Below are positions 1 to 64,000 of a stretch of DNA of 64,000 nucleotides, piece by piece. Each line of letters begins with the position of its first letter. Positions within the stretch are counted from its first letter, which is position 1. The position numbers and the translations under genes are program-made. Location of the stretch: assembly GCA_963681505.1 (NCBI GenBank), contig OY811978.1, positions 1,600,483 to 1,664,482 of the forward strand, written 5' to 3'. The stretch is from Eunapius fragilis (Eukaryota; Porifera; Demospongiae; Spongillida; Spongillidae). The notes under the pieces are model-generated. The model did no database searches, was not told the origin of the DNA, and was given only the letters and a program-made list of their open reading frames with translations.

Positions 1-199
1 TGAGTGTTTATTAATGAACAGGGACCTAAAAGGGGCCAATTACATCAGATTAATGGTTTTTGATGGCAGAAGGTGTTATTATTAGTGCATGAATTGGTGA
101 CTCATTGTGAGCCATGTAATATTCATGCATTTGTATGCATGTATGAAAACATCGGTAAAAAGCCTTGGTTATCTCGGAGTGATGAGTTGGAGCTTCTTA

Positions 200-759
200 G
201 TCTGTCAGATACACATTATTGCTGCTAAGAAATTGCTGAAAGAACAGTATCGTGATCAATGGCCTTTGTAACCTAATTCTGTATATCACCATGCTATGGT
301 TGGAAATCGAATAGACTTGATAACTTTGTACAAATTATTAATGTTTCCAAACTGCACTGGGTGTGTGTTTCAAACAAGAATAGCTTTCCTCACACAGTAG
401 ATGTGTTTGACTCCATTGGTGGGTTTTCTTTAAACCCCACTTCTCTGAAAAATCGGATTGCTGCAATTCTGAAAACTCCTACAAGCAGCTTTAACATAAG
501 CTTTATTGATGTTCAAACTCGGATGGGATCAAATGATTGTGGCATCTTTGTTATAGCATTTGCAGTAGCCCTGTGCTCAGGAAGAGATCCTCACATGGAG
601 ACATATGAACAGAACAAAATGAGAAATCATCTCCACCAGTGCTTCAGTGCAGGAAAATTAGACAATTTCCCTCCATCACCTAGTAGGCAATGCCAAGGAA
701 TGCGAAATTGTTTTCCCGCATACAAAAAAAAGTTTATTTCGCCTGGAAGACAGCCGTAG
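200..759 (+). pseudogene. Ulp1/SENP-type cysteine protease domain, broken
   Basis: The open part encodes a C48 (Ulp1-like) protease core. Reading in from about base 340 the frame gives a His-Trp (the usual catalytic His of HWV), then VDVFDSI (the usual position of the Asp) and then QTRMGSNDCGIF, which holds the Gln and the Cys of the QxxxxxDCG active-site motif. C48 enzymes cleave SUMO-like isopeptides, but in invertebrate genomes such isolated domains are often carried by transposons. Upstream, about bases 200-265, a segment reading AAKKLLKEQYRDQW matches the usual lead-in, but it ends in a stop and the frame changes before the His. No methionine start fits the whole domain. I read it as a decayed domain or one exon of a gene whose other exons lie outside the window. 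Confidence 0.6.
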
Positions 760-783
760 GATATTACAAAGGCACCATGAAGT

Positions 784-889
784 GGTAACCTTGTGCAGTG
801 CAGTCAGTGGTACCACATGAGATGTGAAAGTATCACAGAGAAGCAAATGAAATCATCTTATACATGTAAACGCAGCAAAGAACTGTAAT
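784..889 (+). pseudogene. PHD-finger-like C-terminal half after the Ulp1 domain
   Basis: In a frame different from the protease, the sequence reads LVQCSQWYHMRCESIT, then SYTCKRS and a stop. C..WYH..C....C is the second half of a PHD-type zinc finger. The first Cys pair is not visible, one Cys of the last CxxC has become Ser, and the frame is offset from the protease. A PHD finger after a Ulp1 domain is plausible for a domesticated or transposon protein. Here it looks decayed. Confidence 0.4.
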
Positions 890-1055
890 ATAAATTTATA
901 ACTTAGCATTTCATTTTCCTGTGTATATCTGTATGTAAAATGTGACATGTGATTTTAAAATCTGTAGCTACACCACAAACTTGTTTCTCAGAGCAAAGCA
1001 TCTGAAGCTGGAGATCAATTAGGCAAAGTAGGTGGGACCTGCAGTGCTGGATCCA

Positions 1056-1137
1056 GCATATTTTAGGTTCATTAAAACCGGGCAATTATATGGGCCCGTG
1101 GCCGTAATTGCCCGGTTTTAATGAGCCTAAAATATGC
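1056..1137. repeat. near-perfect 33-bp hairpin (fold-back repeat)
   Basis: Bases 1056-1088 and 1105-1137 are inverted copies with a 16-base loop. The arms begin GCATATTTTAGG and meet at GGGCAATTA. One or two mismatches are visible. The form suits a small fold-back element. Confidence 0.75.
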
Positions 1138-2270
1138 CTGCGATCCACCACTGTCATGTCATGTAAAAATAGCTTTTTAATTGGACTTTTTTATTTTAGC
1201 TATAAAAAATGGACTAATGGTAAAAATGGGGGGGGGGGGGCGGGGACCATTTATTTCAGCTGCAAAAAGGGGGGACCAAATGTTTCATGTGGGGACCGAT
1301 TTTTTTCAGAAAATTTTGGTCCCCCCGGACCATTTTTTTCTGAAATATTTAGTCCGGGAAGACTTATTTTGGGAGGACCAATTCAGACGTGACAGTTCCA
1401 TCTGTATACAAGGGAAGACAGCCGTATTGACCTGCAGACCCATTCATGCACGATGTGAAAGATATTTGCTCAAGATGATGTTAACTTACGCTTATACGTA
1501 CGGTCGAGAGGGCCACTACAACACCACGTTGTGCGCCCAAGTATCAATTAGACATGTTTCTGACCTTATATATATGTATACAAGATAATACGCTCAGCCC
1601 TTCAGGAAATATAATAAAACATACTTGTGCCGCGCGGACAGCGCAACGTTCGTCACGACGATTCTCACATACCAAAGTAGTTCCTGCAATCGAAAATGCT
1701 TGAATATTATTGCAACATACAGATTACCGTCAGACAGTACATATCTGTGCACGGGTTGCTCTGACAGTTATATATCAGGACGCATAGTATAGTTCATTCA
1801 AGCTGCACTGTGCAGCTACATGTGGTAGTTTAAGGCAATCTTTATCACCATCACAAACATGATAGAGACAGGCTCTTGAACATACGCATGGCACAGGTTA
1901 GGTGGCCATAAAGATATACATAAAGTATTGTATATGCGCCCAGCTATAAGGCAGTACATCTAATCTAACAGCATCAGTTGTTTTAAAACACCTATGAAAT
2001 AATTATTTTAAAGTGTAAATCTAAAGAGTTTTTCACAGTGTAGGGCAAACTACATGGACTTACCACTGGGGGAGGAGGAGGAGCTGTATAATGAGCATCT
2101 GCCTACTACTGCTGGAGTTAGCAAGTGACAAGTGACAGGGAAAATGAAATAGACCTTTATATCTATCACACACACATAATCACCCTTGTGATACCTTTAC
2201 AAATTTTCAGGTCAGGGAACAAAAAGTAATGATTGCATGTGTGTATGGCTAATTGAAATTCAGTGCCTTA
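1138..2270. other. spacer without recognisable gene
   Basis: It holds a G-run near 1230-1242 and a stretch in which 'ggggacc' recurs at 1240-1380, then ordinary AT-rich DNA. No ORF with recognisable protein features was found. Confidence 0.4.
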
Positions 2271-2299
2271 TAATTGTATGATGGATAAGTTTGATGTGT

Positions 2300-2610
2300 A
2301 ATGCTTTTTTGCCACAGTGCACATAAAATCCAAAACTTCAAACAGTAACCAAAGGGTGATTATGTTGGACACTGCCCATAAATGTGTTATGCATACAAAT
2401 AGGTCTGTTTTCTTTCTCATCACTCTAAACAACACTTGTTGCTTTACATGGATATGTTCCTATCTGGAAGTTGCTTGTGACAACATGAATGTTACAAAGC
2501 ATTGATATAGAATATGTACAAAAGTAAGAAATTGTTCTGCAAAGCTGTAAACAATAACATATTTGTGTTGTGGTGTTACTTTGCTGACTTGGGCCAGTAA
2601 ACATTGACAT
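2300..2610. repeat. left copy of a local duplication
   Basis: This segment, beginning near TTATGTTGGACACT and ending near CAGTAAAC, is closely repeated at about 3895-4170 in the same orientation. No coding frame is shared well, so it reads as duplicated non-coding DNA. Confidence 0.65.
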
Positions 2611-3199
2611 GGGGAAGGTGGGTATAAGCAGTTAGTGCAAGGAGACGTGCATGTAACCTGCCCAGGAGTTGTTGCATCATCACTGACATTTGGGGCCCTT
2701 ACAAGTTGCCTTTGTGTACACGCTAATTGGGGAAGGCATGTATGTTTTTGTTATTAGTTTCATATGGCATCAGCAAGGCCCAGCCACTGCTACCTGGAAC
2801 TCGAAGGCCTGGGGATGGTCAAGATAGCAGTGTACGTTGCTGGTGAGTGACATGGAAAGCAGCACATTCCTAGGCCCTAGTTACCCACATTGAAGGCTTA
2901 AGCAGGGTGATCCTCTTGGGTATCTCCCTGGTTCTGGAAATCACCTCCAGCTTGTGCAGACCTGTCCCACCCTATGCATAGTGTAAGTATCTGAACAATA
3001 ATGTGCTGGTGGGTCCTAGGTCAGCTGTTCTCCCAGCTCTCACTATCCTCCTAGGAATTGATCCTTCTCCATCTGCATTTGCTTCTCACTATACACCGCA
3101 CTGGACACCTCTGATCAGGCATGGCAGCATGCAAGACTTTGTGGAAGGGGAGGGGGGGGGGGTGCTCTGAAGAATGAAGTCAAGTGCTTCTCAATATAT

Positions 3200-3470
3200 G
3201 CTCCTAAACCACGGGCAATCTTCTCTGCTCCATAAGAACATGCGACATCAAAATTATATGGTTTAAAGACTCTGCAATGTTCCATGCCACTGCACCACTA
3301 AGACGTTTACCCATCAGGTGATGTCGACTTTCACCTACAGCCATGGAACGACCACTATGAGGCTTAGGGTTTGAACTTTTAAGGTTTACAAAACTACCAC
3401 CATCAATAAAAATGGATGCCTCAGGTGATGCTATGCCAATATATAATATCAAAGACAATTATATTTAATA
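3200..3470. repeat. duplicated segment, second part
   Basis: The stretch with CACTGCACCAC, TTTACCCAT and TCACCTACAGC recurs near 4580-4700. Together with 2300/3895 this means a unit of about 1.4-1.6 kb was duplicated in tandem and then diverged. Confidence 0.5.
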
Positions 3471-3643
3471 TTTAATCTAAAAACACATACAACACTCTAC
3501 AATTAGGAAAACATCAGGAGTGGTTTTGATCTAACAATATTGAGGTTCAACCTGCCATATAGGTCAGCCAGGACCACTGCCTAGCTCTATTGGAGATGAT
3601 CACAAGGTGAGAGGCAATACTGGACACTGATTGTATGGTTTCA

Positions 3644-3664
3644 CCCCCCCCCCCCCCCCCCCCC
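3644..3664. repeat. poly-C tract (21 C)
   Basis: Uninterrupted run of C. Length in such tracts is error-prone in assemblies. Confidence 0.9.
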
Positions 3665-3894
3665 TAGTATCAAAGCATCATACACTTCCACTTTCTAGGA
3701 CACTTATCTCTGTGTCATTGCTTCCTCATCCCGATTTTGGTCAAATATCATAGTTTTGCGATACATTCAGGTCACAGGCTTACCCATGAAAGGAGGTTGG
3801 TTGTGCAGGTGTCTTATAACTGTTGTGATGGATAAGTTCAATTCTTGATGAGTAATGTTACTTAATTCGTTGCCATAGAAAATCAAGTGGTGAT

Positions 3895-4175
3895 TAAATG
3901 ATTATGTTGGACACTAAGATCATATAATGTGTTATGTATAGGTCTGTTTTCTTTCTCTTCACTCTAAACAATGCTTGTTGCTTTATATGGATATGTTGCC
4001 ATCTGAAAGTTGTTGTTACAACATGGACGCTACATAACATGTCACCGCTAGTGGTAACAAAGGAAGTGTTATGATATGTGCAAAAGTAAGAAATTATAAT
4101 TGTAAAGTCGTAAACAATAACATATTTAATTTTGCGTTGTGGTGTCACTCTGCTGATCTGGACCAGCAAACTACA
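3895..4175. repeat. right copy of the local duplication
   Basis: Counterpart of 2300-2610. It shares the run from TTATGTTGGACACT through AACAATAACATATTT to CTGCTGA and has several small indels. Confidence 0.65.
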
Positions 4176-5273
4176 ATACAAGGGCTATCTTCCTTCAATT
4201 TGCAGCATAACTATGGCCTCCACATGCTTCTCTGAAATGAAGGCAGAGCAGGGTGGCCTGGTCACCAATGCCCAGAATGGCCAAATTCTGGCTGCTAGAA
4301 TGCTTCACTGCTGATGGAAATGCACTGATGTCACATTTGCTGAAGATAGATAGGTGCCAAGCATTTTAAGTATTGGAGGGGATTTATGACACTAGGATGT
4401 TTAGGACTAGTGAAAAGAACAGAACCCCTACAGGATCAGCAGCCCACAGGATCCGGGGTTTGATGGCTATAGCAACAACTGGACCAGGTGAGTGTGTTCA
4501 ATGTTATTTGAGAGGAGAACCTGGCATGAGGCCATGTTGTAAATAGCCTTCATGTCTATAACAAGAACGTCATGTGGCTCACAATACATCCTCTCAAACC
4601 ATGGACAATCCCATAAGGTCATGTGACACCATATGTCACTGCACCACAAAGGCATTTACCCATTATGCTGTGTAAGCTATCACCTACAGCTATCAGAAAT
4701 ACAATTGTCTTTAATATTTACTGATGTCTCTGCATAGAGGTTGTCATTAACCTTCTTGTAGCTCCACTGTATGTCAGAGACATAACACATCTGGAGAGGA
4801 TAGAGACCAAGACTATGAGGAGAGGACCACTGATAGAAGAGTTTGGGGAGGAGGTGGTGTTCACAATCAACACCGGTGAGTGATCTCTTCCCCAGGCCCA
4901 ATGGCAGACTCTCCTTATATAGGAAAATCACCATACTTTCACAGCACCACTGGGTGTGACACTCATAGTTGAATTTTGGTAGCCAATCTCTAACTTAGGG
5001 CCTGGTGCCATCATCCACCATAGCACATAACTTGTTTATCCACCATATGATACCATGTCAGTCTGAAATGAATTCTCCCCACACCTTAATGGTTCAACTA
5101 GGTGGAACACATAAATATACACAAGCTAATTCAAAGATGAGTAGGGCAATGCAATGCCTTTTAATGATTTCTCTAACAGCACAATATAACCAATACATTG
5201 TATAAAGAGACAGACTTAAAATCTGACTACCAAATAATATAGAAAGGCATACATTTTTTAATCTTAACAAGCA

Positions 5274-5539
5274 CTATCTTGCCGTTCCATATGCAGCATT
5301 GCTCTCTAGCTCAATTGTATTGGTTGGCTTCTGATTAATGCCCACCACCTCATATGTGGTAGCAGTAGGGATGGAAGGAGGGGCTTCAGTAGTCATAGAG
5401 GATACTCTTGGGATGTAGCAAACACATATTATGATGGTGGCCACCAAAGCCCCCAGAGAAGAGGAGATGAGAAATGTGACTGCAAATGTTATCCCAACAA
5501 CAGTAGGAATGTTAATAGAGGACGCTGCAATAACTGAAA
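5274..5539 (-). CDS. gene C last exon: TM helix and tyrosine tail
   Basis: The acceptor is TTTTCAG just above 5539; the stop TAG is at 5276-5274. The exon encodes a short lead, a hydrophobic run (VGITFAVTFLISSSLGALVA, continuing TIIICVCYI) and a cytoplasmic part with TTYEVVG and SNAAYGTA. It is almost identical at DNA level to 55650-55388 of gene D, though the flanking introns do not match. Confidence 0.75.
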
Positions 5540-7590
5540 CTGAAAACAAAGCAAGAAATCATTATTAAATATTATAGAAAACTGGGGTAAAAATGGTTTG
5601 CCAATTTTATTTCCATGCATAGTACGTTGTAGCTGAAATTGATACATTAATACCGCAAAATTATTAAAGGTCATGTGCATCTAGCTTGAAGCCATACCTA
5701 TATGCATTAACTTTTTTAGAAGACAAGACCATGCAACAACTATGGAAACCACAGACTGTACAGACCTCACTGTTACATACCTTCCCATATATATTTGGGC
5801 TGTGATAATTTTTGGACATGTACTATATTAATACATTGATACATACCTTATGCCTGTGCATATATATATTTTAGCAATATATAATACATGTATATTTTAG
5901 CAATCATAATTGAACCCTACTAGTATGCTGAGGTATTCTACAAAGCCTTCAATGTGGATCACTTACTAGGAGAGGTGCATGTACACATGGTACAATTGGT
6001 TGGTGATGTAGTAGTGACACTACAAGTGGTAGGTGGTGGAGGCCCTACAAAGAAGAAGACTATAAAACACATACTTGTATACATGAATGTACTGATATTT
6101 ATATAAAACTTCAAGCTTCTAACCATTATGACAACACAGCTGCAAAGAGCAATATTCTGCTTGCAACAAGAGGTACCTTTTGCAATCAAAGTAATGTTTT
6201 GATGATTCCATTAACCTGAACTAACCAATCAGTGAATACCATATGTTCAGAGATTCATCTGAGCAGGATGTATTGGTCATCCTGTTTTTATTTGAGAGTG
6301 AAAACAGTAAACAAAAGGCCTGAAAATATGGTATATGCAACTCTGTAGAGAATCTGGCTTCAACTCACACTAGCTATTAGTCAATAATCCTGCACCATAC
6401 ATTAAGGTGTGCATGGAACTGTAGTGCACAAATTAGAGGACTAGGATATCTATTAGACATACAATAGAAGTTCAATACTATTGGGGTTAAATACATACAC
6501 GTGTACTAACCTGATAAATCAGAAATTTTTTAAAGAGTTATCATGTTTATACTGTTCATGCACATAACACAACTTAGTACACTTAATATATTTGGCATGG
6601 CATATGCCTGGAGCATTGGATACCACCAGCAACCTCCCATATAGGTCAGAGGCAGCCCTGCTGGAGATGGTCGCAAGATAGGAGACAAGACGTGACACTG
6701 ACTCCATAGCTTCTGTCCCCCAAACACCATATGTGCCTCACTATCAAGAGGGACACAATCCCCTCCCCCTTCTCCCCCAAATTTACATCCTTAGACTGCA
6801 ATCAATCTCTTTGATAGTATCTATATAAAAATCTCTACAGCCAAGATGTCTGCAGCCATTGTGAGTATAAGTGTGAATGGAGTCCACTACATGTTTTCAA
6901 TACTGCCTATTACACACATATGCACAAAACACCATTAATGGTACATAATGGTAGGTGTGTACCATTACATCATGCACACAGAGGTCACCTGTACCAAACC
7001 TGTGTACATACATGAGATGTAACGTTGTATACTGGTACTGCTATTCCCAGCACAGTTGATGGCCACTGCTGAGATGTTGTAAGATGAGTCACTCCTCAGT
7101 CCAGTGAAGGTAACCATTGCAGACCCATTGGTGATGACCACAGGAGGACTGGTGGTGTAGCTACTGTTACTGATGGTGACATTGTAGCTTGTGGTAAGAC
7201 CACCACTGGGGGAGGGGTTCACCACCACTAGTACCATGTCTGGACCAATAGTTTGTGCCGTAACATTTGGAGGTCCAGCAGGAGCTGAAAAAATACACGT
7301 CATGGCTGTAGTCAGTTAATACATTAGTGTGCTAATGTGTTGGGGAAGCATACAGCTGTATCAAATTAACATAATATACACTACATGGATTGTATCAAAA
7401 ATTGATCCCTAAAGGATAGAATGCTATGAATGTATGACTGTTTGCCCACATGTACATAGGTGTAGTAACCGTACCACGCGCGGCACTGACTATCGTGCAC
7501 AGAGATAGCAAACACACAATAGCAGTACACACTCACAAACACGATACATAAACCATACAACAGCCTGACGCCAGTCCAGCTGGTATCCAT
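5274..7590 (-). CDS. gene C: small FN3 receptor with ITSM-like tail
   Basis: Four exons are proposed on the minus strand: signal peptide from ATG 7590, FN3 (7284-7012), stalk (6044-5967), and TM plus tail (5539-5274). Every internal junction after the first exon is GT-AG and phase 1. The predicted product is about 240 residues: a signal sequence with core LLYGLCIVFVSVYCYCVFA, one FN3 domain, a Thr/Pro/Cys-rich stalk, one TM helix, and a tail of about 50 residues with TTYEVV, which fits TxYxxV (ITSM consensus). By family logic it would sit in the plasma membrane and signal through SH2 proteins; that is inference. The donor of exon 1 is uncertain. It is the shortest intact-looking member of the cluster. 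Confidence 0.6.
5560..5960. other. intron of gene C
   Basis: AT-rich DNA between the stalk and TM exons. No repeat or ORF of note. Confidence 0.5.
5967..6044 (-). CDS. gene C stalk exon
   Basis: Flanked by TTTGTAG (acceptor) and GTAAGTGA (donor), both phase 1. It encodes a Pro/Thr/Cys-rich linker beginning PPPTTCSVTTTSP. Four Cys in this stalk are unusual for the family. Confidence 0.65.
7012..7284 (-). CDS. gene C FN3 exon
   Basis: 273 nt (91 codons), acceptor TTTTTTCAG, donor GTATGT. It encodes an FN3 domain starting [11 protein letters not shown], with [17 protein letters not shown] in the middle and [15 protein letters not shown] at the G-strand end. It is one of six copies in the window (others at 20.6, 28.06, 35.0, 37.8 and 58.0 kb). 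Confidence 0.8.
7470..7590 (-). CDS. gene C signal-peptide exon (3' limit uncertain)
   Basis: ATG at 7590-7588 follows a TATA box at a sensible distance. The first 28 residues are MDTSWTGVR followed by a long hydrophobic stretch ending YCVFA, a good signal peptide. Two phase-1 donors are possible (GTCAGT or GTTACT), so the end is approximate. Confidence 0.5.
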
Positions 7591-7630
7591 GTACGACTCC
7601 GTAAGGAACTCTCACTTGAGATATTTACGT

Positions 7631-7640
7631 CTTTATATAC
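7631..7640 (-). promoter_or_regulatory. TATA box of gene C
   Basis: On the minus strand GTATATAAAG lies about 40-50 bases upstream of ATG 7590, giving a short 5' UTR. About 40 bases further up (7673-7696) two ATGACATCAT-like sites lie close together and resemble ATF/CREB half-palindromes. Position and motif only; no transcript evidence. Confidence 0.45.
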
Positions 7641-7699
7641 GGAGGACTAAGTACCGCGCCCCTGCTCCAGCAGTATGACATCATTATGACATGATGTAA

Positions 7700-8800
7700 C
7701 TCGTCCACTACAATAGGCAAACATAGCAATGGGTATTTCGCAACCACAAGCCTAGGTATACATGTATAGGAGTCATGTGATCAAATGCAGTGTTCATTCT
7801 CATCACACAGTCCTCCTGGAGCACATCTACATGTAGTTCCTCGTGACAACAATACAACATGTAGTATTTGTATTGTGTGAGCATGTTATATAGGTTGCGT
7901 AGTAACCATATGTTAGAACAGGTGCATATTATTGTAATAACAAACCATATACTGTTAATAAGGTAAAAGAGTATATAAAGCCTTATTTTTAGAATCAAAC
8001 TTATGTTGACTCCTTATAATTAAAAACAGCCTGTGATTTTTCACGGGGTGCACATATCCAGAAATGTGTGGTCACCACAGTAACAAAAGTTTCAAATTTG
8101 CATTTTCTGATATTCCATTGTGTGAATTCTCGTGAGAAAGTTAGAGTAAGATAAAATATGATTTTTGTTTGAATATTCATTAATTTGTTTTCATTACATA
8201 TTCAAGAATATTTATTAAGAATATGTATGGAAGGTATTAGTACTTGATTTTTTCTAAGGGACTAAGGGGTGTACTAAAAATGTGACATGCCCTATAATAA
8301 CTAGTATGGAGCATAATTATTTAGCAATTTATAAATTACCCCCTTTGTATTGAAAGTTTAGTTCCTGGAGGCAAAATAGTACTTCCCATAGAGCTCTATA
8401 GAAAATGACAATTTTACAACCTAATCATTGTATTCAACATCCTGTAATTCTTAGGCTTTACTAGATATCCAAAATGTGACTATTGGACACTATCTTCACA
8501 ACAACCTAGTATTTATTTGAGCTTGTGTAGTAATTTCTGGATCTCTAGTTTTTGTTCCTTATAATTTTTTTAAAAATTGGGTCATCTTGTAAATTCTTCG
8601 CGTCAATATGCCGATACCATGGATACATGTGTCACGTGACTCAGGAGGGTCAATAAAATAACAATAAACCAGAGCACGTGCCATCAATCGACACCCGTCC
8701 CAGACCGCTAATATTTAGAATTACTTTCACTCTGGTAGGGTGTTAGCTTGAATGCTGTGCTTTTGAACACTGCCTTGTAAGCTGTTGTTTGATGTTCATG
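7700..8800. other. AT-rich spacer upstream of gene C
   Basis: No gene recognised. Very AT-rich from 8030 to 8600. Confidence 0.4.
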
Positions 8801-8935
8801 CTTAACAAGCCCGGATGCATTCGTCAGAACCAGTGGCATTATGTCCCCCGGATCCTAGGTTTCATAACGTTGGCAGGCCCGTATGTCCATGGTGCAGTTT
8901 GTGCGGTTTGCATGGTTTTTTTCCCCCATCCATCC

Positions 8936-8980
8936 GTGCGTGTGTGTGTGTGTGTGAGAGAGAGATAGAAAAAAAAAAAG
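8936..8980. repeat. (TG)n/(GA)n/A-rich microsatellite
   Basis: TGTG run followed by GAGAGA and an A-run. Confidence 0.7.
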
Positions 8981-9406
8981 AAGTGTGCATACAGCATGAT
9001 AACTTTATACAGGTAGTTTGGGAGTGGGGTGGGGGTCGGGGCAGAGAACAATAGGCTTGAATGTCATTGTGTCTAAATTCAGTCTAATTCAATCCATATC
9101 TAATAGGTTTAAGGTTTCCATTCATCATTTTATAGGCATGCCCTGATGCAGAAATTTTCGGGGGCTAATTTTACAGTCCATGTATACATATATGCCACTT
9201 TCCGTGACAGTGAAGAGCGATTTACATGCAGGCCTACATGTAGATATAATTCTTACTCGATATTTAACCGTAATGTGAATCACACCCTCTTTTTTGAATG
9301 CTGCATGAATAATTAAACATAGGTCTGCCAGTCTCTTTTAACCTATTGCTGTATAGAATGGATGGCATAAGTGTGTGTGATGCTCTGTTCATCCTCCTCC
9401 CCTCTT

Positions 9407-9407
9407 C

Positions 9408-9447
<40 letters not shown>
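9407..9447. repeat. (CA)n microsatellite
   Basis: About 20 CA units with one interruption (AAACA). Confidence 0.85.
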
Positions 9448-9889
9448 TCTCGCACGCAGGGCGTTTCTGATATAAATTGTACATAGAGGATAGGTTAGCC
9501 TTGTTTAGTTCATGCATCTATGGAATTGGTAGCAGCAACAGTATGTAGATGTGGTGATGTATCATCTGCTACAGGATTGTACAGAGTTAGTTGGTTATTA
9601 TTTGTGACTTAGATGTTGGTCTGGGTCTTACCTCTTCCACCGTGACATCCACCAAGCTACGAATTTGAATGGTACATTGCCTTGGTACACCATCAACTGT
9701 TTGATTCACTGGTCTCTTTTAAATAGGATGAAATGAAATACATTTCAAGAAGATGGCAATCCTTTCCTCTTTTGTGTATCAGTTGGTGCATTTGGAAGTG
9801 AAATGAAGTTTAAAATGATTGATATCTAAATCTATCCCTATATTTCTGATGTGGAGGGGTGCACTGTATACAGTTGATAAACGAAGTTG

Positions 9890-10250
9890 CACCGATACAA
9901 AAAGTGGGGGCCCTTTGTTTAGCAAATACGTTATCGTTAATAATTAACGGTTACAATTTTGGCCGAGGTTGAGCACCGGAAGCACCCTCTCTGGATCAGC
10001 CGTCTGAATACGCCACTGCATCATTAATTTTGTAAACCTGTCGTGTTGCTCGACCTAACTACAGACCATATTCTTAACCACATTTACTGCAAGTATAGCC
10101 GAAGCTAGCCTGCATCTGTAGTGGTGTATCCAGAGAAGGTGCTCCAGGTGCTTCACGCCCCTCGGCCAAAATTGTAACGGGAAAAAACGTATTTAAATAG
10201 AGTAGGCCCTATACCCAACAACGGGCCCCCACTTTTCGTATTGGGTCTGA
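9890..10250. repeat. inverted repeat pair around 10.07 kb
   Basis: About 9890-10020 and 10120-10245 are inverted copies sharing ACAATTTTGGCCGAGG, AAAGTGGGGGCCC and a CTCTGGAT segment, separated by about 100 bases. It looks like a non-autonomous fold-back element or two inverted solo ends. Confidence 0.6.
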
Positions 10251-10413
10251 AGTGGACACCTCCCCTCACCTCCCACTTATCGTACCTAGCCTGACCTGAA
10301 GCACCCCCACCCCCCACCCCCCCACCCCCGCTGAAACCCAGGATATGCCGGCCCTGCCGTAGTGTGCAGGTATTTGCGTCGTGGTCAATTTGCAATTTGA
10401 GATAATAAAGTAA

Positions 10414-10641
10414 TGTCTTACTCTACCAAGGGCTAGTATATATTTCAATCACACTAGCATCGAAAGTCAGCCGGTCGTCAAGACACACCTCCCCAGTCTG
10501 ATCAAGGTTATTTATTGTAATATCGTAAAGCATCAAGTTAATGGTATCAAGCCAATTACATGACTGACAATTGCACAGCAATCACGCACATAAATCACGT
10601 TCCTTATGCATGCGCCATGCGTAGGTTATTAAGATATAACA
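10414..10641 (-). repeat. 3' LTR of Gypsy element
   Basis: Read on the minus strand the repeat begins TGTTATATCTTAATAACC immediately after a polypurine tract. It plausibly ends in CA at 10414, giving about 228 bp. The start matches the stub at 13446-13421 (TGTTAAAACTTAATAACC). The outer end is less certain because no clear target duplication was found. A related tail (GACCGGCTGACTTTCGATG) is at 63970-63990. Confidence 0.6.
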
Positions 10642-10656
10642 TCTTCTCCCCTCCCG
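10642..10656 (-). other. polypurine tract
   Basis: On the minus strand CGGGAGGGGAGAAGA abuts the TG of the 3' LTR, the expected plus-strand primer site of an LTR retrotransposon. Confidence 0.7.
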
Positions 10657-10672
10657 AAGGAAAACAACGGTT

Positions 10673-11098
10673 TTACCATCCATATCTCTCTGGAGGTTGC
10701 CTAACCTGACTGGGGTATTTCTTTGGTTGAAATTCTAACTTACTGCCTGCTTCATCCGTTACTTCCCCCTCTGCTTCAGACCCCACATTAACATTCCCAT
10801 GTGCTTCAACAACCATCGGTTCTTCTGGAACCGTTTTCGTACTTTCTCCTCCTTCCGTCTGTTCATTGTTCTCCTGTCCTTGATCATTCATCACCTTGGG
10901 ACCAATATTTATGTTTTCCGCCCAATCCCACTGATTTTCGTTCTGCTCTTCCAGAAGCTCTCTTAGCTGATCCAGATGCCTGCGACAGACTATTCCTCCC
11001 TCCAGCTGTACTATAAATGACACCGGCCCCGTACACTTCACTATCTTTCCCTTCTTCCACTTCCATTTTCCACCCTTTTCGTATACCTTCACATACAC
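10673..11098 (-). pseudogene. Gypsy pol C-terminus with GPY/F-like domain
   Basis: Open for 141 codons. It starts with W-rich basic residues (KGGKWKWKKGKIVKCTGP) followed by VSFIVQLEGG and RRHLDQLR, the usual GPY/F-type chromodomain-like end of Gypsy integrase. An acidic Glu/Gln/Asn-rich stretch and a basic tail (YPSQVRQPPERYGW) follow. It is joined to the integrase core only across frame breaks. Confidence 0.75.
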
Positions 11099-11309
11099 TT
11101 TACTTCCGGTCTAGAGTTTCCTTTCTTTAGTATGAACGTCATGGTACTCTGTCTGTTTTTCTGCTGCTTTTTCCACTCTGTCAGCCAGATTTGGGTGCAA
11201 AAAATTCAATCTGCCTCTCCGGCATCTTCCCAGTAATAACTCCGCAGGTGATAGCTTTGTCACACTTTGAGGTGTCATCCGATACTAGAACAACAATCTA
11301 GCGATTTTG

Positions 11310-11924
11310 TCACTTGTCGTCCTTACTTTCATCTTCCGTAGCCCTTCCTTGATAATCCTCACAGCCCTCTCTGCCAAGCCATTCGATGCCGGGTGATACG
11401 GAGCGGATGTGATGTGCATTACCCCCATTCTTCCTTAAGAAATCCTTGAATTCTTTGCTGATGAAGCAAGGCCCATTGTCGGAAACCAGAGATTCCGGAA
11501 TACCAAATCTTGCAAACATTGCTCTCAAACTTTGAATGGTAGCGCCTGCTGTGGCTTCTTTCATATCTTCGACTTCAATCCACTTCGAGTGTGCATCAAT
11601 CACCACCAACAGCATTCTCCCCCACATAGGCCTCGCAAAATCTACGTGCAGTCGGGCCCATGGTCTGGCAGGCCACTTCCATGGATGAAGCGGAGCATGT
11701 GGAGATGATGCTTGTTGTGTTTGGCATTCTTCACGTCTTCTTACCATTCCTGCGATATCTTGGTCCATACGAGGCCACCAGACCAACGTTCTTGCAATTG
11801 CTTTCATACTAGTCATGCCCGGATGTCCCCCATGCAGTTCTCTTAATACATACTCCCGCCCCTGCGTCAGAATCACCACCCGATTCCCCCACAAAATACA
11901 CCCCTCATGCAATGACAACTCCAA
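11310..11924 (-). pseudogene. Gypsy integrase core, frameshifted
   Basis: It contains the zinc-binding region (LHGGHPGM, then the EECQTQQ position where CxxC is expected; the first Cys is lost), then LHVDFA (first catalytic Asp) and SLVSDNGPCF (second Asp). The catalytic Glu region is present only in another frame (PASNGLAERAV), so a one-base shift occurs near residue 170. Integrase would insert element DNA; this copy cannot make an intact enzyme. Confidence 0.8.
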
Positions 11925-11996
11925 ACGTCTTGTCCAATATGGCTTCAGCTCTTCGTCCCCCTCGTTCCTTTCCTCCCGCCAGCCGTGTAGTATGAC

Positions 11997-12353
11997 CTAA
12001 GATACTTTGGACAACAGAGGATCTCGCTTGGTCCACCTCTGTATCTGAGCATAAGTCATTGGTGCATCCTCCAAGGCTTCCACCAGCAGCACTACTTCGA
12101 TTGGTACCTCTGACTTCTCTTCATCTGGCTCGGTCAATGGCAGACGACTCAGACCGTCTGCATTCCCATGCTGTGACGTCTTTTTGTACTTTATGTCATA
12201 TTCGTACGCTGCCATTGTTAGAGCCCATCGCTGGATCCTAGCTGAAACTTGCGATGGTATGCCTCTAGAAGGTGAAAACAAAGTAAGCAATGGCTTATGG
12301 TCAGGATACAATATAAACTTCCGCCCATAAAGATATTGGTGAAATCTCTTCAC
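11997..12353 (-). pseudogene. Gypsy RNase H region
   Basis: Reads FHQYLYGRKFILYPDHKPL, then RIQRWALTMAAYEYDI and HGNADGLSRLP, the typical DHKPL...RWAL...ADGLSR signature of Gypsy RNase H and linker. Preceding residues up to 12580 are in other frames. Confidence 0.8.
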
Positions 12354-12578
12354 TCCAAATATACACGCAAGTGCCTCCCTCTCTATTTGCGAGTAATTCC
12401 GCTCAGCCGAATTTAGTGTTCTGACACAAATTATATGGGTCGTTCCTTTCCATCCTTTTTAGTGTGAGACAACACAGCTCCCACTCCATATGAAGAAGCA
12501 TCACAGGCCAGTACTATCTCTTCAGCCGGATCAAAATGTGTCAAGACCTTAGTTGAAGTCAAGAAACGCTTGGACGCT

Positions 12579-13421
12579 TCAAAAGCATCCTTTTCTTTCT
12601 TTATTCCATTTCCACGCCACGTTCGGTTTGAGCAACTGATACAGGGGTGCCAAAGTAGCTGCTAAGTTGGGTAAGAATCTGTTATAGTAAGTTAACAGTC
12701 CGAAATAGGATTTTAGATCTGTCACATTCGTAGGATCAGGGGCTTGATGAACTGCTTTCACCTTTTCTTCTACAGGGGATATGCCACAAGAGTCAATTTT
12801 GTGACCAAGGTATACAACTGATTTCATCATAAATACACACTTTGACTTTTTCAGTTTCATGCCTCCTTTTTCTAACCTCTGAAGGACTTCTTGTAGATGA
12901 TCCAAGTGTTCTTGATTAGTGTGCCCTGTAATCAAGATGTCATCTATATACACCACAACATTCCGTATGCATAGGAGCAAGGTTTCCATAATTCGCTGAA
13001 AATACCTGGTGCCGAGGACACCCCAAATGGCAACCTTGTATAGCAAAACAACCCCTTGTGTGTATTGATCACTGTTAGCTCCTTTGACTCTTTATCCAGT
13101 GCTAGCTGTGTATAAGCTTGGTTCAAGTCTAACTTGGTAAAAGATTTACCTCCTGCAAGCATTGCCAATAAATCTTCCACCTTTGGAATAGGGTACCTAT
13201 CCAGCTTCAAAGCAGGATTAACTGACACACGAAAATCACCACAAATCCTTACTTTTAACATCCAATTTCAATACTGCCACAATCGGTGCAGCCCAATTTG
13301 AAAATTCGATCGGTTCTAATATACCCTCCTTCTCCAACCTTTATAACTCAGTTTCCACCCTCTCCCTCATGGCGTATGGAGCTGGTCGAGCCTTGCAGAA
13401 TTTGGGTGATGCCTCTGGATC
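12579..13421 (-). pseudogene. Gypsy reverse transcriptase, frameshifted
   Basis: Segments in order: LEPIEFSNWAAPIV (13290-13320 area), RICGDFRVSVNP, FTKLDLNQAYTQL, FCYTRLPFGVSSAP, VVVYIDDILITG with the YIDD catalytic box, then YLGHKI and YFGLLTYYNRFLPN. At least two frame changes (near 13250 and 12960) break it. The element is cut just upstream of this domain at 13421. Confidence 0.85.
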
Positions 13422-13446
13422 ATGCGTAGGTTATTAAGTTTTAACA
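13421..13446 (-). repeat. 5' LTR stub of the Gypsy element
   Basis: 26 bases matching the start of the 3' LTR, followed directly by pol sequence. The short motif ATGCGTAGGTTATTAAG is thus present at both ends of the internal region. Confidence 0.6.
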
Positions 13447-13730
13447 TTTATATTATTGCGAGAGTTTTATAATTGCCCATAAACATTGTTTAATTCATTG
13501 AATAGTTTGTTAATCGATCTACCAAAAATTACGTCAACTATGTAGTAATTAGTGAACATATCTTGATTTTAACTTCATAAAGCATTGCAATCTGAAACTG
13601 AAATTTTTATAGTGCAAATTAAAAAAAATCCGCTATACGTTAAAATTCAATTTGGAATTTTTTTGTGCATGACCTCCAATGTATAGGGCATTTCTGGATA
13701 TGAGTAATAATTCATTATTGAGGTTCAAAA
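13447..13730 (-). repeat. dispersed repeat, inverted copy of 63.65-63.94 kb
   Basis: Read on the minus strand it shares AAAAATTCCAAATTGAATT, GTTGACGTAATTTTT and AACAATGTTTATG with 63660-63930. Both copies abut Gypsy-LTR-like sequence. Confidence 0.7.
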
Positions 13731-14007
13731 CTCACACTTTAAACATGTGGCCTACACATATTGTTTAGAAACATAAAGTGATGCATGGCAGAAGGGTTAC
13801 CCAAAGCAGGCACTCTATGAGGTAATGTATCTGGATTTGCAGATAGAATCATGTGCATATCACATGACCTGCTTGTACTGCATATTGACCCCCTCAAGCT
13901 GTTGTACCAATGTGTCTGATCACTCATGCTCAGTAACCGCTACTTGCTACTGATTAATAGCATTGCCAAAAGTTGGATTTCATTAATGTAAAGTAATATA
14001 ATTGGCT

Positions 14008-14035
14008 GGGGGGGGGGGGGGGGGGGGGGGGGGGG
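14008..14035. repeat. poly-G tract (28 G)
   Basis: Uninterrupted G-run; potential quadruplex and an assembly weak point. Confidence 0.9.
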
Positions 14036-14215
14036 CTTGCAATATTTTTGCCTTCCCTTGCCTGGGAATTGTTTTAACTTTACCCCCTCTAAAATCTGTT
14101 TATTAAACTATTGTTCCCCAGTATTAGGCTTATATGTAATCAAAATATAAAGCATCATGATGAAGAAGACGGCTCCCAATCACCTGAAATAACCATAATA
14201 AAGTTACATCCTTAC

Positions 14216-14352
14216 CTATGACCATGATTAGGGTGGTGCTCACTATAGCATTCTGACCAGCTAAAGATCGGGTTCCAACCATGATCAGTGATGATGTTAT
14301 ACTAAAATTTAGTGTTCACTCTCACTGTCAAGGTACTAGTCAGACATGTTTC
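14216..14352 (-). pseudogene. remnant E: 3' half of an Ig-b exon
   Basis: On the minus strand it matches the end of the Ig-b exons at 41.15 and 59.05 kb (TAGTACCTTGACAGTGAGAG ... ATGGTCAT, donor GTAAGG). The 5' half is absent: the homology jumps straight into intron sequence that elsewhere follows an Ig-a exon. In-frame damage is visible, so it is dead. Confidence 0.65.
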
Positions 14353-14446
14353 TCCTCAACATGGTGAGCTAAATGTAATATTGTGTTGAGCCCATCGATC
14401 ACAATTGCTCAAAGAAAGACTGGCTATGAGGCTACTATCAACCCAC

Positions 14447-14800
14447 CTGTGATCTTCACTGTATCACTTCCCACTACAGTTCCAGTAATACCATCTGCAC
14501 ACATAACAGTGGTCCCATTCAGAGCCTGAACAGCAGGAATGGTGAGGACAGATGTGTAGCATGAAGAGGTAACATTTGTTGTCACAGCAGACAGACTGCC
14601 ACATGATACTGGGGTGAATGCTTGAACTGTTCCAGCTACTCTCTGGAGCAGTGATATCTGGTTAGTAGGAGAACATTGAAGTGCTGATCCACTCCATATT
14701 GTAATCACAGTAGGAGAGGTTGAGTTAAGGACACAGGTGTAGGTGATGATGCTTTGAGGACATGAGAAAGTATCCACAGGGGTGAACTGTGGACAGGTAC
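14447..14800 (-). pseudogene. remnant E: Ig-a exon
   Basis: 354 nt, open, with good acceptor (CTCTCAG) and donor (GTGGGT), encoding the same Ig-like domain as 34269-34622 ([20 protein letters not shown], then [10 protein letters not shown]). No FN3 exon follows; the next recognisable piece is the half Ig-b exon. The exon itself is intact but the gene appears dismantled. Confidence 0.65.
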
Positions 14801-14819
14801 CTGAGAGGAAGGTACATAT

Positions 14820-15590
14820 GTACTATAACATACAGGTAAGTGCTTTGTTTAAAGTAGTTAAATAACTTCATTGCTCAAAGCAAGAAAACAGTTGGCACAA
14901 AAGTCAACTTTAACACCCTTAAATGTAAAGGACTGATTTGCAAGTTCCTCGTTATGACCCGAGAGACAGAACATGGTAAAGTCTAATTTTGAATACAACT
15001 GAAAAGTGACCGAGGCCTATTCATTGAATCCAAGGCCACAACTCCATCATGTTTTGAGCCCCTGAGACATAGCAGAGCTGGAGGAAGGTCTAAAATTCAA
15101 CCCAGGCCAATGGTCGTAAGTTCTGGGACGGGACCCTGGCCCACAAGTTTCGTTGAAATACAGCCAAAAGCAGCTCACCTTTTATCTTAACCAAAAAAGT
15201 ATATTTTGGCAGCTACAGTATCATACATGTGGTACAACAACGCGTCATCAACCACAAATGCAAACCCAATACATGTAAAACAATAGGCACACTTTTTAAA
15301 GCTTTGTATGTGCATTGCTTTGCCCTTTGTTACTAAGTACAATGGAGCCGTCTACACGTAGGAAGTGGACTCCTATTTTAATTAATTATAAACTGCTGCT
15401 ATTATCAATCACATGTATGTCGCATTATGAGCAGGAGCTATTACTTAATTAACAAAATATCGTTGCCAGTAGTATGGATTTTTTTAAAAGGAAAAGTCTT
15501 TACTGGGAACGAGGATGTTTCAGTGACGGGTGACAGGGTACGATAATACTATGGACCAGGAGGTTTGTGTGTGGGGGGAGGCCCGCGGTG
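14820..15590. repeat. inverted copy of the intron that precedes Ig-a exons
   Basis: 14840-15090 in minus orientation matches 19490-19860 and 34080-34230 in plus orientation. The same block, same orientation, is at 28860-29110. No ORF. Confidence 0.65.
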
Positions 15591-15599
15591 CCCCCATGG

Positions 15600-15860
15600 A
15601 TCTGCCACTGCCTGGATGAGGGGAACATATATTTACAAACAGTATTCAGTACGCATGATTCGTCATAATCTGTGATTCGTCATAACAAGAGATCATACAT
15701 ATGATCTCTGTCATAACTGAGTACGAGTATGGTTAACTAATTCGATGGACGCAGTCTGTGTTACGTACAGACACCAGTGTGCTTGAACGCTGGTAAGTGT
15801 TACCTACAGACACCAGTGTGCTTGAACGCTACAGACTTACCACCGTTCACTTTGTAAAGG
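15600..15860. repeat. upstream block shared with 29.16-29.38 kb
   Basis: It shares GATGAGGGGA, TAATCTGTGATTCGTCATAA, CATATGAT, ACTGAGTACGAGTATG and GTGCTTGAACGC with the region upstream of gene B. It contains an internal short tandem copy (ACAGACACCAGTGTGC twice). Confidence 0.7.
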
Positions 15861-15910
15861 TATGGAAGTAAAAGAGCAATTAGTAGTACCGGCACAAACC
15901 CCATGCTCAC

Positions 15911-15950
15911 AGGAATCGAGTTTGGAACCGGTACCGGCTATTTATTTGCA
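15911..15950 (+). promoter_or_regulatory. conserved box upstream of gene A signal exon
   Basis: AGGAATCGAGTTTGGAACCG followed by GTACCGGCTATTTATTTG is nearly identical to 30977-31014 before gene B. The core CCGGTACCGG is a palindrome and ATTTATTTG could be a weak TATA. It lies 15-55 bases before the ATG. Confidence 0.5.
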
Positions 15951-15964
15951 AGGCGTGGCAAGGC

Positions 15965-16040
15965 ATGGAACTGATCGCACGGTTCGTCTTGTTGGTGTCC
16001 ATATTTTTATTGCTACCAGTACGTGATGAAACAAGAGCAA
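15965..16040 (+). CDS. gene A signal-peptide exon
   Basis: ATG to GCAA, donor GTATGT, phase 1. It encodes [19 protein letters not shown] and then a short polar end ETRA, a standard signal peptide. Nearly identical to 31030-31099. Confidence 0.75.
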
Positions 16041-19000
16041 GTATGTTTACCTCTATAGGCATTTTGACACGGTAATGGCTTCAGTTGTGCTGCATATGGT
16101 ATTGATCATACGCGATGTTGGGACCCTTGTGTTGATATTTAAATGGGTTAGGATTTTTTACACTGTTGTAAGTGAAAGTGCGGTTGTCAACCACTCCTTC
16201 TGCGACCATCGGCCTACTTTTGTAGGGCTACGAGCGTTAAGTTATTTTATAATCATAGGAAAAGGTTATAAAATGACCAGGCTGGGTTTACTAGTAACGA
16301 ACAAAAACTCAGCGTGGTTATATAATAGTTCACTGCTTTACCATTTTGGAAAGGAGCGGGAAAAGCACTAGCTTTAAAACCGACCTGGTATTGTCTCGAG
16401 AACAATCTCTGGTTGAGCTTGGCTAAAACATGAGGAGGTGACAAGCCGACCTGCCAATTTTGTGAACACCTCTGGTTCTATAGATGACTGATATCACCAA
16501 GATCAGTAGATTTGACAACATACTTTATTAATAGCTCTAAGACAGAGATTCACTGCTCGAACCCCTGCAAAAACAAGCTGTGATCTGATGTAACTGCTGG
16601 TGATGGAATTGCAGGGTTTTATCCCACTTGAAGGGCAGAGCAGTGGCCATGTGCTTTAGGAAGTGACTAGCCTCTTTGAGAAGTAGTCCATCCACGGAAA
16701 GGACAAATGGAGTGAAGGTACCTCTTCTGTCTTCTTTTTTTTTGTACATCCTTGACTTTTTCTCGTGCGAGATGAACTCTAGAATGGCATTAGGGGCTCA
16801 ATGGCAGTGTGATGGGGTGTCAGTGTCTATGACACATGATATTGGTGGTTAGTTAATCGGGTATTTAGTGACCTCTCTCCAAATCATCTTGTTCGTTGTT
16901 GTATTTCAAATGAGAATTGGTATATACATCCATCTGTGTTTCAACATTTTAATATCCAACATCAGATCAACTCATATGGTTGTATTCACACAACAAATCA
17001 CCATTTTAGGTCCTTTTATGTTTGGAAGGATTTTCCTGTCCAGAACACATTTTTTGATATTATCAGTGTTCTACCATGTAATGTGTGTGTTATGTGGCAT
17101 AGAAAATGATCCTGCAGTCGCCAGTGGGTTGGTAATGTGGCAATTAAGCTTAAAAGTTGTTTATTTTAATAACCTCTTGATTAATGGAGGTGTTGTTTCT
17201 GGCATTGGATACATTTAGAGCCCTCCTGGTGCATAGCTCTTAAAGACACGCTAGCATGGATGGAGCAAGTCTCCATGGGGAAGCATGATAGCCCTAACCC
17301 TAACTCCTTTGCAATCATGAGATTAACAAGCATATTCATAGCCAGAGAAGCCTGGGTTACATTTTTGGCCTGTAAATAGAAACAAGTAAATAAAAACATT
17401 CTCTAACGAGAGAGTTGTTGGTATATAGGATTGACCGGTATAAAAAGCACGGAAACAAGAGTGACAGAAATTTGACTGGAAAATTGAAATAGGCCTATAT
17501 TTAGCCCATTACTCAGACATGCAGTTATTTTGTGAGTGTGCTAAATATAGGCCTATTTCAATTTTCCAGTAAAATTTCTGTCACTCTTGTTTCCGTGCTT
17601 TTTACACCACCATTGGTCAATCCTATATACCTACAACTCTCTCGTTAGAGAATGTTTTTATTTACTTGATTCATAAGTTTTTTTCGCCTTGTCAGCAGTA
17701 TCGCAGTCAAAAATCAATATTATTTTTATAAGAATTAGTTGAATGTATGATGATGTGTCCACGCCCGCGCCCTCTTCTTCTTCGGGGACGTCCTCCTCCC
17801 CGGCTTCCTCGCCATGCTTGTTCTGGCCAGGCGGGCCAGGGTGGCGGTGGCCGTGCAGGCCAGGGGGGGCAGCAGTGCTGGTAGTGGTGGGGGCAGTGCT
17901 GGTGGTGGTGGGGGTAGTGCTGGTGGTGGGGGCAGCGCTGCTTCAGAAGGTGGCGGGGTGAAGGGGAGAGGAGTCGGAGGATGAATGTAATCATCCTCTC
18001 CCTCCTCTGACCCCTCGTTGGTGAAAAAACCTCTGAGGTCTTCAGCTGCCATCTACATGTATGTGACAGAGAGTATGATTAAAATTTTTACCTCTTTCTT
18101 TTTTCAAGCAAAGTTCAAAGCCTAAAATCAACATAGTATTAAATTTTGCAAAGTGCACTCTTCAGCAGGTGAGTGACTGTTATACCTGCAAAGCCTTAAC
18201 ACGTGTGTAGACTGCAATGCTAAAAATCTATTGGTCCAATTCCATCATAAAATTGACAGGGAGGGAAGGGGTGTATGTAAAAATGCTCCCATCTAAACAA
18301 GGAGGTGCAGCCTACATGCAATAGATGGACAGTGTGGGAGTGAACTACATGGCTCAGTGTAGATCAATAAGTAAGGAAGCCTTATCAGATTAAAACAATA
18401 GACACTAGTCAGTCACCATGCATGCTTTACTTGTGAAGTGAATGGTTTTGTGCAGATCCGTGCTGTACTTAGTCCGATAGTCAGGATAGTCAAGCGGGGC
18501 CCTACTACCGCGTTTGGTCAGGTAGCAAGGCGACAAGCCCGACCAAACGTGGCCCAAATAAGCTGTACGAATGTTGCATGCACAGCTTTTTAATGTTAAT
18601 ACAACATGCCATAACATACCTTTGGGTGGTAGTGGTAGTTCTGTGACCCCTGCGGTACCGCATCCTCTCGGAAGCACATTTAGCCAATCGGACAGCGGGG
18701 TCATTCCAATACCAACTCCTTTTAGATGCTTTAATGGCAGCTGAATTGTCCTCGTATTTCTGTCTGTTAGCAGCGCGGTTTCCCTCGAGGTCCTCTTCAT
18801 ATTGCCGCCTTTTAGAGCACGGTTCTTCTCGAGTTAGTTAGTGTGTTGTAGTTGTCAGAAGCCATTTTCTTTTCGGGATTCGGCCTTGTAGCTGTCGCGA
18901 ACAGAGGACTTCTTTTCTGGATTGGCCTTGTAGAGCGCTCGGGCTTTAGCTTTGTTCTCGTCTTGCTTTTGGAGGTATTCCGCTCATTGCTTAGATCTCT

Positions 19001-22000
19001 TCTTTTGATTACACGAAGGCATTTTTAGAATATTAAAACAACTTCACTACCAATAAATTTAGTACAGGTTAGAGTATTTATACTGCCTAAAATTATTAAT
19101 AACACTCTATTGTATATCATTATTAAACAGAACTTGATTTATATGTGTCTATATGACATGTAAGGATAACGTGCCGGTAAATTTCGAAGCGATTGGTACT
19201 ATTGCCGTTCTTCAAAACCGTTCATAGCTCGAGTTATACCTTCCCAAGAAGACGACGACGACCAAGAATTATTATAGGACTGGGCACGAGAAACAGGAAA
19301 TCGTTTGTTTCTCCATAACCACACCACACAGAACAAACGTAGAGCTGTAGATCGTTGTGCTCTCATTCCATCGCGATAAAGAGATAAGCGATCCGTTTCT
19401 CCGTTGTCCCTCCAGATGCTAGTGAAGTTTTATTAATGACATTCATCAACCCTCAATCAATTCTATATTGAACCTGCTGCCCCAGGTTCAGATAATGATC
19501 TGTGCCAAAAGGAGATTTTTTATACTGCTATGATTTGCGATTCGTAGATTCTGGCTGTACTTCAACGAAACTTGTGGGCCAGTTTCCCGTCTCAAAACTT
19601 ACAACCTTTTGCCTGGGGGCTCAGAACATGATGGATTCAATGAATGGGCCTCAGTCACTTTTCAGTTGTTTATTGAGAGGAGTCGAAATTAGACTTTACC
19701 ATGTTCTGCTTCTCGAGTCATAACGAGGAACTTGCAAATCAGTCCTTTACATCTAAGGGTGTTAAAGTTGACTTTTGTGCCAATTGTTTTCTTGCTTTGA
19801 GCAATGAAGTTATTTAACTACTTTAAACAAAGCACTCGCCTGTATGTTATAGTACATATGTACTTTCCTCTCAGGTACCTGTCCACAGTTCACCCCTGTG
19901 GATACTTTCTCATGTCCTGGAGGGAATATCACCTACACCTGTGTCCTTAACTCAACCTCTTTTACTGTGATAACATTATGGAGTGGATCAGCACTTCAAT
20001 GTCCTCCTACTAATCAGATATCACTCCTCCAGAGAGCAGGTGGAGTACTTTCAACATTCACCCCAATATCATGTGGCAGTCTCTCTGCTGTGACAACAGC
20101 TGTTAACTCTTCATGCTACACATCTGTCCTCACCATTCCTGCTGTTCAGGCTCTGAATGGGACCACTGTTATGTGTTCAGATGGTACTACTGGAACTGTA
20201 GTGGGAAGTGATACAGTGAAGATTGTAGGTGGGTTGAAAGTAGCCTCATAGCCAGTCTTTCTTTGAGTAATTGTGATCGATGGGCTCAACACAATATTAC
20301 TCACCATGTTAACATGAGAGTCCCCAGACCATGTATGGGAACAGCCTTGACACCATTAATGATATGTGATTTTATCATCTGAATAAGTCCTTTTTAGGAA
20401 GTACATCATTCGGACTTGCACTGTTGACTATTTGAAGGTTTTCTTATTATCTTATTGGTATTATTCATAAAAAGGCCTATTGTGAACCTAGCTGGGTTGG
20501 GCTATCCTGTGATGTGTGTCTGTGTTTTTATATTATCCTTAACACATCATCACACCAATATGTTATCTGATTTCATGACATGTGTATGTTTCAGCTCCTC
20601 CTGGACCTCCTAATGTTATGGCACAAACCATTGGTCCAGACATGGTACTGGTGGTAGTGACCCCCTCCCCCAGTGGTGGTCTTACCACAAGCTACAATGT
20701 CACCATCAGTAACAGTAGCTACACCACCAGTCCTCCTGTGGTCATGACCAATGGGTCTGCAATGGTTACCTTCACTGGACTGAGGAATGACACTTACAAC
20801 ATCTCAGCAGTGGCCATCAACTGTGCTGGGAATAGCAGTACACAACGTAACTTATCATGTATGTACTCAGGTTTGGTACAGGTGACCTCTGTATGTATGA
20901 TGTAATGTACATGTATCCATGTGTACCATGCATGGGATATATGCTCCTAGGGTTTTACATCTGCTGTGTATGGCTATTACCTCTATGTTATAGTACTATT
21001 ATGGTCACCATGGCTGACTTAGGATTAGGGTTAATCATAATGACAATGATGTATTTGTATGCTCAGCTGTGCACACTATCCTAATCTTATTATTCTGAGG
21101 AAGGTGGGGGGTAGGGGGGGGGGGGGGTACAATTTAGCTTCCAGTTAGTGGGTGTGGCAAACTGAAAGCTATCAATTTTCATTGTCAGGTCATTCAGGCA
21201 CCTACGCCCCCAGATCTAGAGGGATCTGTGTGCTGATGTAGTGTTGTGCGTGGAGTGCTTAAGCTGTTGTACATGTTTGGCATTCTGTGTGCGAGGTGCT
21301 GTTAGCTGGAAACTCCGTACAAGTACATGTACCTTGCTTGGTAGTAGGATAGGTATGGCTAAGGTAAACATGGCTATGGTAGTGGAATGGCTATGATACT
21401 GGTAGAGGGATACCTATTGCTCTGGTAGTTTGATAGCTATGGCTCTGGTAGTGGTGTACCTATTGCTCTGGAAGTGGGATAGCAATGGCTCTGGTATTTG
21501 GGTAACAATGTCTCTGGTAGTGGGATAGGTATGGTTGAGGTAGTGGGATTAATAAAAAAACCTATTGCTACCAGACTTGAACCAGAGCAATAGGTATCCC
21601 ACTACCAGTATCATAGCCATCCCACTACCATAGCAATATTAATTCCACTACGTGTACTGGATATTGATGCCAAAAGTGTCTACATGTATGTGTATAAATA
21701 ATTCCTTGCACACAGGGCCTGCCCCAAGTCCATCACCTCCAACAGCCACTTCTGGTATTCCCATCACCACACCACCAACATCACCAGCAGGTAGGTTATA
21801 CACCAGGTCTTTTTTATGTCCATGTACCTTTTGTGTACATACATGTAGCTGTTTTTAGTCAGTGGAGGTAACCTAGGCCATAATGAGTGATGATGGGGGT
21901 GTAGTACTGCCATGGTTATTGTAATATCTTTAGCCACAATCAGAGTACATGTAACTCATACAGCCACACAAGCTATAATATCTAACTGCGCATGCGCAGA

Positions 22001-25000
22001 CATGGCGTCCCACATACTCTACATTCCTCCACACTAAATTGTCAACATCACATCCTAGCTATTCAATATCTCTGAGGGGGTTTTTGTATCCTCTGTGGGT
22101 ATCGACGAGTTGGTGGCATTTCCTGGCCCGGTGTCGACAACCTTTTGTCTTGATCCAAAGAGGATGATGGTAGTGGCAGTGTCTCAGTGCCCTCTTCATT
22201 TGGTAGCGGCAGTACTGCCGAGTCCTGGGGTGTGTGTGGGGGGGGGGGGTGTGGTTATTGTCATCTGTAGGGGTGTATGGTTAAATAATGGAATAGCCTA
22301 TTGGGCAGGAATGCCAAACCACCCCTTTTTGGAAAAAGGTCAACCAGTGTGCGTGTGTGCATGTACAGACATACAGTACACATGTAGGTAATACCAGTGT
22401 GTGTGTGCACATGTACAGACATACAGTACACATGTAGGTAATACCAGTGTGTGTGTGTGAACACATGTACAGACATACAGTACACATGTACAATACCAGT
22501 GTGTGTGTGCATGTGTTTTTTTAATTAACCTTAACACATGAGTGTTATCTGATTTCATGACAAATGTGATAGAAATTTTACTTGAAAATTGATATAAGCC
22601 TATATTTAGCCCATTACTCAGGCATGCGCTGTTTTATTGTGAGTGTGCTATATATAGGCCTATTTCAAAATTTCTGTCACTCTTGTTTCCGTGCTTTTTA
22701 CACCACCATTGGTCAATCCTATATCCCAACAACTCTCTCGTCAGAGAATGTTTTTATTTATTCATAAGGTTTTTTTTTCGCCTTGTCATTGCATATCGTA
22801 GTCAATAATCAAATGTATGCAATAATTTATATCTTTAATTATTATTATAAGTGTATGATGATGTTTACCTTTACCAAATGTGGAATGAACATCACTGACC
22901 TTGACCACATTTTGGTAAAGGTTCAGATTATGGTGTGTATGTGTATGCTCAGCTATACATACTGGTGATGTTTATGCCATCTGGGGAGGGGAGGGGAACA
23001 ATTGTAAATAGGCAGACTGTTCTTCATATACAAAACAATTGGATATCACACAGTACACATCTGTACCCATAATTGAGCTATCTGTATTCATGTATATTTT
23101 ACGTCCTACTTAACATCTTCTGGTGGTGTGGCTACGTGAAGGCTTTAGTTTGTGGGTGTGGTACAGAATGCCAAAAGTGTTTATGTGTATGTGCTTAAAT
23201 GTGTGCTATTTCCCTGCACTGAGGGCCTGCTTCAGCTCCAACACTTCCACCAACCACTTCAGGTGTTCCCACCACCTCACAAACTCCATCAGGTACAGAG
23301 CATATCAGAGGCCCTTTCATAGGGGCCTTTGTGTACGTACATGTAGTAGATGGTGGGTGATGGGGGTACTACCATGTGATCCACAAAATGGATGCCATTG
23401 GCTGGATAATTTATTATAAAAAGAGATATTTGTTTAAGCCAGGGTGCCTTCATACAATTCCCCCCACAATGTCATGTTCACCACAACACCACTGATAACT
23501 ACAGAGATGGGATAGCTTATGAGTGATAGATTTTGTCTGCCAATGTTTATAGTTAATGCAGAACACACCCACACACCAAAATAGAGTAGGGTGAGAATGT
23601 CACACCGCCCCTTTTTGGGACCAGTGTGTGTGTGTGCACATGTACAGACATACAGTACACATGTAGGTAATACCAGTGTGTGTGTACATGTACAGACATA
23701 CAGTACACATGTAGGTAATACCAGTGTGTGTGTGTGTACATGTACAGACATACAGTACACATGTAGGTAATACCAGTGTGTGTGTGCACATGTACAGACA
23801 TACAGTACACATGTAGGTAATACCAGTGTGTGTGTGTGTGCACATGTACAGACATACAGTACACATGTAGGTAATACCAGTGTGTGTGTGTACACATGTA
23901 CAGACATACAGTACACATGTAGGTAATACCAGTGTGTGTGTGTGCACATGTACAGACATACAGTACACATGTAGGTAATACCAGTGTGTGTGTGTACACA
24001 TGTACAGACATACAGTACACATGTAGGTAATACCAGTGTGTGTGCACATGTACAGACATACAGTACACATGTAGGTAATACCAGTGTGTGTGTGTACACA
24101 TGTACAGACATACAGTACACATGTAGGTAATACCAGTGTGTGTGTGTGTGCACATGTACAGACATACAGTACACATGTAGGTAATACCAGTGTGTGTGTG
24201 CACATGTACAGACATACAGTACACATGTAGGTAATACCAATGTGTGTATATGTGCACATGTACAGACATACAGTACACATGTAGGTAATACCAGTGTGTG
24301 TGTGCACATGTACAGACATACAGTACACATGTAGGTAATACCAGTGTGTGTGTGTGTGTGCACATGTACAGACATACAGTACACATGTAGGTAATACCAG
24401 TGTGTGTGTGTGCACATGTACAGACATACAGTACACATGTAGGTAATACCAGTGTGTGTGTGTACACATGTACAGACATACAGTACACATGTAGGTAATA
24501 CCAGTGTGTGTGTGTGTGTGCACATGTACAGACATACAGTACACATGTAGGTAATACCAGTGTGTGTGTGTACACATGTACAGACATACAGTACACATGT
24601 AGGTAATACCAGTGTGTGTGTGTGTGTGTGTGCACATGTACAGACATACAGTACACATGTAGGTAATACCAGTGTGTGTGTGTACACATGTACAGACATA
24701 CAGTACACATGTAGGTAATACCAGTGTGTGTGTGTGTGTGCACATGTACAGACATACAGTACACATGTAGGTAATACCAGTGTGTGTGTGTACATGTACA
24801 GACATACAGTGCACATGTAGGTAATACCTGTGTGTGTGTACACAATTAATTTAGTACACACTACACATTCAATAGAAAATGATATGTGGGAGTGTGAACC
24901 AGTTGGCATCCAACACACCAGGCTATTATTCATTGATTGATACAAAGGCTGGGGAGGTATCAAAGCCAATGTATCAAAAGGTATCAATGTATCAAAAGGT

Positions 25001-25228
25001 ATCAAAAGGAGGTATCAAAGCCAATGACTTGGATTTAATAGAATTTTAAGCTGTATGATGACAAAAACAGCTAATTGTGATGTGTGTAGGGGGAAATCAT
25101 GTATTTTAACTCTCTTAGAAACAGTACATGTAGATACAGCAGTCACTTCAAGCTCAGTGGCAGCAGCTCCAGTCATTGGAGGAGTGATTGGGGGAATCAT
25201 CATTACCAGCTATTTCGGACATCCATAG
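15965..25228 (+). CDS. gene A: Ig-FN3 receptor, TM exon cut short
   Basis: Proposed exons: 15965-16040 (signal), 19875-20228 (Ig-a), 20595-20858 (FN3), 21716-21790 and 23224-23292 (stalks), 25140-25228 (terminal). All junctions are GT-AG and phase 1, giving about 310 residues. The domain order matches the first part of gene B. The last exon has the start of a TM segment (APVIGGVIGGIII) but stops after TSYFGHP, too short for a normal membrane span and with no tail. The product would be secreted or poorly anchored, or the gene is decaying. Introns carry the (TG)n minisatellite, a MITE, and the minus-strand repeat-protein element. Confidence 0.6.
16110..16460. repeat. intron block shared with 33.41-33.85 kb
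   Basis: GATGTTGGGACCC, GTTGATATTTAAATGGGTTA and ATGACCAGGCTGGGTTTACT occur in both first introns, confirming that A and B are duplicates. Confidence 0.75.
16530..16750 (-). mobile_element. LINE C-terminal fragment
   Basis: Minus-strand ORF contains DRRGTFTPFVLSVDGLLLKE and SHFLKHMATAL, the recognisable C-terminal block of a LINE family common in sponges and cnidarians (from recall). Only about 70 residues remain, in the first intron of gene A. Confidence 0.6.
17383..17668. mobile_element. 286-bp fold-back MITE with arms over 100 bp
   Basis: Both ends read CAAGTAAATAAAAACATTCT inward. Arms continue through CTCTCGTTAGAG, AAAGCACGGAAACAAGAGTG and AAATAGGCCTATATTTAG. The loop is about 50 bases. 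Related partial copies are at 22566-22775, 41680-41790 and 58220-58310. Confidence 0.75.
17735..18052 (-). CDS. proline-rich protein of the basic-repeat element (minus copy)
   Basis: Starts MAAEDLRGFFTNEGSEEGED, continues with an acidic patch, then a long Pro/Ala region. An Arg/Gly-rich segment (RGSRGGGRPRRRRGRGRG) follows in a shifted frame. The same start and acidic/Pro layout occurs at 62670-63119, and both are preceded by TACATGTAG, a possible splice acceptor. Acidic plus Pro-rich plus RGG suggests nucleic-acid or protein binding; the family is not recognised. Confidence 0.5.
   Translation of the reverse strand: MAAEDLRGFFTNEGSEEGEDDYIHPPTPLPFTPPPSEAALPPPPALPPPPPALPPPLPALLPPLACTATATLARLARTSMARKPGRRTSPKKKRARAWTHHHTFN
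18620..19022 (-). pseudogene. basic 15-residue-repeat protein, minus copy, broken
   Basis: Begins MPSCNQKKRSKQ and then a stop replaces the Arg codon of the plus copy (61493). The downstream Lys/Glu repeat is shortened and frameshifted. The exon end is conserved (CACCCAAAG then GTATGT). It is a dead copy of the gene at 61.5 kb. Confidence 0.65.
19190..19490 (-). repeat. leader repeat of the basic-repeat element
   Basis: On the minus strand it begins near GGCAGCAGGTTCAATATAG and contains GAGGGTTGATGAATGTC, a GTCGTCGTCTTCTT trinucleotide run and ATAACTCGAGCTATGAACGG. The same roughly 290-bp unit occurs at 61000-61310 and 62142-62445. Confidence 0.75.
19875..20228 (+). CDS. gene A Ig-a exon
   Basis: 354 nt, acceptor CTCTCAG, donor GTGGGT, phase 1. 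Encodes an Ig-like domain with YTCVLNSTS (B-strand Cys), a Trp in LWSGSA and NGTTVMCSDG (F-strand Cys), plus three to four further Cys and several N-glycosylation sequons. Confidence 0.8.
20595..20858 (+). CDS. gene A FN3 exon
   Basis: 264 nt, nine fewer than the other copies, with the shortening in frame (ends NSSTQRNLS). Starts [11 protein letters not shown]. Acceptor TTTCAG, donor GTATGT. Confidence 0.8.
21340..21650. repeat. imperfect tandem repeat and inverted copy
   Basis: About 40-bp units of the type ATGGCTCTGGTAGTGGGATA recur from 21350 to 21550. 21580-21650 is an inverted copy (AGCAATAGGTATCCCACTAC), so the region can fold back. Confidence 0.65.
21716..21790 (+). CDS. gene A stalk exon 1
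   Basis: Acceptor CACACAG, donor GTAGGT, phase 1-1. Encodes GPAPSPSPPTATSGIPITTP and a few further residues, a Pro/Ser/Thr linker likely O-glycosylated. Confidence 0.65.
22345..22512 (+). repeat. (TG)n-core minisatellite, array 1 (about 3 units)
   Basis: Units are a variable (TG)n followed by a 40-bp core: CACATGTACAGACATACAG then TACACATGTAGGTAATACCAG. Located 550 bases after stalk exon 1 of gene A and preceded by GGTTAAATAATGGAATAGCC, a flank shared with arrays 3, 4 and 5. Confidence 0.9.
22566..22775. mobile_element. partial copy of the 17.4-kb MITE
   Basis: Shares the central loop and right arm (TTTCTGTCACTCTTGTTTCC ... CAACTCTCTCGT); the outer left arm is missing. Confidence 0.65.
23224..23292 (+). 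CDS. gene A stalk exon 2
   Basis: Phase 1-1 exon encoding GPASAPTLPPTTSGVPTTSQ and a short end, donor GTACAG. The acceptor is the non-ideal CACTGAG. Confidence 0.55.
23621..24842 (+). repeat. (TG)n-core minisatellite, array 2 (about 25 units)
   Basis: Same 40-bp core and orientation as array 1; units run 46-58 bp because the TG count varies. It follows stalk exon 2 of gene A by 330 bases. Confidence 0.95.
25140..25228 (+). CDS. gene A terminal exon, truncated TM
   Basis: Acceptor GATACAG and frame fit phase 1. Encodes AVTSSSVAAAPVIGGVIGGI, then IITSYFGHP and stop. Compared with 46832-46966 the hydrophobic run is cut by more than half. Confidence 0.5.
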
Positions 25229-25239
25229 ATCCTCAGTAC

Positions 25240-26030
25240 ATGAGAATGTACTTGTTCCGTTTGATTATGTGTATTAATGCAAAAGTACTGATTTAGTTCT
25301 AAATGTTTGAAGTGATAAAATCAAGAGAAGAGTTAATTACTTTTCATCATTATGCATGCAGTGTTGTAATTAATTTAACTCAACAAGTATGAAAGCTTGC
25401 CTAATACTAAGATGGCAGTAACCTGCAACTGGTGGGTACGAGACTACAACCCAAGAGAGCGCTTCGGTATAATCCATCGTTGAAGACTCGAGAGTCTGCC
25501 CCTGTCTAAGAGAAAAAAGTTGATCAAAAGGTGCGCACAGTGAAATTAAATGTACAATTGTATTCAGTTGTGTCCGGCTCAATTAGTGAACTGAACAGCG
25601 TTTTGTGAAGCAATTGAAGTAATCAGATTCGACGCACGGTAAGCCTTCGTATTAGTATTCATGCATGCAGTGTCGTCTATTAATCACAAGGCTGTTGGTT
25701 AGACTAAATTCGTTGTATCCACATCCACCTGGATTTTCACTCTTAAGATGTGTTGAATTTCAACAGACAATCATTTACTCCACTGATTAGTTCATAGGCT
25801 GGTACCATTCTGTACATGGTGTGCACCACATCCATTTAACACAGGTTGTTAGTGGCCAGATGTTGCCCCTTTTACAAGATGGCTACAATGGTGACCTCAA
25901 AGTGGCACCTATAAGCAGGGGCAGCAGAAGGTGGGAGCAAGAGGATGCCATGGCCTCCCTAATTATGGACAGTGAGAAGGAAGCAACATTAGACTCACCA
26001 CTTCACTGCACAAAATAAGGGATGATCACC
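25240..26030. other. spacer after gene A
   Basis: An open stretch at 25821-26018 has no recognisable domain; nothing else of note. Confidence 0.35.
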
Positions 26031-26032
26031 AG

Positions 26033-26248
26033 ACCTACATACCTGTGTCCCTCCCCTCCTAGCATCATTGTGTGACCTACACACCTGTATACCTCCCCGC
26101 CTAGCACCATTATGTGACCTACACACCTGTGTACCTCCCCTCCTAGCACCATTGTGTGTGACCTACACACCTGTGTACCTCCCCTCCAGCACCATTGTGC
26201 GACCTACACACCTGTGTACCTCCCCTCCTAGCATCATTGTGTGACCAC
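26033..26248. repeat. 42-bp minisatellite, short array
   Basis: About five units of the type GACCTACACACCTGTGTACC TCCCCTCCTAGCACCATTGT. The same unit forms the 47.64-48.40 kb array. Confidence 0.85.
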
Positions 26249-26338
26249 ACCTCAAAAATAAGTTTTGCGCTCATACATCCTGCACTGCAAGGTGACACAC
26301 ATATATACATGTATGTGAGACATCTTTGGATGCTGGGG

Positions 26339-26440
26339 AGGGGGGGCTAGAATCATATTCACAATTCATTTTCACCATATATGGTACTGACAATGCCTTC
26401 TATGGTGAAAATTAATTGTGAATATGGTTTCAGCCCCCCC
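26339..26440. mobile_element. fold-back element flanked by G/C runs
   Basis: GGGGGGGCTAGAATCATATT ... and its inverted copy ending CAGCCCCCCC enclose a loop of about 20 bases. Arms are about 40 bp with a few mismatches. Confidence 0.7.
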
Positions 26441-26499
26441 TCTGGATCCGCTACTGGGGGGGGGGGAAGGGGGGGGGGGGAGAACAATGTTTCATCACA

Positions 26500-26760
26500 T
26501 TACTAACCAGTTGATTAGATGAGCAGTTCGAAAGGTTTGAAATTCGTTCGAACCAAACATCGAACCAGAGATCATCTCTGATTGAACCAAGTCGAACTAT
26601 AAACTATTCGATACTGGTTTACGTGAGCTGAACTGGAACATGCCACACTGCTGATAATCCCAGGAGGTTGGCTGCGCAGTATTGGCAGTGGTTATGTGAG
26701 GTAGCTTCCTGCCTCTGCCTGGAACACGCCTACACTAGAGAGTTTTCTTTATTCCTTAGC
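26500..26760. repeat. segment duplicated at 50.30-50.77 kb
   Basis: It shares CGAAAG, ATTCGTTCGA, GTGAGCTGAACTGGAACATG and GGCAGTGGTTATGTGAGGTA in order. It is the empty-site reference for the insertion at 50370-50587. Confidence 0.75.
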
Positions 26761-26799
26761 AATATACTGATGAGTAATTAATTTTGATAAGCACTATTT

Positions 26800-27050
26800 T
26801 AATTCTTTGATGAAACTTTGCACAGGCTTGTGCATCTCAACACATGCTTGGCCGCATGCAAAACTAAGCCCACATAGAGGACTTGGACTCCGGCTGCCTA
26901 TATCATGCAGTTCTGACCCCACCACACTCCCATGGATCTCATCAACTCGAGATCACTATTTTTCAACAACTGTGTATCACATCCTGAAGCTGTATTGGTC
27001 CACTCTATGCTGTCCAACCCACCTCCATAGCAACACCTTTCTGATGTGTT
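26800..27050. repeat. segment related to 54.78-54.90 kb
   Basis: Shares GGACTTGGACT, GGCTGCCTA and a CTTGTGC-TCTCAA stretch. Non-coding by appearance. Confidence 0.45.
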
Positions 27051-27269
27051 AGAATACTCACTGTGCACAAGCCTTTTTAGAACACCATGTTTTGTGCTAA
27101 CAAACCACACCTCCCACACCCCTCATGCCACTGCTTGATCTAGTCCCAGTGGATCTGGTAGCTCAGCTCATGATGTCACTGTGACCTCATCACTTCACTA
27201 CTCTGTTATTTTGGAAGTGCCAGCTTACATGATTCCCGGGAGTGCCACAAAGAAATTGTGTCTGACAGT

Positions 27270-27765
27270 AAAGTGGGTCCAGAGCACATGTGATGGTCAG
27301 CAGTGAGAGAACATGTGGGTCCAGAGCACATGTGATGGGCAGTACTGAGAGAACATGTGGGTCCAGAGCACATGTGATGGGCAGTACTGAGAGAGCATGT
27401 GGGTCCAGTGCATGTGATGGGCAGTACTGTCAGAACATGTGGGTCCAGAGCACATGTGATGGGCAGTACTGAGAGACCATGTAGGTCCAGAGCACATGTG
27501 ATGGGCAGTACTGAGAGACCATGTGGGTCCAGAGCACATGTGATGGGCAGTACTGAGAGAGCATGTGGGTCCAGAGCACATGTGATGGGCAATACTGAGA
27601 GAACATGTGGGTCCAGCACATGTGATGGGCAGTACTGAGAGAGCATGTTGGTCCAGAGCACATGTGATGGGTAGTACTGAGAGAACATGTGGGTCCAGAG
27701 CACATGTGATGGGCAGTACTGAGAGAGCATGTGGGTCCAGCTCATGTGATGGGCAGTACGGACAG
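27270..27765. repeat. 42-bp minisatellite (about 12 units)
   Basis: Unit type GAGAACATGTGGGTCCAGAG CACATGTGATGGGCAGTACT. It is unrelated in sequence to the other 42-bp repeat. It makes ORFs in several frames with no stops, which are artefacts of the repeat. Confidence 0.9.
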
Positions 27766-28056
27766 TTCATTGAAGCATTGATGCTGTGTAGAGACGTCAT
27801 TACGATCATGGCTCAGTCACATCTATAGAGACAAATATCTGATCACTTTCCCTCTTTGTTCCTATAAAACTGTCAATGTGCTTGCTTCATTCATTGATCT
27901 TTCCTTACATGTAGGTCTGTTTCATTCATCAAAACTTGGTACCCCTGCAATCCTATATCTTTATTGAAGATCCTATTTTGTAGTATCCAACATCAGTACA
28001 CCAATGTGTTATCTGACTACAGCCATGACATTTGTATGTTTATGTAATATTTTCAG

Positions 28057-28243
28057 ATGTTACGGCACAAATCATTGGTCCAGACATGTTACTTGTGGTG
28101 ACCCCCTCCCCCAGTGGTGGTCTTACCACAAGCTGCAATGTCACCATCAGTAACAGTAGCTACACCACCAGTCCTCCTGTGGTCATGACCAATGGGTCTG
28201 CAATGGTCACCTTCACTGGACTGAGGAATGACTCATCTTACAA
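28057..28243 (+). pseudogene. broken FN3 exon
   Basis: The acceptor TTTTCAG is followed at once by ATGTTACGGC: the first 18 bases of the usual exon are lost (in frame). A further codon is missing in the ITGPDM-like stretch. The exon is cut after DSSYN; what follows (28244-28276) is an inverted piece of the usual downstream intron. Confidence 0.75.
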
Positions 28244-28479
28244 TGCACACAGAGGTCACCTGTACCAAACCTGTGCATGGTGTAATGGTACAAACCTATG
28301 TACATGTTATGCATGTGTATACATGTGTACCATATGAAGATGTGTTATGATATACATGGAGCGTACAATGATCATCTATAGATTAAGCTATCTGTATGCA
28401 TGTATGTTTTACGTCCTACTTAACATCTTCTGGTGGTGTGGTTACCTAAAGCCTTTAGTTGGTGTTATTTCTCATATAG

Positions 28480-28503
28480 GGCCTGCTTCAGCTGCAACAC
28501 CAG
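28480..28503 (+). pseudogene. orphan stalk exon
   Basis: 24-nt exon encoding PASAATP with acceptor CATATAG and donor GTAAGTT, like those at 35770 and 38589. Its upstream FN3 is broken, so it is probably unused. Confidence 0.5.
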
Positions 28504-28735
28504 GTAAGTTATGCTGTACACCTGAGCATACCAGAGTCTTTGTTAGGTCCCTTTGCATACATAGCTGTTTTAGTCAGAGGGTCATAATAATGATTTCTAA
28601 GTGTGTGTGAGTATGGAGGTACTGCCATGGCTATTTTACATAACATAAATACACCCTCTGACTAAAACAGCTATGTACACAAAGGGACCTAACAAAGACT
28701 CTGGTATGCTCAGGTGTACAGCATAACTTACCAGT
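28496..28735. repeat. inverted repeat of the stalk donor region
   Basis: 28496-28590 and 28653-28733 are inverted copies: CAGGTAAGTTATGCTGTACA on one strand and TGTACAGCATAACTTACC on the other, continuing through TAGGTCCCTTTG. Arms are about 80 bp. Confidence 0.85.
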
Positions 28736-28872
28736 GAGCAATGAATTAGTAATTTAACTACTTTTAAAAAACAAAGTGCACGAATTTTATAGTCTGGAGG
28801 TTATTTATCTTCCATTTTGTGGATTATAAAATTCATGCACTTTGTTTTAAGTAGTTAAATTACTAATTCATT
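28736..28872. repeat. second adjacent inverted repeat
   Basis: GCAATGAATTAGTAATTTAA near 28736 is inverted near 28872 (arms about 55 bp, including AAACAAAGTGCA). The sequence is that which elsewhere precedes Ig-a exons. Confidence 0.8.
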
Positions 28873-29110
28873 GCTTAAAACCATTGGCACAAAAGTCAAC
28901 TTTAAGGCTCTTAATTGTAAAGATTTGCAAGTTCCTTTTTATTGGTCCTCGTTATGACCTGCATGAGAGCCAGAACATCGAAAAGTCTAATTTCGACTCC
29001 TCTCAATATACAATTGAACATACACAAAGTGACTGACACTCATTCATTGAATCCAAGGCCACACCTCCGTCATGTTCTGAGCCCCTGAGACCTAGTAGAG
29101 ATGGAAGAGT
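28860..29110 (-). repeat. minus-oriented copy of the pre-Ig-a intron
   Basis: Collinear with 14840-15090. Shows that the divergent arrangement upstream of gene A was duplicated upstream of gene B. Confidence 0.65.
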
Positions 29111-29159
29111 AGGCCGGATAATAATCCGCGGTGCCCCATGAGATCTGCCATATATGCCA

Positions 29160-29380
29160 CGTCTGGATGAGGGGAGCATATTTAATAAACAGTATCAGTA
29201 AGCCACGGTTAACGCGGCACGATTCGTCCATAATCTGTGATTCGTCATAACCAGAGATCGTACATATGATCCCTGTCATAACTGAGTACGAGTATGATAA
29301 AACTAATTCGATGGACATACACAGTTTGTGTTACCTACTGACACTAGTGCACGTGCTTGAACGCCGCTGGCTAACCAACA
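29160..29380. repeat. upstream block shared with 15.60-15.86 kb
   Basis: Same order of short conserved blocks as the region before gene A; interrupted at 29388 by mobile DNA. Confidence 0.7.
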
Positions 29381-30168
29381 TACACTTCAGTGGCGGCGGA
29401 GTCCATAGGGCAGGTAGGGCAAGTAGCCCTATCAAAGCCTCCAAAGGTATATACGTATTAACATCTGCATTCAGTATGCGGCTCGCGGCACGCTGTAATT
29501 TAATAGTGTACTTGCATATCATCACGAAGTTTAATTTAGCTATAGCTTGAATCAATAAGGCGGAATAAATTAAGTTTTTAAAGCCCAACCATGCAAATGT
29601 GACAACGAACAATAAATGAGCCTTAAACTAGCTGTTAGAGGTCATATCACATTCCACCATCAAAACCCATCTATATTGATATATTGATGGTGGGATGTGA
29701 TACAGAGGCGTAGGAACGTATTAAAAAGTGGGGGGGCTGAAGTGAACTGGATAAAGTGGGCGTGGTCATTTATGTGCCATGACGTAATATTACGTCATGG
29801 CCCGCGAGACTGACAAACCGTGTATAGTCGCATGGCCGTAGACAACTCAAGGTTTGGGGGGGGGGGGGGGCTATAAAAACTGGGGGTGCGTGCAGTAGGG
29901 GGCGTGCCCCCTCCTGCCCCCAGATAGGGGGTTTGGGGGAGCGCTGTTAGTATAAGCTTCCCCAATGGGGTCTGGGGCGAAGCCCCAGCCGCTTTATCCT
30001 TTTCCTTATTTGTTGTTAACATTAAATGCAGAAATTGACCCGGCTCTATACGGTATAGCAACGAATGGTATTGCTATGTATTTTAGTTAGTTGCAACGAA
30101 TGCTATTGCAATATTTTTTAGTTAGTTGACCTTGTCAAAAATCACTTGCCGCCGCGAAGATTGTTTGA

Positions 30169-30441
30169 TCAGCTTTGTCTTTTCTTCGATATAGTGTCTA
30201 ATGTATCACGAAGGATTACATTTGCCTTTACTGCGTCTTGAACAGCTAAAATCAGAGCATGGCCATAGCAATGGGTATACAAAGCTCTATGCTCTTTTCG
30301 AAGTATAGTAGTTGATACACCTGTTTTACAACCTGCCATTGAGCTAGCCCACTGTCCACGACAATTCTTAAGTGAAAGGGATAACCTCAGAAAAATGTCT
30401 TCTATTGTTCGGATGATGCTTTCTGCAGAGATAGAGTCCAT
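30169..30441 (-). pseudogene. ZMYM1/hAT-like transposase fragment
   Basis: Reads SLSLKNCRGQ, then GVSTTIL and ALYTHCYGHALILAVQDAVK, matching the NCRGQ...HCxxHxLxLA segment of hAT-type ZMYM1-like proteins. About 90 residues only, with a local disruption after GQ (the usual YD-ASNM motif is altered). Confidence 0.7.
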
Positions 30442-30567
30442 GCTGTGGACTATACTCTACTCACGATCGACCGCTATCAATGATTACAGCTGCAAGTAGT
30501 TAATTATAATTATACGAGATACAGTTAACATTTTAATATTTTCTCTCAAGGAAAATTTTGGAGGGTT

Positions 30568-30572
30568 CAAGC

Positions 30573-30602
<30 letters not shown>
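30568..30602. repeat. poly-C tract
   Basis: More than 30 C in a row inside the hAT element. Confidence 0.9.
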
Positions 30603-30603
<1 letters not shown>

Positions 30604-30976
30604 GGCCTTGATATTATTATTACGTGCCCGTTAGTATCTTTCGCTTTGTCGCCATGAAGCACGTGTCACTTGTACATATACCGCAAAAATTAATTATTCA
30701 TACTCAATAATAAAAGTGGGGGGGCTTAGCCCCCACACATTTAAAAGTGGGGGGGCTATAGTCCCCTCAGCCACCCCCTTCCTACGCCTATGTGATATGA
30801 CCGTTAACAGCTAGTTTAAGGCCCAATGATCTCATTTTAATGTTCGTTATTCCGAGTGTTACTTTTCCGTAGTTGTGAACCCCCCTGTACCAAAGTTTCT
30901 ACCCTTCCGCCGCCGCTGCACATTGTAAAGGTACGGGCAATAATATTTGTAGTACCGGCAAAAACCCCGTGCTCGC

Positions 30977-31014
30977 AGGAATCGAGTTTGGAACCGGTAC
31001 CGGCCATTTATTTG
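30977..31014 (+). promoter_or_regulatory. conserved box upstream of gene B signal exon
   Basis: AGGAATCGAGTTTGGAACCG then GTACCGGCCATTTATTTG, matching 15911-15950, 16 bases before the ATG. Conservation against a diverged background suggests a shared promoter or 5' UTR element. Confidence 0.5.
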
Positions 31015-31029
31015 TTACGCGTGACAAGG

Positions 31030-31099
31030 ATGGAACTGATTGCACGGTTCGTCTTGTTGGTGTCCATATTTCTATTGCTACGTGATGAAGCAAGAGCAG
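31030..31099 (+). CDS. gene B signal-peptide exon
   Basis: Encodes [17 protein letters not shown] then RDEARA; donor GTATGT, phase 1. Start chosen by matching gene A and by the conserved box just upstream. Confidence 0.75.
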
Positions 31100-34000
31100 G
31101 TATGTGTACTTCTATAGGCATTTTGACACGGTAATGGCTGTTACTTCAGGGCCGTAGCAACCGGTCCGGTCACCCCGGAAATTGAAAATGTAGAGAAAGT
31201 CCCAGGGAAGGGGCACCCGGCCCGCCCAGCAAGGGGGTATGTGGGAGCGCTGTAAGCTCCCTCATCGGGGTCTAGGGCGGAGCTCCAGGAGCAAAAAAAA
31301 AAACCAAAACTGTGTACGTCACATATAAACACCTTTGCCGTTAGTTTAATAATGTCTTGTCAATTAAATTACATATGGATTTAAAAGTGCGAGGATATAT
31401 GCGGCCGGCCCACGGCCATTTCAGATCATGTTGCTAAAATGGCCGTACAATGTTGTCCGCGATCGGCCATTTGACCGATTGTATCTTAACGCGACGCGAG
31501 TGCATTCCCACCACCGATATGGATAATGAACTTTTCATCGCACACTGGGGGCTGGGGTGTACTGATCACAAGTACGCATGCCGCTACCGGTTACTATACA
31601 AAAGTGCGGGCTGACCAAATCCTGAAAAGGGCCACTCAATATCATAATAGATGGCCGTTTGGCAATACAAATGTCGTGAATTCAGTCTCGCACTGATAAT
31701 ATCTTGTACATGTATCACTCATAAATAAGCTGATTCAAACTTGCAATATAGTATATGTAACTGAACTCATGAATGTACATCATAAAAACTTGCCAAAAAC
31801 GTTCTCGTGAGCCACGAAGTCATTCAGGCATGAGACGATGGATAAACCATCTGTCCTATCCTTGTGGGCATGAAAGACATACAAATTGTTGACACGTATT
31901 TGCGACATGCTCGTACGAAGGTACGTTTTCACCCTGCGCTCACATATCGCATTGGTCGCTGAGCAAGATGCAGATTTCAGAGTACTCTTCCCTTCTTGCT
32001 GCCTTCAACAAAAGACACTCCAATTGCTTTAGTACTCTATAACCTGGTTGGTTGAATCTCTCTTTAATTGCACTGACAATACATTCAACATACTCTTGGC
32101 TTTGGCTTGTGCTATGGTGGTAACCCTCACTAGATCCAATTTCAAACTGGCTAGAGCTTTTCTTTTTCTAGGCAGTGAGGCCTCCTCTACATCATACTTT
32201 CTTTGAAAAGACTGCACCCTTTCCCAGAATAGGTCAAATGACTCTGATGATCTTATGCCACTGAGTGTTACACAAGTAAGCTCTGCACATTGCTGACCTT
32301 CAGATGCTGTTAAGGTTGGATCTTGTAGAGTTTTGCTTTGGTTATCAGTGTGTTTTAGTATACAAGATATAAAAATTTAATTAAAATAAAATTGGTGATG
32401 TAGGATTTGTAGACACCAATTGAGTAAAAAGTAAGGAAACAAGGAATTACGGATATTAGGCATTCATTTAATTATAAATATTACATACCTACATTTAGCA
32501 CAGAATTTCAAGGAAGTAGATTTGCTAAATAATGTAGGTCTGTGATGTCAAGCTTTTGGTGCACCGTACAACCGTGACATAGCGCACTATATGAAACATA
32601 TCAACCACACGTTCCCGCCCACTTTTATGTCTTCCAAAGGCCGATAAAATCTGTTGTGGGCTAACTAACAAAGCTAAGTTTGCTAGAGATTGAAATTTGT
32701 GTCAAGCATAACTCTCGTTACTAACATAATAAAACCAATCCAACTCGACAATAAGTTTCTAACTTGTTGGTTCTAGTGCTTCCGCATAACGGCTAACATT
32801 ATGCTTCAATCGTGACAAAGATGCAATGCAATAAACCTCTTATCCGAGCAAATCTTATCTTATCAGATCCGGAAGAAGATTTTCAGGTTCGAGTGTGGGA
32901 ACGAGAGAGCATTATCTCTGTTGTCTGAGATTTCTAAGCGTCGGCAGTTTTATTACATTGTAGGTTATTGTTGGCTGTATCCAAATACGCTCGCTAAAGC
33001 CAACTGATTCTACGGTGCAACGGCAATAGTGGAATCTGGTGTTTTGCTAATCGTATTCATCACACTTCAAATCCTACACAGGACCTACTAACGTAGGTCC
33101 TGATATACGTTCACCAAGCAGCAAACCAAAAAGGCAAATAAAATTCCTCATTGTTGCTTCCACTCCTATCATTCGAGCTTTTATCTCTGAGTCAGAGATA
33201 TCATCCTTGATCTTCCCATAAGACCTGAAATACCTCAAAATTGTCAAGTATGCTCTGCAATGATGCGGCACGGACAGTCCAGCTAGTTGGAAGCAAGGTA
33301 TGAAAGCCTGATGTAGAAGGTACCAGCTCATCCTTCAGCCGATTGAAAATTGCAGAGTACTTTAAAAGGTTTGATATCTCAAAAGCTGCATCGAGGTGTC
33401 ACGTGATGTTGGGACCCATGTGTTGATATTTAAATGGGTTATGGTTTTTCCCCTATTACCAAATAAGGTTCTGTATTTTGTGTTGAAAGTGAAAATGCAG
33501 TTGTCACTCACTCCCTTCTGTGACCATCTGTAGGAGCTACGAGCTTGAAGTTATTTGATAATTAAAGGAAAAGTTTATAAAATGACCAGGCTGGGTTTAC
33601 TAGTATCCAACAAAAACGCAGGGTGGTTATAAAATAGCTCACTGACCACTTAACCATTTTGGAAAGGAGCTGTAAAAGCACTAGCTTAAAAACTGACCTG
33701 GTATTGTCTCAAGAAAAGAAACCAGGTTTGAGCAGAGATAATATGTTATTTCTGGTTTGAGCGTGGTTTAAACTTGGATTTGTTTGAGTAGGAAGTGACA
33801 AGCTTTGTGAACACCTCTGCACCCCTGGCTCTGTAGACGACCGGTATCTCCAAGATCTGTAGACTTGAAGACATGCTTAAGTTGTAGCGTTAGAAGGTTT
33901 AATTAGAGAGGTGACGGACAGGTCTAGTGTTGCTGGCTGTCCCATGCACAAGTTGGGTAAAATAATGTCTGTTGCATGGACAATGGTCCTTTAATGTAAA

Positions 34001-37000
34001 ATCATTAACTCAATATTTGAATACCTCAGAATATTAATCAGAACAATTCAGTTGTATATTGTGATGAGTCGAAATTAGACTTTTCCACGTTCTGTCTCTC
34101 AGGTCATAATGAGGACCAATAAAAAAGAACTTGCAAATCAGTCCTTTACAATTAAGGGCCTTACCTTTTGTGCCAATGGTTTTAAGCAATGAAGTTATTT
34201 AACTACTTTTAAAAAACAAAGTGCATGAATTTTATAGTATGTACTATACATATGTACCTTCCTCTTAGGTACCTGTCCACAGTTCACCCCTGTGGATACC
34301 TTCTCATGTCCTCAAAGCATCATCAACTACACCTGTGTCCTTAACTCAACCTCTCCTACTGTGATAACATTATGGAGTGGATCAGCACTTCAATGTTCTC
34401 CTACTAACCAGATATCACTGCTCCAGAGAGTAGCTGGAACAGTTCAAGCATTCACCCCAGTATCATGTGGCAGTCTGTCTGCTGTGACAACAGATGTTAC
34501 CTCTTCATGCTACACATCTGTCCTCACCATTCCTGCTGTTCAGGCTCTGAATGGGACCACTGTTATGTGTGCAGATGGTGTTACTGGAACTGTAGTGGGA
34601 AGTGATACAGTGAAGATTGTAGGTGGGTTGATAGTAGCCTCATAGCCAGTCTTTCATTGAGCCATTGTGATTGATGGGCTCAACACAATATTACATTTAG
34701 CCATTGTTTGAGGAAAACATGACTCCCCAGACCATCTATGCAAACAGCCTTCACAAGCATATGTTAATGCATTATTACATGTTATGTGACCTTAAAATCT
34801 TAATAAGTCCTTTTTGCTAAATAGTATATAATTTGAATTTGTACTGTTGTAGAATATTTTGGTATTATATTCTGTATACCTGAGTTGGGTATCCCATGTG
34901 TGTGTCTGTGTTTTTACATTAACCTTAACACATCAGTGCACCAATGTGTTATCTGACTACAGACTTCATGGCATGTACATGTATATGCTAATATTTTCAG
35001 CTCCTCCTGGACCTCCGAATGTTACGGCACAAACCATTGGTCCAGATATGGTACAAGTGGTGGTGACCCCCTCCCCCAGTAGTGGTCTTACCACAAGCTA
35101 CAATATCACCATCAGTAACAGTAGCTACACCACCAGTCGTCCTGTGGTCATGACCAATGGGTCTGCAATGGTCACCTTCACTGGACTGAGGAATGACTCA
35201 TTTTACAACATCTCAGCTATGGCCATCAACTATGCTGGGAATAGCAGTACCAGTATACAACGTTACATCTCATGTATGTACACAGGTTTGGTACAGGGAC
35301 CTCTGTATGCATGATGTAATGGTACATGCCTATGTACATGTATCCATATGTACATGTGTACCATATGGAAGTGTGTTATGATATATACATGGAGCGTACA
35401 CCATATATGGTCATAAATATGGGTGTTAGGACATTATTATGCTGTGCTCACCTTTGGAGAAATACATGGCCACCTCTAGTGTGTGATAATGGTATGATAA
35501 TGGGTGTCAGATAATGTCTATGTCATGGGGGGGGGGGGGGGGCAATTGTTAATAGGCTGACTGCTCTTAGTATTCACACACAGTCAAGAGCTCATACCCT
35601 TATGATGATCAGAAATAGATTAAGCTATCTGTATGCATGTGTATTTTACGTCCTACTTAACATCTTGTGGTGGGTGTGGCTACCTAAAGCCTTTAGGTGG
35701 TGGATGTGGTCAGATGCCAAAAGTTTCTGTGTGTATGTGCATAAATAAGTGTTATTTCCCTGCACACAGGGCCTGCTTCAGCTCCAACACCTGGTAAGTT
35801 ATGCTGTACACCTGTGCATACCAGAGTCTTTGTTAGGTCCCTTTGTGTACATAGCTGTTTTTGGCAGAGGGTGGAGGTCATAATGATATTCTATGTGTGT
35901 GAGTGATGGGGGGGGGGGGGGGTATGGTTAAATAATGAAATAGTCTATTGGGCAAGAATGTCAAACCACCCCTTTGTCAACCAGTGCGTATGGACATACA
36001 GTACACATGTAGGTAATACCAGTGTGTGTGTGTGTGCACATGTACAGACATACAGTACACATGTAGGTAATACCAGTGTGTGTGTGTGTGTACACATGTA
36101 CAGACATACAGTACACATGTAAGTAATACCAGTGTGTGTGTGTGTGTGTGTGTGTGTGTACACATGTACAGACATACAGTACACATGTAGGTAATACCAG
36201 TGTGTGTGTGCACATGTACAGACATACAGTACACATGTAGGTAATACCAGTGTGTGTGTGTGCACATGTACAGACATACAGTACACATGTAGGTAATACC
36301 AGTGTGTGTGTGTACACATGTATAGACATACAGTACACATGTAGGTAATACCAGTGTGTGTACACATGTACAGACATACAGTACACATGTAGGTAATACC
36401 AGTGTGTGTGTGTGCACATGTACAGACATACAGTACACATGTAGGTAATACCAGTGTGTGTGTGTACATGTACAGACATACAGTACACATGTAGGTAATA
36501 CCAGTGTGTGTGTGTGCACATGTACAGACATACAGTACAGTTTCTCGAGAAAAGAAACCAAGTTTGAGCAGAGATAATATGTTATCTCTGGTTTGAGCGT
36601 GGTTTAAACTTGGATTTGTTTGAGTAGGAAGTGACAAGTTTTGTGAACACCTCTGCACCCCTGGCTCTGTAGACGACCGGTATCTCCAAGATCTGTAGAC
36701 TTGAAGACATGCTTAAGTTGTAGCGTTAGAAGGTTTAATTAGAGAGGTGACGGACAGGTCTAGTGTTGCTGGCTGTCCCATGCACAAGTTGGGTAAAATA
36801 ATGTCTGTTGCATGGACAATGGTCCTTTAATGTAAAATCATTAATTCAATATTTGAATACCCTAGAATATTAATCAGAACAATTCAGTTGTATATTGTGG
36901 TGAGTGGAAGTTAGACTTTTCCACGTTCTGTCTCTCAGGTCATAATGAGGACCAATAAAAAAGAACTTGCAAATCAGTCCTTTACAATTAAGGGCCTTAA

Positions 37001-40000
37001 CTTTTGTGCCAATGGTTTTAAGCAATGAAGTTATTTAGCTACTTTTAAAAAACAAAGTGCATGAATTTTATAGTATGTACTATACATATGTACCTTCCTC
37101 TTAGGTACCTGTCCACAGTTCACCCCTGTGGATACCTTCTCATGTCCTCAAAGCATCATCACCTACACCTGTGTCCTTAACTCAACCTCTCCTACTGTGC
37201 TTACAATATGGAGTGGATCAGCATTTCAATGTTCTCCTACTAACCAGATATCACTGCTCCAGAGAGTAGCTGGAGTACTTCAACCATTCATCCCAATGTC
37301 ATGTGGCAGTCTCTCTGCTGTGACAACAGATGTTACCTCTTCATGCTACACATCTGTCCTCACCATTCCTGCTGTTCAGGCTCTGAATGGGACCACTGTT
37401 ATGTGTGCAGATGGTGTTACTGGAACTGTAGTGGGAAGTGATACAGTGAAGATTGTAGGTGGGTTGAGAGTAGTCTCATAGCCAGTCTTTCTTTGAGCCA
37501 TTGTGATTGATGGGCTCAACACAATATTACATTTAGCCATTGTTTGAGGAAAACATGACTCCCCAGACCATCTATGCAAACAGCCTTGACAAGCATATGT
37601 TAATGCATTATTACATGTTATGTGACCTTAAAATCTTAATAAGTCCTTTTTGCTAAATAGTATATAATTTGAACTTGTACTGTTGTAGAATATTTTGGTA
37701 TTATATTCTGTATACCTGAGTTGGGTATCCCATATGTGTGTCTGTGTTTTTACATTAATCTTAACACATCAGTGCACCAATGTGTTATCTGACTACAGAC
37801 TTCATGGCATGTACATGTACATGCTAATATTTTCAGCTCCTCCTGGACCTCCAAATGTTACGGCACAAGCCATTGGTCCAGACATGGTACTAGTGGAGGT
37901 GACCCCCTCCCCCAGTGGTGGTCTTACCACAAGCTACAATGTCACCATCAGTAACAGTAGCTACACCACCAGTCCTCCTGTGGTCATGACCAATGGGTCT
38001 GCAATGGTCACCTTCACTGGACTGAGGAATGACTCATCTTACAGCATCTCAGCAGTGGCCATCAACTGTGCTGGGAATAGCAGTACCAGTATACAACGTT
38101 ACATCTCATGTATGTACACAGGTTTGATACAGGGACCTCTGTATGTATGATGTAATGGTACATGCCTATGTACATGTATCCATGTGTACATGTGGACCAT
38201 ATGGGGCTGTGTTATGATACACATGGAGTGTACACCATATATGGTCATATGCCAATATGGGTGTTAGGACATTATTATGTGCTCACCTTTGGAGAAATAC
38301 ATGGCCACCTCTAGTGTGTGATAATGGTATGATAATGGTGTCAGATAATGTCTATGTCATGGGCGGGGGGGGGGGGGGGGTGGGGGGGGGCACATGTTAA
38401 TAGGCTGACTGCTTATAGTATTCAGGAGCTCATACCCTGATGATAGATTAAGCTATCTGTATGCATGTATATTTTACGTCCTACTTTACATCTTCTAGTA
38501 GGTGTGGCTACCAAGGTGGTGGATGTGGTCAGATGCCAAAAGTTTCTGTGTGTATGTGCATAAATAAGTGTTATTTCCCTGCACACAGGGCCTGCTTCAG
38601 CTCCAACACCTGGTAAGTTATGCTGTACACCTGAGCATACCAGAGTCTTTGTTAGGTCCCTTTGTGTACATAGCTGTTTTAGTCAGAGGGTGGAGGTCAT
38701 AATGATATTCTATGTGTGTGAGTGATGGGGGGGGGGGGGGGTATGGTTAAATAATGAAATAGCCTATTGGGCAAGAATGTCAAACCACCCCTTTGTCAAC
38801 CAGTGCGTATGGATATACAGTACACATGTAGGTAATACCAGTGTGTGTGCACATGTACAGACATACAGTACACATGTAGGTAATACCAGTGTGTGTGTGT
38901 GCACATGTACAGACATACAGTACACATGTAGGTAATACCAGTGTGTGTGTGTGCACATGTACAGACATACAGTACACATGTAGGTAATACCAGTGTGTGT
39001 GTGTGTGTACATGTACAGACATACAGTACACATGTACGTAATACCAGTATGTGTGTGTGCACATGTACAGACATACAGTACACATGTAGGTAATACCAGT
39101 GTGTGTGTGTGTGCACATGTACAGACATACAGTACACATGTAGGTAATACCAGTGTGTGTGTACATGTACAGACATACAGTACACATGTAGGTAATACCA
39201 GTGTGTGTGTGTGTGTACATGTACAGACATACAGTACACATGTACGTAATACCAGCATGTGTGTGTGCACATGTACAGACATACAGTACACATGTAGGTA
39301 ATACCAGTGTGTGTGCACATGTACAGACATACAGTACACATGTAGGTAATACCAGTGTGTGTGTGTGTGTGCACATGTACAGACATACAGTACACATGTA
39401 GGTAATACCAGTGTGTGTGTGGACATGTACAGACATATAGTACACATGTAGGTAATACCAGTGTGTGTGTGCACATGTACAGACATACAGTACACATGTA
39501 GGTAATACCAGTGTGTGTGCACATGTACAGACATACAGTACACATGTAGGTAATACCAGTGTGTGTGTGTGCACATGTACAGACATACAGTACACATGTA
39601 GGTAATACCAGTGTGTGTGTGTACATGTACAGACATACAGTACACATGTACGTAATACCAGTATGTGTGTGTGCACATGTACAGACATACAGTACACATG
39701 TAGGTAATACCAGTGTGTGTGCACATGTACAGACATACAGTACACATGTAGGTAATACCAGTGTGTGTGTGTGCACATGTACAGACATACAGTACACATG
39801 TAGGTAATACCAGTGTGTGTGTGTACATGTACAGACATACAGTACACATGTACGTAATACCAGTATGTGTGTGTGCACATGTACAGACATACAGTACACA
39901 TGTAGGTAATACCAGTGTGTGTGCACATGTACAGACATACAGTACACATGTAGGTAATACCAGTGTGTGTGTGTGCACATGTACAGACATACAGTACACA

Positions 40001-43000
40001 TGTAGGTAATACCAGTGTGTGTGTGCACATGTACAGACATACAGTACACATGTAGGTAATACCAGTGTGTGTACACATGTACAGACATACAGTACACATG
40101 TAGGTAATACCAGTGTGTGTGTGTGCACATGTACAGACATACAGTTCACATGTAGGTAATACCAGTGTGTGTGTGTGCACATGTACAGACATACAGTACA
40201 CATGTAGGTAATACCAGTGTGTGTGTGTGCACATGTACAGACATACAGTACACATGTAGGTAATACCAGTGTGTGTGCACATGTACAGACATACAGTACA
40301 CATGTAGGTAATACCAGTGTGTGTACACATGTACAGACATACAGTACACATGTAGGTAATACCAGTGTGTGTGTGTGCACATGTACAGACATACAGTTCA
40401 CATGTAGGTAATACCAGTGTGTGTGTGTGCACATGTACAGACATACAGTACACATGTAGGTAATACCAGTGTGTGTGTGTGCACATGTACAGACATACAG
40501 TACACATGTAGGTAATACCAGTGTGTGTGCACATGTACAGACATACAGTACACATGTAGGTAATACCTGTGTGTGTGTACACATGTACAGACATACAGTA
40601 CACATGTAGGTAATTCCAGTGTGTGTGTGCACATGTACAGACATACAGTACACATGTAGGTAATACCAGTGTGTGTGTGTGCACATGTACAGATATACAG
40701 TACACATGTAGGTAATACCAGTGTGTGTGTGTGTGCATGTACATACATACAGTACACATGTAGGTAATACCAGTGTGTGTGTGTGTGTGTGCACATGTAC
40801 AGATATACAGTACACATGTAGGTAATACCAAGTTGTCACATTACCAGTCCTCCTCCCCAGTCCATGCCCATACTGCATTGATGAGTAGTATGTATGTGTA
40901 TGTTGAGTGTTGTGTGTGTGCCTGTGGCTAAGCTGTTGTATTTTTGTGTACAACTTGTACATCTAGAGCGGGCGGTATTGTCAGGTTCATTTTATATATC
41001 GTGTTAGGTACCTAGGAACAATCCCAAAATAGGTTTCTGTTTGCACACTTTACTGTCATATGCATATGTTCCTATCTTCACATTGATGAGGAAGTATATT
41101 GGTGTACATGTACAAGTATCCAATGTAACCCACCTCTTCCCCCAGAGATCCTGATATGTCAGGTCAAAGGACGTGTGGTACCATGTCCTCCTGTAGCCTG
41201 TCCTGGGGACCAGGTGACCTTTACGTGGACTGCCCTAGCTCTTGTTGGTAGCAACCTATGGGTCCTGCCCAGTGGATCATGCAGTAGTTCCACCACACCA
41301 GATAGCATTGTGTTAACTCAGATTCAAAATACTTGCAGAGGTGCGACCATGACCTGTGGACCATATACAGCAACCAATGTGGATCCTGGTCCATCCACAC
41401 CATGTCTGACTAGTACCTTGACAGTGAGAGTGAACACTAGTATGACATCATCACTGATCATGGTTGGAACCCAAGATGTGTCTGCTCAGAATAATATTAT
41501 GAACACCACCCAAATCATGGTCATTGGTAAGAATGTATCTATACAACCTGTTGGTAATTTTAATCAGAATCATTATCCACAAGGGTGGTTGGTGGCATTG
41601 AGATGTAGTATTGGTATTCAGCTTGTGGTACTGGGCATGCATGAAGATGCCTTCTATAGACACAAGTGATAAAATTATTCTCTATATGAGAAGGTTGGTG
41701 GTATATAGGAATCAAAGGCGATGGTGGTGTAAAAAGCAAGGGAACAAGACTTCTGATTGAAAAGGAAAAATGAAATAGACCTATATTAGCAGCATGTTGT
41801 CATATTTAACTGTGTGAGGCCAGACAGATGCACTGTAAAGTTCAAGAGAATTTACACCAGTCCAGCTTGGAGTCCATTCTAGCAAAGTTCACACATGAGC
41901 GACAGAGATCAATACGAAGGGCAATAATAAAACATCAGCATGGCTGAATGTGGTCACATTAGAGAGTTGTCACTTTGACCTAGCACTCATTCAATGTATG
42001 GATGATTTGGCAATTCGATATCAACGGCAACCTTCCTGTATACCTATCAAGTTGATGGATGTAGTGCATATTTCACGTTGCAACATGCATTAGACTGTAA
42101 GACAGGTGGTCTTGTCATCCAACGACATAACGAAGTTTGAGACTGTCTTGGGGATATGCATGGCTGCTCAAGTATGGAGCCAGGTTGTACGTGAACAAAT
42201 TGTCAAAGAGGCTGAATCCAAAGCAGATGGTCCAGGATTGAGGAGCAATCTTGGCATTTCTAGGTGTCTGGACTCCCCGGGTGGACGCATTGCTTGATTT
42301 GAGTTGATTGACACGGCAAAATGTATCCTTATCTATTAAGGCATTGGCAACAACATCTGTGCCTTGTTTAGATGTTTTGAAGATCTATGTTGGCATACAT
42401 GTAGGGTCAAGTACTCGTAGACCTGCTAGGCGTGTCGGCAGTGCAAACAACTGCTGTTCAGCGTCAGATAGGCTTCCATCAAACAAGGCTGGCAAAAATA
42501 ATTCTTGATTGTGTCTTGTAGTACCATGAATTCATCACTGCAGCCTAGTACTACCCTTTGTATGAAGCCCCATTCACACTGAAGTGACTTTGTCATGCTT
42601 GCAAATGCTGCTTGAGGTGTCTTGGTAGCAGCATGTGATAGATGTTGCACACATTTCACCCAGCCATCCGCCTTCCCATGGATATAAGACTTCTGACTGT
42701 CCTTATCTCCAATCCCGGCCCCCACCGAGGAAACAATGGCCTGATACAACAATCACACCATGAGCTCTTTTCCTTCTTCTTCATATTTTTTAGTTACAAC
42801 CAAAAAACTCTTGGTGGGTTCAGCAAAGTAGCCATATGCAGGACCGAACTGAATAAGACGATTAAGCCATGAGTGAATGTGGGACAGCTTCCCAGCACAG
42901 GTCGAGTCATCAGCATACCAACACTGCAAATACTTTTATCAGTGGCAGGAATACATCAACATTGACATTGGATCACCTTGCGTAACTCCCTCTCTACTAT

Positions 43001-46000
43001 ACAGAAATTCATACAACCCCTTACAATCAACTTAGCATAGCCTCTGTAGGTATTGAACAGGAAGCGACTGCACCTAAGCCATAAAACATGTGCATTCCAA
43101 AGAGCTGCCTCTCTGTTGATCATGTTAAAGCATCAATGAGGAGGAATCCCCAACCAACACATCCTATAGAGCAGTCATGCCATGAATAGCACCCTTGATG
43201 CCTGCTTTGAGCCCAGTTGCTAGCTGTTCAACTCCATAAACCTCTTCTACATCTCTTCCAGTTACAAGTGCCATGGTCTTGCATATGACTCGACACAAAC
43301 ATTCTCCAATACCAATTGGTCTGACTCCAGGACATTTATCTAAAATTTTTAATGATATATCACGACCCGGGTCAATTCCTATATAGGAACTACTAACGTA
43401 ATTCCTGATGTATATATGTGTACATGTATACCTGTTAAGTTACATGGAGTGTACACCATATATGGTCATAAGGCAATATGGGTGTTAGGACATTATTATG
43501 CTGTGCTCACCTTTGGAGAAATACATGGCCACCTCTAGTGTGTGATAATGGTATGATAATGGGTGTCAAGGTAATGTCTATGTCTTTGGGGGGGGGGGGG
43601 GGGGGGGGCAATTGTTAATAGGCTAACTGCTCCTAGTATCACGAGCTCATACCCTGATGATGATCATGTATAGATTAAGCTATCTGTATGCATGTATATT
43701 TTACGTCCTACTTAACATCTTGTGGTGGGTGTGGCTAACTAAAGCCTTTAGTTGGTGTTATTTCTCACACAGGGCCTGCTTTATGTCCATCAGCTCCAAC
43801 AACCACTTCTAGTGTTCCCATCACATCACCAACTCTATCACCAAAAGAAGGATCCACCACAGGTAAGTTATGCTGTACACCTGAGCATAAAACAGTCCAA
43901 AGGACTGTGAGCTTGAGGAGGAAAAATTAGGGCTTAGGGCAGGGTAGGGGGAGCCGAAGGCCCGCTACGCCGACCCAACTTTTCACCCTCTCTCCGAATT
44001 CGCTCTCCAATTGCACCCGTCCCTCCCTCCCGACATTCTTCGTTGAAACTCACTAACTCTCCCCTTCCTTAATAACGCCATCTTTAAGTGAACGAGGCGC
44101 CTTTGGCGCCATACTCTACTTTCCTACCAGAGTCTTTGTTAGGTCCCTTTGTGTACATAGCTGTTTAGTCAGAGGGTGGAGGTCATAATGATATTCTATG
44201 TGTGTGAGTGATGGGGGTACTGACATGGTTATTTTAGTTAAATCAAGACCTAACTACATTAACTTAATCTACAGACCTTCTTAACTACTGAGCATAACTG
44301 CAAGATGGTGTCCAGTGGGGGAGGGGGAGGGGGGTTGGAAACACGACATTGTCCAGGAAGGGTTTTGGAAATACATGTATGTCCTGAGTGAGATGGTAGC
44401 ATGGGGAGGGGGGTAGCACGTAAAAGATAAGCTTGTCCTGGGGTGGGTTAGAAATATGTCCCGGAGGGTCAGGGGAGATGTTACCAAGTAGAAGCTTGTC
44501 CGGGGGCTATTTTGAAAAAACCTATCGTGGGAGGTATAAATATAACAAAAGCTTGTCCAGGAGTGGTTTTATATACAGTCCAGGGGGTGGGTGGGGTGGG
44601 GGTTACGTTTCAATTATTGTCATCTGTAGGGGTGTGTGGTTAAATAATGGAATACCCTATTGGGCAGGAATGCCAAACCGCCTATTTGTCAACCAGTGCG
44701 TATGGATATACAGTACACATGTAGGTAATACCAGTGTGTGTGCACATGTACAGACATACAGTACACATGTAGGTAATACCAGTGTGTGTGTGTGCACACA
44801 TGTAGGTAATACCAGTGTGTGTGTGTGCACATGTACAGACATACAGTACACATGTAGGTAATACCAGTGTGTGTGTGTGTGTGTACATGTACAGACATAC
44901 AGTACACATGTACGTAATACCAGTATGTGTGTGTGCACATGTACAGACATACAGTACACATGTAGGTAATACCAGTGTGTGTGTGCACATGTACAGACAT
45001 ACAGTACACATGTAGGTAATACCAGTGTGTGTGTGCAAATGCACAGACATACAGTACACATATAGGTAATACCAGTGTGTGTGTGTGCACATGTACAGAC
45101 ATACAGTACACATGTAGGTAATACCAGTGTGTGTGTGTGTACATGTACAGACATACAGTACACATGTAGGTAATACCAGTGTGTGTGTGTGTGTACATGT
45201 AAAGACATACAGTACACATGTAGGTAATACCAGTGTGTGTGTGCACATGTACAGACATACAGTGCACATGTAGGTAATACCAGTGTGTGTGTACACATGT
45301 ACAGACATACAGTACACATGTAGGTAATACCAGTGTGTGTGTACACATGTACAGACATACAGTACACATGTAGGTAATACCAGTGAGTGTGTGTGTGTGC
45401 ACATGTACAAACATACAGTACACATGTAGGTAATACCAGTGTGTGTGTGCACATGTACAGACATACAGTACACATGTAGGTAATACCAGTGTGTGTGTAC
45501 ACATGTACAGACATACCGTACACATGTAGGTAATACCAGTGTGTGTGTGTGCACATGTACAGACATACAGTACACATGTAGGTAATACCAGTGTGTGTGT
45601 GTACACATGTACAGACATACAGTACACATGTAGGTAATACCAGTGTGTGTGTGTGTGCACATGTACAGACATACAGTACACATGTAGGTAATACCACTGT
45701 GTGTGCACATGTACAGACATACAGTACACATGTAGGTAATACCAGTGTGTGTGTACACATGTACAGACATACCGTACACATGTAGGTAATACCAGTGAGT
45801 GTGTGTGTGCACATGTACAGACATACAGTACACATGTAGGTAATACCAGTGTGTGTGTGCACATGTACAGACATACAGTACACATGTAGGTAATACCAGT
45901 GTGTGTGCACATGTACAGACATACTGTACACATGTAGGTAATACCAGTGTGTGTGTGTGCACATGTACAGACATACAGTACACGTAGGTAATACCAGTGT

Positions 46001-47426
46001 GTGCAAACTAACTCTTAACTAATTTTAGTTGCAAGGGACATGTGTTAATTGCATGCCACCTCTTACATGTGTATCCCTGTACACAGGGCCTGCCTCACCT
46101 CAACCAACAACTTCTGGTGTTCCCATCACCTCATCTACTCCATCACCACCACCATCCAACACAGCTACAGGTACTTATCCTCCATATGATTGCATCTTTG
46201 TGTACATGTACAGACATACAGTACACATGTAGGTAATACCAGTGTGTGTGTGTGCATATGTACAGACATACAGTACACATATAGGTAATACCAGTGTGTG
46301 TATGCACATGTACAGACATACAGTACACATGTAGGTAATACCAGTGTGTGTGTGTGCATATGTACAGACATACAGTACACATATAGGTAATACCAGTGTG
46401 TGTGTGTACATATACAGACATACAGTACACATGTAGGTAATACCAGTGTGTGTGTGTACATGTACAGACATACAGTACACATGTAAGTAATACTAGTGTG
46501 TGTGTGTACATGTACAGACATACAGTACACATGTATGTAATACCAGTGTGTGTGTGTACATGTACAGACATACAGTACACATGTAGGTAATACCAGTGTG
46601 TGTGTGTGTGTGCACATGTACAGATATACAGTACACATGTAGGTAATACCAGTGTGTGTGTGCACATGTACAGACATACAGTACACATGTAGGTAATACC
46701 AGTGTGTGTGTGTGCACATGTATAAACATACAGTACACATGTAGGTAATCCCTCTTTCTCCTCTCCTCTTAACCCTACCTCTCCCATCCCCTCCCACCTC
46801 CTCCCATTGCACTATATGTGCATATCTACAGTTTCTATAAGTCCAATGATAGGTCCAGTTGGTGCAGTAGTAGGTGGAGTAGTTGGAGGTGTGGCCCTTC
46901 TGGTCATCATCATCATAGTCATCATTGTGGTGGTCCTGTTACGTCCAAAGGGTAACAAGACAGAAGGTAGGCCATGAGTGAACTTTCCATATTTGACATT
47001 TTGGTTTTCTTTGTACAGCTGATAACACTATGCCACTGAAGTACAAAATGGAATCAATCAGGTATGTGTGTCATGTATGTACCCTGGTGTGTTTTTGGTT
47101 GTGGGCATTTTTATACTGCGCATTGTATTTAACCCCTGGACACATTAGCCCCGCCCCACCATCCCGTGGACCTCGTACAGAAACTCCTCCCCCTGGGGAA
47201 CCTTCTGTATATGCAGTTGTTGACAACTCCATGAAGCCAAAAAACCAACCAGTATGAACTTATATTTTCATGTATGTGCACACACCTTGTCACCATCATG
47301 ACATCACCTCCACCCATCACATCCAATCACATCACATAATAACCCTCAAGGTACTGCACTCACACACCAGCACTCACACACCAGCACAAGTTTGCATACC
47401 AGCACTCGCACACCAGCACACATGTG

Positions 47427-47482
<56 letters not shown>

Positions 47483-48746
47483 CACACACACACTCCCAAC
47501 CAGACTACTCAATAGTGTTACATTATACATGTCGTTCACACATCTCCACTACTGCTAACAGACCTAGTACCGGTCATAATAAATAGTCCAAAGCATACTG
47601 CTAACAGACTTACATGTATACATGCAAGCCTAATACCATTGTGTGACCTGTACACCTGTGTACACTCTCAACCCTCCCCTCCTAGCACCATTGTGACCTA
47701 CACACATGTGTACCTCCCCTCCTAGTACCATTGTGTGACCTACACACCTGTATACCTCCCCTCCTAGCACCATTGTGTGACCTACACACCTGTGTCCCTC
47801 CCCTCCTAGCACCATTGTGTTACCTACACACCTGTATACCTCCCCTCCTAGCACCATCATTGTGTGACCTACACACCTGTGTACCTCCCCTCCTAGCACC
47901 ATTGTGTGACCTACACACCTGTGTACCTCCCCTCCTAGCACCATTGTGTGACCTACACACCTGTGTACCTCCCCTCCTAGCACCATTGTGTGACCTACAC
48001 ACCTGTATACCTCCCCTCCGAGCACCATTGTGTGACCTACACACCCCTGTGTACCTCCCCTCCTAGCACTTTTGTGTAACCTACACTTCCCCTCCTAGCA
48101 CCATTGTGTGACCTACACACCTGTGTACCTCCCCTCCTAGCACCATTGTGTGACCTACACACCTGTATACCTCCCCTCCTAGCACCATTGTGTGACCTAC
48201 ACACCTGTATACCTCCCCTCCTAGCACCATTGTGTGACCTACACACCTGTGTACCTCCCCTCCTAGCACCATTGTGTGACCTACGCACCTGTGTACCTCC
48301 CCTCCTAGCACCATTGTGTGACCTACACACCTGTATACCTCCCCTCCTAGCACCATTGTGTGACCTACACACCTGTGTACCTCCCTCCTAATACCATTGT
48401 GTGCCCTACATGGGGACATGTTTGTGTGTGGGGAAGGGGAGGGGGGTATCTGTGTGTGTGGGGCCATAATGCCAGTGTGGTGTACATGGGGAGGTGTGTG
48501 TGCGGTGGAGGTGTATGTGTGTACTGCATCATGAATATATTTACTGAGGACTACTTGTAATCATGTTGTTTACACTTTATCACAACCACCTTATACCTTA
48601 TATGGTGTTGATCATGTTCACAGGGAGCCCTTATGTATGCTGATGTTAGTGCTTCAGCTGCCCAGCCCCGCCCTGCCAAACCAAAGACCAATGCAGGCCA
48701 AAACCTGGGAGCACAGAACATCTTATATAGTGTGTACAGTAGTTGA
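31030..48746 (+). CDS. gene B: Ig/FN3 receptor with ITIM-like tail, 14 exons
   Basis: Exons: 31030-31099, 34269-34622, 35001-35273, 35770-35793, 37105-37458, 37837-38109, 38589-38612, 41146-41526, 43773-43862, 46087-46170, 46832-46966, 47019-47061, 47149-47251, 48624-48746. They total 2331 nt, 776 codons plus TGA, with every splice GT-AG and in phase (extracellular exons all 1-1). Order: signal peptide, Ig-a, FN3, stalk, Ig-a, FN3, stalk, Ig-b, two stalks, TM, tail. The tail has SVYAVV and LMYADV, both fitting [SIVL]xYxx[IVL], and ends with ILYSVYSS. By motif it would be an inhibitory-type membrane receptor recruiting SH2 phosphatases; ligand unknown. Introns hold minisatellites, a hAT and a LINE. 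Confidence 0.75.
31790..31990 (-). pseudogene. hAT C-terminal dimerisation domain remnant
   Basis: Minus strand reads [20 protein letters not shown] and then [12 protein letters not shown], the usual hAT C-terminal block (R.KTYLR..M...R..NL...H..K). A short deletion removes part of the ERSFS motif. Confidence 0.75.
32000..32220 (-). pseudogene. hAT transposase middle fragment
   Basis: Contains SLPRKRKA and, across frame shifts, a stretch like [14 protein letters not shown]; both are typical of ZMYM1/DUF4371-type hAT proteins. Same decayed element as the C-terminal remnant. Confidence 0.6.
33074..33331 (-). pseudogene. hAT transposase fragment (DUF4371-like)
   Basis: Includes [20 protein letters not shown] followed by [10 protein letters not shown], matching the R..IG...QM..F.F.FG..LG block of this family. 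It lies upstream of the middle fragment in the right order. Confidence 0.6.
34269..34622 (+). CDS. gene B Ig-a exon 1
   Basis: 354 nt, acceptor CTCTTAG, donor GTGGGT. Ig-like domain with seven Cys and many N-glycosylation sequons. Confidence 0.8.
35001..35273 (+). CDS. gene B FN3 exon 1
   Basis: 273 nt, begins [11 protein letters not shown]. Differs from the second copy at several codons (for example SSGLTT and SRPVV), so the two repeats have diverged slightly. Confidence 0.8.
35527..35542. repeat. poly-G tract in the FN3-stalk intron
   Basis: G-run after GTCTATGTCAT; equivalent runs at 38364-38390 and 43588-43608. Confidence 0.85.
35770..35793 (+). CDS. gene B stalk exon 1 (8 codons)
   Basis: Acceptor TGCACACAG, donor GTAAGTT. 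Encodes PASAPTP. Being 24 nt and phase 1-1 it can be skipped without changing frame. Confidence 0.6.
35985..36536 (+). repeat. (TG)n-core minisatellite, array 3 (about 11 units)
   Basis: Same core as array 1, 190 bases after stalk exon 1 of gene B; ends abruptly at the duplication junction. Confidence 0.95.
37105..37458 (+). CDS. gene B Ig-a exon 2
   Basis: 354 nt, same splice sites as copy 1. Amino-acid changes from copy 1 cluster in the middle (VLQPFIPM for VQAFTPV). Confidence 0.8.
37837..38109 (+). CDS. gene B FN3 exon 2
   Basis: 273 nt with acceptor TTTTCAG and donor GTATGT; encodes the family FN3 domain ([19 protein letters not shown]). Confidence 0.8.
38589..38612 (+). CDS. gene B stalk exon 2 (8 codons)
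   Basis: Identical to stalk exon 1 in sequence and splice sites. Confidence 0.6.
38808..40830 (+). repeat. (TG)n-core minisatellite, array 4 (about 41 units)
   Basis: Longest array. Variant units (CATGTACGTAATACCAG) recur with a spacing near 202-208 bp (about 39033, 39240, 39648 and 39850) and a CAGTTCACAT variant at 40143 and 40394, showing multi-unit higher-order repeats. Confidence 0.95.
41146..41526 (+). CDS. gene B Ig-b exon
   Basis: 381 nt, acceptor TTCCCCCAG, donor GTAAGA, phase 1-1. Begins [16 protein letters not shown] with [10 protein letters not shown], then [10 protein letters not shown] and [11 protein letters not shown]; a second Ig-like type also used by gene D. Confidence 0.75.
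41680..41790. mobile_element. fragment of the 17.4-kb MITE family
   Basis: Shares GTGGTGTAAAAAGCA, GGTATATAGGA and AAATAGACCTATATT-like stretches with the MITE arm. Confidence 0.5.
41830..42300 (+). mobile_element. LINE 3' coding part (forward)
   Basis: Across frameshifts it reads [19 protein letters not shown], then [11 protein letters not shown] and [20 protein letters not shown] plus EVRDCLGD, the C-terminal region of the sponge/cnidarian LINE family. It faces the RT part of the same family at 42.3-43.4 kb. Confidence 0.75.
42310..43390 (-). mobile_element. LINE reverse transcriptase part (reverse)
   Basis: Minus strand, in order: [37 protein letters not shown], the WYADDS catalytic box (42917-42906), [33 protein letters not shown] and [11 protein letters not shown]. 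Stops and shifts break the frame. It lies in the intron between the Ig-b exon and stalk 3 of gene B. Confidence 0.8.
43361..43410. repeat. short sequence shared with 54.70 kb
   Basis: CACGACCCGGGTCAATTCCT followed by ATATAGGAACTACT is repeated near 54702-54737. A looser relative is at 33080-33110. It may mark an element terminus. Confidence 0.6.
43588..43608. repeat. poly-G tract
   Basis: Same intronic position as the G-runs at 35.53 and 38.37 kb. Confidence 0.9.
43773..43862 (+). CDS. gene B stalk exon 3
   Basis: 90 nt, acceptor CACACAG, donor GTAAGTT. Encodes [19 protein letters not shown] and a short charged end (KEGSTT). Confidence 0.65.
43890..44126. mobile_element. 237-bp insertion in a duplicated intron
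   Basis: The sister introns after 35793 and 38612 read GAGCATACCAGAGTC continuously; here 237 bases are inserted after GAGCATA, flanked by TA. It has no inverted ends and contains the palindrome GGCGCCTTTGGCGCC. Class unknown. Confidence 0.65.
44290..44610. repeat. diverged tandem repeat
   Basis: About 75-bp units marked by AAGCTTGTCC followed by G-rich sequence occur three to four times. Confidence 0.45.
44697..46006 (+). repeat. (TG)n-core minisatellite, array 5 (about 26 units)
   Basis: Same core and strand as array 1, after stalk exon 3 of gene B. Contains a shortened unit at 44790-44810 and variant units with CATACCGTACAC. Confidence 0.95.
46087..46170 (+). CDS. gene B stalk exon 4
   Basis: 84 nt, acceptor TACACAG, donor GTACTT, phase 1-1. 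Encodes [18 protein letters not shown] and PPPSNTAT. Confidence 0.65.
46198..46749 (+). repeat. (TG)n-core minisatellite, array 6 (about 11 units)
   Basis: Begins only 28 bases after the stalk 4 donor. Units are more diverged (CATATGTACAG, CATATAGG) than in the other arrays. Confidence 0.95.
46832..46966 (+). CDS. gene B transmembrane exon
   Basis: Encodes [20 protein letters not shown] followed by a further Ile/Val/Leu run and the stop-transfer RPKGNK. Acceptor TCTACAG, donor GTAGGC. A 30-residue hydrophobic span with Gly-rich start is a clear single TM helix. Confidence 0.8.
47019..47061 (+). CDS. gene B cytoplasmic exon 1
   Basis: 43 nt, acceptor TTGTACAG, donor GTATGT; encodes [14 protein letters not shown]. 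Phase 1 in, phase 2 out. Confidence 0.65.
47149..47251 (+). CDS. gene B cytoplasmic exon 2 with ITIM-like motif
   Basis: 103 nt, acceptor CACATTAG, donor GTATGA. Encodes a Pro-rich stretch ([18 protein letters not shown]) then [15 protein letters not shown] fits the ITIM consensus. Without the splice at 47252 the frame stops one codon later. Confidence 0.65.
47437..47493. repeat. (CA)n microsatellite
   Basis: About 28 CA units with one CG interruption, in the last intron of gene B. Confidence 0.9.
47640..48395. repeat. 42-bp minisatellite, long array (about 18 units)
   Basis: Units of the kind TGTGACCTACACACCTGTGT ACCTCCCCTCCTAGCACCAT, in the last intron of gene B. The same unit occurs at 26.03-26.25 kb. 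Confidence 0.95.
48624..48746 (+). CDS. gene B last exon with tyrosine motifs
   Basis: Acceptor TTCACAG, stop TGA at 48744-48746. Encodes [17 protein letters not shown] and ends [18 protein letters not shown] fits the ITIM consensus; ILYSVY nearly does. Frame joins the preceding exon at phase 0. Confidence 0.7.
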   Translation, partial: GALMYADVSASAAQPRPAKPKTNAGQNLGAQNILYSVYSS

Positions 48747-48768
48747 AAGTAATACCTTAAACATGTAT

Positions 48769-48884
48769 AGCTATTCATTGCTTATTTAGGTGTCCCATAA
48801 TTCATAATGCCGGCAGAGTGGCAGCTAACTGTCTGGATTCTTATTAAGAGAGTTATTTGGGACACCTAATAAGCAAAGAATAGC
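48769..48884. mobile_element. 116-bp fold-back element
   Basis: AGCTATTCATTGCTTATTTA ... and its inverted copy AATAAGCAAAGAATAGCT form arms of about 28 bp, just after the gene B stop; probably within the 3' UTR. Confidence 0.7.
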
Positions 48885-48889
48885 TTTAA

Positions 48890-49440
48890 AAGTCTACAGT
48901 TTTGAGGTACTATTCCGAGCTGGTACTGTATAACATTGCTTTTTAAATGCTCTAATCCTTACCAGTACTATGATTGTGTGAGTTAGTATTTTAGGACTTG
49001 CAATGTGCAGTATTTGCTTGTTATTGTACAGACATTTTGAGAACCTCACTGTTTTGCTATGTAATGGTGGGTGTAAGTGTGAGTTCTGTATAATCATTAA
49101 TGGTCCTACCTAATAATGTTCTGTGCAGTCCTCCATACCTTGCTGAATATACCTTGCTGAGTTATAGACATTCTGCAGGCTCTGATGTGAATGTTGTCCT
49201 GACCATTTTAATGATTATTACAAGTCCATTATTATGTCCCATGCCATAATGATGATGTAATGCCTCTTGTGTGATCTACTGAAGGCCATATTATTGAACA
49301 TTCATATGCTTGTACTATTAATAGTAATGCTTTCAAGAGCTGGAGGCCTCACTGGTCATCACTGATTGACATTTACTTGTATGTTTGAATAGTTAGAAGG
49401 CAATGCACAAACACAGATAGAGTCTAAATACAATATAACT
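48890..49440. other. spacer after gene B
   Basis: AT-rich, no gene seen; probably 3' UTR and intergenic DNA. Confidence 0.35.
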
Positions 49441-49449
49441 CCATATGCA

Positions 49450-49818
49450 CTAAAGGCTACCTTCAGCCCATGTCCTCTGCATGCTGAAACCTTGACCAGG
49501 AGAGCAAGGCTCTAGCATTGCAATGAGGTTAAGCCTCTGGTAGATGTTTGTGATGGCCTTTGACTTGCTGCACTGCAGCTGCAGGGCCAGCCGGGCTGCC
49601 AGGCGAGAAACTGAGCACTGAGCTTCTTCACCCCAACAATCATAGGTCTCTACTGCCAAGGGGACACCGACCCAACCTAGCTCTCTGCACTTCTGATCAT
49701 TGGCATTGTGCTTGCCAGCTTCAGCTGCTATACCAACAAGAAGCACATCATATGTTAATGTACACATCAGTACATTAGGGGCATCTTGTGTTGAACATAA
49801 CCCTCTTCCCCAGTCCAT
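49450..49818 (-). mobile_element. LINE C-terminal fragment
   Basis: Reads ELGWVGVPLAVETYDCWGEE then LAARLALQLQCSKSKAITNI and YQRLNLIAML, the end block of another LINE of the same broad group (W...PL.VET...W..EA......L..RL). Open for 122 codons but without the RT. Confidence 0.7.
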
Positions 49819-49925
49819 CAGACCAAAGGAAGTGTGGTATGTCCTCCTATGGCCCTGTCCTGGGGACCAGGTTGATCAGGTTGCTACCAACAAGAGCTGG
49901 GGTAGTCCATGTAAAGGTCACCTGG
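49803..49925. pseudogene. Ig-b exon fragment folded on itself
   Basis: 49810-49872 matches the start of Ig-b in plus orientation (GTGTGGTA, TGTCCTCCT, CCTGTCCTGGGGACCAGG). 49873-49923 is the next part of the same exon inverted (TTGCTACCAACAAGAGCTGG ... AAAGGTCACCTGG). The exon was cut and inverted at that point. Confidence 0.75.
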
Positions 49926-50054
49926 TTGAACTACAGTGCATGCTACATGGAAAGGTGGAAGGTGAATGAGTAGAAGGAAGGATGGGGGAGAGGGAGAGGA
50001 GGAGGGAGGAGAGGAGGAGAAATAGGTAAAGGGAAATAGAGTGAGGTCAAGAGA

Positions 50055-50232
50055 AAGACATTGCTTTACACCTTCACACCTGAAGTATTTGACCAAAAGT
50101 AAGTTTACGCACATACATCCCCTCCCCCCTCCTCCCCCTGCATCCAAAGATGTCTCATATTTGTATGTGTGGATGTGCGTAAACTTATTTTTGGTCAAAT
50201 ACTTTAGGTGTGAAGCCAAGGTGCATAAAGCA
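50055..50232. mobile_element. fold-back element
   Basis: CACCTGAAGTATTTGACCAA and AAGTTTACGCACATACATCC are repeated inverted at the right end. Arms are about 60 bp around a C/T-rich loop. Confidence 0.75.
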
Positions 50233-50369
50233 ATGTCTTCCTCTTGCCCTCACTCTATTTCTTGTATATATGTGTGTCACCTTGCAAACAAAGTTTCATC
50301 ACGTTAATTAGATGGGCGTTTCGAAAGTTTCAAAATTCGTTCGACCTAACATCGAACCGAGTCAAACTA

Positions 50370-50587
50370 CACCACCAGAAAAGTTTATTTTGTATCAAAT
50401 ATGTAATACATATTTGAAACATTCATCTCCGCAAGCGTATACATAATTGTATCAGATATGTGTATTTGTAACATATTAGCAAAACATATTTGATACATAT
50501 CTGCTTGCTAAGATCGATGTTTCAAATATGTTTTTTGCTATGATACAATTATGAGTTATGATACAAATTTGAACTTTCCTGGGTGTG
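50370..50587. mobile_element. 218-bp TA-flanked MITE
   Basis: Ends CACCACCAGAAAAGTTT and (inverted) CACACCCAGGAAAGTTC, both followed by a TTTGTATCA block. TA lies on each side; the duplicate locus at 26.5-26.76 kb lacks it. TA target and form suggest a mariner/Tc1-type MITE. Confidence 0.75.
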
Positions 50588-50799
50588 TAGTTACAAACTA
50601 TTCGATACCGGTTCGCGTGAGCTGAACTGGAACATGCCACACTTGCTGATAATCCCAGGAAGTTGGCTGGGCAGTAATACAATGGCAGTGGTTATGTGAG
50701 GTAGCTTCCTATCTCTGCCTTAATCCTGAAACAGGCCTACGCTACCGCCTACACTAGAGAGTTTATTCCTTTAAATCAATGGTCAATTACACAACCAAT

Positions 50800-51320
50800 T
50801 CTAAGAACCTGTAACGGTCGCGTGGTACTAACGAGACGTTCGCGTGCATTGTATTTAGGGACGTGACGTGGAAGTTAGGTACCCCGACCGTCACAGGACC
50901 TAGCCTACGCTGTTAAAAATCAACGTAACGTTCCCAATACGGTCACGTTACGCTTTAGATATGTTCACGTTATTGTTACGCGAATGTACGGTATCGTAGC
51001 GACAATAGTGATAACAATAAACCACACACTGTACAATACACATTAAAGCAACAGGTGGTATTCTTCCAGTCATGAGATAACAGATTGTAACACCTTGTCT
51101 TTCTATAGTTCTCATCTCACGAAGTCAACACGAAGTGCCACATTCGTTAACCAGAGAAATAGATCGCATGATGCCAGTTGAAGGGACAATTCGAAGGATC
51201 TTACTCCTTGACACTCAAAGTCATTCTTGCGTTGTTCATCATCTCTCAACATGATTGGCTCCATGTGTTTCAAAGCCTTTCACTGCATTCAAAACAAAAA
51301 AGTAAGATTCTGATGTCCAA
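50800..51320. other. CpG-rich spacer
   Basis: ACGTTACG-like words are frequent at 50810-51000. It may be the outer part of the element containing the pseudogene to the right. Confidence 0.3.
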
Positions 51321-51322
51321 CT

Positions 51323-52930
51323 TTATAGGGGAATTTTTAGAAGATATATAAAATGAATTGGCAAAAAGCCTACCGATGATCCAGCATTGACCACATAATA
51401 AACGAAGTCCCCAACTTTGACAAGCTTTGACACTGATCCCATCACAGCATTTCCTACTGTACTAACTGGTGCAGACAGTGTAATAGTGAGAGGAAGTAGT
51501 ATGTTCGCTGCCAGTTGCAGTATCGAGGGATATGTCACCAATTTCAGCCAAGAAAAAATTGTCGCAGAGGACAATCTACACAATTTTGAATGACCTGCTT
51601 TCTGAGGGGGAAAACAGTGATGCAGTGAACATTTAAAATTCACTCGTACCTTACGAAGTGCTCCATGTTCAAAAATAGCACGTTCATGAGATGAGAGCCA
51701 AAAAATTCCTGCACCTCTGATGATTTGTAAGGCTGTTGCAGTCCAGCACCACACCTATTAAACAGGCATACAATTATGTAAATAATGCAAGATGGGTTTA
51801 CCTTTCAGCATTTCCATACATTACTCAGATATCGAATGCTCTCCAGGATAGCAAAGCTGTTGCAGATGTCAAGACTTGGAGCATGCTTGTTAGCAAAAAA
51901 TATTGTGACATCGTATAGCAGAATTAAAACTCTCACATCTATAAAATAATTATAGCAGTATCAAACAAGTGTATGTACATGTACATACCTCTCAGTGTTG
52001 TATGATGATGCTGGGCCAAACTTTAATATGTCATCTGTAATATGCAGAAGCAAATGTATCTTAAGTTTCTTGCATAGCTCAGGACAATGACTATCCACAA
52101 TGTCAGCAAACTCCAGGCAGGTAGAGTGGAATAATTCAGCTTTCTCAGGACAAAAGCGGTCACAGTGGATATTTTTAAAAACCTGTGTTAGCAACAAGGT
52201 ATCTAAAAAAAAAAAATACTAAAAAGTTACCTTTGACAGGGCCAGCCACACTTGTACTTCAGTTGGAGATAGGAAAGGAAGTAATATAAAAATTGCAATT
52301 TGGGCAACTATTTAAAAATCACGGCCAACAAAAGAACGTAGTATTTTGTTATGTCTCAAGACAACCTCTTATCAAAATCCTGATAATGAAAATGCTGCAA
52401 TGCGAGCAGAGAGTTCACCTCTTTGCACAGATGACAACCGACTCATCTTTTTCCGCAATAGGTACTTATAAGAACTCAGTAGCATAGTGTGCAGCACTTC
52501 AATTGGTGTGCTCCTGCAAAGCAATGATATAAAGCCACAGCATGGTGCAAAACTAACGTACTTATGGACATCAAAAGGCAGCCAAGCATGGATTAGGATC
52601 ATCACTGATCCCAAACTCTGTTCGCAATGCCTTTCTTTGTGTCATAGTCTTGGCACATTTGATACGATGGATTTGTGACAGAGTTGTGGTCTTTTCTCGC
52701 AAGGCACCAATGCCAATCAAACCTGTTGAGGAATCAACCTCAATAAATAATATAGGAAAAAACATGCTATGACACTGTTATGCATTAATCTGCTGTGCAC
52801 CTACCATGCAAAACTCTGCAATATTTCATTTGCAGGTATAATTCACTGCAAGCATATAACCGATCATAACACAATAAATGCACCAAACCCTGCCAACGTA
52901 CTTAAATTCTCCTTGTGGTACCACAGGATA
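51323..52930 (-). pseudogene. transposase-like gene with introns, broken
   Basis: Minus-strand pieces in order: TPIEVLHTMLLSSYKYLLRK with LSARIAAFSLSGF; RSFVGRDF; LPFLSPTEVQVWLALSK; KKLKIHLLLHITDDILKFGP with ASSYNTER; then CESFN and ANKHAPSLDICNSFAILESI. This series (TP.E.LHT, GRDFK, H.L.H...D...FGPA..F.TER.E.FN, HAPS.DI) matches large transposon proteins known from basidiomycetes and Hydra, from recall; the class name is uncertain. Splice-like sites separate the pieces. A stop after GRDF and a one-base shift in the last piece show it is inactive. Confidence 0.6.
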
Positions 52931-52999
52931 TCGCACAAGGTATTCTGAAATCGCCAGATTTGCTAGGCATATCTTCAAAGTTGAAGCTATTGAATTGAC

Positions 53000-54400
53000 A
53001 TAAACGGAATACCAGTGCTGGAATGATTCTGCAGTAAAACATTTTTTAGTGAGTTTAAGTTGCTAATTATAAGAATTCACTTACTAGTATTGGAGTAGTG
53101 TACCCAGGTAGCTTGTATTTCGCCAAAACTGAAACACTAGGAACTTGCAAACATAACATATGCAACGTGTGGATAATAAACTTTAAGTTAGTCATGCCCT
53201 GCAATGCAGGAAAAGTAAGTATTTATTTTGAGAAGTTCAGATTTATTATATATTAGCACACTCACAATTGACCGAGGGCTATGAACAATGAGGTAGGCCA
53301 TTGCAAGAGATTTTGACGAGAATGGTTTATAGTCATCTAGATATTCCAAAAATCTCAGTGTAAGTGATGTATCAGTACAATATTGGCCTTACCAGTACTA
53401 GCTTCACTTAATTGTAACTCTGTAGACACTGGTGCTTCATCAGGGCAGAGATAATATATTATCTCTGATCAGGGGTTACTAAAGTGCCACAAATTTATAA
53501 ATAGTGCTGAGAGTACCATCATATAACATAACCATTTTACAATATTTACATGTACCTGAATCCTTCCATTCCTCGGTGAGGGTACTACTGCTAGCTGTTG
53601 GTTCTCCGATTTCGCAATCTGCGGTGGAGCCGGTGCTTACAATTTCAGACAGTCACGGACTCGGGTGCTTGAACTACTATGGCAGAATCGTAGGAGCCAT
53701 CAGATTATGTGACGACGCTATAATAATACCTGGATTCCGCCACTCTCCAGTGAGACCATCTTCATGATCGGTGCTTACAGGATCTGCATGCGCAGGAGGA
53801 CAGACATCAGGTGTTTCGACGATTTATTGTGCCCGACTAATACACTGCGCGTAGTTTCTGTGAGCACTTGTCAGCAAATGTCTATCATATTTGCTCTAGA
53901 ACACAAAGTCCTTTTTGCAAAGACAACAGTAAAAGGAACCTTCATTTTGAACCGCAGACAAGCGCACGTGCATTTTGAGAAGGCGGAGCAAGCTGATTTT
54001 GGCGACCCCCTACCTCTAGAAACGTCGGGATGAGTATCAGTGGCTCTTTCACTGCATCTCCATTACCGGTTGATGACATTAACCGTTGATGTTGTCGCCT
54101 CATTTCGTGTCTATTATAGTACCAATTTTTTATTAGTACTATTAATATTGTAAAATGCATTACGGTAACGTTACATTCGCGTGAATGCAGTATTCAACTA
54201 CAATACTGTAACGTCGCCCGCTTTTGTTTGGGATCACTGTAAGGAACGCGGGAGAATTCTAACACGTCGTCTGCTCTCCTCTTTTGTTTGCACAATTCTA
54301 AATATACGTAAATGTCGCCATGGGAACGCTTTTATTTAACACAACGCATTACGCAATGATTACGTATATGCTTTATTCATACATCTGATACTTGAAGATG
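53000..54400. other. region with possible 5' exons of the transposase-like gene
   Basis: Minus-strand stretches reading LTEEWKDSG and LTGEWRNPG (53545-53765) look like related short repeats and could be first exons. A small hairpin AGAGATAATATATTATCTCT is at 53445-53464. Nothing firm. Confidence 0.3.
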
Positions 54401-54419
54401 GCCTTCCAGGAGATTCTAA

Positions 54420-54690
54420 AGCGATCGATATAAATTGCGCTCTTTAAAACCGTTCCTATCCCGAGTTATGCTCACCCGAGAATTAGAAGAAGAAGAAGAA
54501 GAAGAAGACGACGACGTAGAAGAATTGCCTTGGGACGAGGAAAAACACGAACATTTTTGTTCTCTTAAAGCAAACAGTTTGAAGACTGAAACAAAACATT
54601 AAAATGACCGTCTTTGCCTTCTGGTTCGATAGCAACAAAGAGCAACACTAACCGTTTCTCGGTACGCGAGTTATACGCGGGTCGCGTTTT
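54420..54690 (-). repeat. diverged third relative of the leader repeat
   Basis: TTTAAAACCGTTCCTATCCC followed by GAGTTAT, a GAAGAAGAAGACGACGACG run and GTTTCTC parallels 19190-19440. It lies directly before the 54.70-kb shared motif. Confidence 0.5.
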
Positions 54691-55387
54691 TTAATGATAT
54701 TCACGACCCGGGTCAATTCCTATATAGGAACTACTATCGTAGTTCCCGATAAGCACTACATGTATTATAATTCTTTGATGCAATTCACAGGCTTGTGCCT
54801 CTCAATAGATGGTTGGCCACATGCAGAACAGAGTCCACATACAGGACTTGGACTGGCTGCCTACCCTTATGGAAATCTATTTTAAGTATGAAAAATCCTA
54901 ATCACTCCAGTGCCATTAATGGTTGGCTTGGACCCATGTGTGCACTTAAGTACTCCTATTCAATATTCAATTCTGACTTTGTTAGAATACAAAGGCATTT
55001 GCTTGTCAACCATCTCAGGACTTCACCAGCTGCAATGGGCAGAATCTTGTTTTTGACTAGAACAATGAGACTACCTCCCCATCAAGAATTGGACACTAAA
55101 CTATTAAATTGATACAGCTATGATCATGTATTGAAATGCTAAGTGATCTTCAACCACTTCAATAATACTCAGGATTTTACATCCATGGATTGGGGATTGA
55201 TCTTTCATGACAGTTTTAATCAAGTTAGTAAGCTTATTAATGGAATTGGGCCAATCATGTACACATGTTAAGGTGCACACAGAATAGTATGACATCATTA
55301 GTACAAATGCAACAAAAACTGAAAACTAACAGAAACTTCTAAATATATACGGATGAGCAATAAAATTGTGTACAACAAACACCGTTA

Positions 55388-55650
55388 TCAAGCTGTTCCA
55401 TATGCAGCATTGCTCTCTAGCTCAATTGTATTGGTTGGCTTCTGATTAATGCCCACCACCTCATACGTGGTAGCAGTAGGGATGGAAGGAGGGGCTTCAG
55501 TAGTCATAGAGGATACTCTTGGGATGTAGCAAACACATATTATGATGGTGGCCACCAAAGCCCCCAGAGAGGAGGAGATGAGAAATGTGACTGCAAATGT
55601 TATCCCAACAGCAGTAGGGATGTTAATCCCGACAGCATTTGACATTGCAA
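55388..55650 (-). CDS. gene D last exon: TM helix and tyrosine tail
   Basis: Acceptor TTTTCAG, stop TGA at 55390-55388. Lead VAMSNAVGINIPTAVG, then the same TM and tail as gene C. Only about four to six base differences over the shared 240 bases. Confidence 0.75.
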
Positions 55651-58600
55651 CTGAAAACAAGAACATATGGAATACCATGTCTGGCATGCACACAAGATGT
55701 ACTCAGCCTAATAGCAAGCCATTAATATCAATTTATTAAGAATCTATATTACATTACAAGCTATAGCTAGCAATACTGCAACATTTGGTTAGAAGACAAT
55801 TGAGTGCACAATGGAAATATAAATATTTAAATTGGCCATTCAAGTTGGATGGAACGATGGAATAGGGTTTTCATCAGTCTGGAAGCCAGCTATAAAGAGC
55901 CATTCACTGACTGACTACCCCTGGCTATAAAGGTATCAACAACCAGAGGCATCTCAGCTTATCACTGGAGCCATGCTTTCTGGTAGTGTAAGTGAATGTA
56001 GTAGTCAGGACATTTTTAAGTCAGGAGATCCAGACCTCAAGTCCAGATATCAGCCTGGAGTGGCTAACTCAATGACCACATCACAGGCATGGTGGTCTAG
56101 GCCTTATAAGGGCACAGGGAGCACAGGGCCTTATAAGGGCACAGGAAGCACAGGGCCTTATAAGGGCACAGGGAGCACAGGGAGCGCAGGGCCTTATAAG
56201 GGCACAGGGAGCACAGGGCCTTATAAGGGCACAGGGAGCACAGGGCCTTATAACAGGGAGTCCAGGGAGCACATGGAGTGTCCAATCAAATGCTCATGCC
56301 ATCAAATTGACCAAGATAGAGGCCAAAACCCTTCAAAAAATGAGGTGGAGGGGAGGAAGACTGAACGCAACATAGGGTCCTCCTCCCCAGGCCTAGAGGA
56401 CCACCCTCACCCCCAGCTAATGACATGTCTTCACCCGCCATCATATTTACAGCAATCCACCTTCAGCTGACACATGGACTACTAGGTCAGGTGACACATG
56501 GACCACTAGGTCAGGTGGCACATGGACCACTAGGTCAGCTGGCACATGGACCACTAGGTCAGGTGGCACATGGACCACTAGGTCAGCTGGCACATGGACC
56601 ACTAGGTCAGGTGACACATGGACCAGTAGGTCAGGTGGCACATGGACCACTAGGTCAGCTGGCACATGGACCACTAGGTCAGCTGGCACATGGACCACTA
56701 GGTCAGGTAGCACATGGACCACTAGGTCAGGTAGCACATGGACCACTAGGTCAGCTGGCACATGGACCACTAGATAAAAGCTGACACATGGACCAGTAGG
56801 TCAGGTGGCACATGGACCACTAGGTCAAGTGGCACATGGACCACTAGGTTAGGTGGCACATGGACCACTAGGTCAGGTGGCACATGGACCATTAAGTCAG
56901 CTGGCACATGGACCACTAGGTCAGGTGGCACATGGACCACTAGGTCAGCTGGCATATGGACCACCAGGTCAGGTGGCACATGGACCACTAGGTCAGCTGG
57001 CACATGGACCACTAGGTCAGGTGGCACATGGACCACTAGGTCAGGTGGCACATGGACCACTAGGTCAGGTGGCACATGAACCACTAGGTCAGGTGGCACA
57101 TGGACCAGTAGGTCAGGTGGCACATGGACCACTAGGTCAGGTGGCACATGGACCACTAGGTCAGTTGGCACATGGACCACTAGGTCAGGTGGCACATAGA
57201 CCACTAGGTCAGGTGGCACATGGACCACTAGGTCAGGTGGCACATGGACCACTAGGTCAGGTGGCACATGGACCATTAGATCAGGTGGCACATGGACCAC
57301 TAGGTCAGGTGGCACATGGACCACTAGGTCAGGTGGCACATGTGCGTAGTGATATTGTTGTGCGATTTTATAGATAGTATTTCTAATATGCTTTTTGCTG
57401 CTTGCTGTTAACCGGCCTACAAGTATTCTCAAACACAATGCTGTTGTCATATTCAGTACAGCAAACACCAAACCCAAGTATTCATCACATGAGGCTGGTG
57501 TCAACAAAGTGACTGATCCATATATTGTCTGGTAACATAGCTATTGACATTAATAATGAAAACTGCTTAGCGTAAGTCTACAAATAGGCTCTAGGAACCA
57601 GATGTGCAAACACACTAATGAATACGTACTGAAATATGCTCATATGTGCATAAATATAATACCTACATGTAGATGGTGATGGTGATGGTGATGGTGATGG
57701 TGATGTTGATGATATAGAAGTGGTTGGTAGAGGTGATGGATTTGCACATCTCCATACATATGCCTGTACCATTACATCATGCATACAGAGGTCGCCTGTA
57801 CCAAACCTGTGTACATACATGAGATGTAACGTTGTATACTGGTACTGCTATTCCCAGCACAGTTGATGGCCACTGCTGAGATGTTGTAAGATGAGTCATT
57901 CCTCAGTCCAGTGAAGGTGACCATTGCAGACCCACTGGTCATGACCACAGAAGGACTGGTGGTGTAGCTACTGTTACTGATGGTAACATTGTAGCTTGTG
58001 GTAAGACCACCACTGGGGGAGGGGGTCACCACCACTAGTACCATGTCTGGACCAATGGTTTGTGCCATAACATTTGGAGGTCCAGGAGGAGCTGAAAATA
58101 TTACATAAACATACACATGTCATGGCTGTAGTCAGATATGTACTTGATGTTGGGAACATAAGTACACTGTAAGAATGCTATAATATGAATTCTGAGCTTT
58201 GTCTATATGTACTCAAGCAAGGAAAAACTTTCTCTAACGAGAAAGTTAGTGGGATATAGGAATTGGAGGCAAAGGTGGTGTAAAAAGGGAAGGGAACAAG
58301 GTTTTTGGGAAGGGGAAATATTTACAAACACACTGTTGTATGCCAACCAGCACTTATCCTTTGCTATTGGAGGATCGCTGTTCAAAGTCTTCCAAGTGCA
58401 TTAAATGCTGCACAATTGAATGAACACTTGTGTGTACATGACTGTCATAGTACCTGCCCACACTGCTACATGTACAGTTTTCTATAGTCACATGTAATTG
58501 TACAACAAAATTGAAAGACATGATCAGTGTACCGTATCAAGTTAAATCATCAGGTTTTTGGCCAGTAGTTGCATGACATGTAATGGAAATGTCTGTAGAA

Positions 58601-59436
58601 TTGCTTTAAAGTGTAGTTGATTGGTAAAACACACCAACACTTTTAGGGTGTACAAACAACCTAACCCCAGCAACACCAGATCAGAGTTTGCTGTAACATA
58701 TCATGTAGGCATTGTGATCAGACTCATTATCACATGGCATTAGTAATATTGATAACAGTAGTGACAACCACAATGATCAGATGGGTCCAAAGGCAGGAAC
58801 ATAACCTCCTGCACTTGTTTCACATTATGGGCTTTGTATAATTCCTTACAGAGGACATGGCATAAGTCATGTGACATGCACTGCAGAAAGTATATGTCCA
58901 TAGAAGCCATCTTCATGCATGCCCAGTACCACACACTGAATACTAAGGTTAATCTTTGTCAAATTTGACACCTTGCAACCTTGTGGATAATGATTCTGAT
59001 TAAAATTACCAACAGGCAGTATACATACTCAAAATAACATTCTTACCAATGACCATGATTTGGGTGGTGTTCATAATATTATTCTGAGCAGACACATCTT
59101 GGGTTCCAACTTTGATCAGTGATGATGTCATACTACTATTCACTGTCACTGTCAAGGTACTAGTCAGACATGGTTTATTTGCACCAGGGTCAACATTGGA
59201 TACTGTAAATGGTCCACAGGTCATGGTCACAGCTCTGCAAGTATTTTGAATCTGAGACAGTACAATGCTATCTGGTGTGGTAGAATTACTGCATGATCCA
59301 CTGGGCAGGACCCATAGGTTGTTAGCAACAAGAGCTGGGGTAGTCAACGTAAAGGTCACCTGGTCCCCAGGACAGGCTGCAGGAGGACATGGTACCACAC
59401 CTCCATTGACCTGACATGTCAATGTCTGGGCATGGG
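55388..59436 (-). CDS. gene D: Ig-b/FN3 receptor with ITSM-like tail, 5' end unclear
   Basis: Exons seen: Ig-b (59436-59047), FN3 (58091-57819), a probable stalk near 57760-57670, TM plus tail (55650-55388). Known junctions are GT-AG and phase 1. No certain signal exon was found: an in-frame ATG at 59545 reads through the acceptor, and a TATA-like site with a good donor lies at 60.3-60.4 kb. The tail exon is nearly the same as in gene C, including TTYEVV. The stalk-TM intron is filled by 24- and 27-bp minisatellites. Confidence 0.6.
56097..56256. repeat. 27-bp minisatellite
   Basis: About six units of CCTTATAAGGGCACAGGGAG CACAGGG, one with an inserted GCACAGGGA. Confidence 0.9.
56466..57345. 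repeat. 24-bp minisatellite (about 36 units)
   Basis: Unit GGTGGCACATGGACCACTAGGTCA in two main variants (GGTGGC and GCTGGC). One irregular unit at 56770-56785. Open in several frames because 24 is a multiple of three. Confidence 0.95.
57670..57765 (-). CDS. gene D probable stalk exon with hexamer repeat
   Basis: Minus strand reads NPSPLPTTSISSTSPSPSPS, coded by (CCATCA)n, then a possible donor GTAGGT. Pro/Ser content and position fit a stalk. The acceptor does not give the expected phase 1, so limits are uncertain. Confidence 0.35.
57819..58091 (-). CDS. gene D FN3 exon
   Basis: 273 nt, begins [11 protein letters not shown], acceptor ATTTTCAG, donor GTATGT. One substitution (SPSVVMTSGS) relative to other copies. 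Confidence 0.8.
58215..58310. mobile_element. fragment of the 17.4-kb MITE family
   Basis: TTTCTCTAACGAGAAAGTTA, GGGATATAGGA and GGTGGTGTAAAAAG match the MITE's outer arm. Confidence 0.55.
59047..59436 (-). CDS. gene D Ig-b exon
   Basis: 390 nt (130 codons), acceptor ATTTTCAG, donor GTAAGA. Starts HAQTLTCQVNGGVVPCPP, about nine nt longer than the gene B copy. [10 protein letters not shown] and [11 protein letters not shown] mark the fold. Confidence 0.75.
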
Positions 59437-59754
59437 CTGAAAATATATGAACGCAATATAAAACGTGAGGTAAGAAAGTGAACCGATATGACAGACTTTC
59501 AATGATATTGAGGACAAGCAATGTCATTTGTTTCGAGATCTTCATAGCCTACATGTAATGTGCAGAATGAGAAAATTAATTATTAAGTCCGACCAATCCC
59601 TGCTACAGATGCAAACAAGCACATATAGAGTTTTGACTACTGTTAGCAGGGTTGCATTATTTTATTTCATGTGAGTACAAATCATAACCCAGTGAACAAG
59701 ATGCGTACCCATTATAGGTTTCAATTCAGTCTTACAGAACCTTGAACATTCCCA

Positions 59755-59862
59755 CACACACATGCACACACACACGCACGCACACACATGCACACACTTA
59801 CACATACACATACATGCACACACATGCACACACATAAACAAACAAACAAACAAACAAACAAA
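59755..59862. repeat. (CA)n and (CAAA)n microsatellite
   Basis: CACACATGCACA mixture followed by about six ACAA units. Confidence 0.85.
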
Positions 59863-60394
59863 TGCAAGGTTGCCTGCCTGAATCTAAATTATTCTTGCTG
59901 GCAAACACAATTAGCACTTTAGAATATTGTTCAAAGTATTGGAAACCTTTAAAGATCAAAAGTGGAGGGGAAAAGATGAAACCGCAGACACATGTATATT
60001 TAAACCATCTTACACATGTTTTTCAAGATATGTCTGTTTTAATTTCTGTACTTTTACTTCCAGATTCCTTGTTTACACCACTTTTTCCTTTAAATCATCA
60101 CTAGGAATTCAATTTAAGACAATAGATCTATCTACATCTTGCCTTGCGTGTATGTGTGAATATTCTGTATGACGGACTAGTTTGAATTGACTTAGTACCC
60201 GTCTTATTTAGGGTGATTAAGCAGACATACTAACAAGTGATTCCTCACACCAGATACAGCCAGTGATAAATTAAATGTGTGAAGTGTGGAGTCCACAGAG
60301 TGAACCGCTCACCCGGTAATACACAAAATATGCTCACTTACAGTTGGTAGGGCCTTATAATCATAGACAGAGTTGATGGTAGCGCGCGGCCTGG

Positions 60395-60405
60395 TTATAT
60401 AAAGG
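60395..60405 (-). promoter_or_regulatory. TATA-like site, possible gene D promoter
   Basis: Minus strand CCTTTATATAA is followed about 70 bases on by a strong donor (CAACT then GTAAGTGAG), which would suit a short first exon of gene D. Confidence 0.3.
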
Positions 60406-60409
60406 TCAA

Positions 60410-60980
60410 AAACGGATACAGAATCTAGGACGTATGTAGCTAACGTTATATGGCAAGAGAGACCTACTTCATGCTGTAATATTTAATATATTAGGGTTAT
60501 TAAACAAAAAAAAGCTGTAAACATTCTCGCGTGATAGGACCCTTGTTTCAATCACTTGGGCACATTAAGACAAGTGAGTTTATTACAGCGAGCAGTGTGT
60601 TAGGGCACTTTGTCCATATATATTTTGCCTGTACATTATACCAGAAACAGGTCTAACCAAAGGGCATAGGCCTATAGTACCCTCGTATCATTCTCAGTTT
60701 TGTGCTTTTTGGTCGCTACCTTCCCGGTATCAGGCCCGTTGAGAGCCAGGTTGGGGCCCGGGTAATAACTCTCACAAGAGGCCCGGCCCCTCCTTAATAC
60801 TTTTTAAAAATAAATAAATAATATTAATGGACTAATCTGCATGTTAGCGATTAAATTTCGTCTGGCCGTGAATTTTGATCAATCGACAAATGAAATTTCA
60901 GTGACACGATTACAGTACATGAATAAATTAAGGTCCAATCAATAGTATAAATAGCTTGAATGCTATGGACTGTTCAATGG
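60410..60980. other. spacer, no gene seen
   Basis: No recognisable coding or repeat structure apart from A-rich runs. Confidence 0.35.
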
Positions 60981-60999
60981 CATAATGTGAACCTGCGGC

Positions 61000-61310
61000 A
61001 GCAGGTTCAATATAGGATTGATTGAGGGTTGATGAATGTTATTAATAAAACTTCACTAGCGTCTGGAGGGACAACGGAGAAACGGATCGCTTACCTCTTT
61101 ATCGCGATGGAATGAGAGCACAACGATCTACAGTTCTACGTTGATTCCGTGTCATAAAACGGTGTGGTTATAGAGAAACAAACAATTTCCTGTTTCTCGT
61201 GCCCAGTCCTAAAATAATTCTTGGTCGTCGTCGTCTTCTTCTTCTTCTTAGGAAGGTATAACTCGAGCTACGAACGGTTCTGAAGAACGGCAATAGTACC
61301 AATCGCTTCG
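61000..61310 (+). repeat. leader repeat of the basic-repeat element, copy 1
   Basis: From GGCAGCAGGTTCAATATAGG to GAACGGCAATAGTACC. Direct repeat of 62142-62445; both lie upstream of a coding exon. Confidence 0.8.
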
Positions 61311-61492
61311 AAATTTATCGGCACGTTATCCTTACATGTCATGTAGTCACATATATATCAAGTTCTATTTAATAATGATGTATAATAGATTTTTTAAAAT
61401 AATTATAGGCTGTATAAATACTCTAACTTGCACTAAATTTATTGGTGTTCCTATCGCTTGTTACTTTGGCTAGTGAAGTTGTTTTTCTAAAA

Positions 61493-62149
61493 ATGCCTTC
61501 GCGTAATCAAAAGAAGAGATCTAAGCAACGAGCGGAATACCTCCAAAAGCAAGACGAGAACAAAGCTAAAGCCCGAGCGCTCTACAAGGCCAATCCAGAA
61601 AAAAAGAAGGCCTCTGTACGGGACAGCTACAAGGCCGATCCCGAAAAGAAGAAGGCCTCTGTACGCGACAGCTACAAGGCCGATCCCGAAAAGAAGAAGG
61701 CCTCTGTACGCGACAGCTACAAGGCCGATCCCGAAAAGAAGAAGGCCTCTGTACGCGACAGCTACAAGGCAGATATTGAATCTAAGCGATCTGCTAAAAG
61801 GTGGCGATATGAAGATGACCTCGAGGCGAACCGTGCTGCTAAAAGGCGGCGATATGAAGAGGGCCTTGAGGAGAACCGTGCTGCTAAAAGGCGGCGATAT
61901 GAAGAGGACCTCGAGGGAAACCGCGCTGCTAAAAGGCAGAAATACGAGGACAATTCAGCTGCCATTAAAGCATCTGAAAGGAGTCGGTATTGGAATGACC
62001 CCGCTGTCCGATTGGCTAAAAGTGCTGCCGAGAGGACGCGGTACCGCAGGGGTCACAGAACTACCACTGCCACCCAAAGGTATGTTATGGCATGTTGTAT
62101 TAACATTAAAAAGCTGTGCATGCATCATTTGTACGTACAAATTGATTGA
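61493..62149 (+). CDS. basic protein made of 15-residue repeats
   Basis: ATG 61493 (MPSRNQKKRSKQ) is chosen because the minus copy starts the same way. After a Lys/Gln-rich lead come four units of YKADPEKKKASVRDS type (nearly identical 45-bp DNA repeats), then four of the YEEDLEGNRAAKRRR type, ending in RYRRGHRTTTATQR. A donor (AAG then GTATGT) at 62080 is conserved in the minus copy, so the real exon probably ends at 62079. The protein is very basic, likely one long helix with regular charge spacing, suited to binding nucleic acid. Similar repeat proteins are abundant in sponge genomes in my recollection, in mobile elements; exact family unknown. Confidence 0.65.
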   Translation: MPSRNQKKRSKQRAEYLQKQDENKAKARALYKANPEKKKASVRDSYKADPEKKKASVRDSYKADPEKKKASVRDSYKADPEKKKASVRDSYKADIESKRSAKRWRYEDDLEANRAAKRRRYEEGLEENRAAKRRRYEEDLEGNRAAKRQKYEDNSAAIKASERSRYWNDPAVRLAKSAAERTRYRRGHRTTTATQRYVMACCINIKKLCMHHLYVQID

Positions 62150-62445
62150 TTGAGGGTTGATGAATGTCATTAAAAAAACGTAACTCGCGTCTAGAGGAAC
62201 AACGGTAAAACGGATCGCTTATCTCTTTGTCGCGGCGGAATGAGAGCACAACGATCTACAGTTCTACGCTGGTTCTGTGTCATAAAACGGTGTGGTTATA
62301 GAGAAACTAACAATTTCCTGTTTCTCGTGCCCAGTCCTAAAATAATTCTTGGTCGTCGTCGTCGTCGTCGTCTTCTTATTCTTAGGAAGGTATAACTCGA
62401 GCTACGAACGGTTTTGAAGAACGGCAATAGTATCAATCGCATTTG
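62142..62445 (+). repeat. leader repeat, copy 2
   Basis: Same sequence as 61000-61310 with a longer GTCGTC run. It starts inside the last codons of the upstream ORF. Confidence 0.8.
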
Positions 62446-62458
62446 TACGGGTTATTAT

Positions 62459-62564
62459 GGCAGCTTCACCTCACTCTCCTGTATTAAGGGCTTTCACTAG
62501 GCTGCTTTATAACGCTCGCAAATGCCACGTGAACGTTTTGGCTATTGATTCCAAAAAGAGGTAA
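62459..62564 (+). CDS. small exon MAASPHSPV
   Basis: ATG follows copy 2 of the leader repeat. Encodes MAASPHSPVLRAFTRLLYN and ends AIDSKKR at a donor GTAAGAATTT. The next acceptor-like site is TACATGTAG before 62670. No family recognised. Confidence 0.4.
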
Positions 62565-62669
62565 GAATTTAATAATATACTCTATGTGGATTCACGTGTA
62601 CACTTGCTTGAAAAAAGAATAAGGTAAAAAATTTTAAAATTATACTCTGTCTCTGTCACGTACATGTAG

Positions 62670-63119
62670 ATGGCAGCTGAAGACCTTACGGGGTTTTTTA
62701 ATCAAGAGGGGTCGGAGGAGGAAGAGGATGACATACATCCTCCGACTCCTCTCCCCTTCACCCCGCCACCTCCAGAAGCCCCGCCACTCCTACCACCACC
62801 AGCAGCACTGCCCCCACCACCACTACCAGCAGTGCTACCCCCGCCGGCACCACCAGCGCTGCCCCCGCTGGCACCACCAGCGCTGCCCCCGCCGGCGTTC
62901 CTGGCGGAACAACGAGCAGGGATAATCCGCCACCACCACCACCAGCTGCGCTCCCGCCGGTACCACCGCCGCCTGTGCTCCCTCACTGGCCTGCATGGCC
63001 ACTGCCACCCTGGCAGAATGCAGCATGGCGGGGAGGCCGGGGAGGAGGACGACCTCGCAGGCGACGAGGGCGCGGGGGGGCGCACAGTTGTTTGCGGCCA
63101 TTCAAATCGTGGACAGTAG
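62670..63119 (+). CDS. proline-rich protein of the basic-repeat element (plus copy)
   Basis: MAAEDLTGFFNQEGSEEEED, then an acidic patch and about 60 residues of Pro/Ala/Leu. In the third frame lies AWRGGRGGGRPRRRRGRGG, the counterpart of the RGG segment in the minus copy, so at least one copy has shifted frame. Conserved start and acidic/Pro layout between copies argue that this frame was translated. No family recognised. Confidence 0.5.
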   Translation: MAAEDLTGFFNQEGSEEEEDDIHPPTPLPFTPPPPEAPPLLPPPAALPPPPLPAVLPPPAPPALPPLAPPALPPPAFLAEQRAGIIRHHHHQLRSRRYHRRLCSLTGLHGHCHPGRMQHGGEAGEEDDLAGDEGAGGRTVVCGHSNRGQ

Positions 63120-63649
63120 CCTCGTTCCCTAAATATTGAAATGATCACGTAATGACCTAGCAACGAGCCTTGACAACCACCGACCTTTGAAACATGAGAC
63201 TGCTTGTTAACACGACACGTCCTGTTGCCATTTAAAAGCCATACAAGGACTGTACCACTATTGTTCTATTTATTTCCCAAATCACATGGCGCAGTGATGT
63301 TTCCAAGATGTGGCATGGCTCGCGAGAAACGACCAACTTTTGACGGACATCTCCACTTTGAAGCGCTTATTCTCCCTGAAGGACAAATTCTATGGCCAAA
63401 CTAAAAGTGGAAAACCAAAGGAGACAGAAGGTACTTACAGCGTATCGTATGGAACTATTGTCACATTTTTACTTGGCGGTCGTAGATACGTTTAAAGTTG
63501 AGTGTGCGTATAGCGTGTACACTTGTGGTGTTCAATTAAAGGTTTTACTCGTGAGGTGGCTTCGCTTTAACATTCTGTGCAGCATTGAGCATCATGATAC
63601 AAGACATGGTAGGTCCTCTGCAAGATATTAAAACCTAGCGTGGTTGGAC

Positions 63650-63945
63650 CATATCCAGAAATGCCCCATACATTGGAGGACATTCATAAAAAAATTCCAA
63701 ATTGAATTCTATAACATTTTAGCATATAGCGGAATTTTTTTTCTTTCCACTGTAAAAATTTGAGTTTCAGATTTTTATGGAAGTTAAAATCAAGATATGT
63801 TTTTTAATTACTACGTAGTTGACGTAATTTTTTTTTGGGGGGGGGGGGGGGGGGGGTGGGGGGAGGGGGGGTCGATTAACTAACTATTAAACGAATTAAC
63901 AATGTTTATGTGCAATTATAATCCTCTCACCAATAAAATAAATAA
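63650..63945 (+). repeat. dispersed repeat, counterpart of 13.45-13.73 kb
   Basis: Shares GGACATTCATAAAAAAATTC, TTAAAATCAAGATATGTT and GTTGACGTAATTTTT with the inverted copy. It contains a G-run at 63837-63870. Confidence 0.7.
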
Positions 63946-64000
63946 CCTCGAGCGATCAGACTGATGACCGGCTGACTTTCGATGTTTAGTGGAATATTGA
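63946..64000 (+). repeat. partial Gypsy-LTR-like sequence at window end
   Basis: ATAACCTCGAGCGATCAGAC, then GACCGGCTGACTTTCGATG, matching the outer half of the LTR at 10414-10641 (read on the minus strand). Runs off the window. Confidence 0.6.

Follow-up and report, generated by a model that had tools for sequence, protein, structure and literature searches.

Chromosome 8 (C8) of the freshwater sponge Eunapius fragilis carries a cluster of single-pass receptors that is probably young and still turning over; its members fall into two signalling classes and probably exchange exons by conversion and duplication. Such an arrangement, with dozens of receptor genes swapping outer blocks between two kinds of tail, is known above all from vertebrate immune receptors. 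The window, the 64,000-nucleotide stretch analysed here (C8 1,600,483–1,664,482), holds three complete receptor gene models (G1, G6 and P), a partial unit (G2) and remnants.

A receptor gene cluster on chromosome 8

A sequence-only reading had proposed at least four genes and two remnants in the window, built from six reused cassettes. Our models support three complete genes, with G2 and the remnants beside them, and both strands carry all six cassettes (signal, Ig-a, Ig-b, FN3, TM/tail and an S/T/P-rich stalk) at the positions given for them. The single TM/tail cassette assumed there is present, but as two different cassettes, one per strand in the window. The claim that all junctions are phase 1-1 holds for each ectodomain junction of the three models, with acceptor AG and donor GT, but not for the last junction of P, between its two cytoplasmic exons, which is phase 2.

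G1 is a complete minus-strand model of 344 aa, with a signal exon resembling those of loci L046 and L047:
15841..15904, minus strand, signal-peptide exon (MGFVPVLLIALLLPYLYKVNG; donor GTAAGT, phase 1)
14447..14800, minus strand, IgA exon, mosaic with gene P
14214..14315, minus strand, IgB remnant adjoining the IgA exon
7012..7284, minus strand, FN3 exon (PF00041 30.4 bits, cut-off 25)
5967..6044, minus strand, S/T/P-rich stalk exon
5274..5539, minus strand, TM-a and tail exon with TTYEVV and NAAYG, including the stop

G6, also complete and on the minus strand, encodes 324 aa; a scan found no stalk exon in it:
59497..59545, minus strand, signal exon, followed by a weak donor (GTCTGT) and either a 60-nt intron or read-through
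59047..59436, minus strand, IgB exon
57819..58091, minus strand, FN3 exon (PF00041 29.5 bits)
55388..55650, minus strand, TM-a and tail exon, including the stop

P is a 12-exon plus-strand model (31030–47257, 709 aa), open over all 12 exons:
31030..31099, plus strand, signal-peptide exon (23-residue peptide; donor GTATGT, phase 1)
34269..34622, plus strand, IgA exon 1
35001..35273, plus strand, FN3 exon 1 (PF00041 29 bits)
35770..35793, plus strand, stalk exon 1 (24 nt)
37105..37458, plus strand, IgA exon 2, belonging to the second module of the tandem pair
37837..38109, plus strand, FN3 exon 2 (PF00041 32.6 bits)
38589..38612, plus strand, stalk exon 2 (24 nt)
41146..41526, plus strand, IgB exon
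43773..43862, plus strand, stalk exon 3
46832..46966, plus strand, TM-b exon (DNA matches at 6 other plus-strand sites, C8 1.30–1.97 Mb)
47019..47061, plus strand, cytoplasmic exon 1
47149..47257, plus strand, cytoplasmic exon 2 with SVYAVV (ITIM pattern); stop TGA at 47255–47257

One gene, P, would accommodate both plus-strand IgA–FN3 units (34.3 and 37.1 kb) together with the IgB exon at 41.1 kb, and may be spliced as a single transcript; its status as one gene is uncertain because a signal scan of 30501–47000 gave, besides the candidate at 31030, two others (32114 and 35605), both weaker.

G2 and the smaller pieces complete the inventory; scans upstream of P found no signal, tail-a or TM-b match for G2:
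19875..20228, plus strand, G2 IgA exon
20595..20858, plus strand, G2 FN3 exon
21716..21790, plus strand, G2 stalk exon
28056..28316, plus strand, broken FN3 remnant
49877..49927, minus strand, IgB fragment (17 aa)
38815..40830, plus strand, 52-bp minisatellite following module 2 of P
22343–22509, 23620–24844, 36022–36539 and 44715–46749, further minisatellite arrays

Copies do range from intact to broken, as had been proposed (FN3 remnant at 28056–28316; IgB pieces at 14315–14214 and 49927–49877), and recent duplication is borne out by a tandem pair, 33707–36539 and 36543–39338, that is 93.8% identical. Scans of the window for tRNAs and Rfam families found none.

The cluster continues far past the window along C8. 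Besides the seed itself, full-length cassette copies reach tblastn E values of 2e-48 to 2e-75, far beyond chance. For FN3, a composite query built from window copies gave 1588 candidates across the genome, of which 150 matches were scored; among these, at least 44 copies show 82–99% identity (44/150; 40 near full length and 4 partial), 42 of them within C8 0.32–1.96 Mb, and the remainder are at most 56% identical, except for one short 69% piece. The megabase extent, the cassettes common to genes on both strands and the conserved tyrosine motifs of the tails agree with the earlier proposal of birth-and-death among modular single-pass surface receptors.

Domain identity of the outer exons

Each of the four FN3 exons of the window that were scanned exceeds the PF00041 gathering threshold of 25 bits, with scores of 29.0 to 32.6. 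Pfam assigns no family to the window IgA and IgB exons, and their ‘Ig’ label derives from weak profile matches. Pfam Ig_2 was matched in 2 of 51 relatives (best E 0.032), 40 Ig relatives having been hand-picked from longer lists. When a 51-row profile was compared with the PDB, 50 of the 51 hits to E 10 were Ig domains by name; these hits are weak (best E 0.055) and not independent, because antibodies are numerous and alike in the PDB. A 13-row profile gave Ig domains in 4/4 hits, and the same rows reversed in 0/1.

The IgA type has C23, W36 and C101 invariant in 15/15 rows, with strand placement read from the motif. In the IgB type the Trp is invariant in 11/11 rows, but the B and F positions lack Cys, strand names again being taken from the motif. 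An AlphaFold2 model of IgA has a pLDDT of 35.6. On the weak profile matches, an Ig fold is a tentative assignment for both types.

Two transmembrane/tail classes

The presence of two transmembrane/tail classes in the cluster is a new observation. Tail-b follows a transmembrane segment unlike TM-a and is proline-rich with a YxxV motif. Within C8 1.30–1.97 Mb the classes are sorted by strand: tail-a matches lie on the minus strand in 18/18 cases and on the plus strand in 0/18, and the other transmembrane segments found (7 TM-b and 1 of a third type) are on the plus strand in 8/8. The corresponding p-value of 6.4e-7 overstates the independence of the gene copies, because an inverted gene pair duplicated in tandem may be all that the sorting reflects. 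No strand sorting of the classes is seen at C8 0.1–1.0 Mb.

We rejected the idea that the plus-strand units are silent, tail-less donor cassettes, as several have a TM-b and tail of their own, besides signal exons and stalks; this rejection does not extend to the plus-strand units G2, L035 and L052, for which no transmembrane segment was found. Both tails read YxVVxxxxKPxN. Deep homology between them was not borne out: BLASTP finds nothing, and 349 of 5000 shuffles match as well. A search for relatives of the tail in viral contigs and genome contigs found none in a database that may omit this genome's records.

The tyrosine motifs persist through divergence. Among 20 further tail-a paralogues, hand-picked for divergence from 118 matches listed (15 at 38–53% identity, 5 at 69–86%), Y[ED]xV is kept in 17 and NxxY in all 20; the 15 most divergent retain them in 13 and 15 cases, respectively. 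Scored with permissive patterns (ITSM, TxYxx[VI]; ITIM, [ILVS]xYxx[ILV]), tail-a rows carry an ITSM in 12/14, an ITIM in 1/14 and neither in 1/14, or 11, 1 and 1 of 13 distinct loci, since L011 and L047 represent a single locus. A strict ITIM occurs in 2 of the 10 tail-b copies read, those of P and L098 (SLYTSV), and the ITIM pattern is also present four times in the ectodomain of P. The TM-a and TM-b cores of the window contain no charged residue, and neither the two window tails nor the ten tail-b copies read contain an ITAM pattern; opposing signalling by the two classes therefore lacks sequence support.

Exon sharing and selection

Both tail classes draw on common Ig and FN3 exons. The IgA exon of G1 is a mosaic, with a P-like core between G2-like flanks: inside 14756–14498 it agrees with P at 18 sites and with G2 at none, and outside with P at 10 and with G2 at 43, a clustering equalled in 0 of 10000 shuffles. 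FN3 dS is 0.00–0.11 in gene pairs with an IgA dS of 0.3–0.4. FN3 exons show no structure by tail class (1183 of 5000 label shuffles attain the between-class minus within-class difference of 0.0018) in a comparison of 8 tail-a exons with 5 others, P itself contributing two of these five, and with L043, L044, G2, L035 and L052 left out. L044 is a mirror copy of L043. L034 and L035, neighbours on opposite strands, are 98.3% identical in the IgB exon and 96.3% in FN3, and their introns give no alignment at E 1e-6. Gene conversion is the process that these patterns suggest for the exon sharing.

The pN/pS ratios of the outer exons, 0.84 (0.61–1.12) for IgA, 0.82 (0.57–1.12) for IgB and 0.80 (0.46–1.56) for FN3, are indistinguishable from 1 and not above it; that of TM/tail is 0.54 (0.33–0.96). 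The dS and pN/pS sets held 15 IgA, 10 IgB, 16 FN3 and 14 TM exons (13 distinct TM, L011 being L047). Left out as the same loci were L026 (L048), L036 (L045), and L015 and L019 (L045 and L048); L020, L038, L044, the second FN3 type and exons fetched afterwards were also omitted. Purifying selection over all ectodomain exons, which the sequence-only reading had named as evidence against itself, was not found, but pN/pS does not show positive selection by exon either.

Interpretation and alternatives

In the mechanism that we favour, signal, Ig-like, FN3, stalk and TM/tail exons, joined in phase 1-1, make up receptor genes of two main signalling classes, tail-a with ITSM/ITIM-like YxxV and NxxYG, and tail-b with the other transmembrane segment, a proline-rich tail and YxxV. 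Ectopic gene conversion and duplication would shift Ig and FN3 exons among genes, across classes and strands, so that both classes could present similar binding faces. The ligand, cell-surface or microbial, would be recognised by the distal Ig domain or domains, and the signal would pass via phosphorylated tyrosines of the tails. The cluster is a good candidate for sponge self/non-self discrimination or microbe detection. More tentatively, sponges may have evolved their own paired-receptor system, with opposite-strand classes, conversion across inverted genes and one binding repertoire feeding two tyrosine-motif tails; such a system would be the complex behind sponge allorecognition (or microbe sensing). 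If true, exon-sharing paired receptors also exist outside vertebrates.

Ig–FN3–TM is a common adhesion architecture, and the genes could be ordinary cell-adhesion molecules, tandemly duplicated and passively homogenised, with no recognition role. Relaxed constraint in redundant copies would fit pN/pS near 1 without clear positive selection, and FN3 domains are plentiful in the genome (150 matches scored of 1588 candidates). We nonetheless consider this unlikely: two tail classes on one ectodomain pool and tyrosine motifs retained through deep divergence point to signalling receptors, and most exon copies among the matches listed are stop-free. Far more improbable is that the locus is mostly a pseudogene graveyard, its plus-strand units being tail-less dead copies or silent donors. 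The lack of tail-a on the plus strand (0/18, C8 1.30–1.97 Mb), the incompleteness of G2 and several pieces, and L035 and L052 with no transmembrane segment found would fit, but signal exons, stalks, TM-b and tails do occur in several plus-strand units, P keeps an open frame through its 12 exons, and for P and the plus-strand genes with TM-b the proposal is already largely refuted.

That microbes drive the expansion, the products being pathogen or symbiont pattern-recognition receptors and not self/non-self receptors, is possible rather than probable. The available text of one study reports that Ig-domain genes of two other sponges respond to microbial patterns, and that Ig-like and FN3 genes are reportedly commoner in low-microbial-abundance sponges (PMC6208332). 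Yet no feature of the locus separates a microbial from a self/non-self role; of the recognition locus proposed from the sequence, the modular birth-and-death cluster stands, and self/non-self and microbe recognition are indistinguishable from sequence. As an alternate haplotype (GCA_963681495.1) and RNA-seq (ERR11641155) are deposited for the species, the recognition question is directly testable for this 1.6-Mb candidate complex.

Comparison with known systems

In its working the cluster may resemble vertebrate paired receptors that gene conversion keeps homogeneous; we liken it to them without classing it among them, and it does have similar ectodomains on different TM/tails. As described in the accessible part of PMC2832619, CEACAM1 and its ITAM-bearing relatives have very similar Ig ectodomain exons on different TM/tails, and in some vertebrate pairs the common tract hardly reaches the introns and stretches show little or no synonymous change. 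SIGLEC11/SIGLEC16 are likewise described as vertebrate paired receptors with gene conversion (PMC5701461, in part). Like these, the sponge cluster joins near-alike Ig exons to differing TM/tails; unlike them, it adds FN3 and stalk exons, its classes are strand-sorted in part of the cluster, the TM-a and TM-b of the window are uncharged, and the tails examined have no ITAM pattern.

Within sponges, Ig and FN3 repertoires have been described (PMC6208332, PMC4772301), and aggregation factors are candidate recognition molecules (cited in PMC5450542); the present genes belong to the same phylum and are likewise candidates. From the portion of PMC5450542 available, neither cell-adhesion nor aggregation-factor genes were significantly enriched in an Amphimedon graft study, and the molecular basis of sponge graft rejection looks unsettled. 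The parts of the literature surveyed on such systems yielded no description of a two-class Ig–FN3 cluster. The Alr complexes of Hydractinia and Podocoryna are described, in the text available, as a large cluster whose single-pass members, many pseudogene-like models among them, were placed in the immunoglobulin superfamily with the help of AlphaFold (PMC11067881, PMC13119343). The sponge cluster is likewise large and single-pass, with putative Ig domains, but it has FN3 cassettes and two tail classes with common exons.

Gene models and Ig-like domains

The genome (218,937,333 bases, 24 contigs) was searched, and exons were placed with seeds drawn from open reading frames. Besides the full copies, the window seed search also picked up exon fragments.

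Exons placed by seed search (window positions)
14.8 kb, minus: full IgA, the first Ig-like exon type
19.9, 34.3 and 37.1 kb, plus: full IgA
59.4 kb, minus: full IgB, the second Ig-like exon type
41.1 kb, plus: full IgB
58.1 and 7.3 kb, minus: FN3 (fibronectin type III)
20.6, 35.0 and 37.8 kb, plus: FN3
55.6 and 5.5 kb, minus: tail-a (TMa), the first transmembrane/tail class

Stalk exons, rich in S, T and P, are present on both strands, and a second transmembrane type, TM-b, is the top hydrophobic frame of the plus strand past 21.8 kb. Signal exons were detected 5′ of G1 and 5′ of the first IgA of P.

Gene models
G1, minus: signal-IgA-FN3-stalk-TMa, 344 aa, exons joined in order
G6, minus: signal-IgB-FN3-TMa, 324 aa, signal donor weak
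P, 31030-47257, plus: signal-IgA-FN3-stalk-IgA-FN3-stalk-IgB-stalk-TMb-cyt1-cyt2, 709 aa

The window scan found no stalk exon in G6. The reading frame of P is open across all 12 exons, and we infer that P is a single gene. Scanning 30501-47000 for phase-1 signal exons recovered the one at 31030 plus two weaker candidates (32114, donor GTGAGG; 35605, donor GTGTGT), with none between the second module of P and its IgB. The receptor cluster claimed by the sequence-only reading is real and richer than first described.

The window Ig exons have no Pfam match. A profile of 51 relatives searched against the PDB returned 51 sequences up to E 10, 50 of them counted as Ig domains (best E 0.055); with a 13-row profile, all four matches were Ig, and its reversed rows gave a single match that was not Ig. 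The canonical cysteine pair is kept in IgA, and both cysteines are missing from IgB. Both exon types are here termed Ig-like.

Two tail classes, sorted by strand in part of the cluster

Relatives of tail-a number 118 genome-wide at E 1e-3, from 132 candidates. TM-b DNA occurs at 12 places in the genome (13 matches). A second TM-b subtype has its tail at 8 places, and a third type, taken from the related locus L050, is found once in the main cluster. Across 1.30-1.97 Mb of contig C8, which carries the window, tail-a lies on the minus strand in 18/18 copies, some partial, and the other TMs on the plus strand in 8/8, with Ig exons unsorted (14 plus, 15 minus). The sorting has p 6.4e-7 assuming independent copies, an assumption that tandem duplication violates. 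It is absent in C8 0.1-1.0 Mb (tail-a 8 plus, 5 minus; TM-b 2 plus, 1 minus). A further TM family resembling that of L050 lies on both strands at C8 2.47-2.95 Mb (14/16 matches).

For the tyrosine motifs we assume the names ITIM and ITSM, and a PTB/SH2 reading of the tails. Another 20 tail-a paralogues were compared, 15 of which have 38-53% identity to window tail-a. Y[ED]xV is retained in 17 and NxxY in all 20; 10 match the ITSM pattern and 3 carry a strict ITIM. The P tail contains SVYAVV. Of nine other tail-b copies that were read, L098 has SLYTSV and the remaining eight lack a strict ITIM; YxxV is kept in six of these (L094, L097 and L099-L102, with L099 and L100 identical across the tail) and lost in L095 (AVFAAV) and L096.

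Systems that would work in a similar way are already known from vertebrates; a sponge version with strand-sorted tail classes would be a new form of them. A search of titles and abstract openings, with subscription papers mostly outside its range, turned up no paper on this cluster among work on Ig/FN3 receptors of sponges, on allorecognition or on paired receptors. We hypothesize that it has a role in recognition.

Exon sharing between genes

Among the 150 scored FN3 matches listed (273 candidates), 44 are of the window type, 40 of them near full length; 42 fall within C8 0.32-1.96 Mb, and C10 and C12 have a single copy each. The remaining listed matches have at most 56% identity, except one short piece at 69%. 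Gene pairs with IgA dS of 0.3-0.4 have FN3 dS of 0.00-0.11, and FN3 distances are similar within and between classes (0.0284, 0.0348, 0.0319; 1183/5000 shuffles).

Within IgA, pS is 0.27 over alignment codons 1-72 and falls to 0.03 over codons 73-97; pN drops too, which points to a homogenised block rather than selection on the protein. At 18 informative sites the IgA core of G1 (14756-14498) agrees with P, which lies on the opposite strand, and at none with the partial plus-strand unit G2; outside the core, 10 sites go with P and 43 with G2. No shuffle in 10000 matched this clustering. The neighbouring loci L034 and L035, on opposite strands, are 98.3% identical in IgB, 96.3% in FN3, 92% over 36 bases of signal and 80% in stalk, and their introns gave no alignment at E 1e-6. 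The plain reading is that exons have been shared by gene conversion or an equivalent exon-sized exchange.

Selection by exon type

The ratio pN/pS was computed per exon type with codon bootstrap intervals.

IgA: 0.84 (0.61-1.12), 15 exons
IgB: 0.82 (0.57-1.12), 10 exons
FN3: 0.80 (0.46-1.56), 16 exons
TM/tail: 0.54 (0.33-0.96), 14 rows, 13 distinct

The outer-exon values suggest an ectodomain without clear purifying selection. In this respect the by-exon check proposed with the recognition-locus claim did not refute it, and positive selection on the ectodomain exons (0.80-0.84) was not detected by pN/pS with codon bootstrap.

Repeats, mobile elements and related clusters

The IgA-FN3 intron of G1 holds minus-strand ORFs with matches to reverse transcriptase, RNase H and integrase (10673-13267), which we take to be Gypsy-like; the frame at 10673-11110 has no Pfam match. 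The FN3-TM intron of G6, where no stalk exon was found, contains a minisatellite (56463-57342) with a 24-bp unit repeated about 36 times. In plus-strand genes of the window, and at two of three plus loci read (L050, L051), a 52-bp minisatellite lies 3′ of FN3/stalk units; a 42-bp array likewise recurs.

Minisatellite arrays beside plus-strand units
22343-24844
36022-36539
38815-40830
44715-46749

Within or beside the P interval, 28840-33715 is a degenerate copy of the G1 upstream region (14843-16402) that includes what may be a decayed signal exon (E 0.11). A lysine-rich repeat ORF without Pfam match (61427-62149, plus) has an inverted partial copy at 18.4-19.5 kb (minus), and an ORF at 277-759 (plus) has sub-threshold matches to Ulp1/C48 peptidase and acetyltransferase.

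Other clusters with related Ig exons and tails occur at C8 4.0-5.8 Mb, C3 11.4-14 Mb and on C9, with identities of about 28-86% to those of the window. At C8 ~500-545 kb (L043, L044), IgB, FN3 and tail exons form mirror-image pairs (506916 minus/539069 plus; 508826 minus/537015 plus; 518717 minus/527179 plus), an arrangement that resembles either a palindrome or a fold in the assembly.
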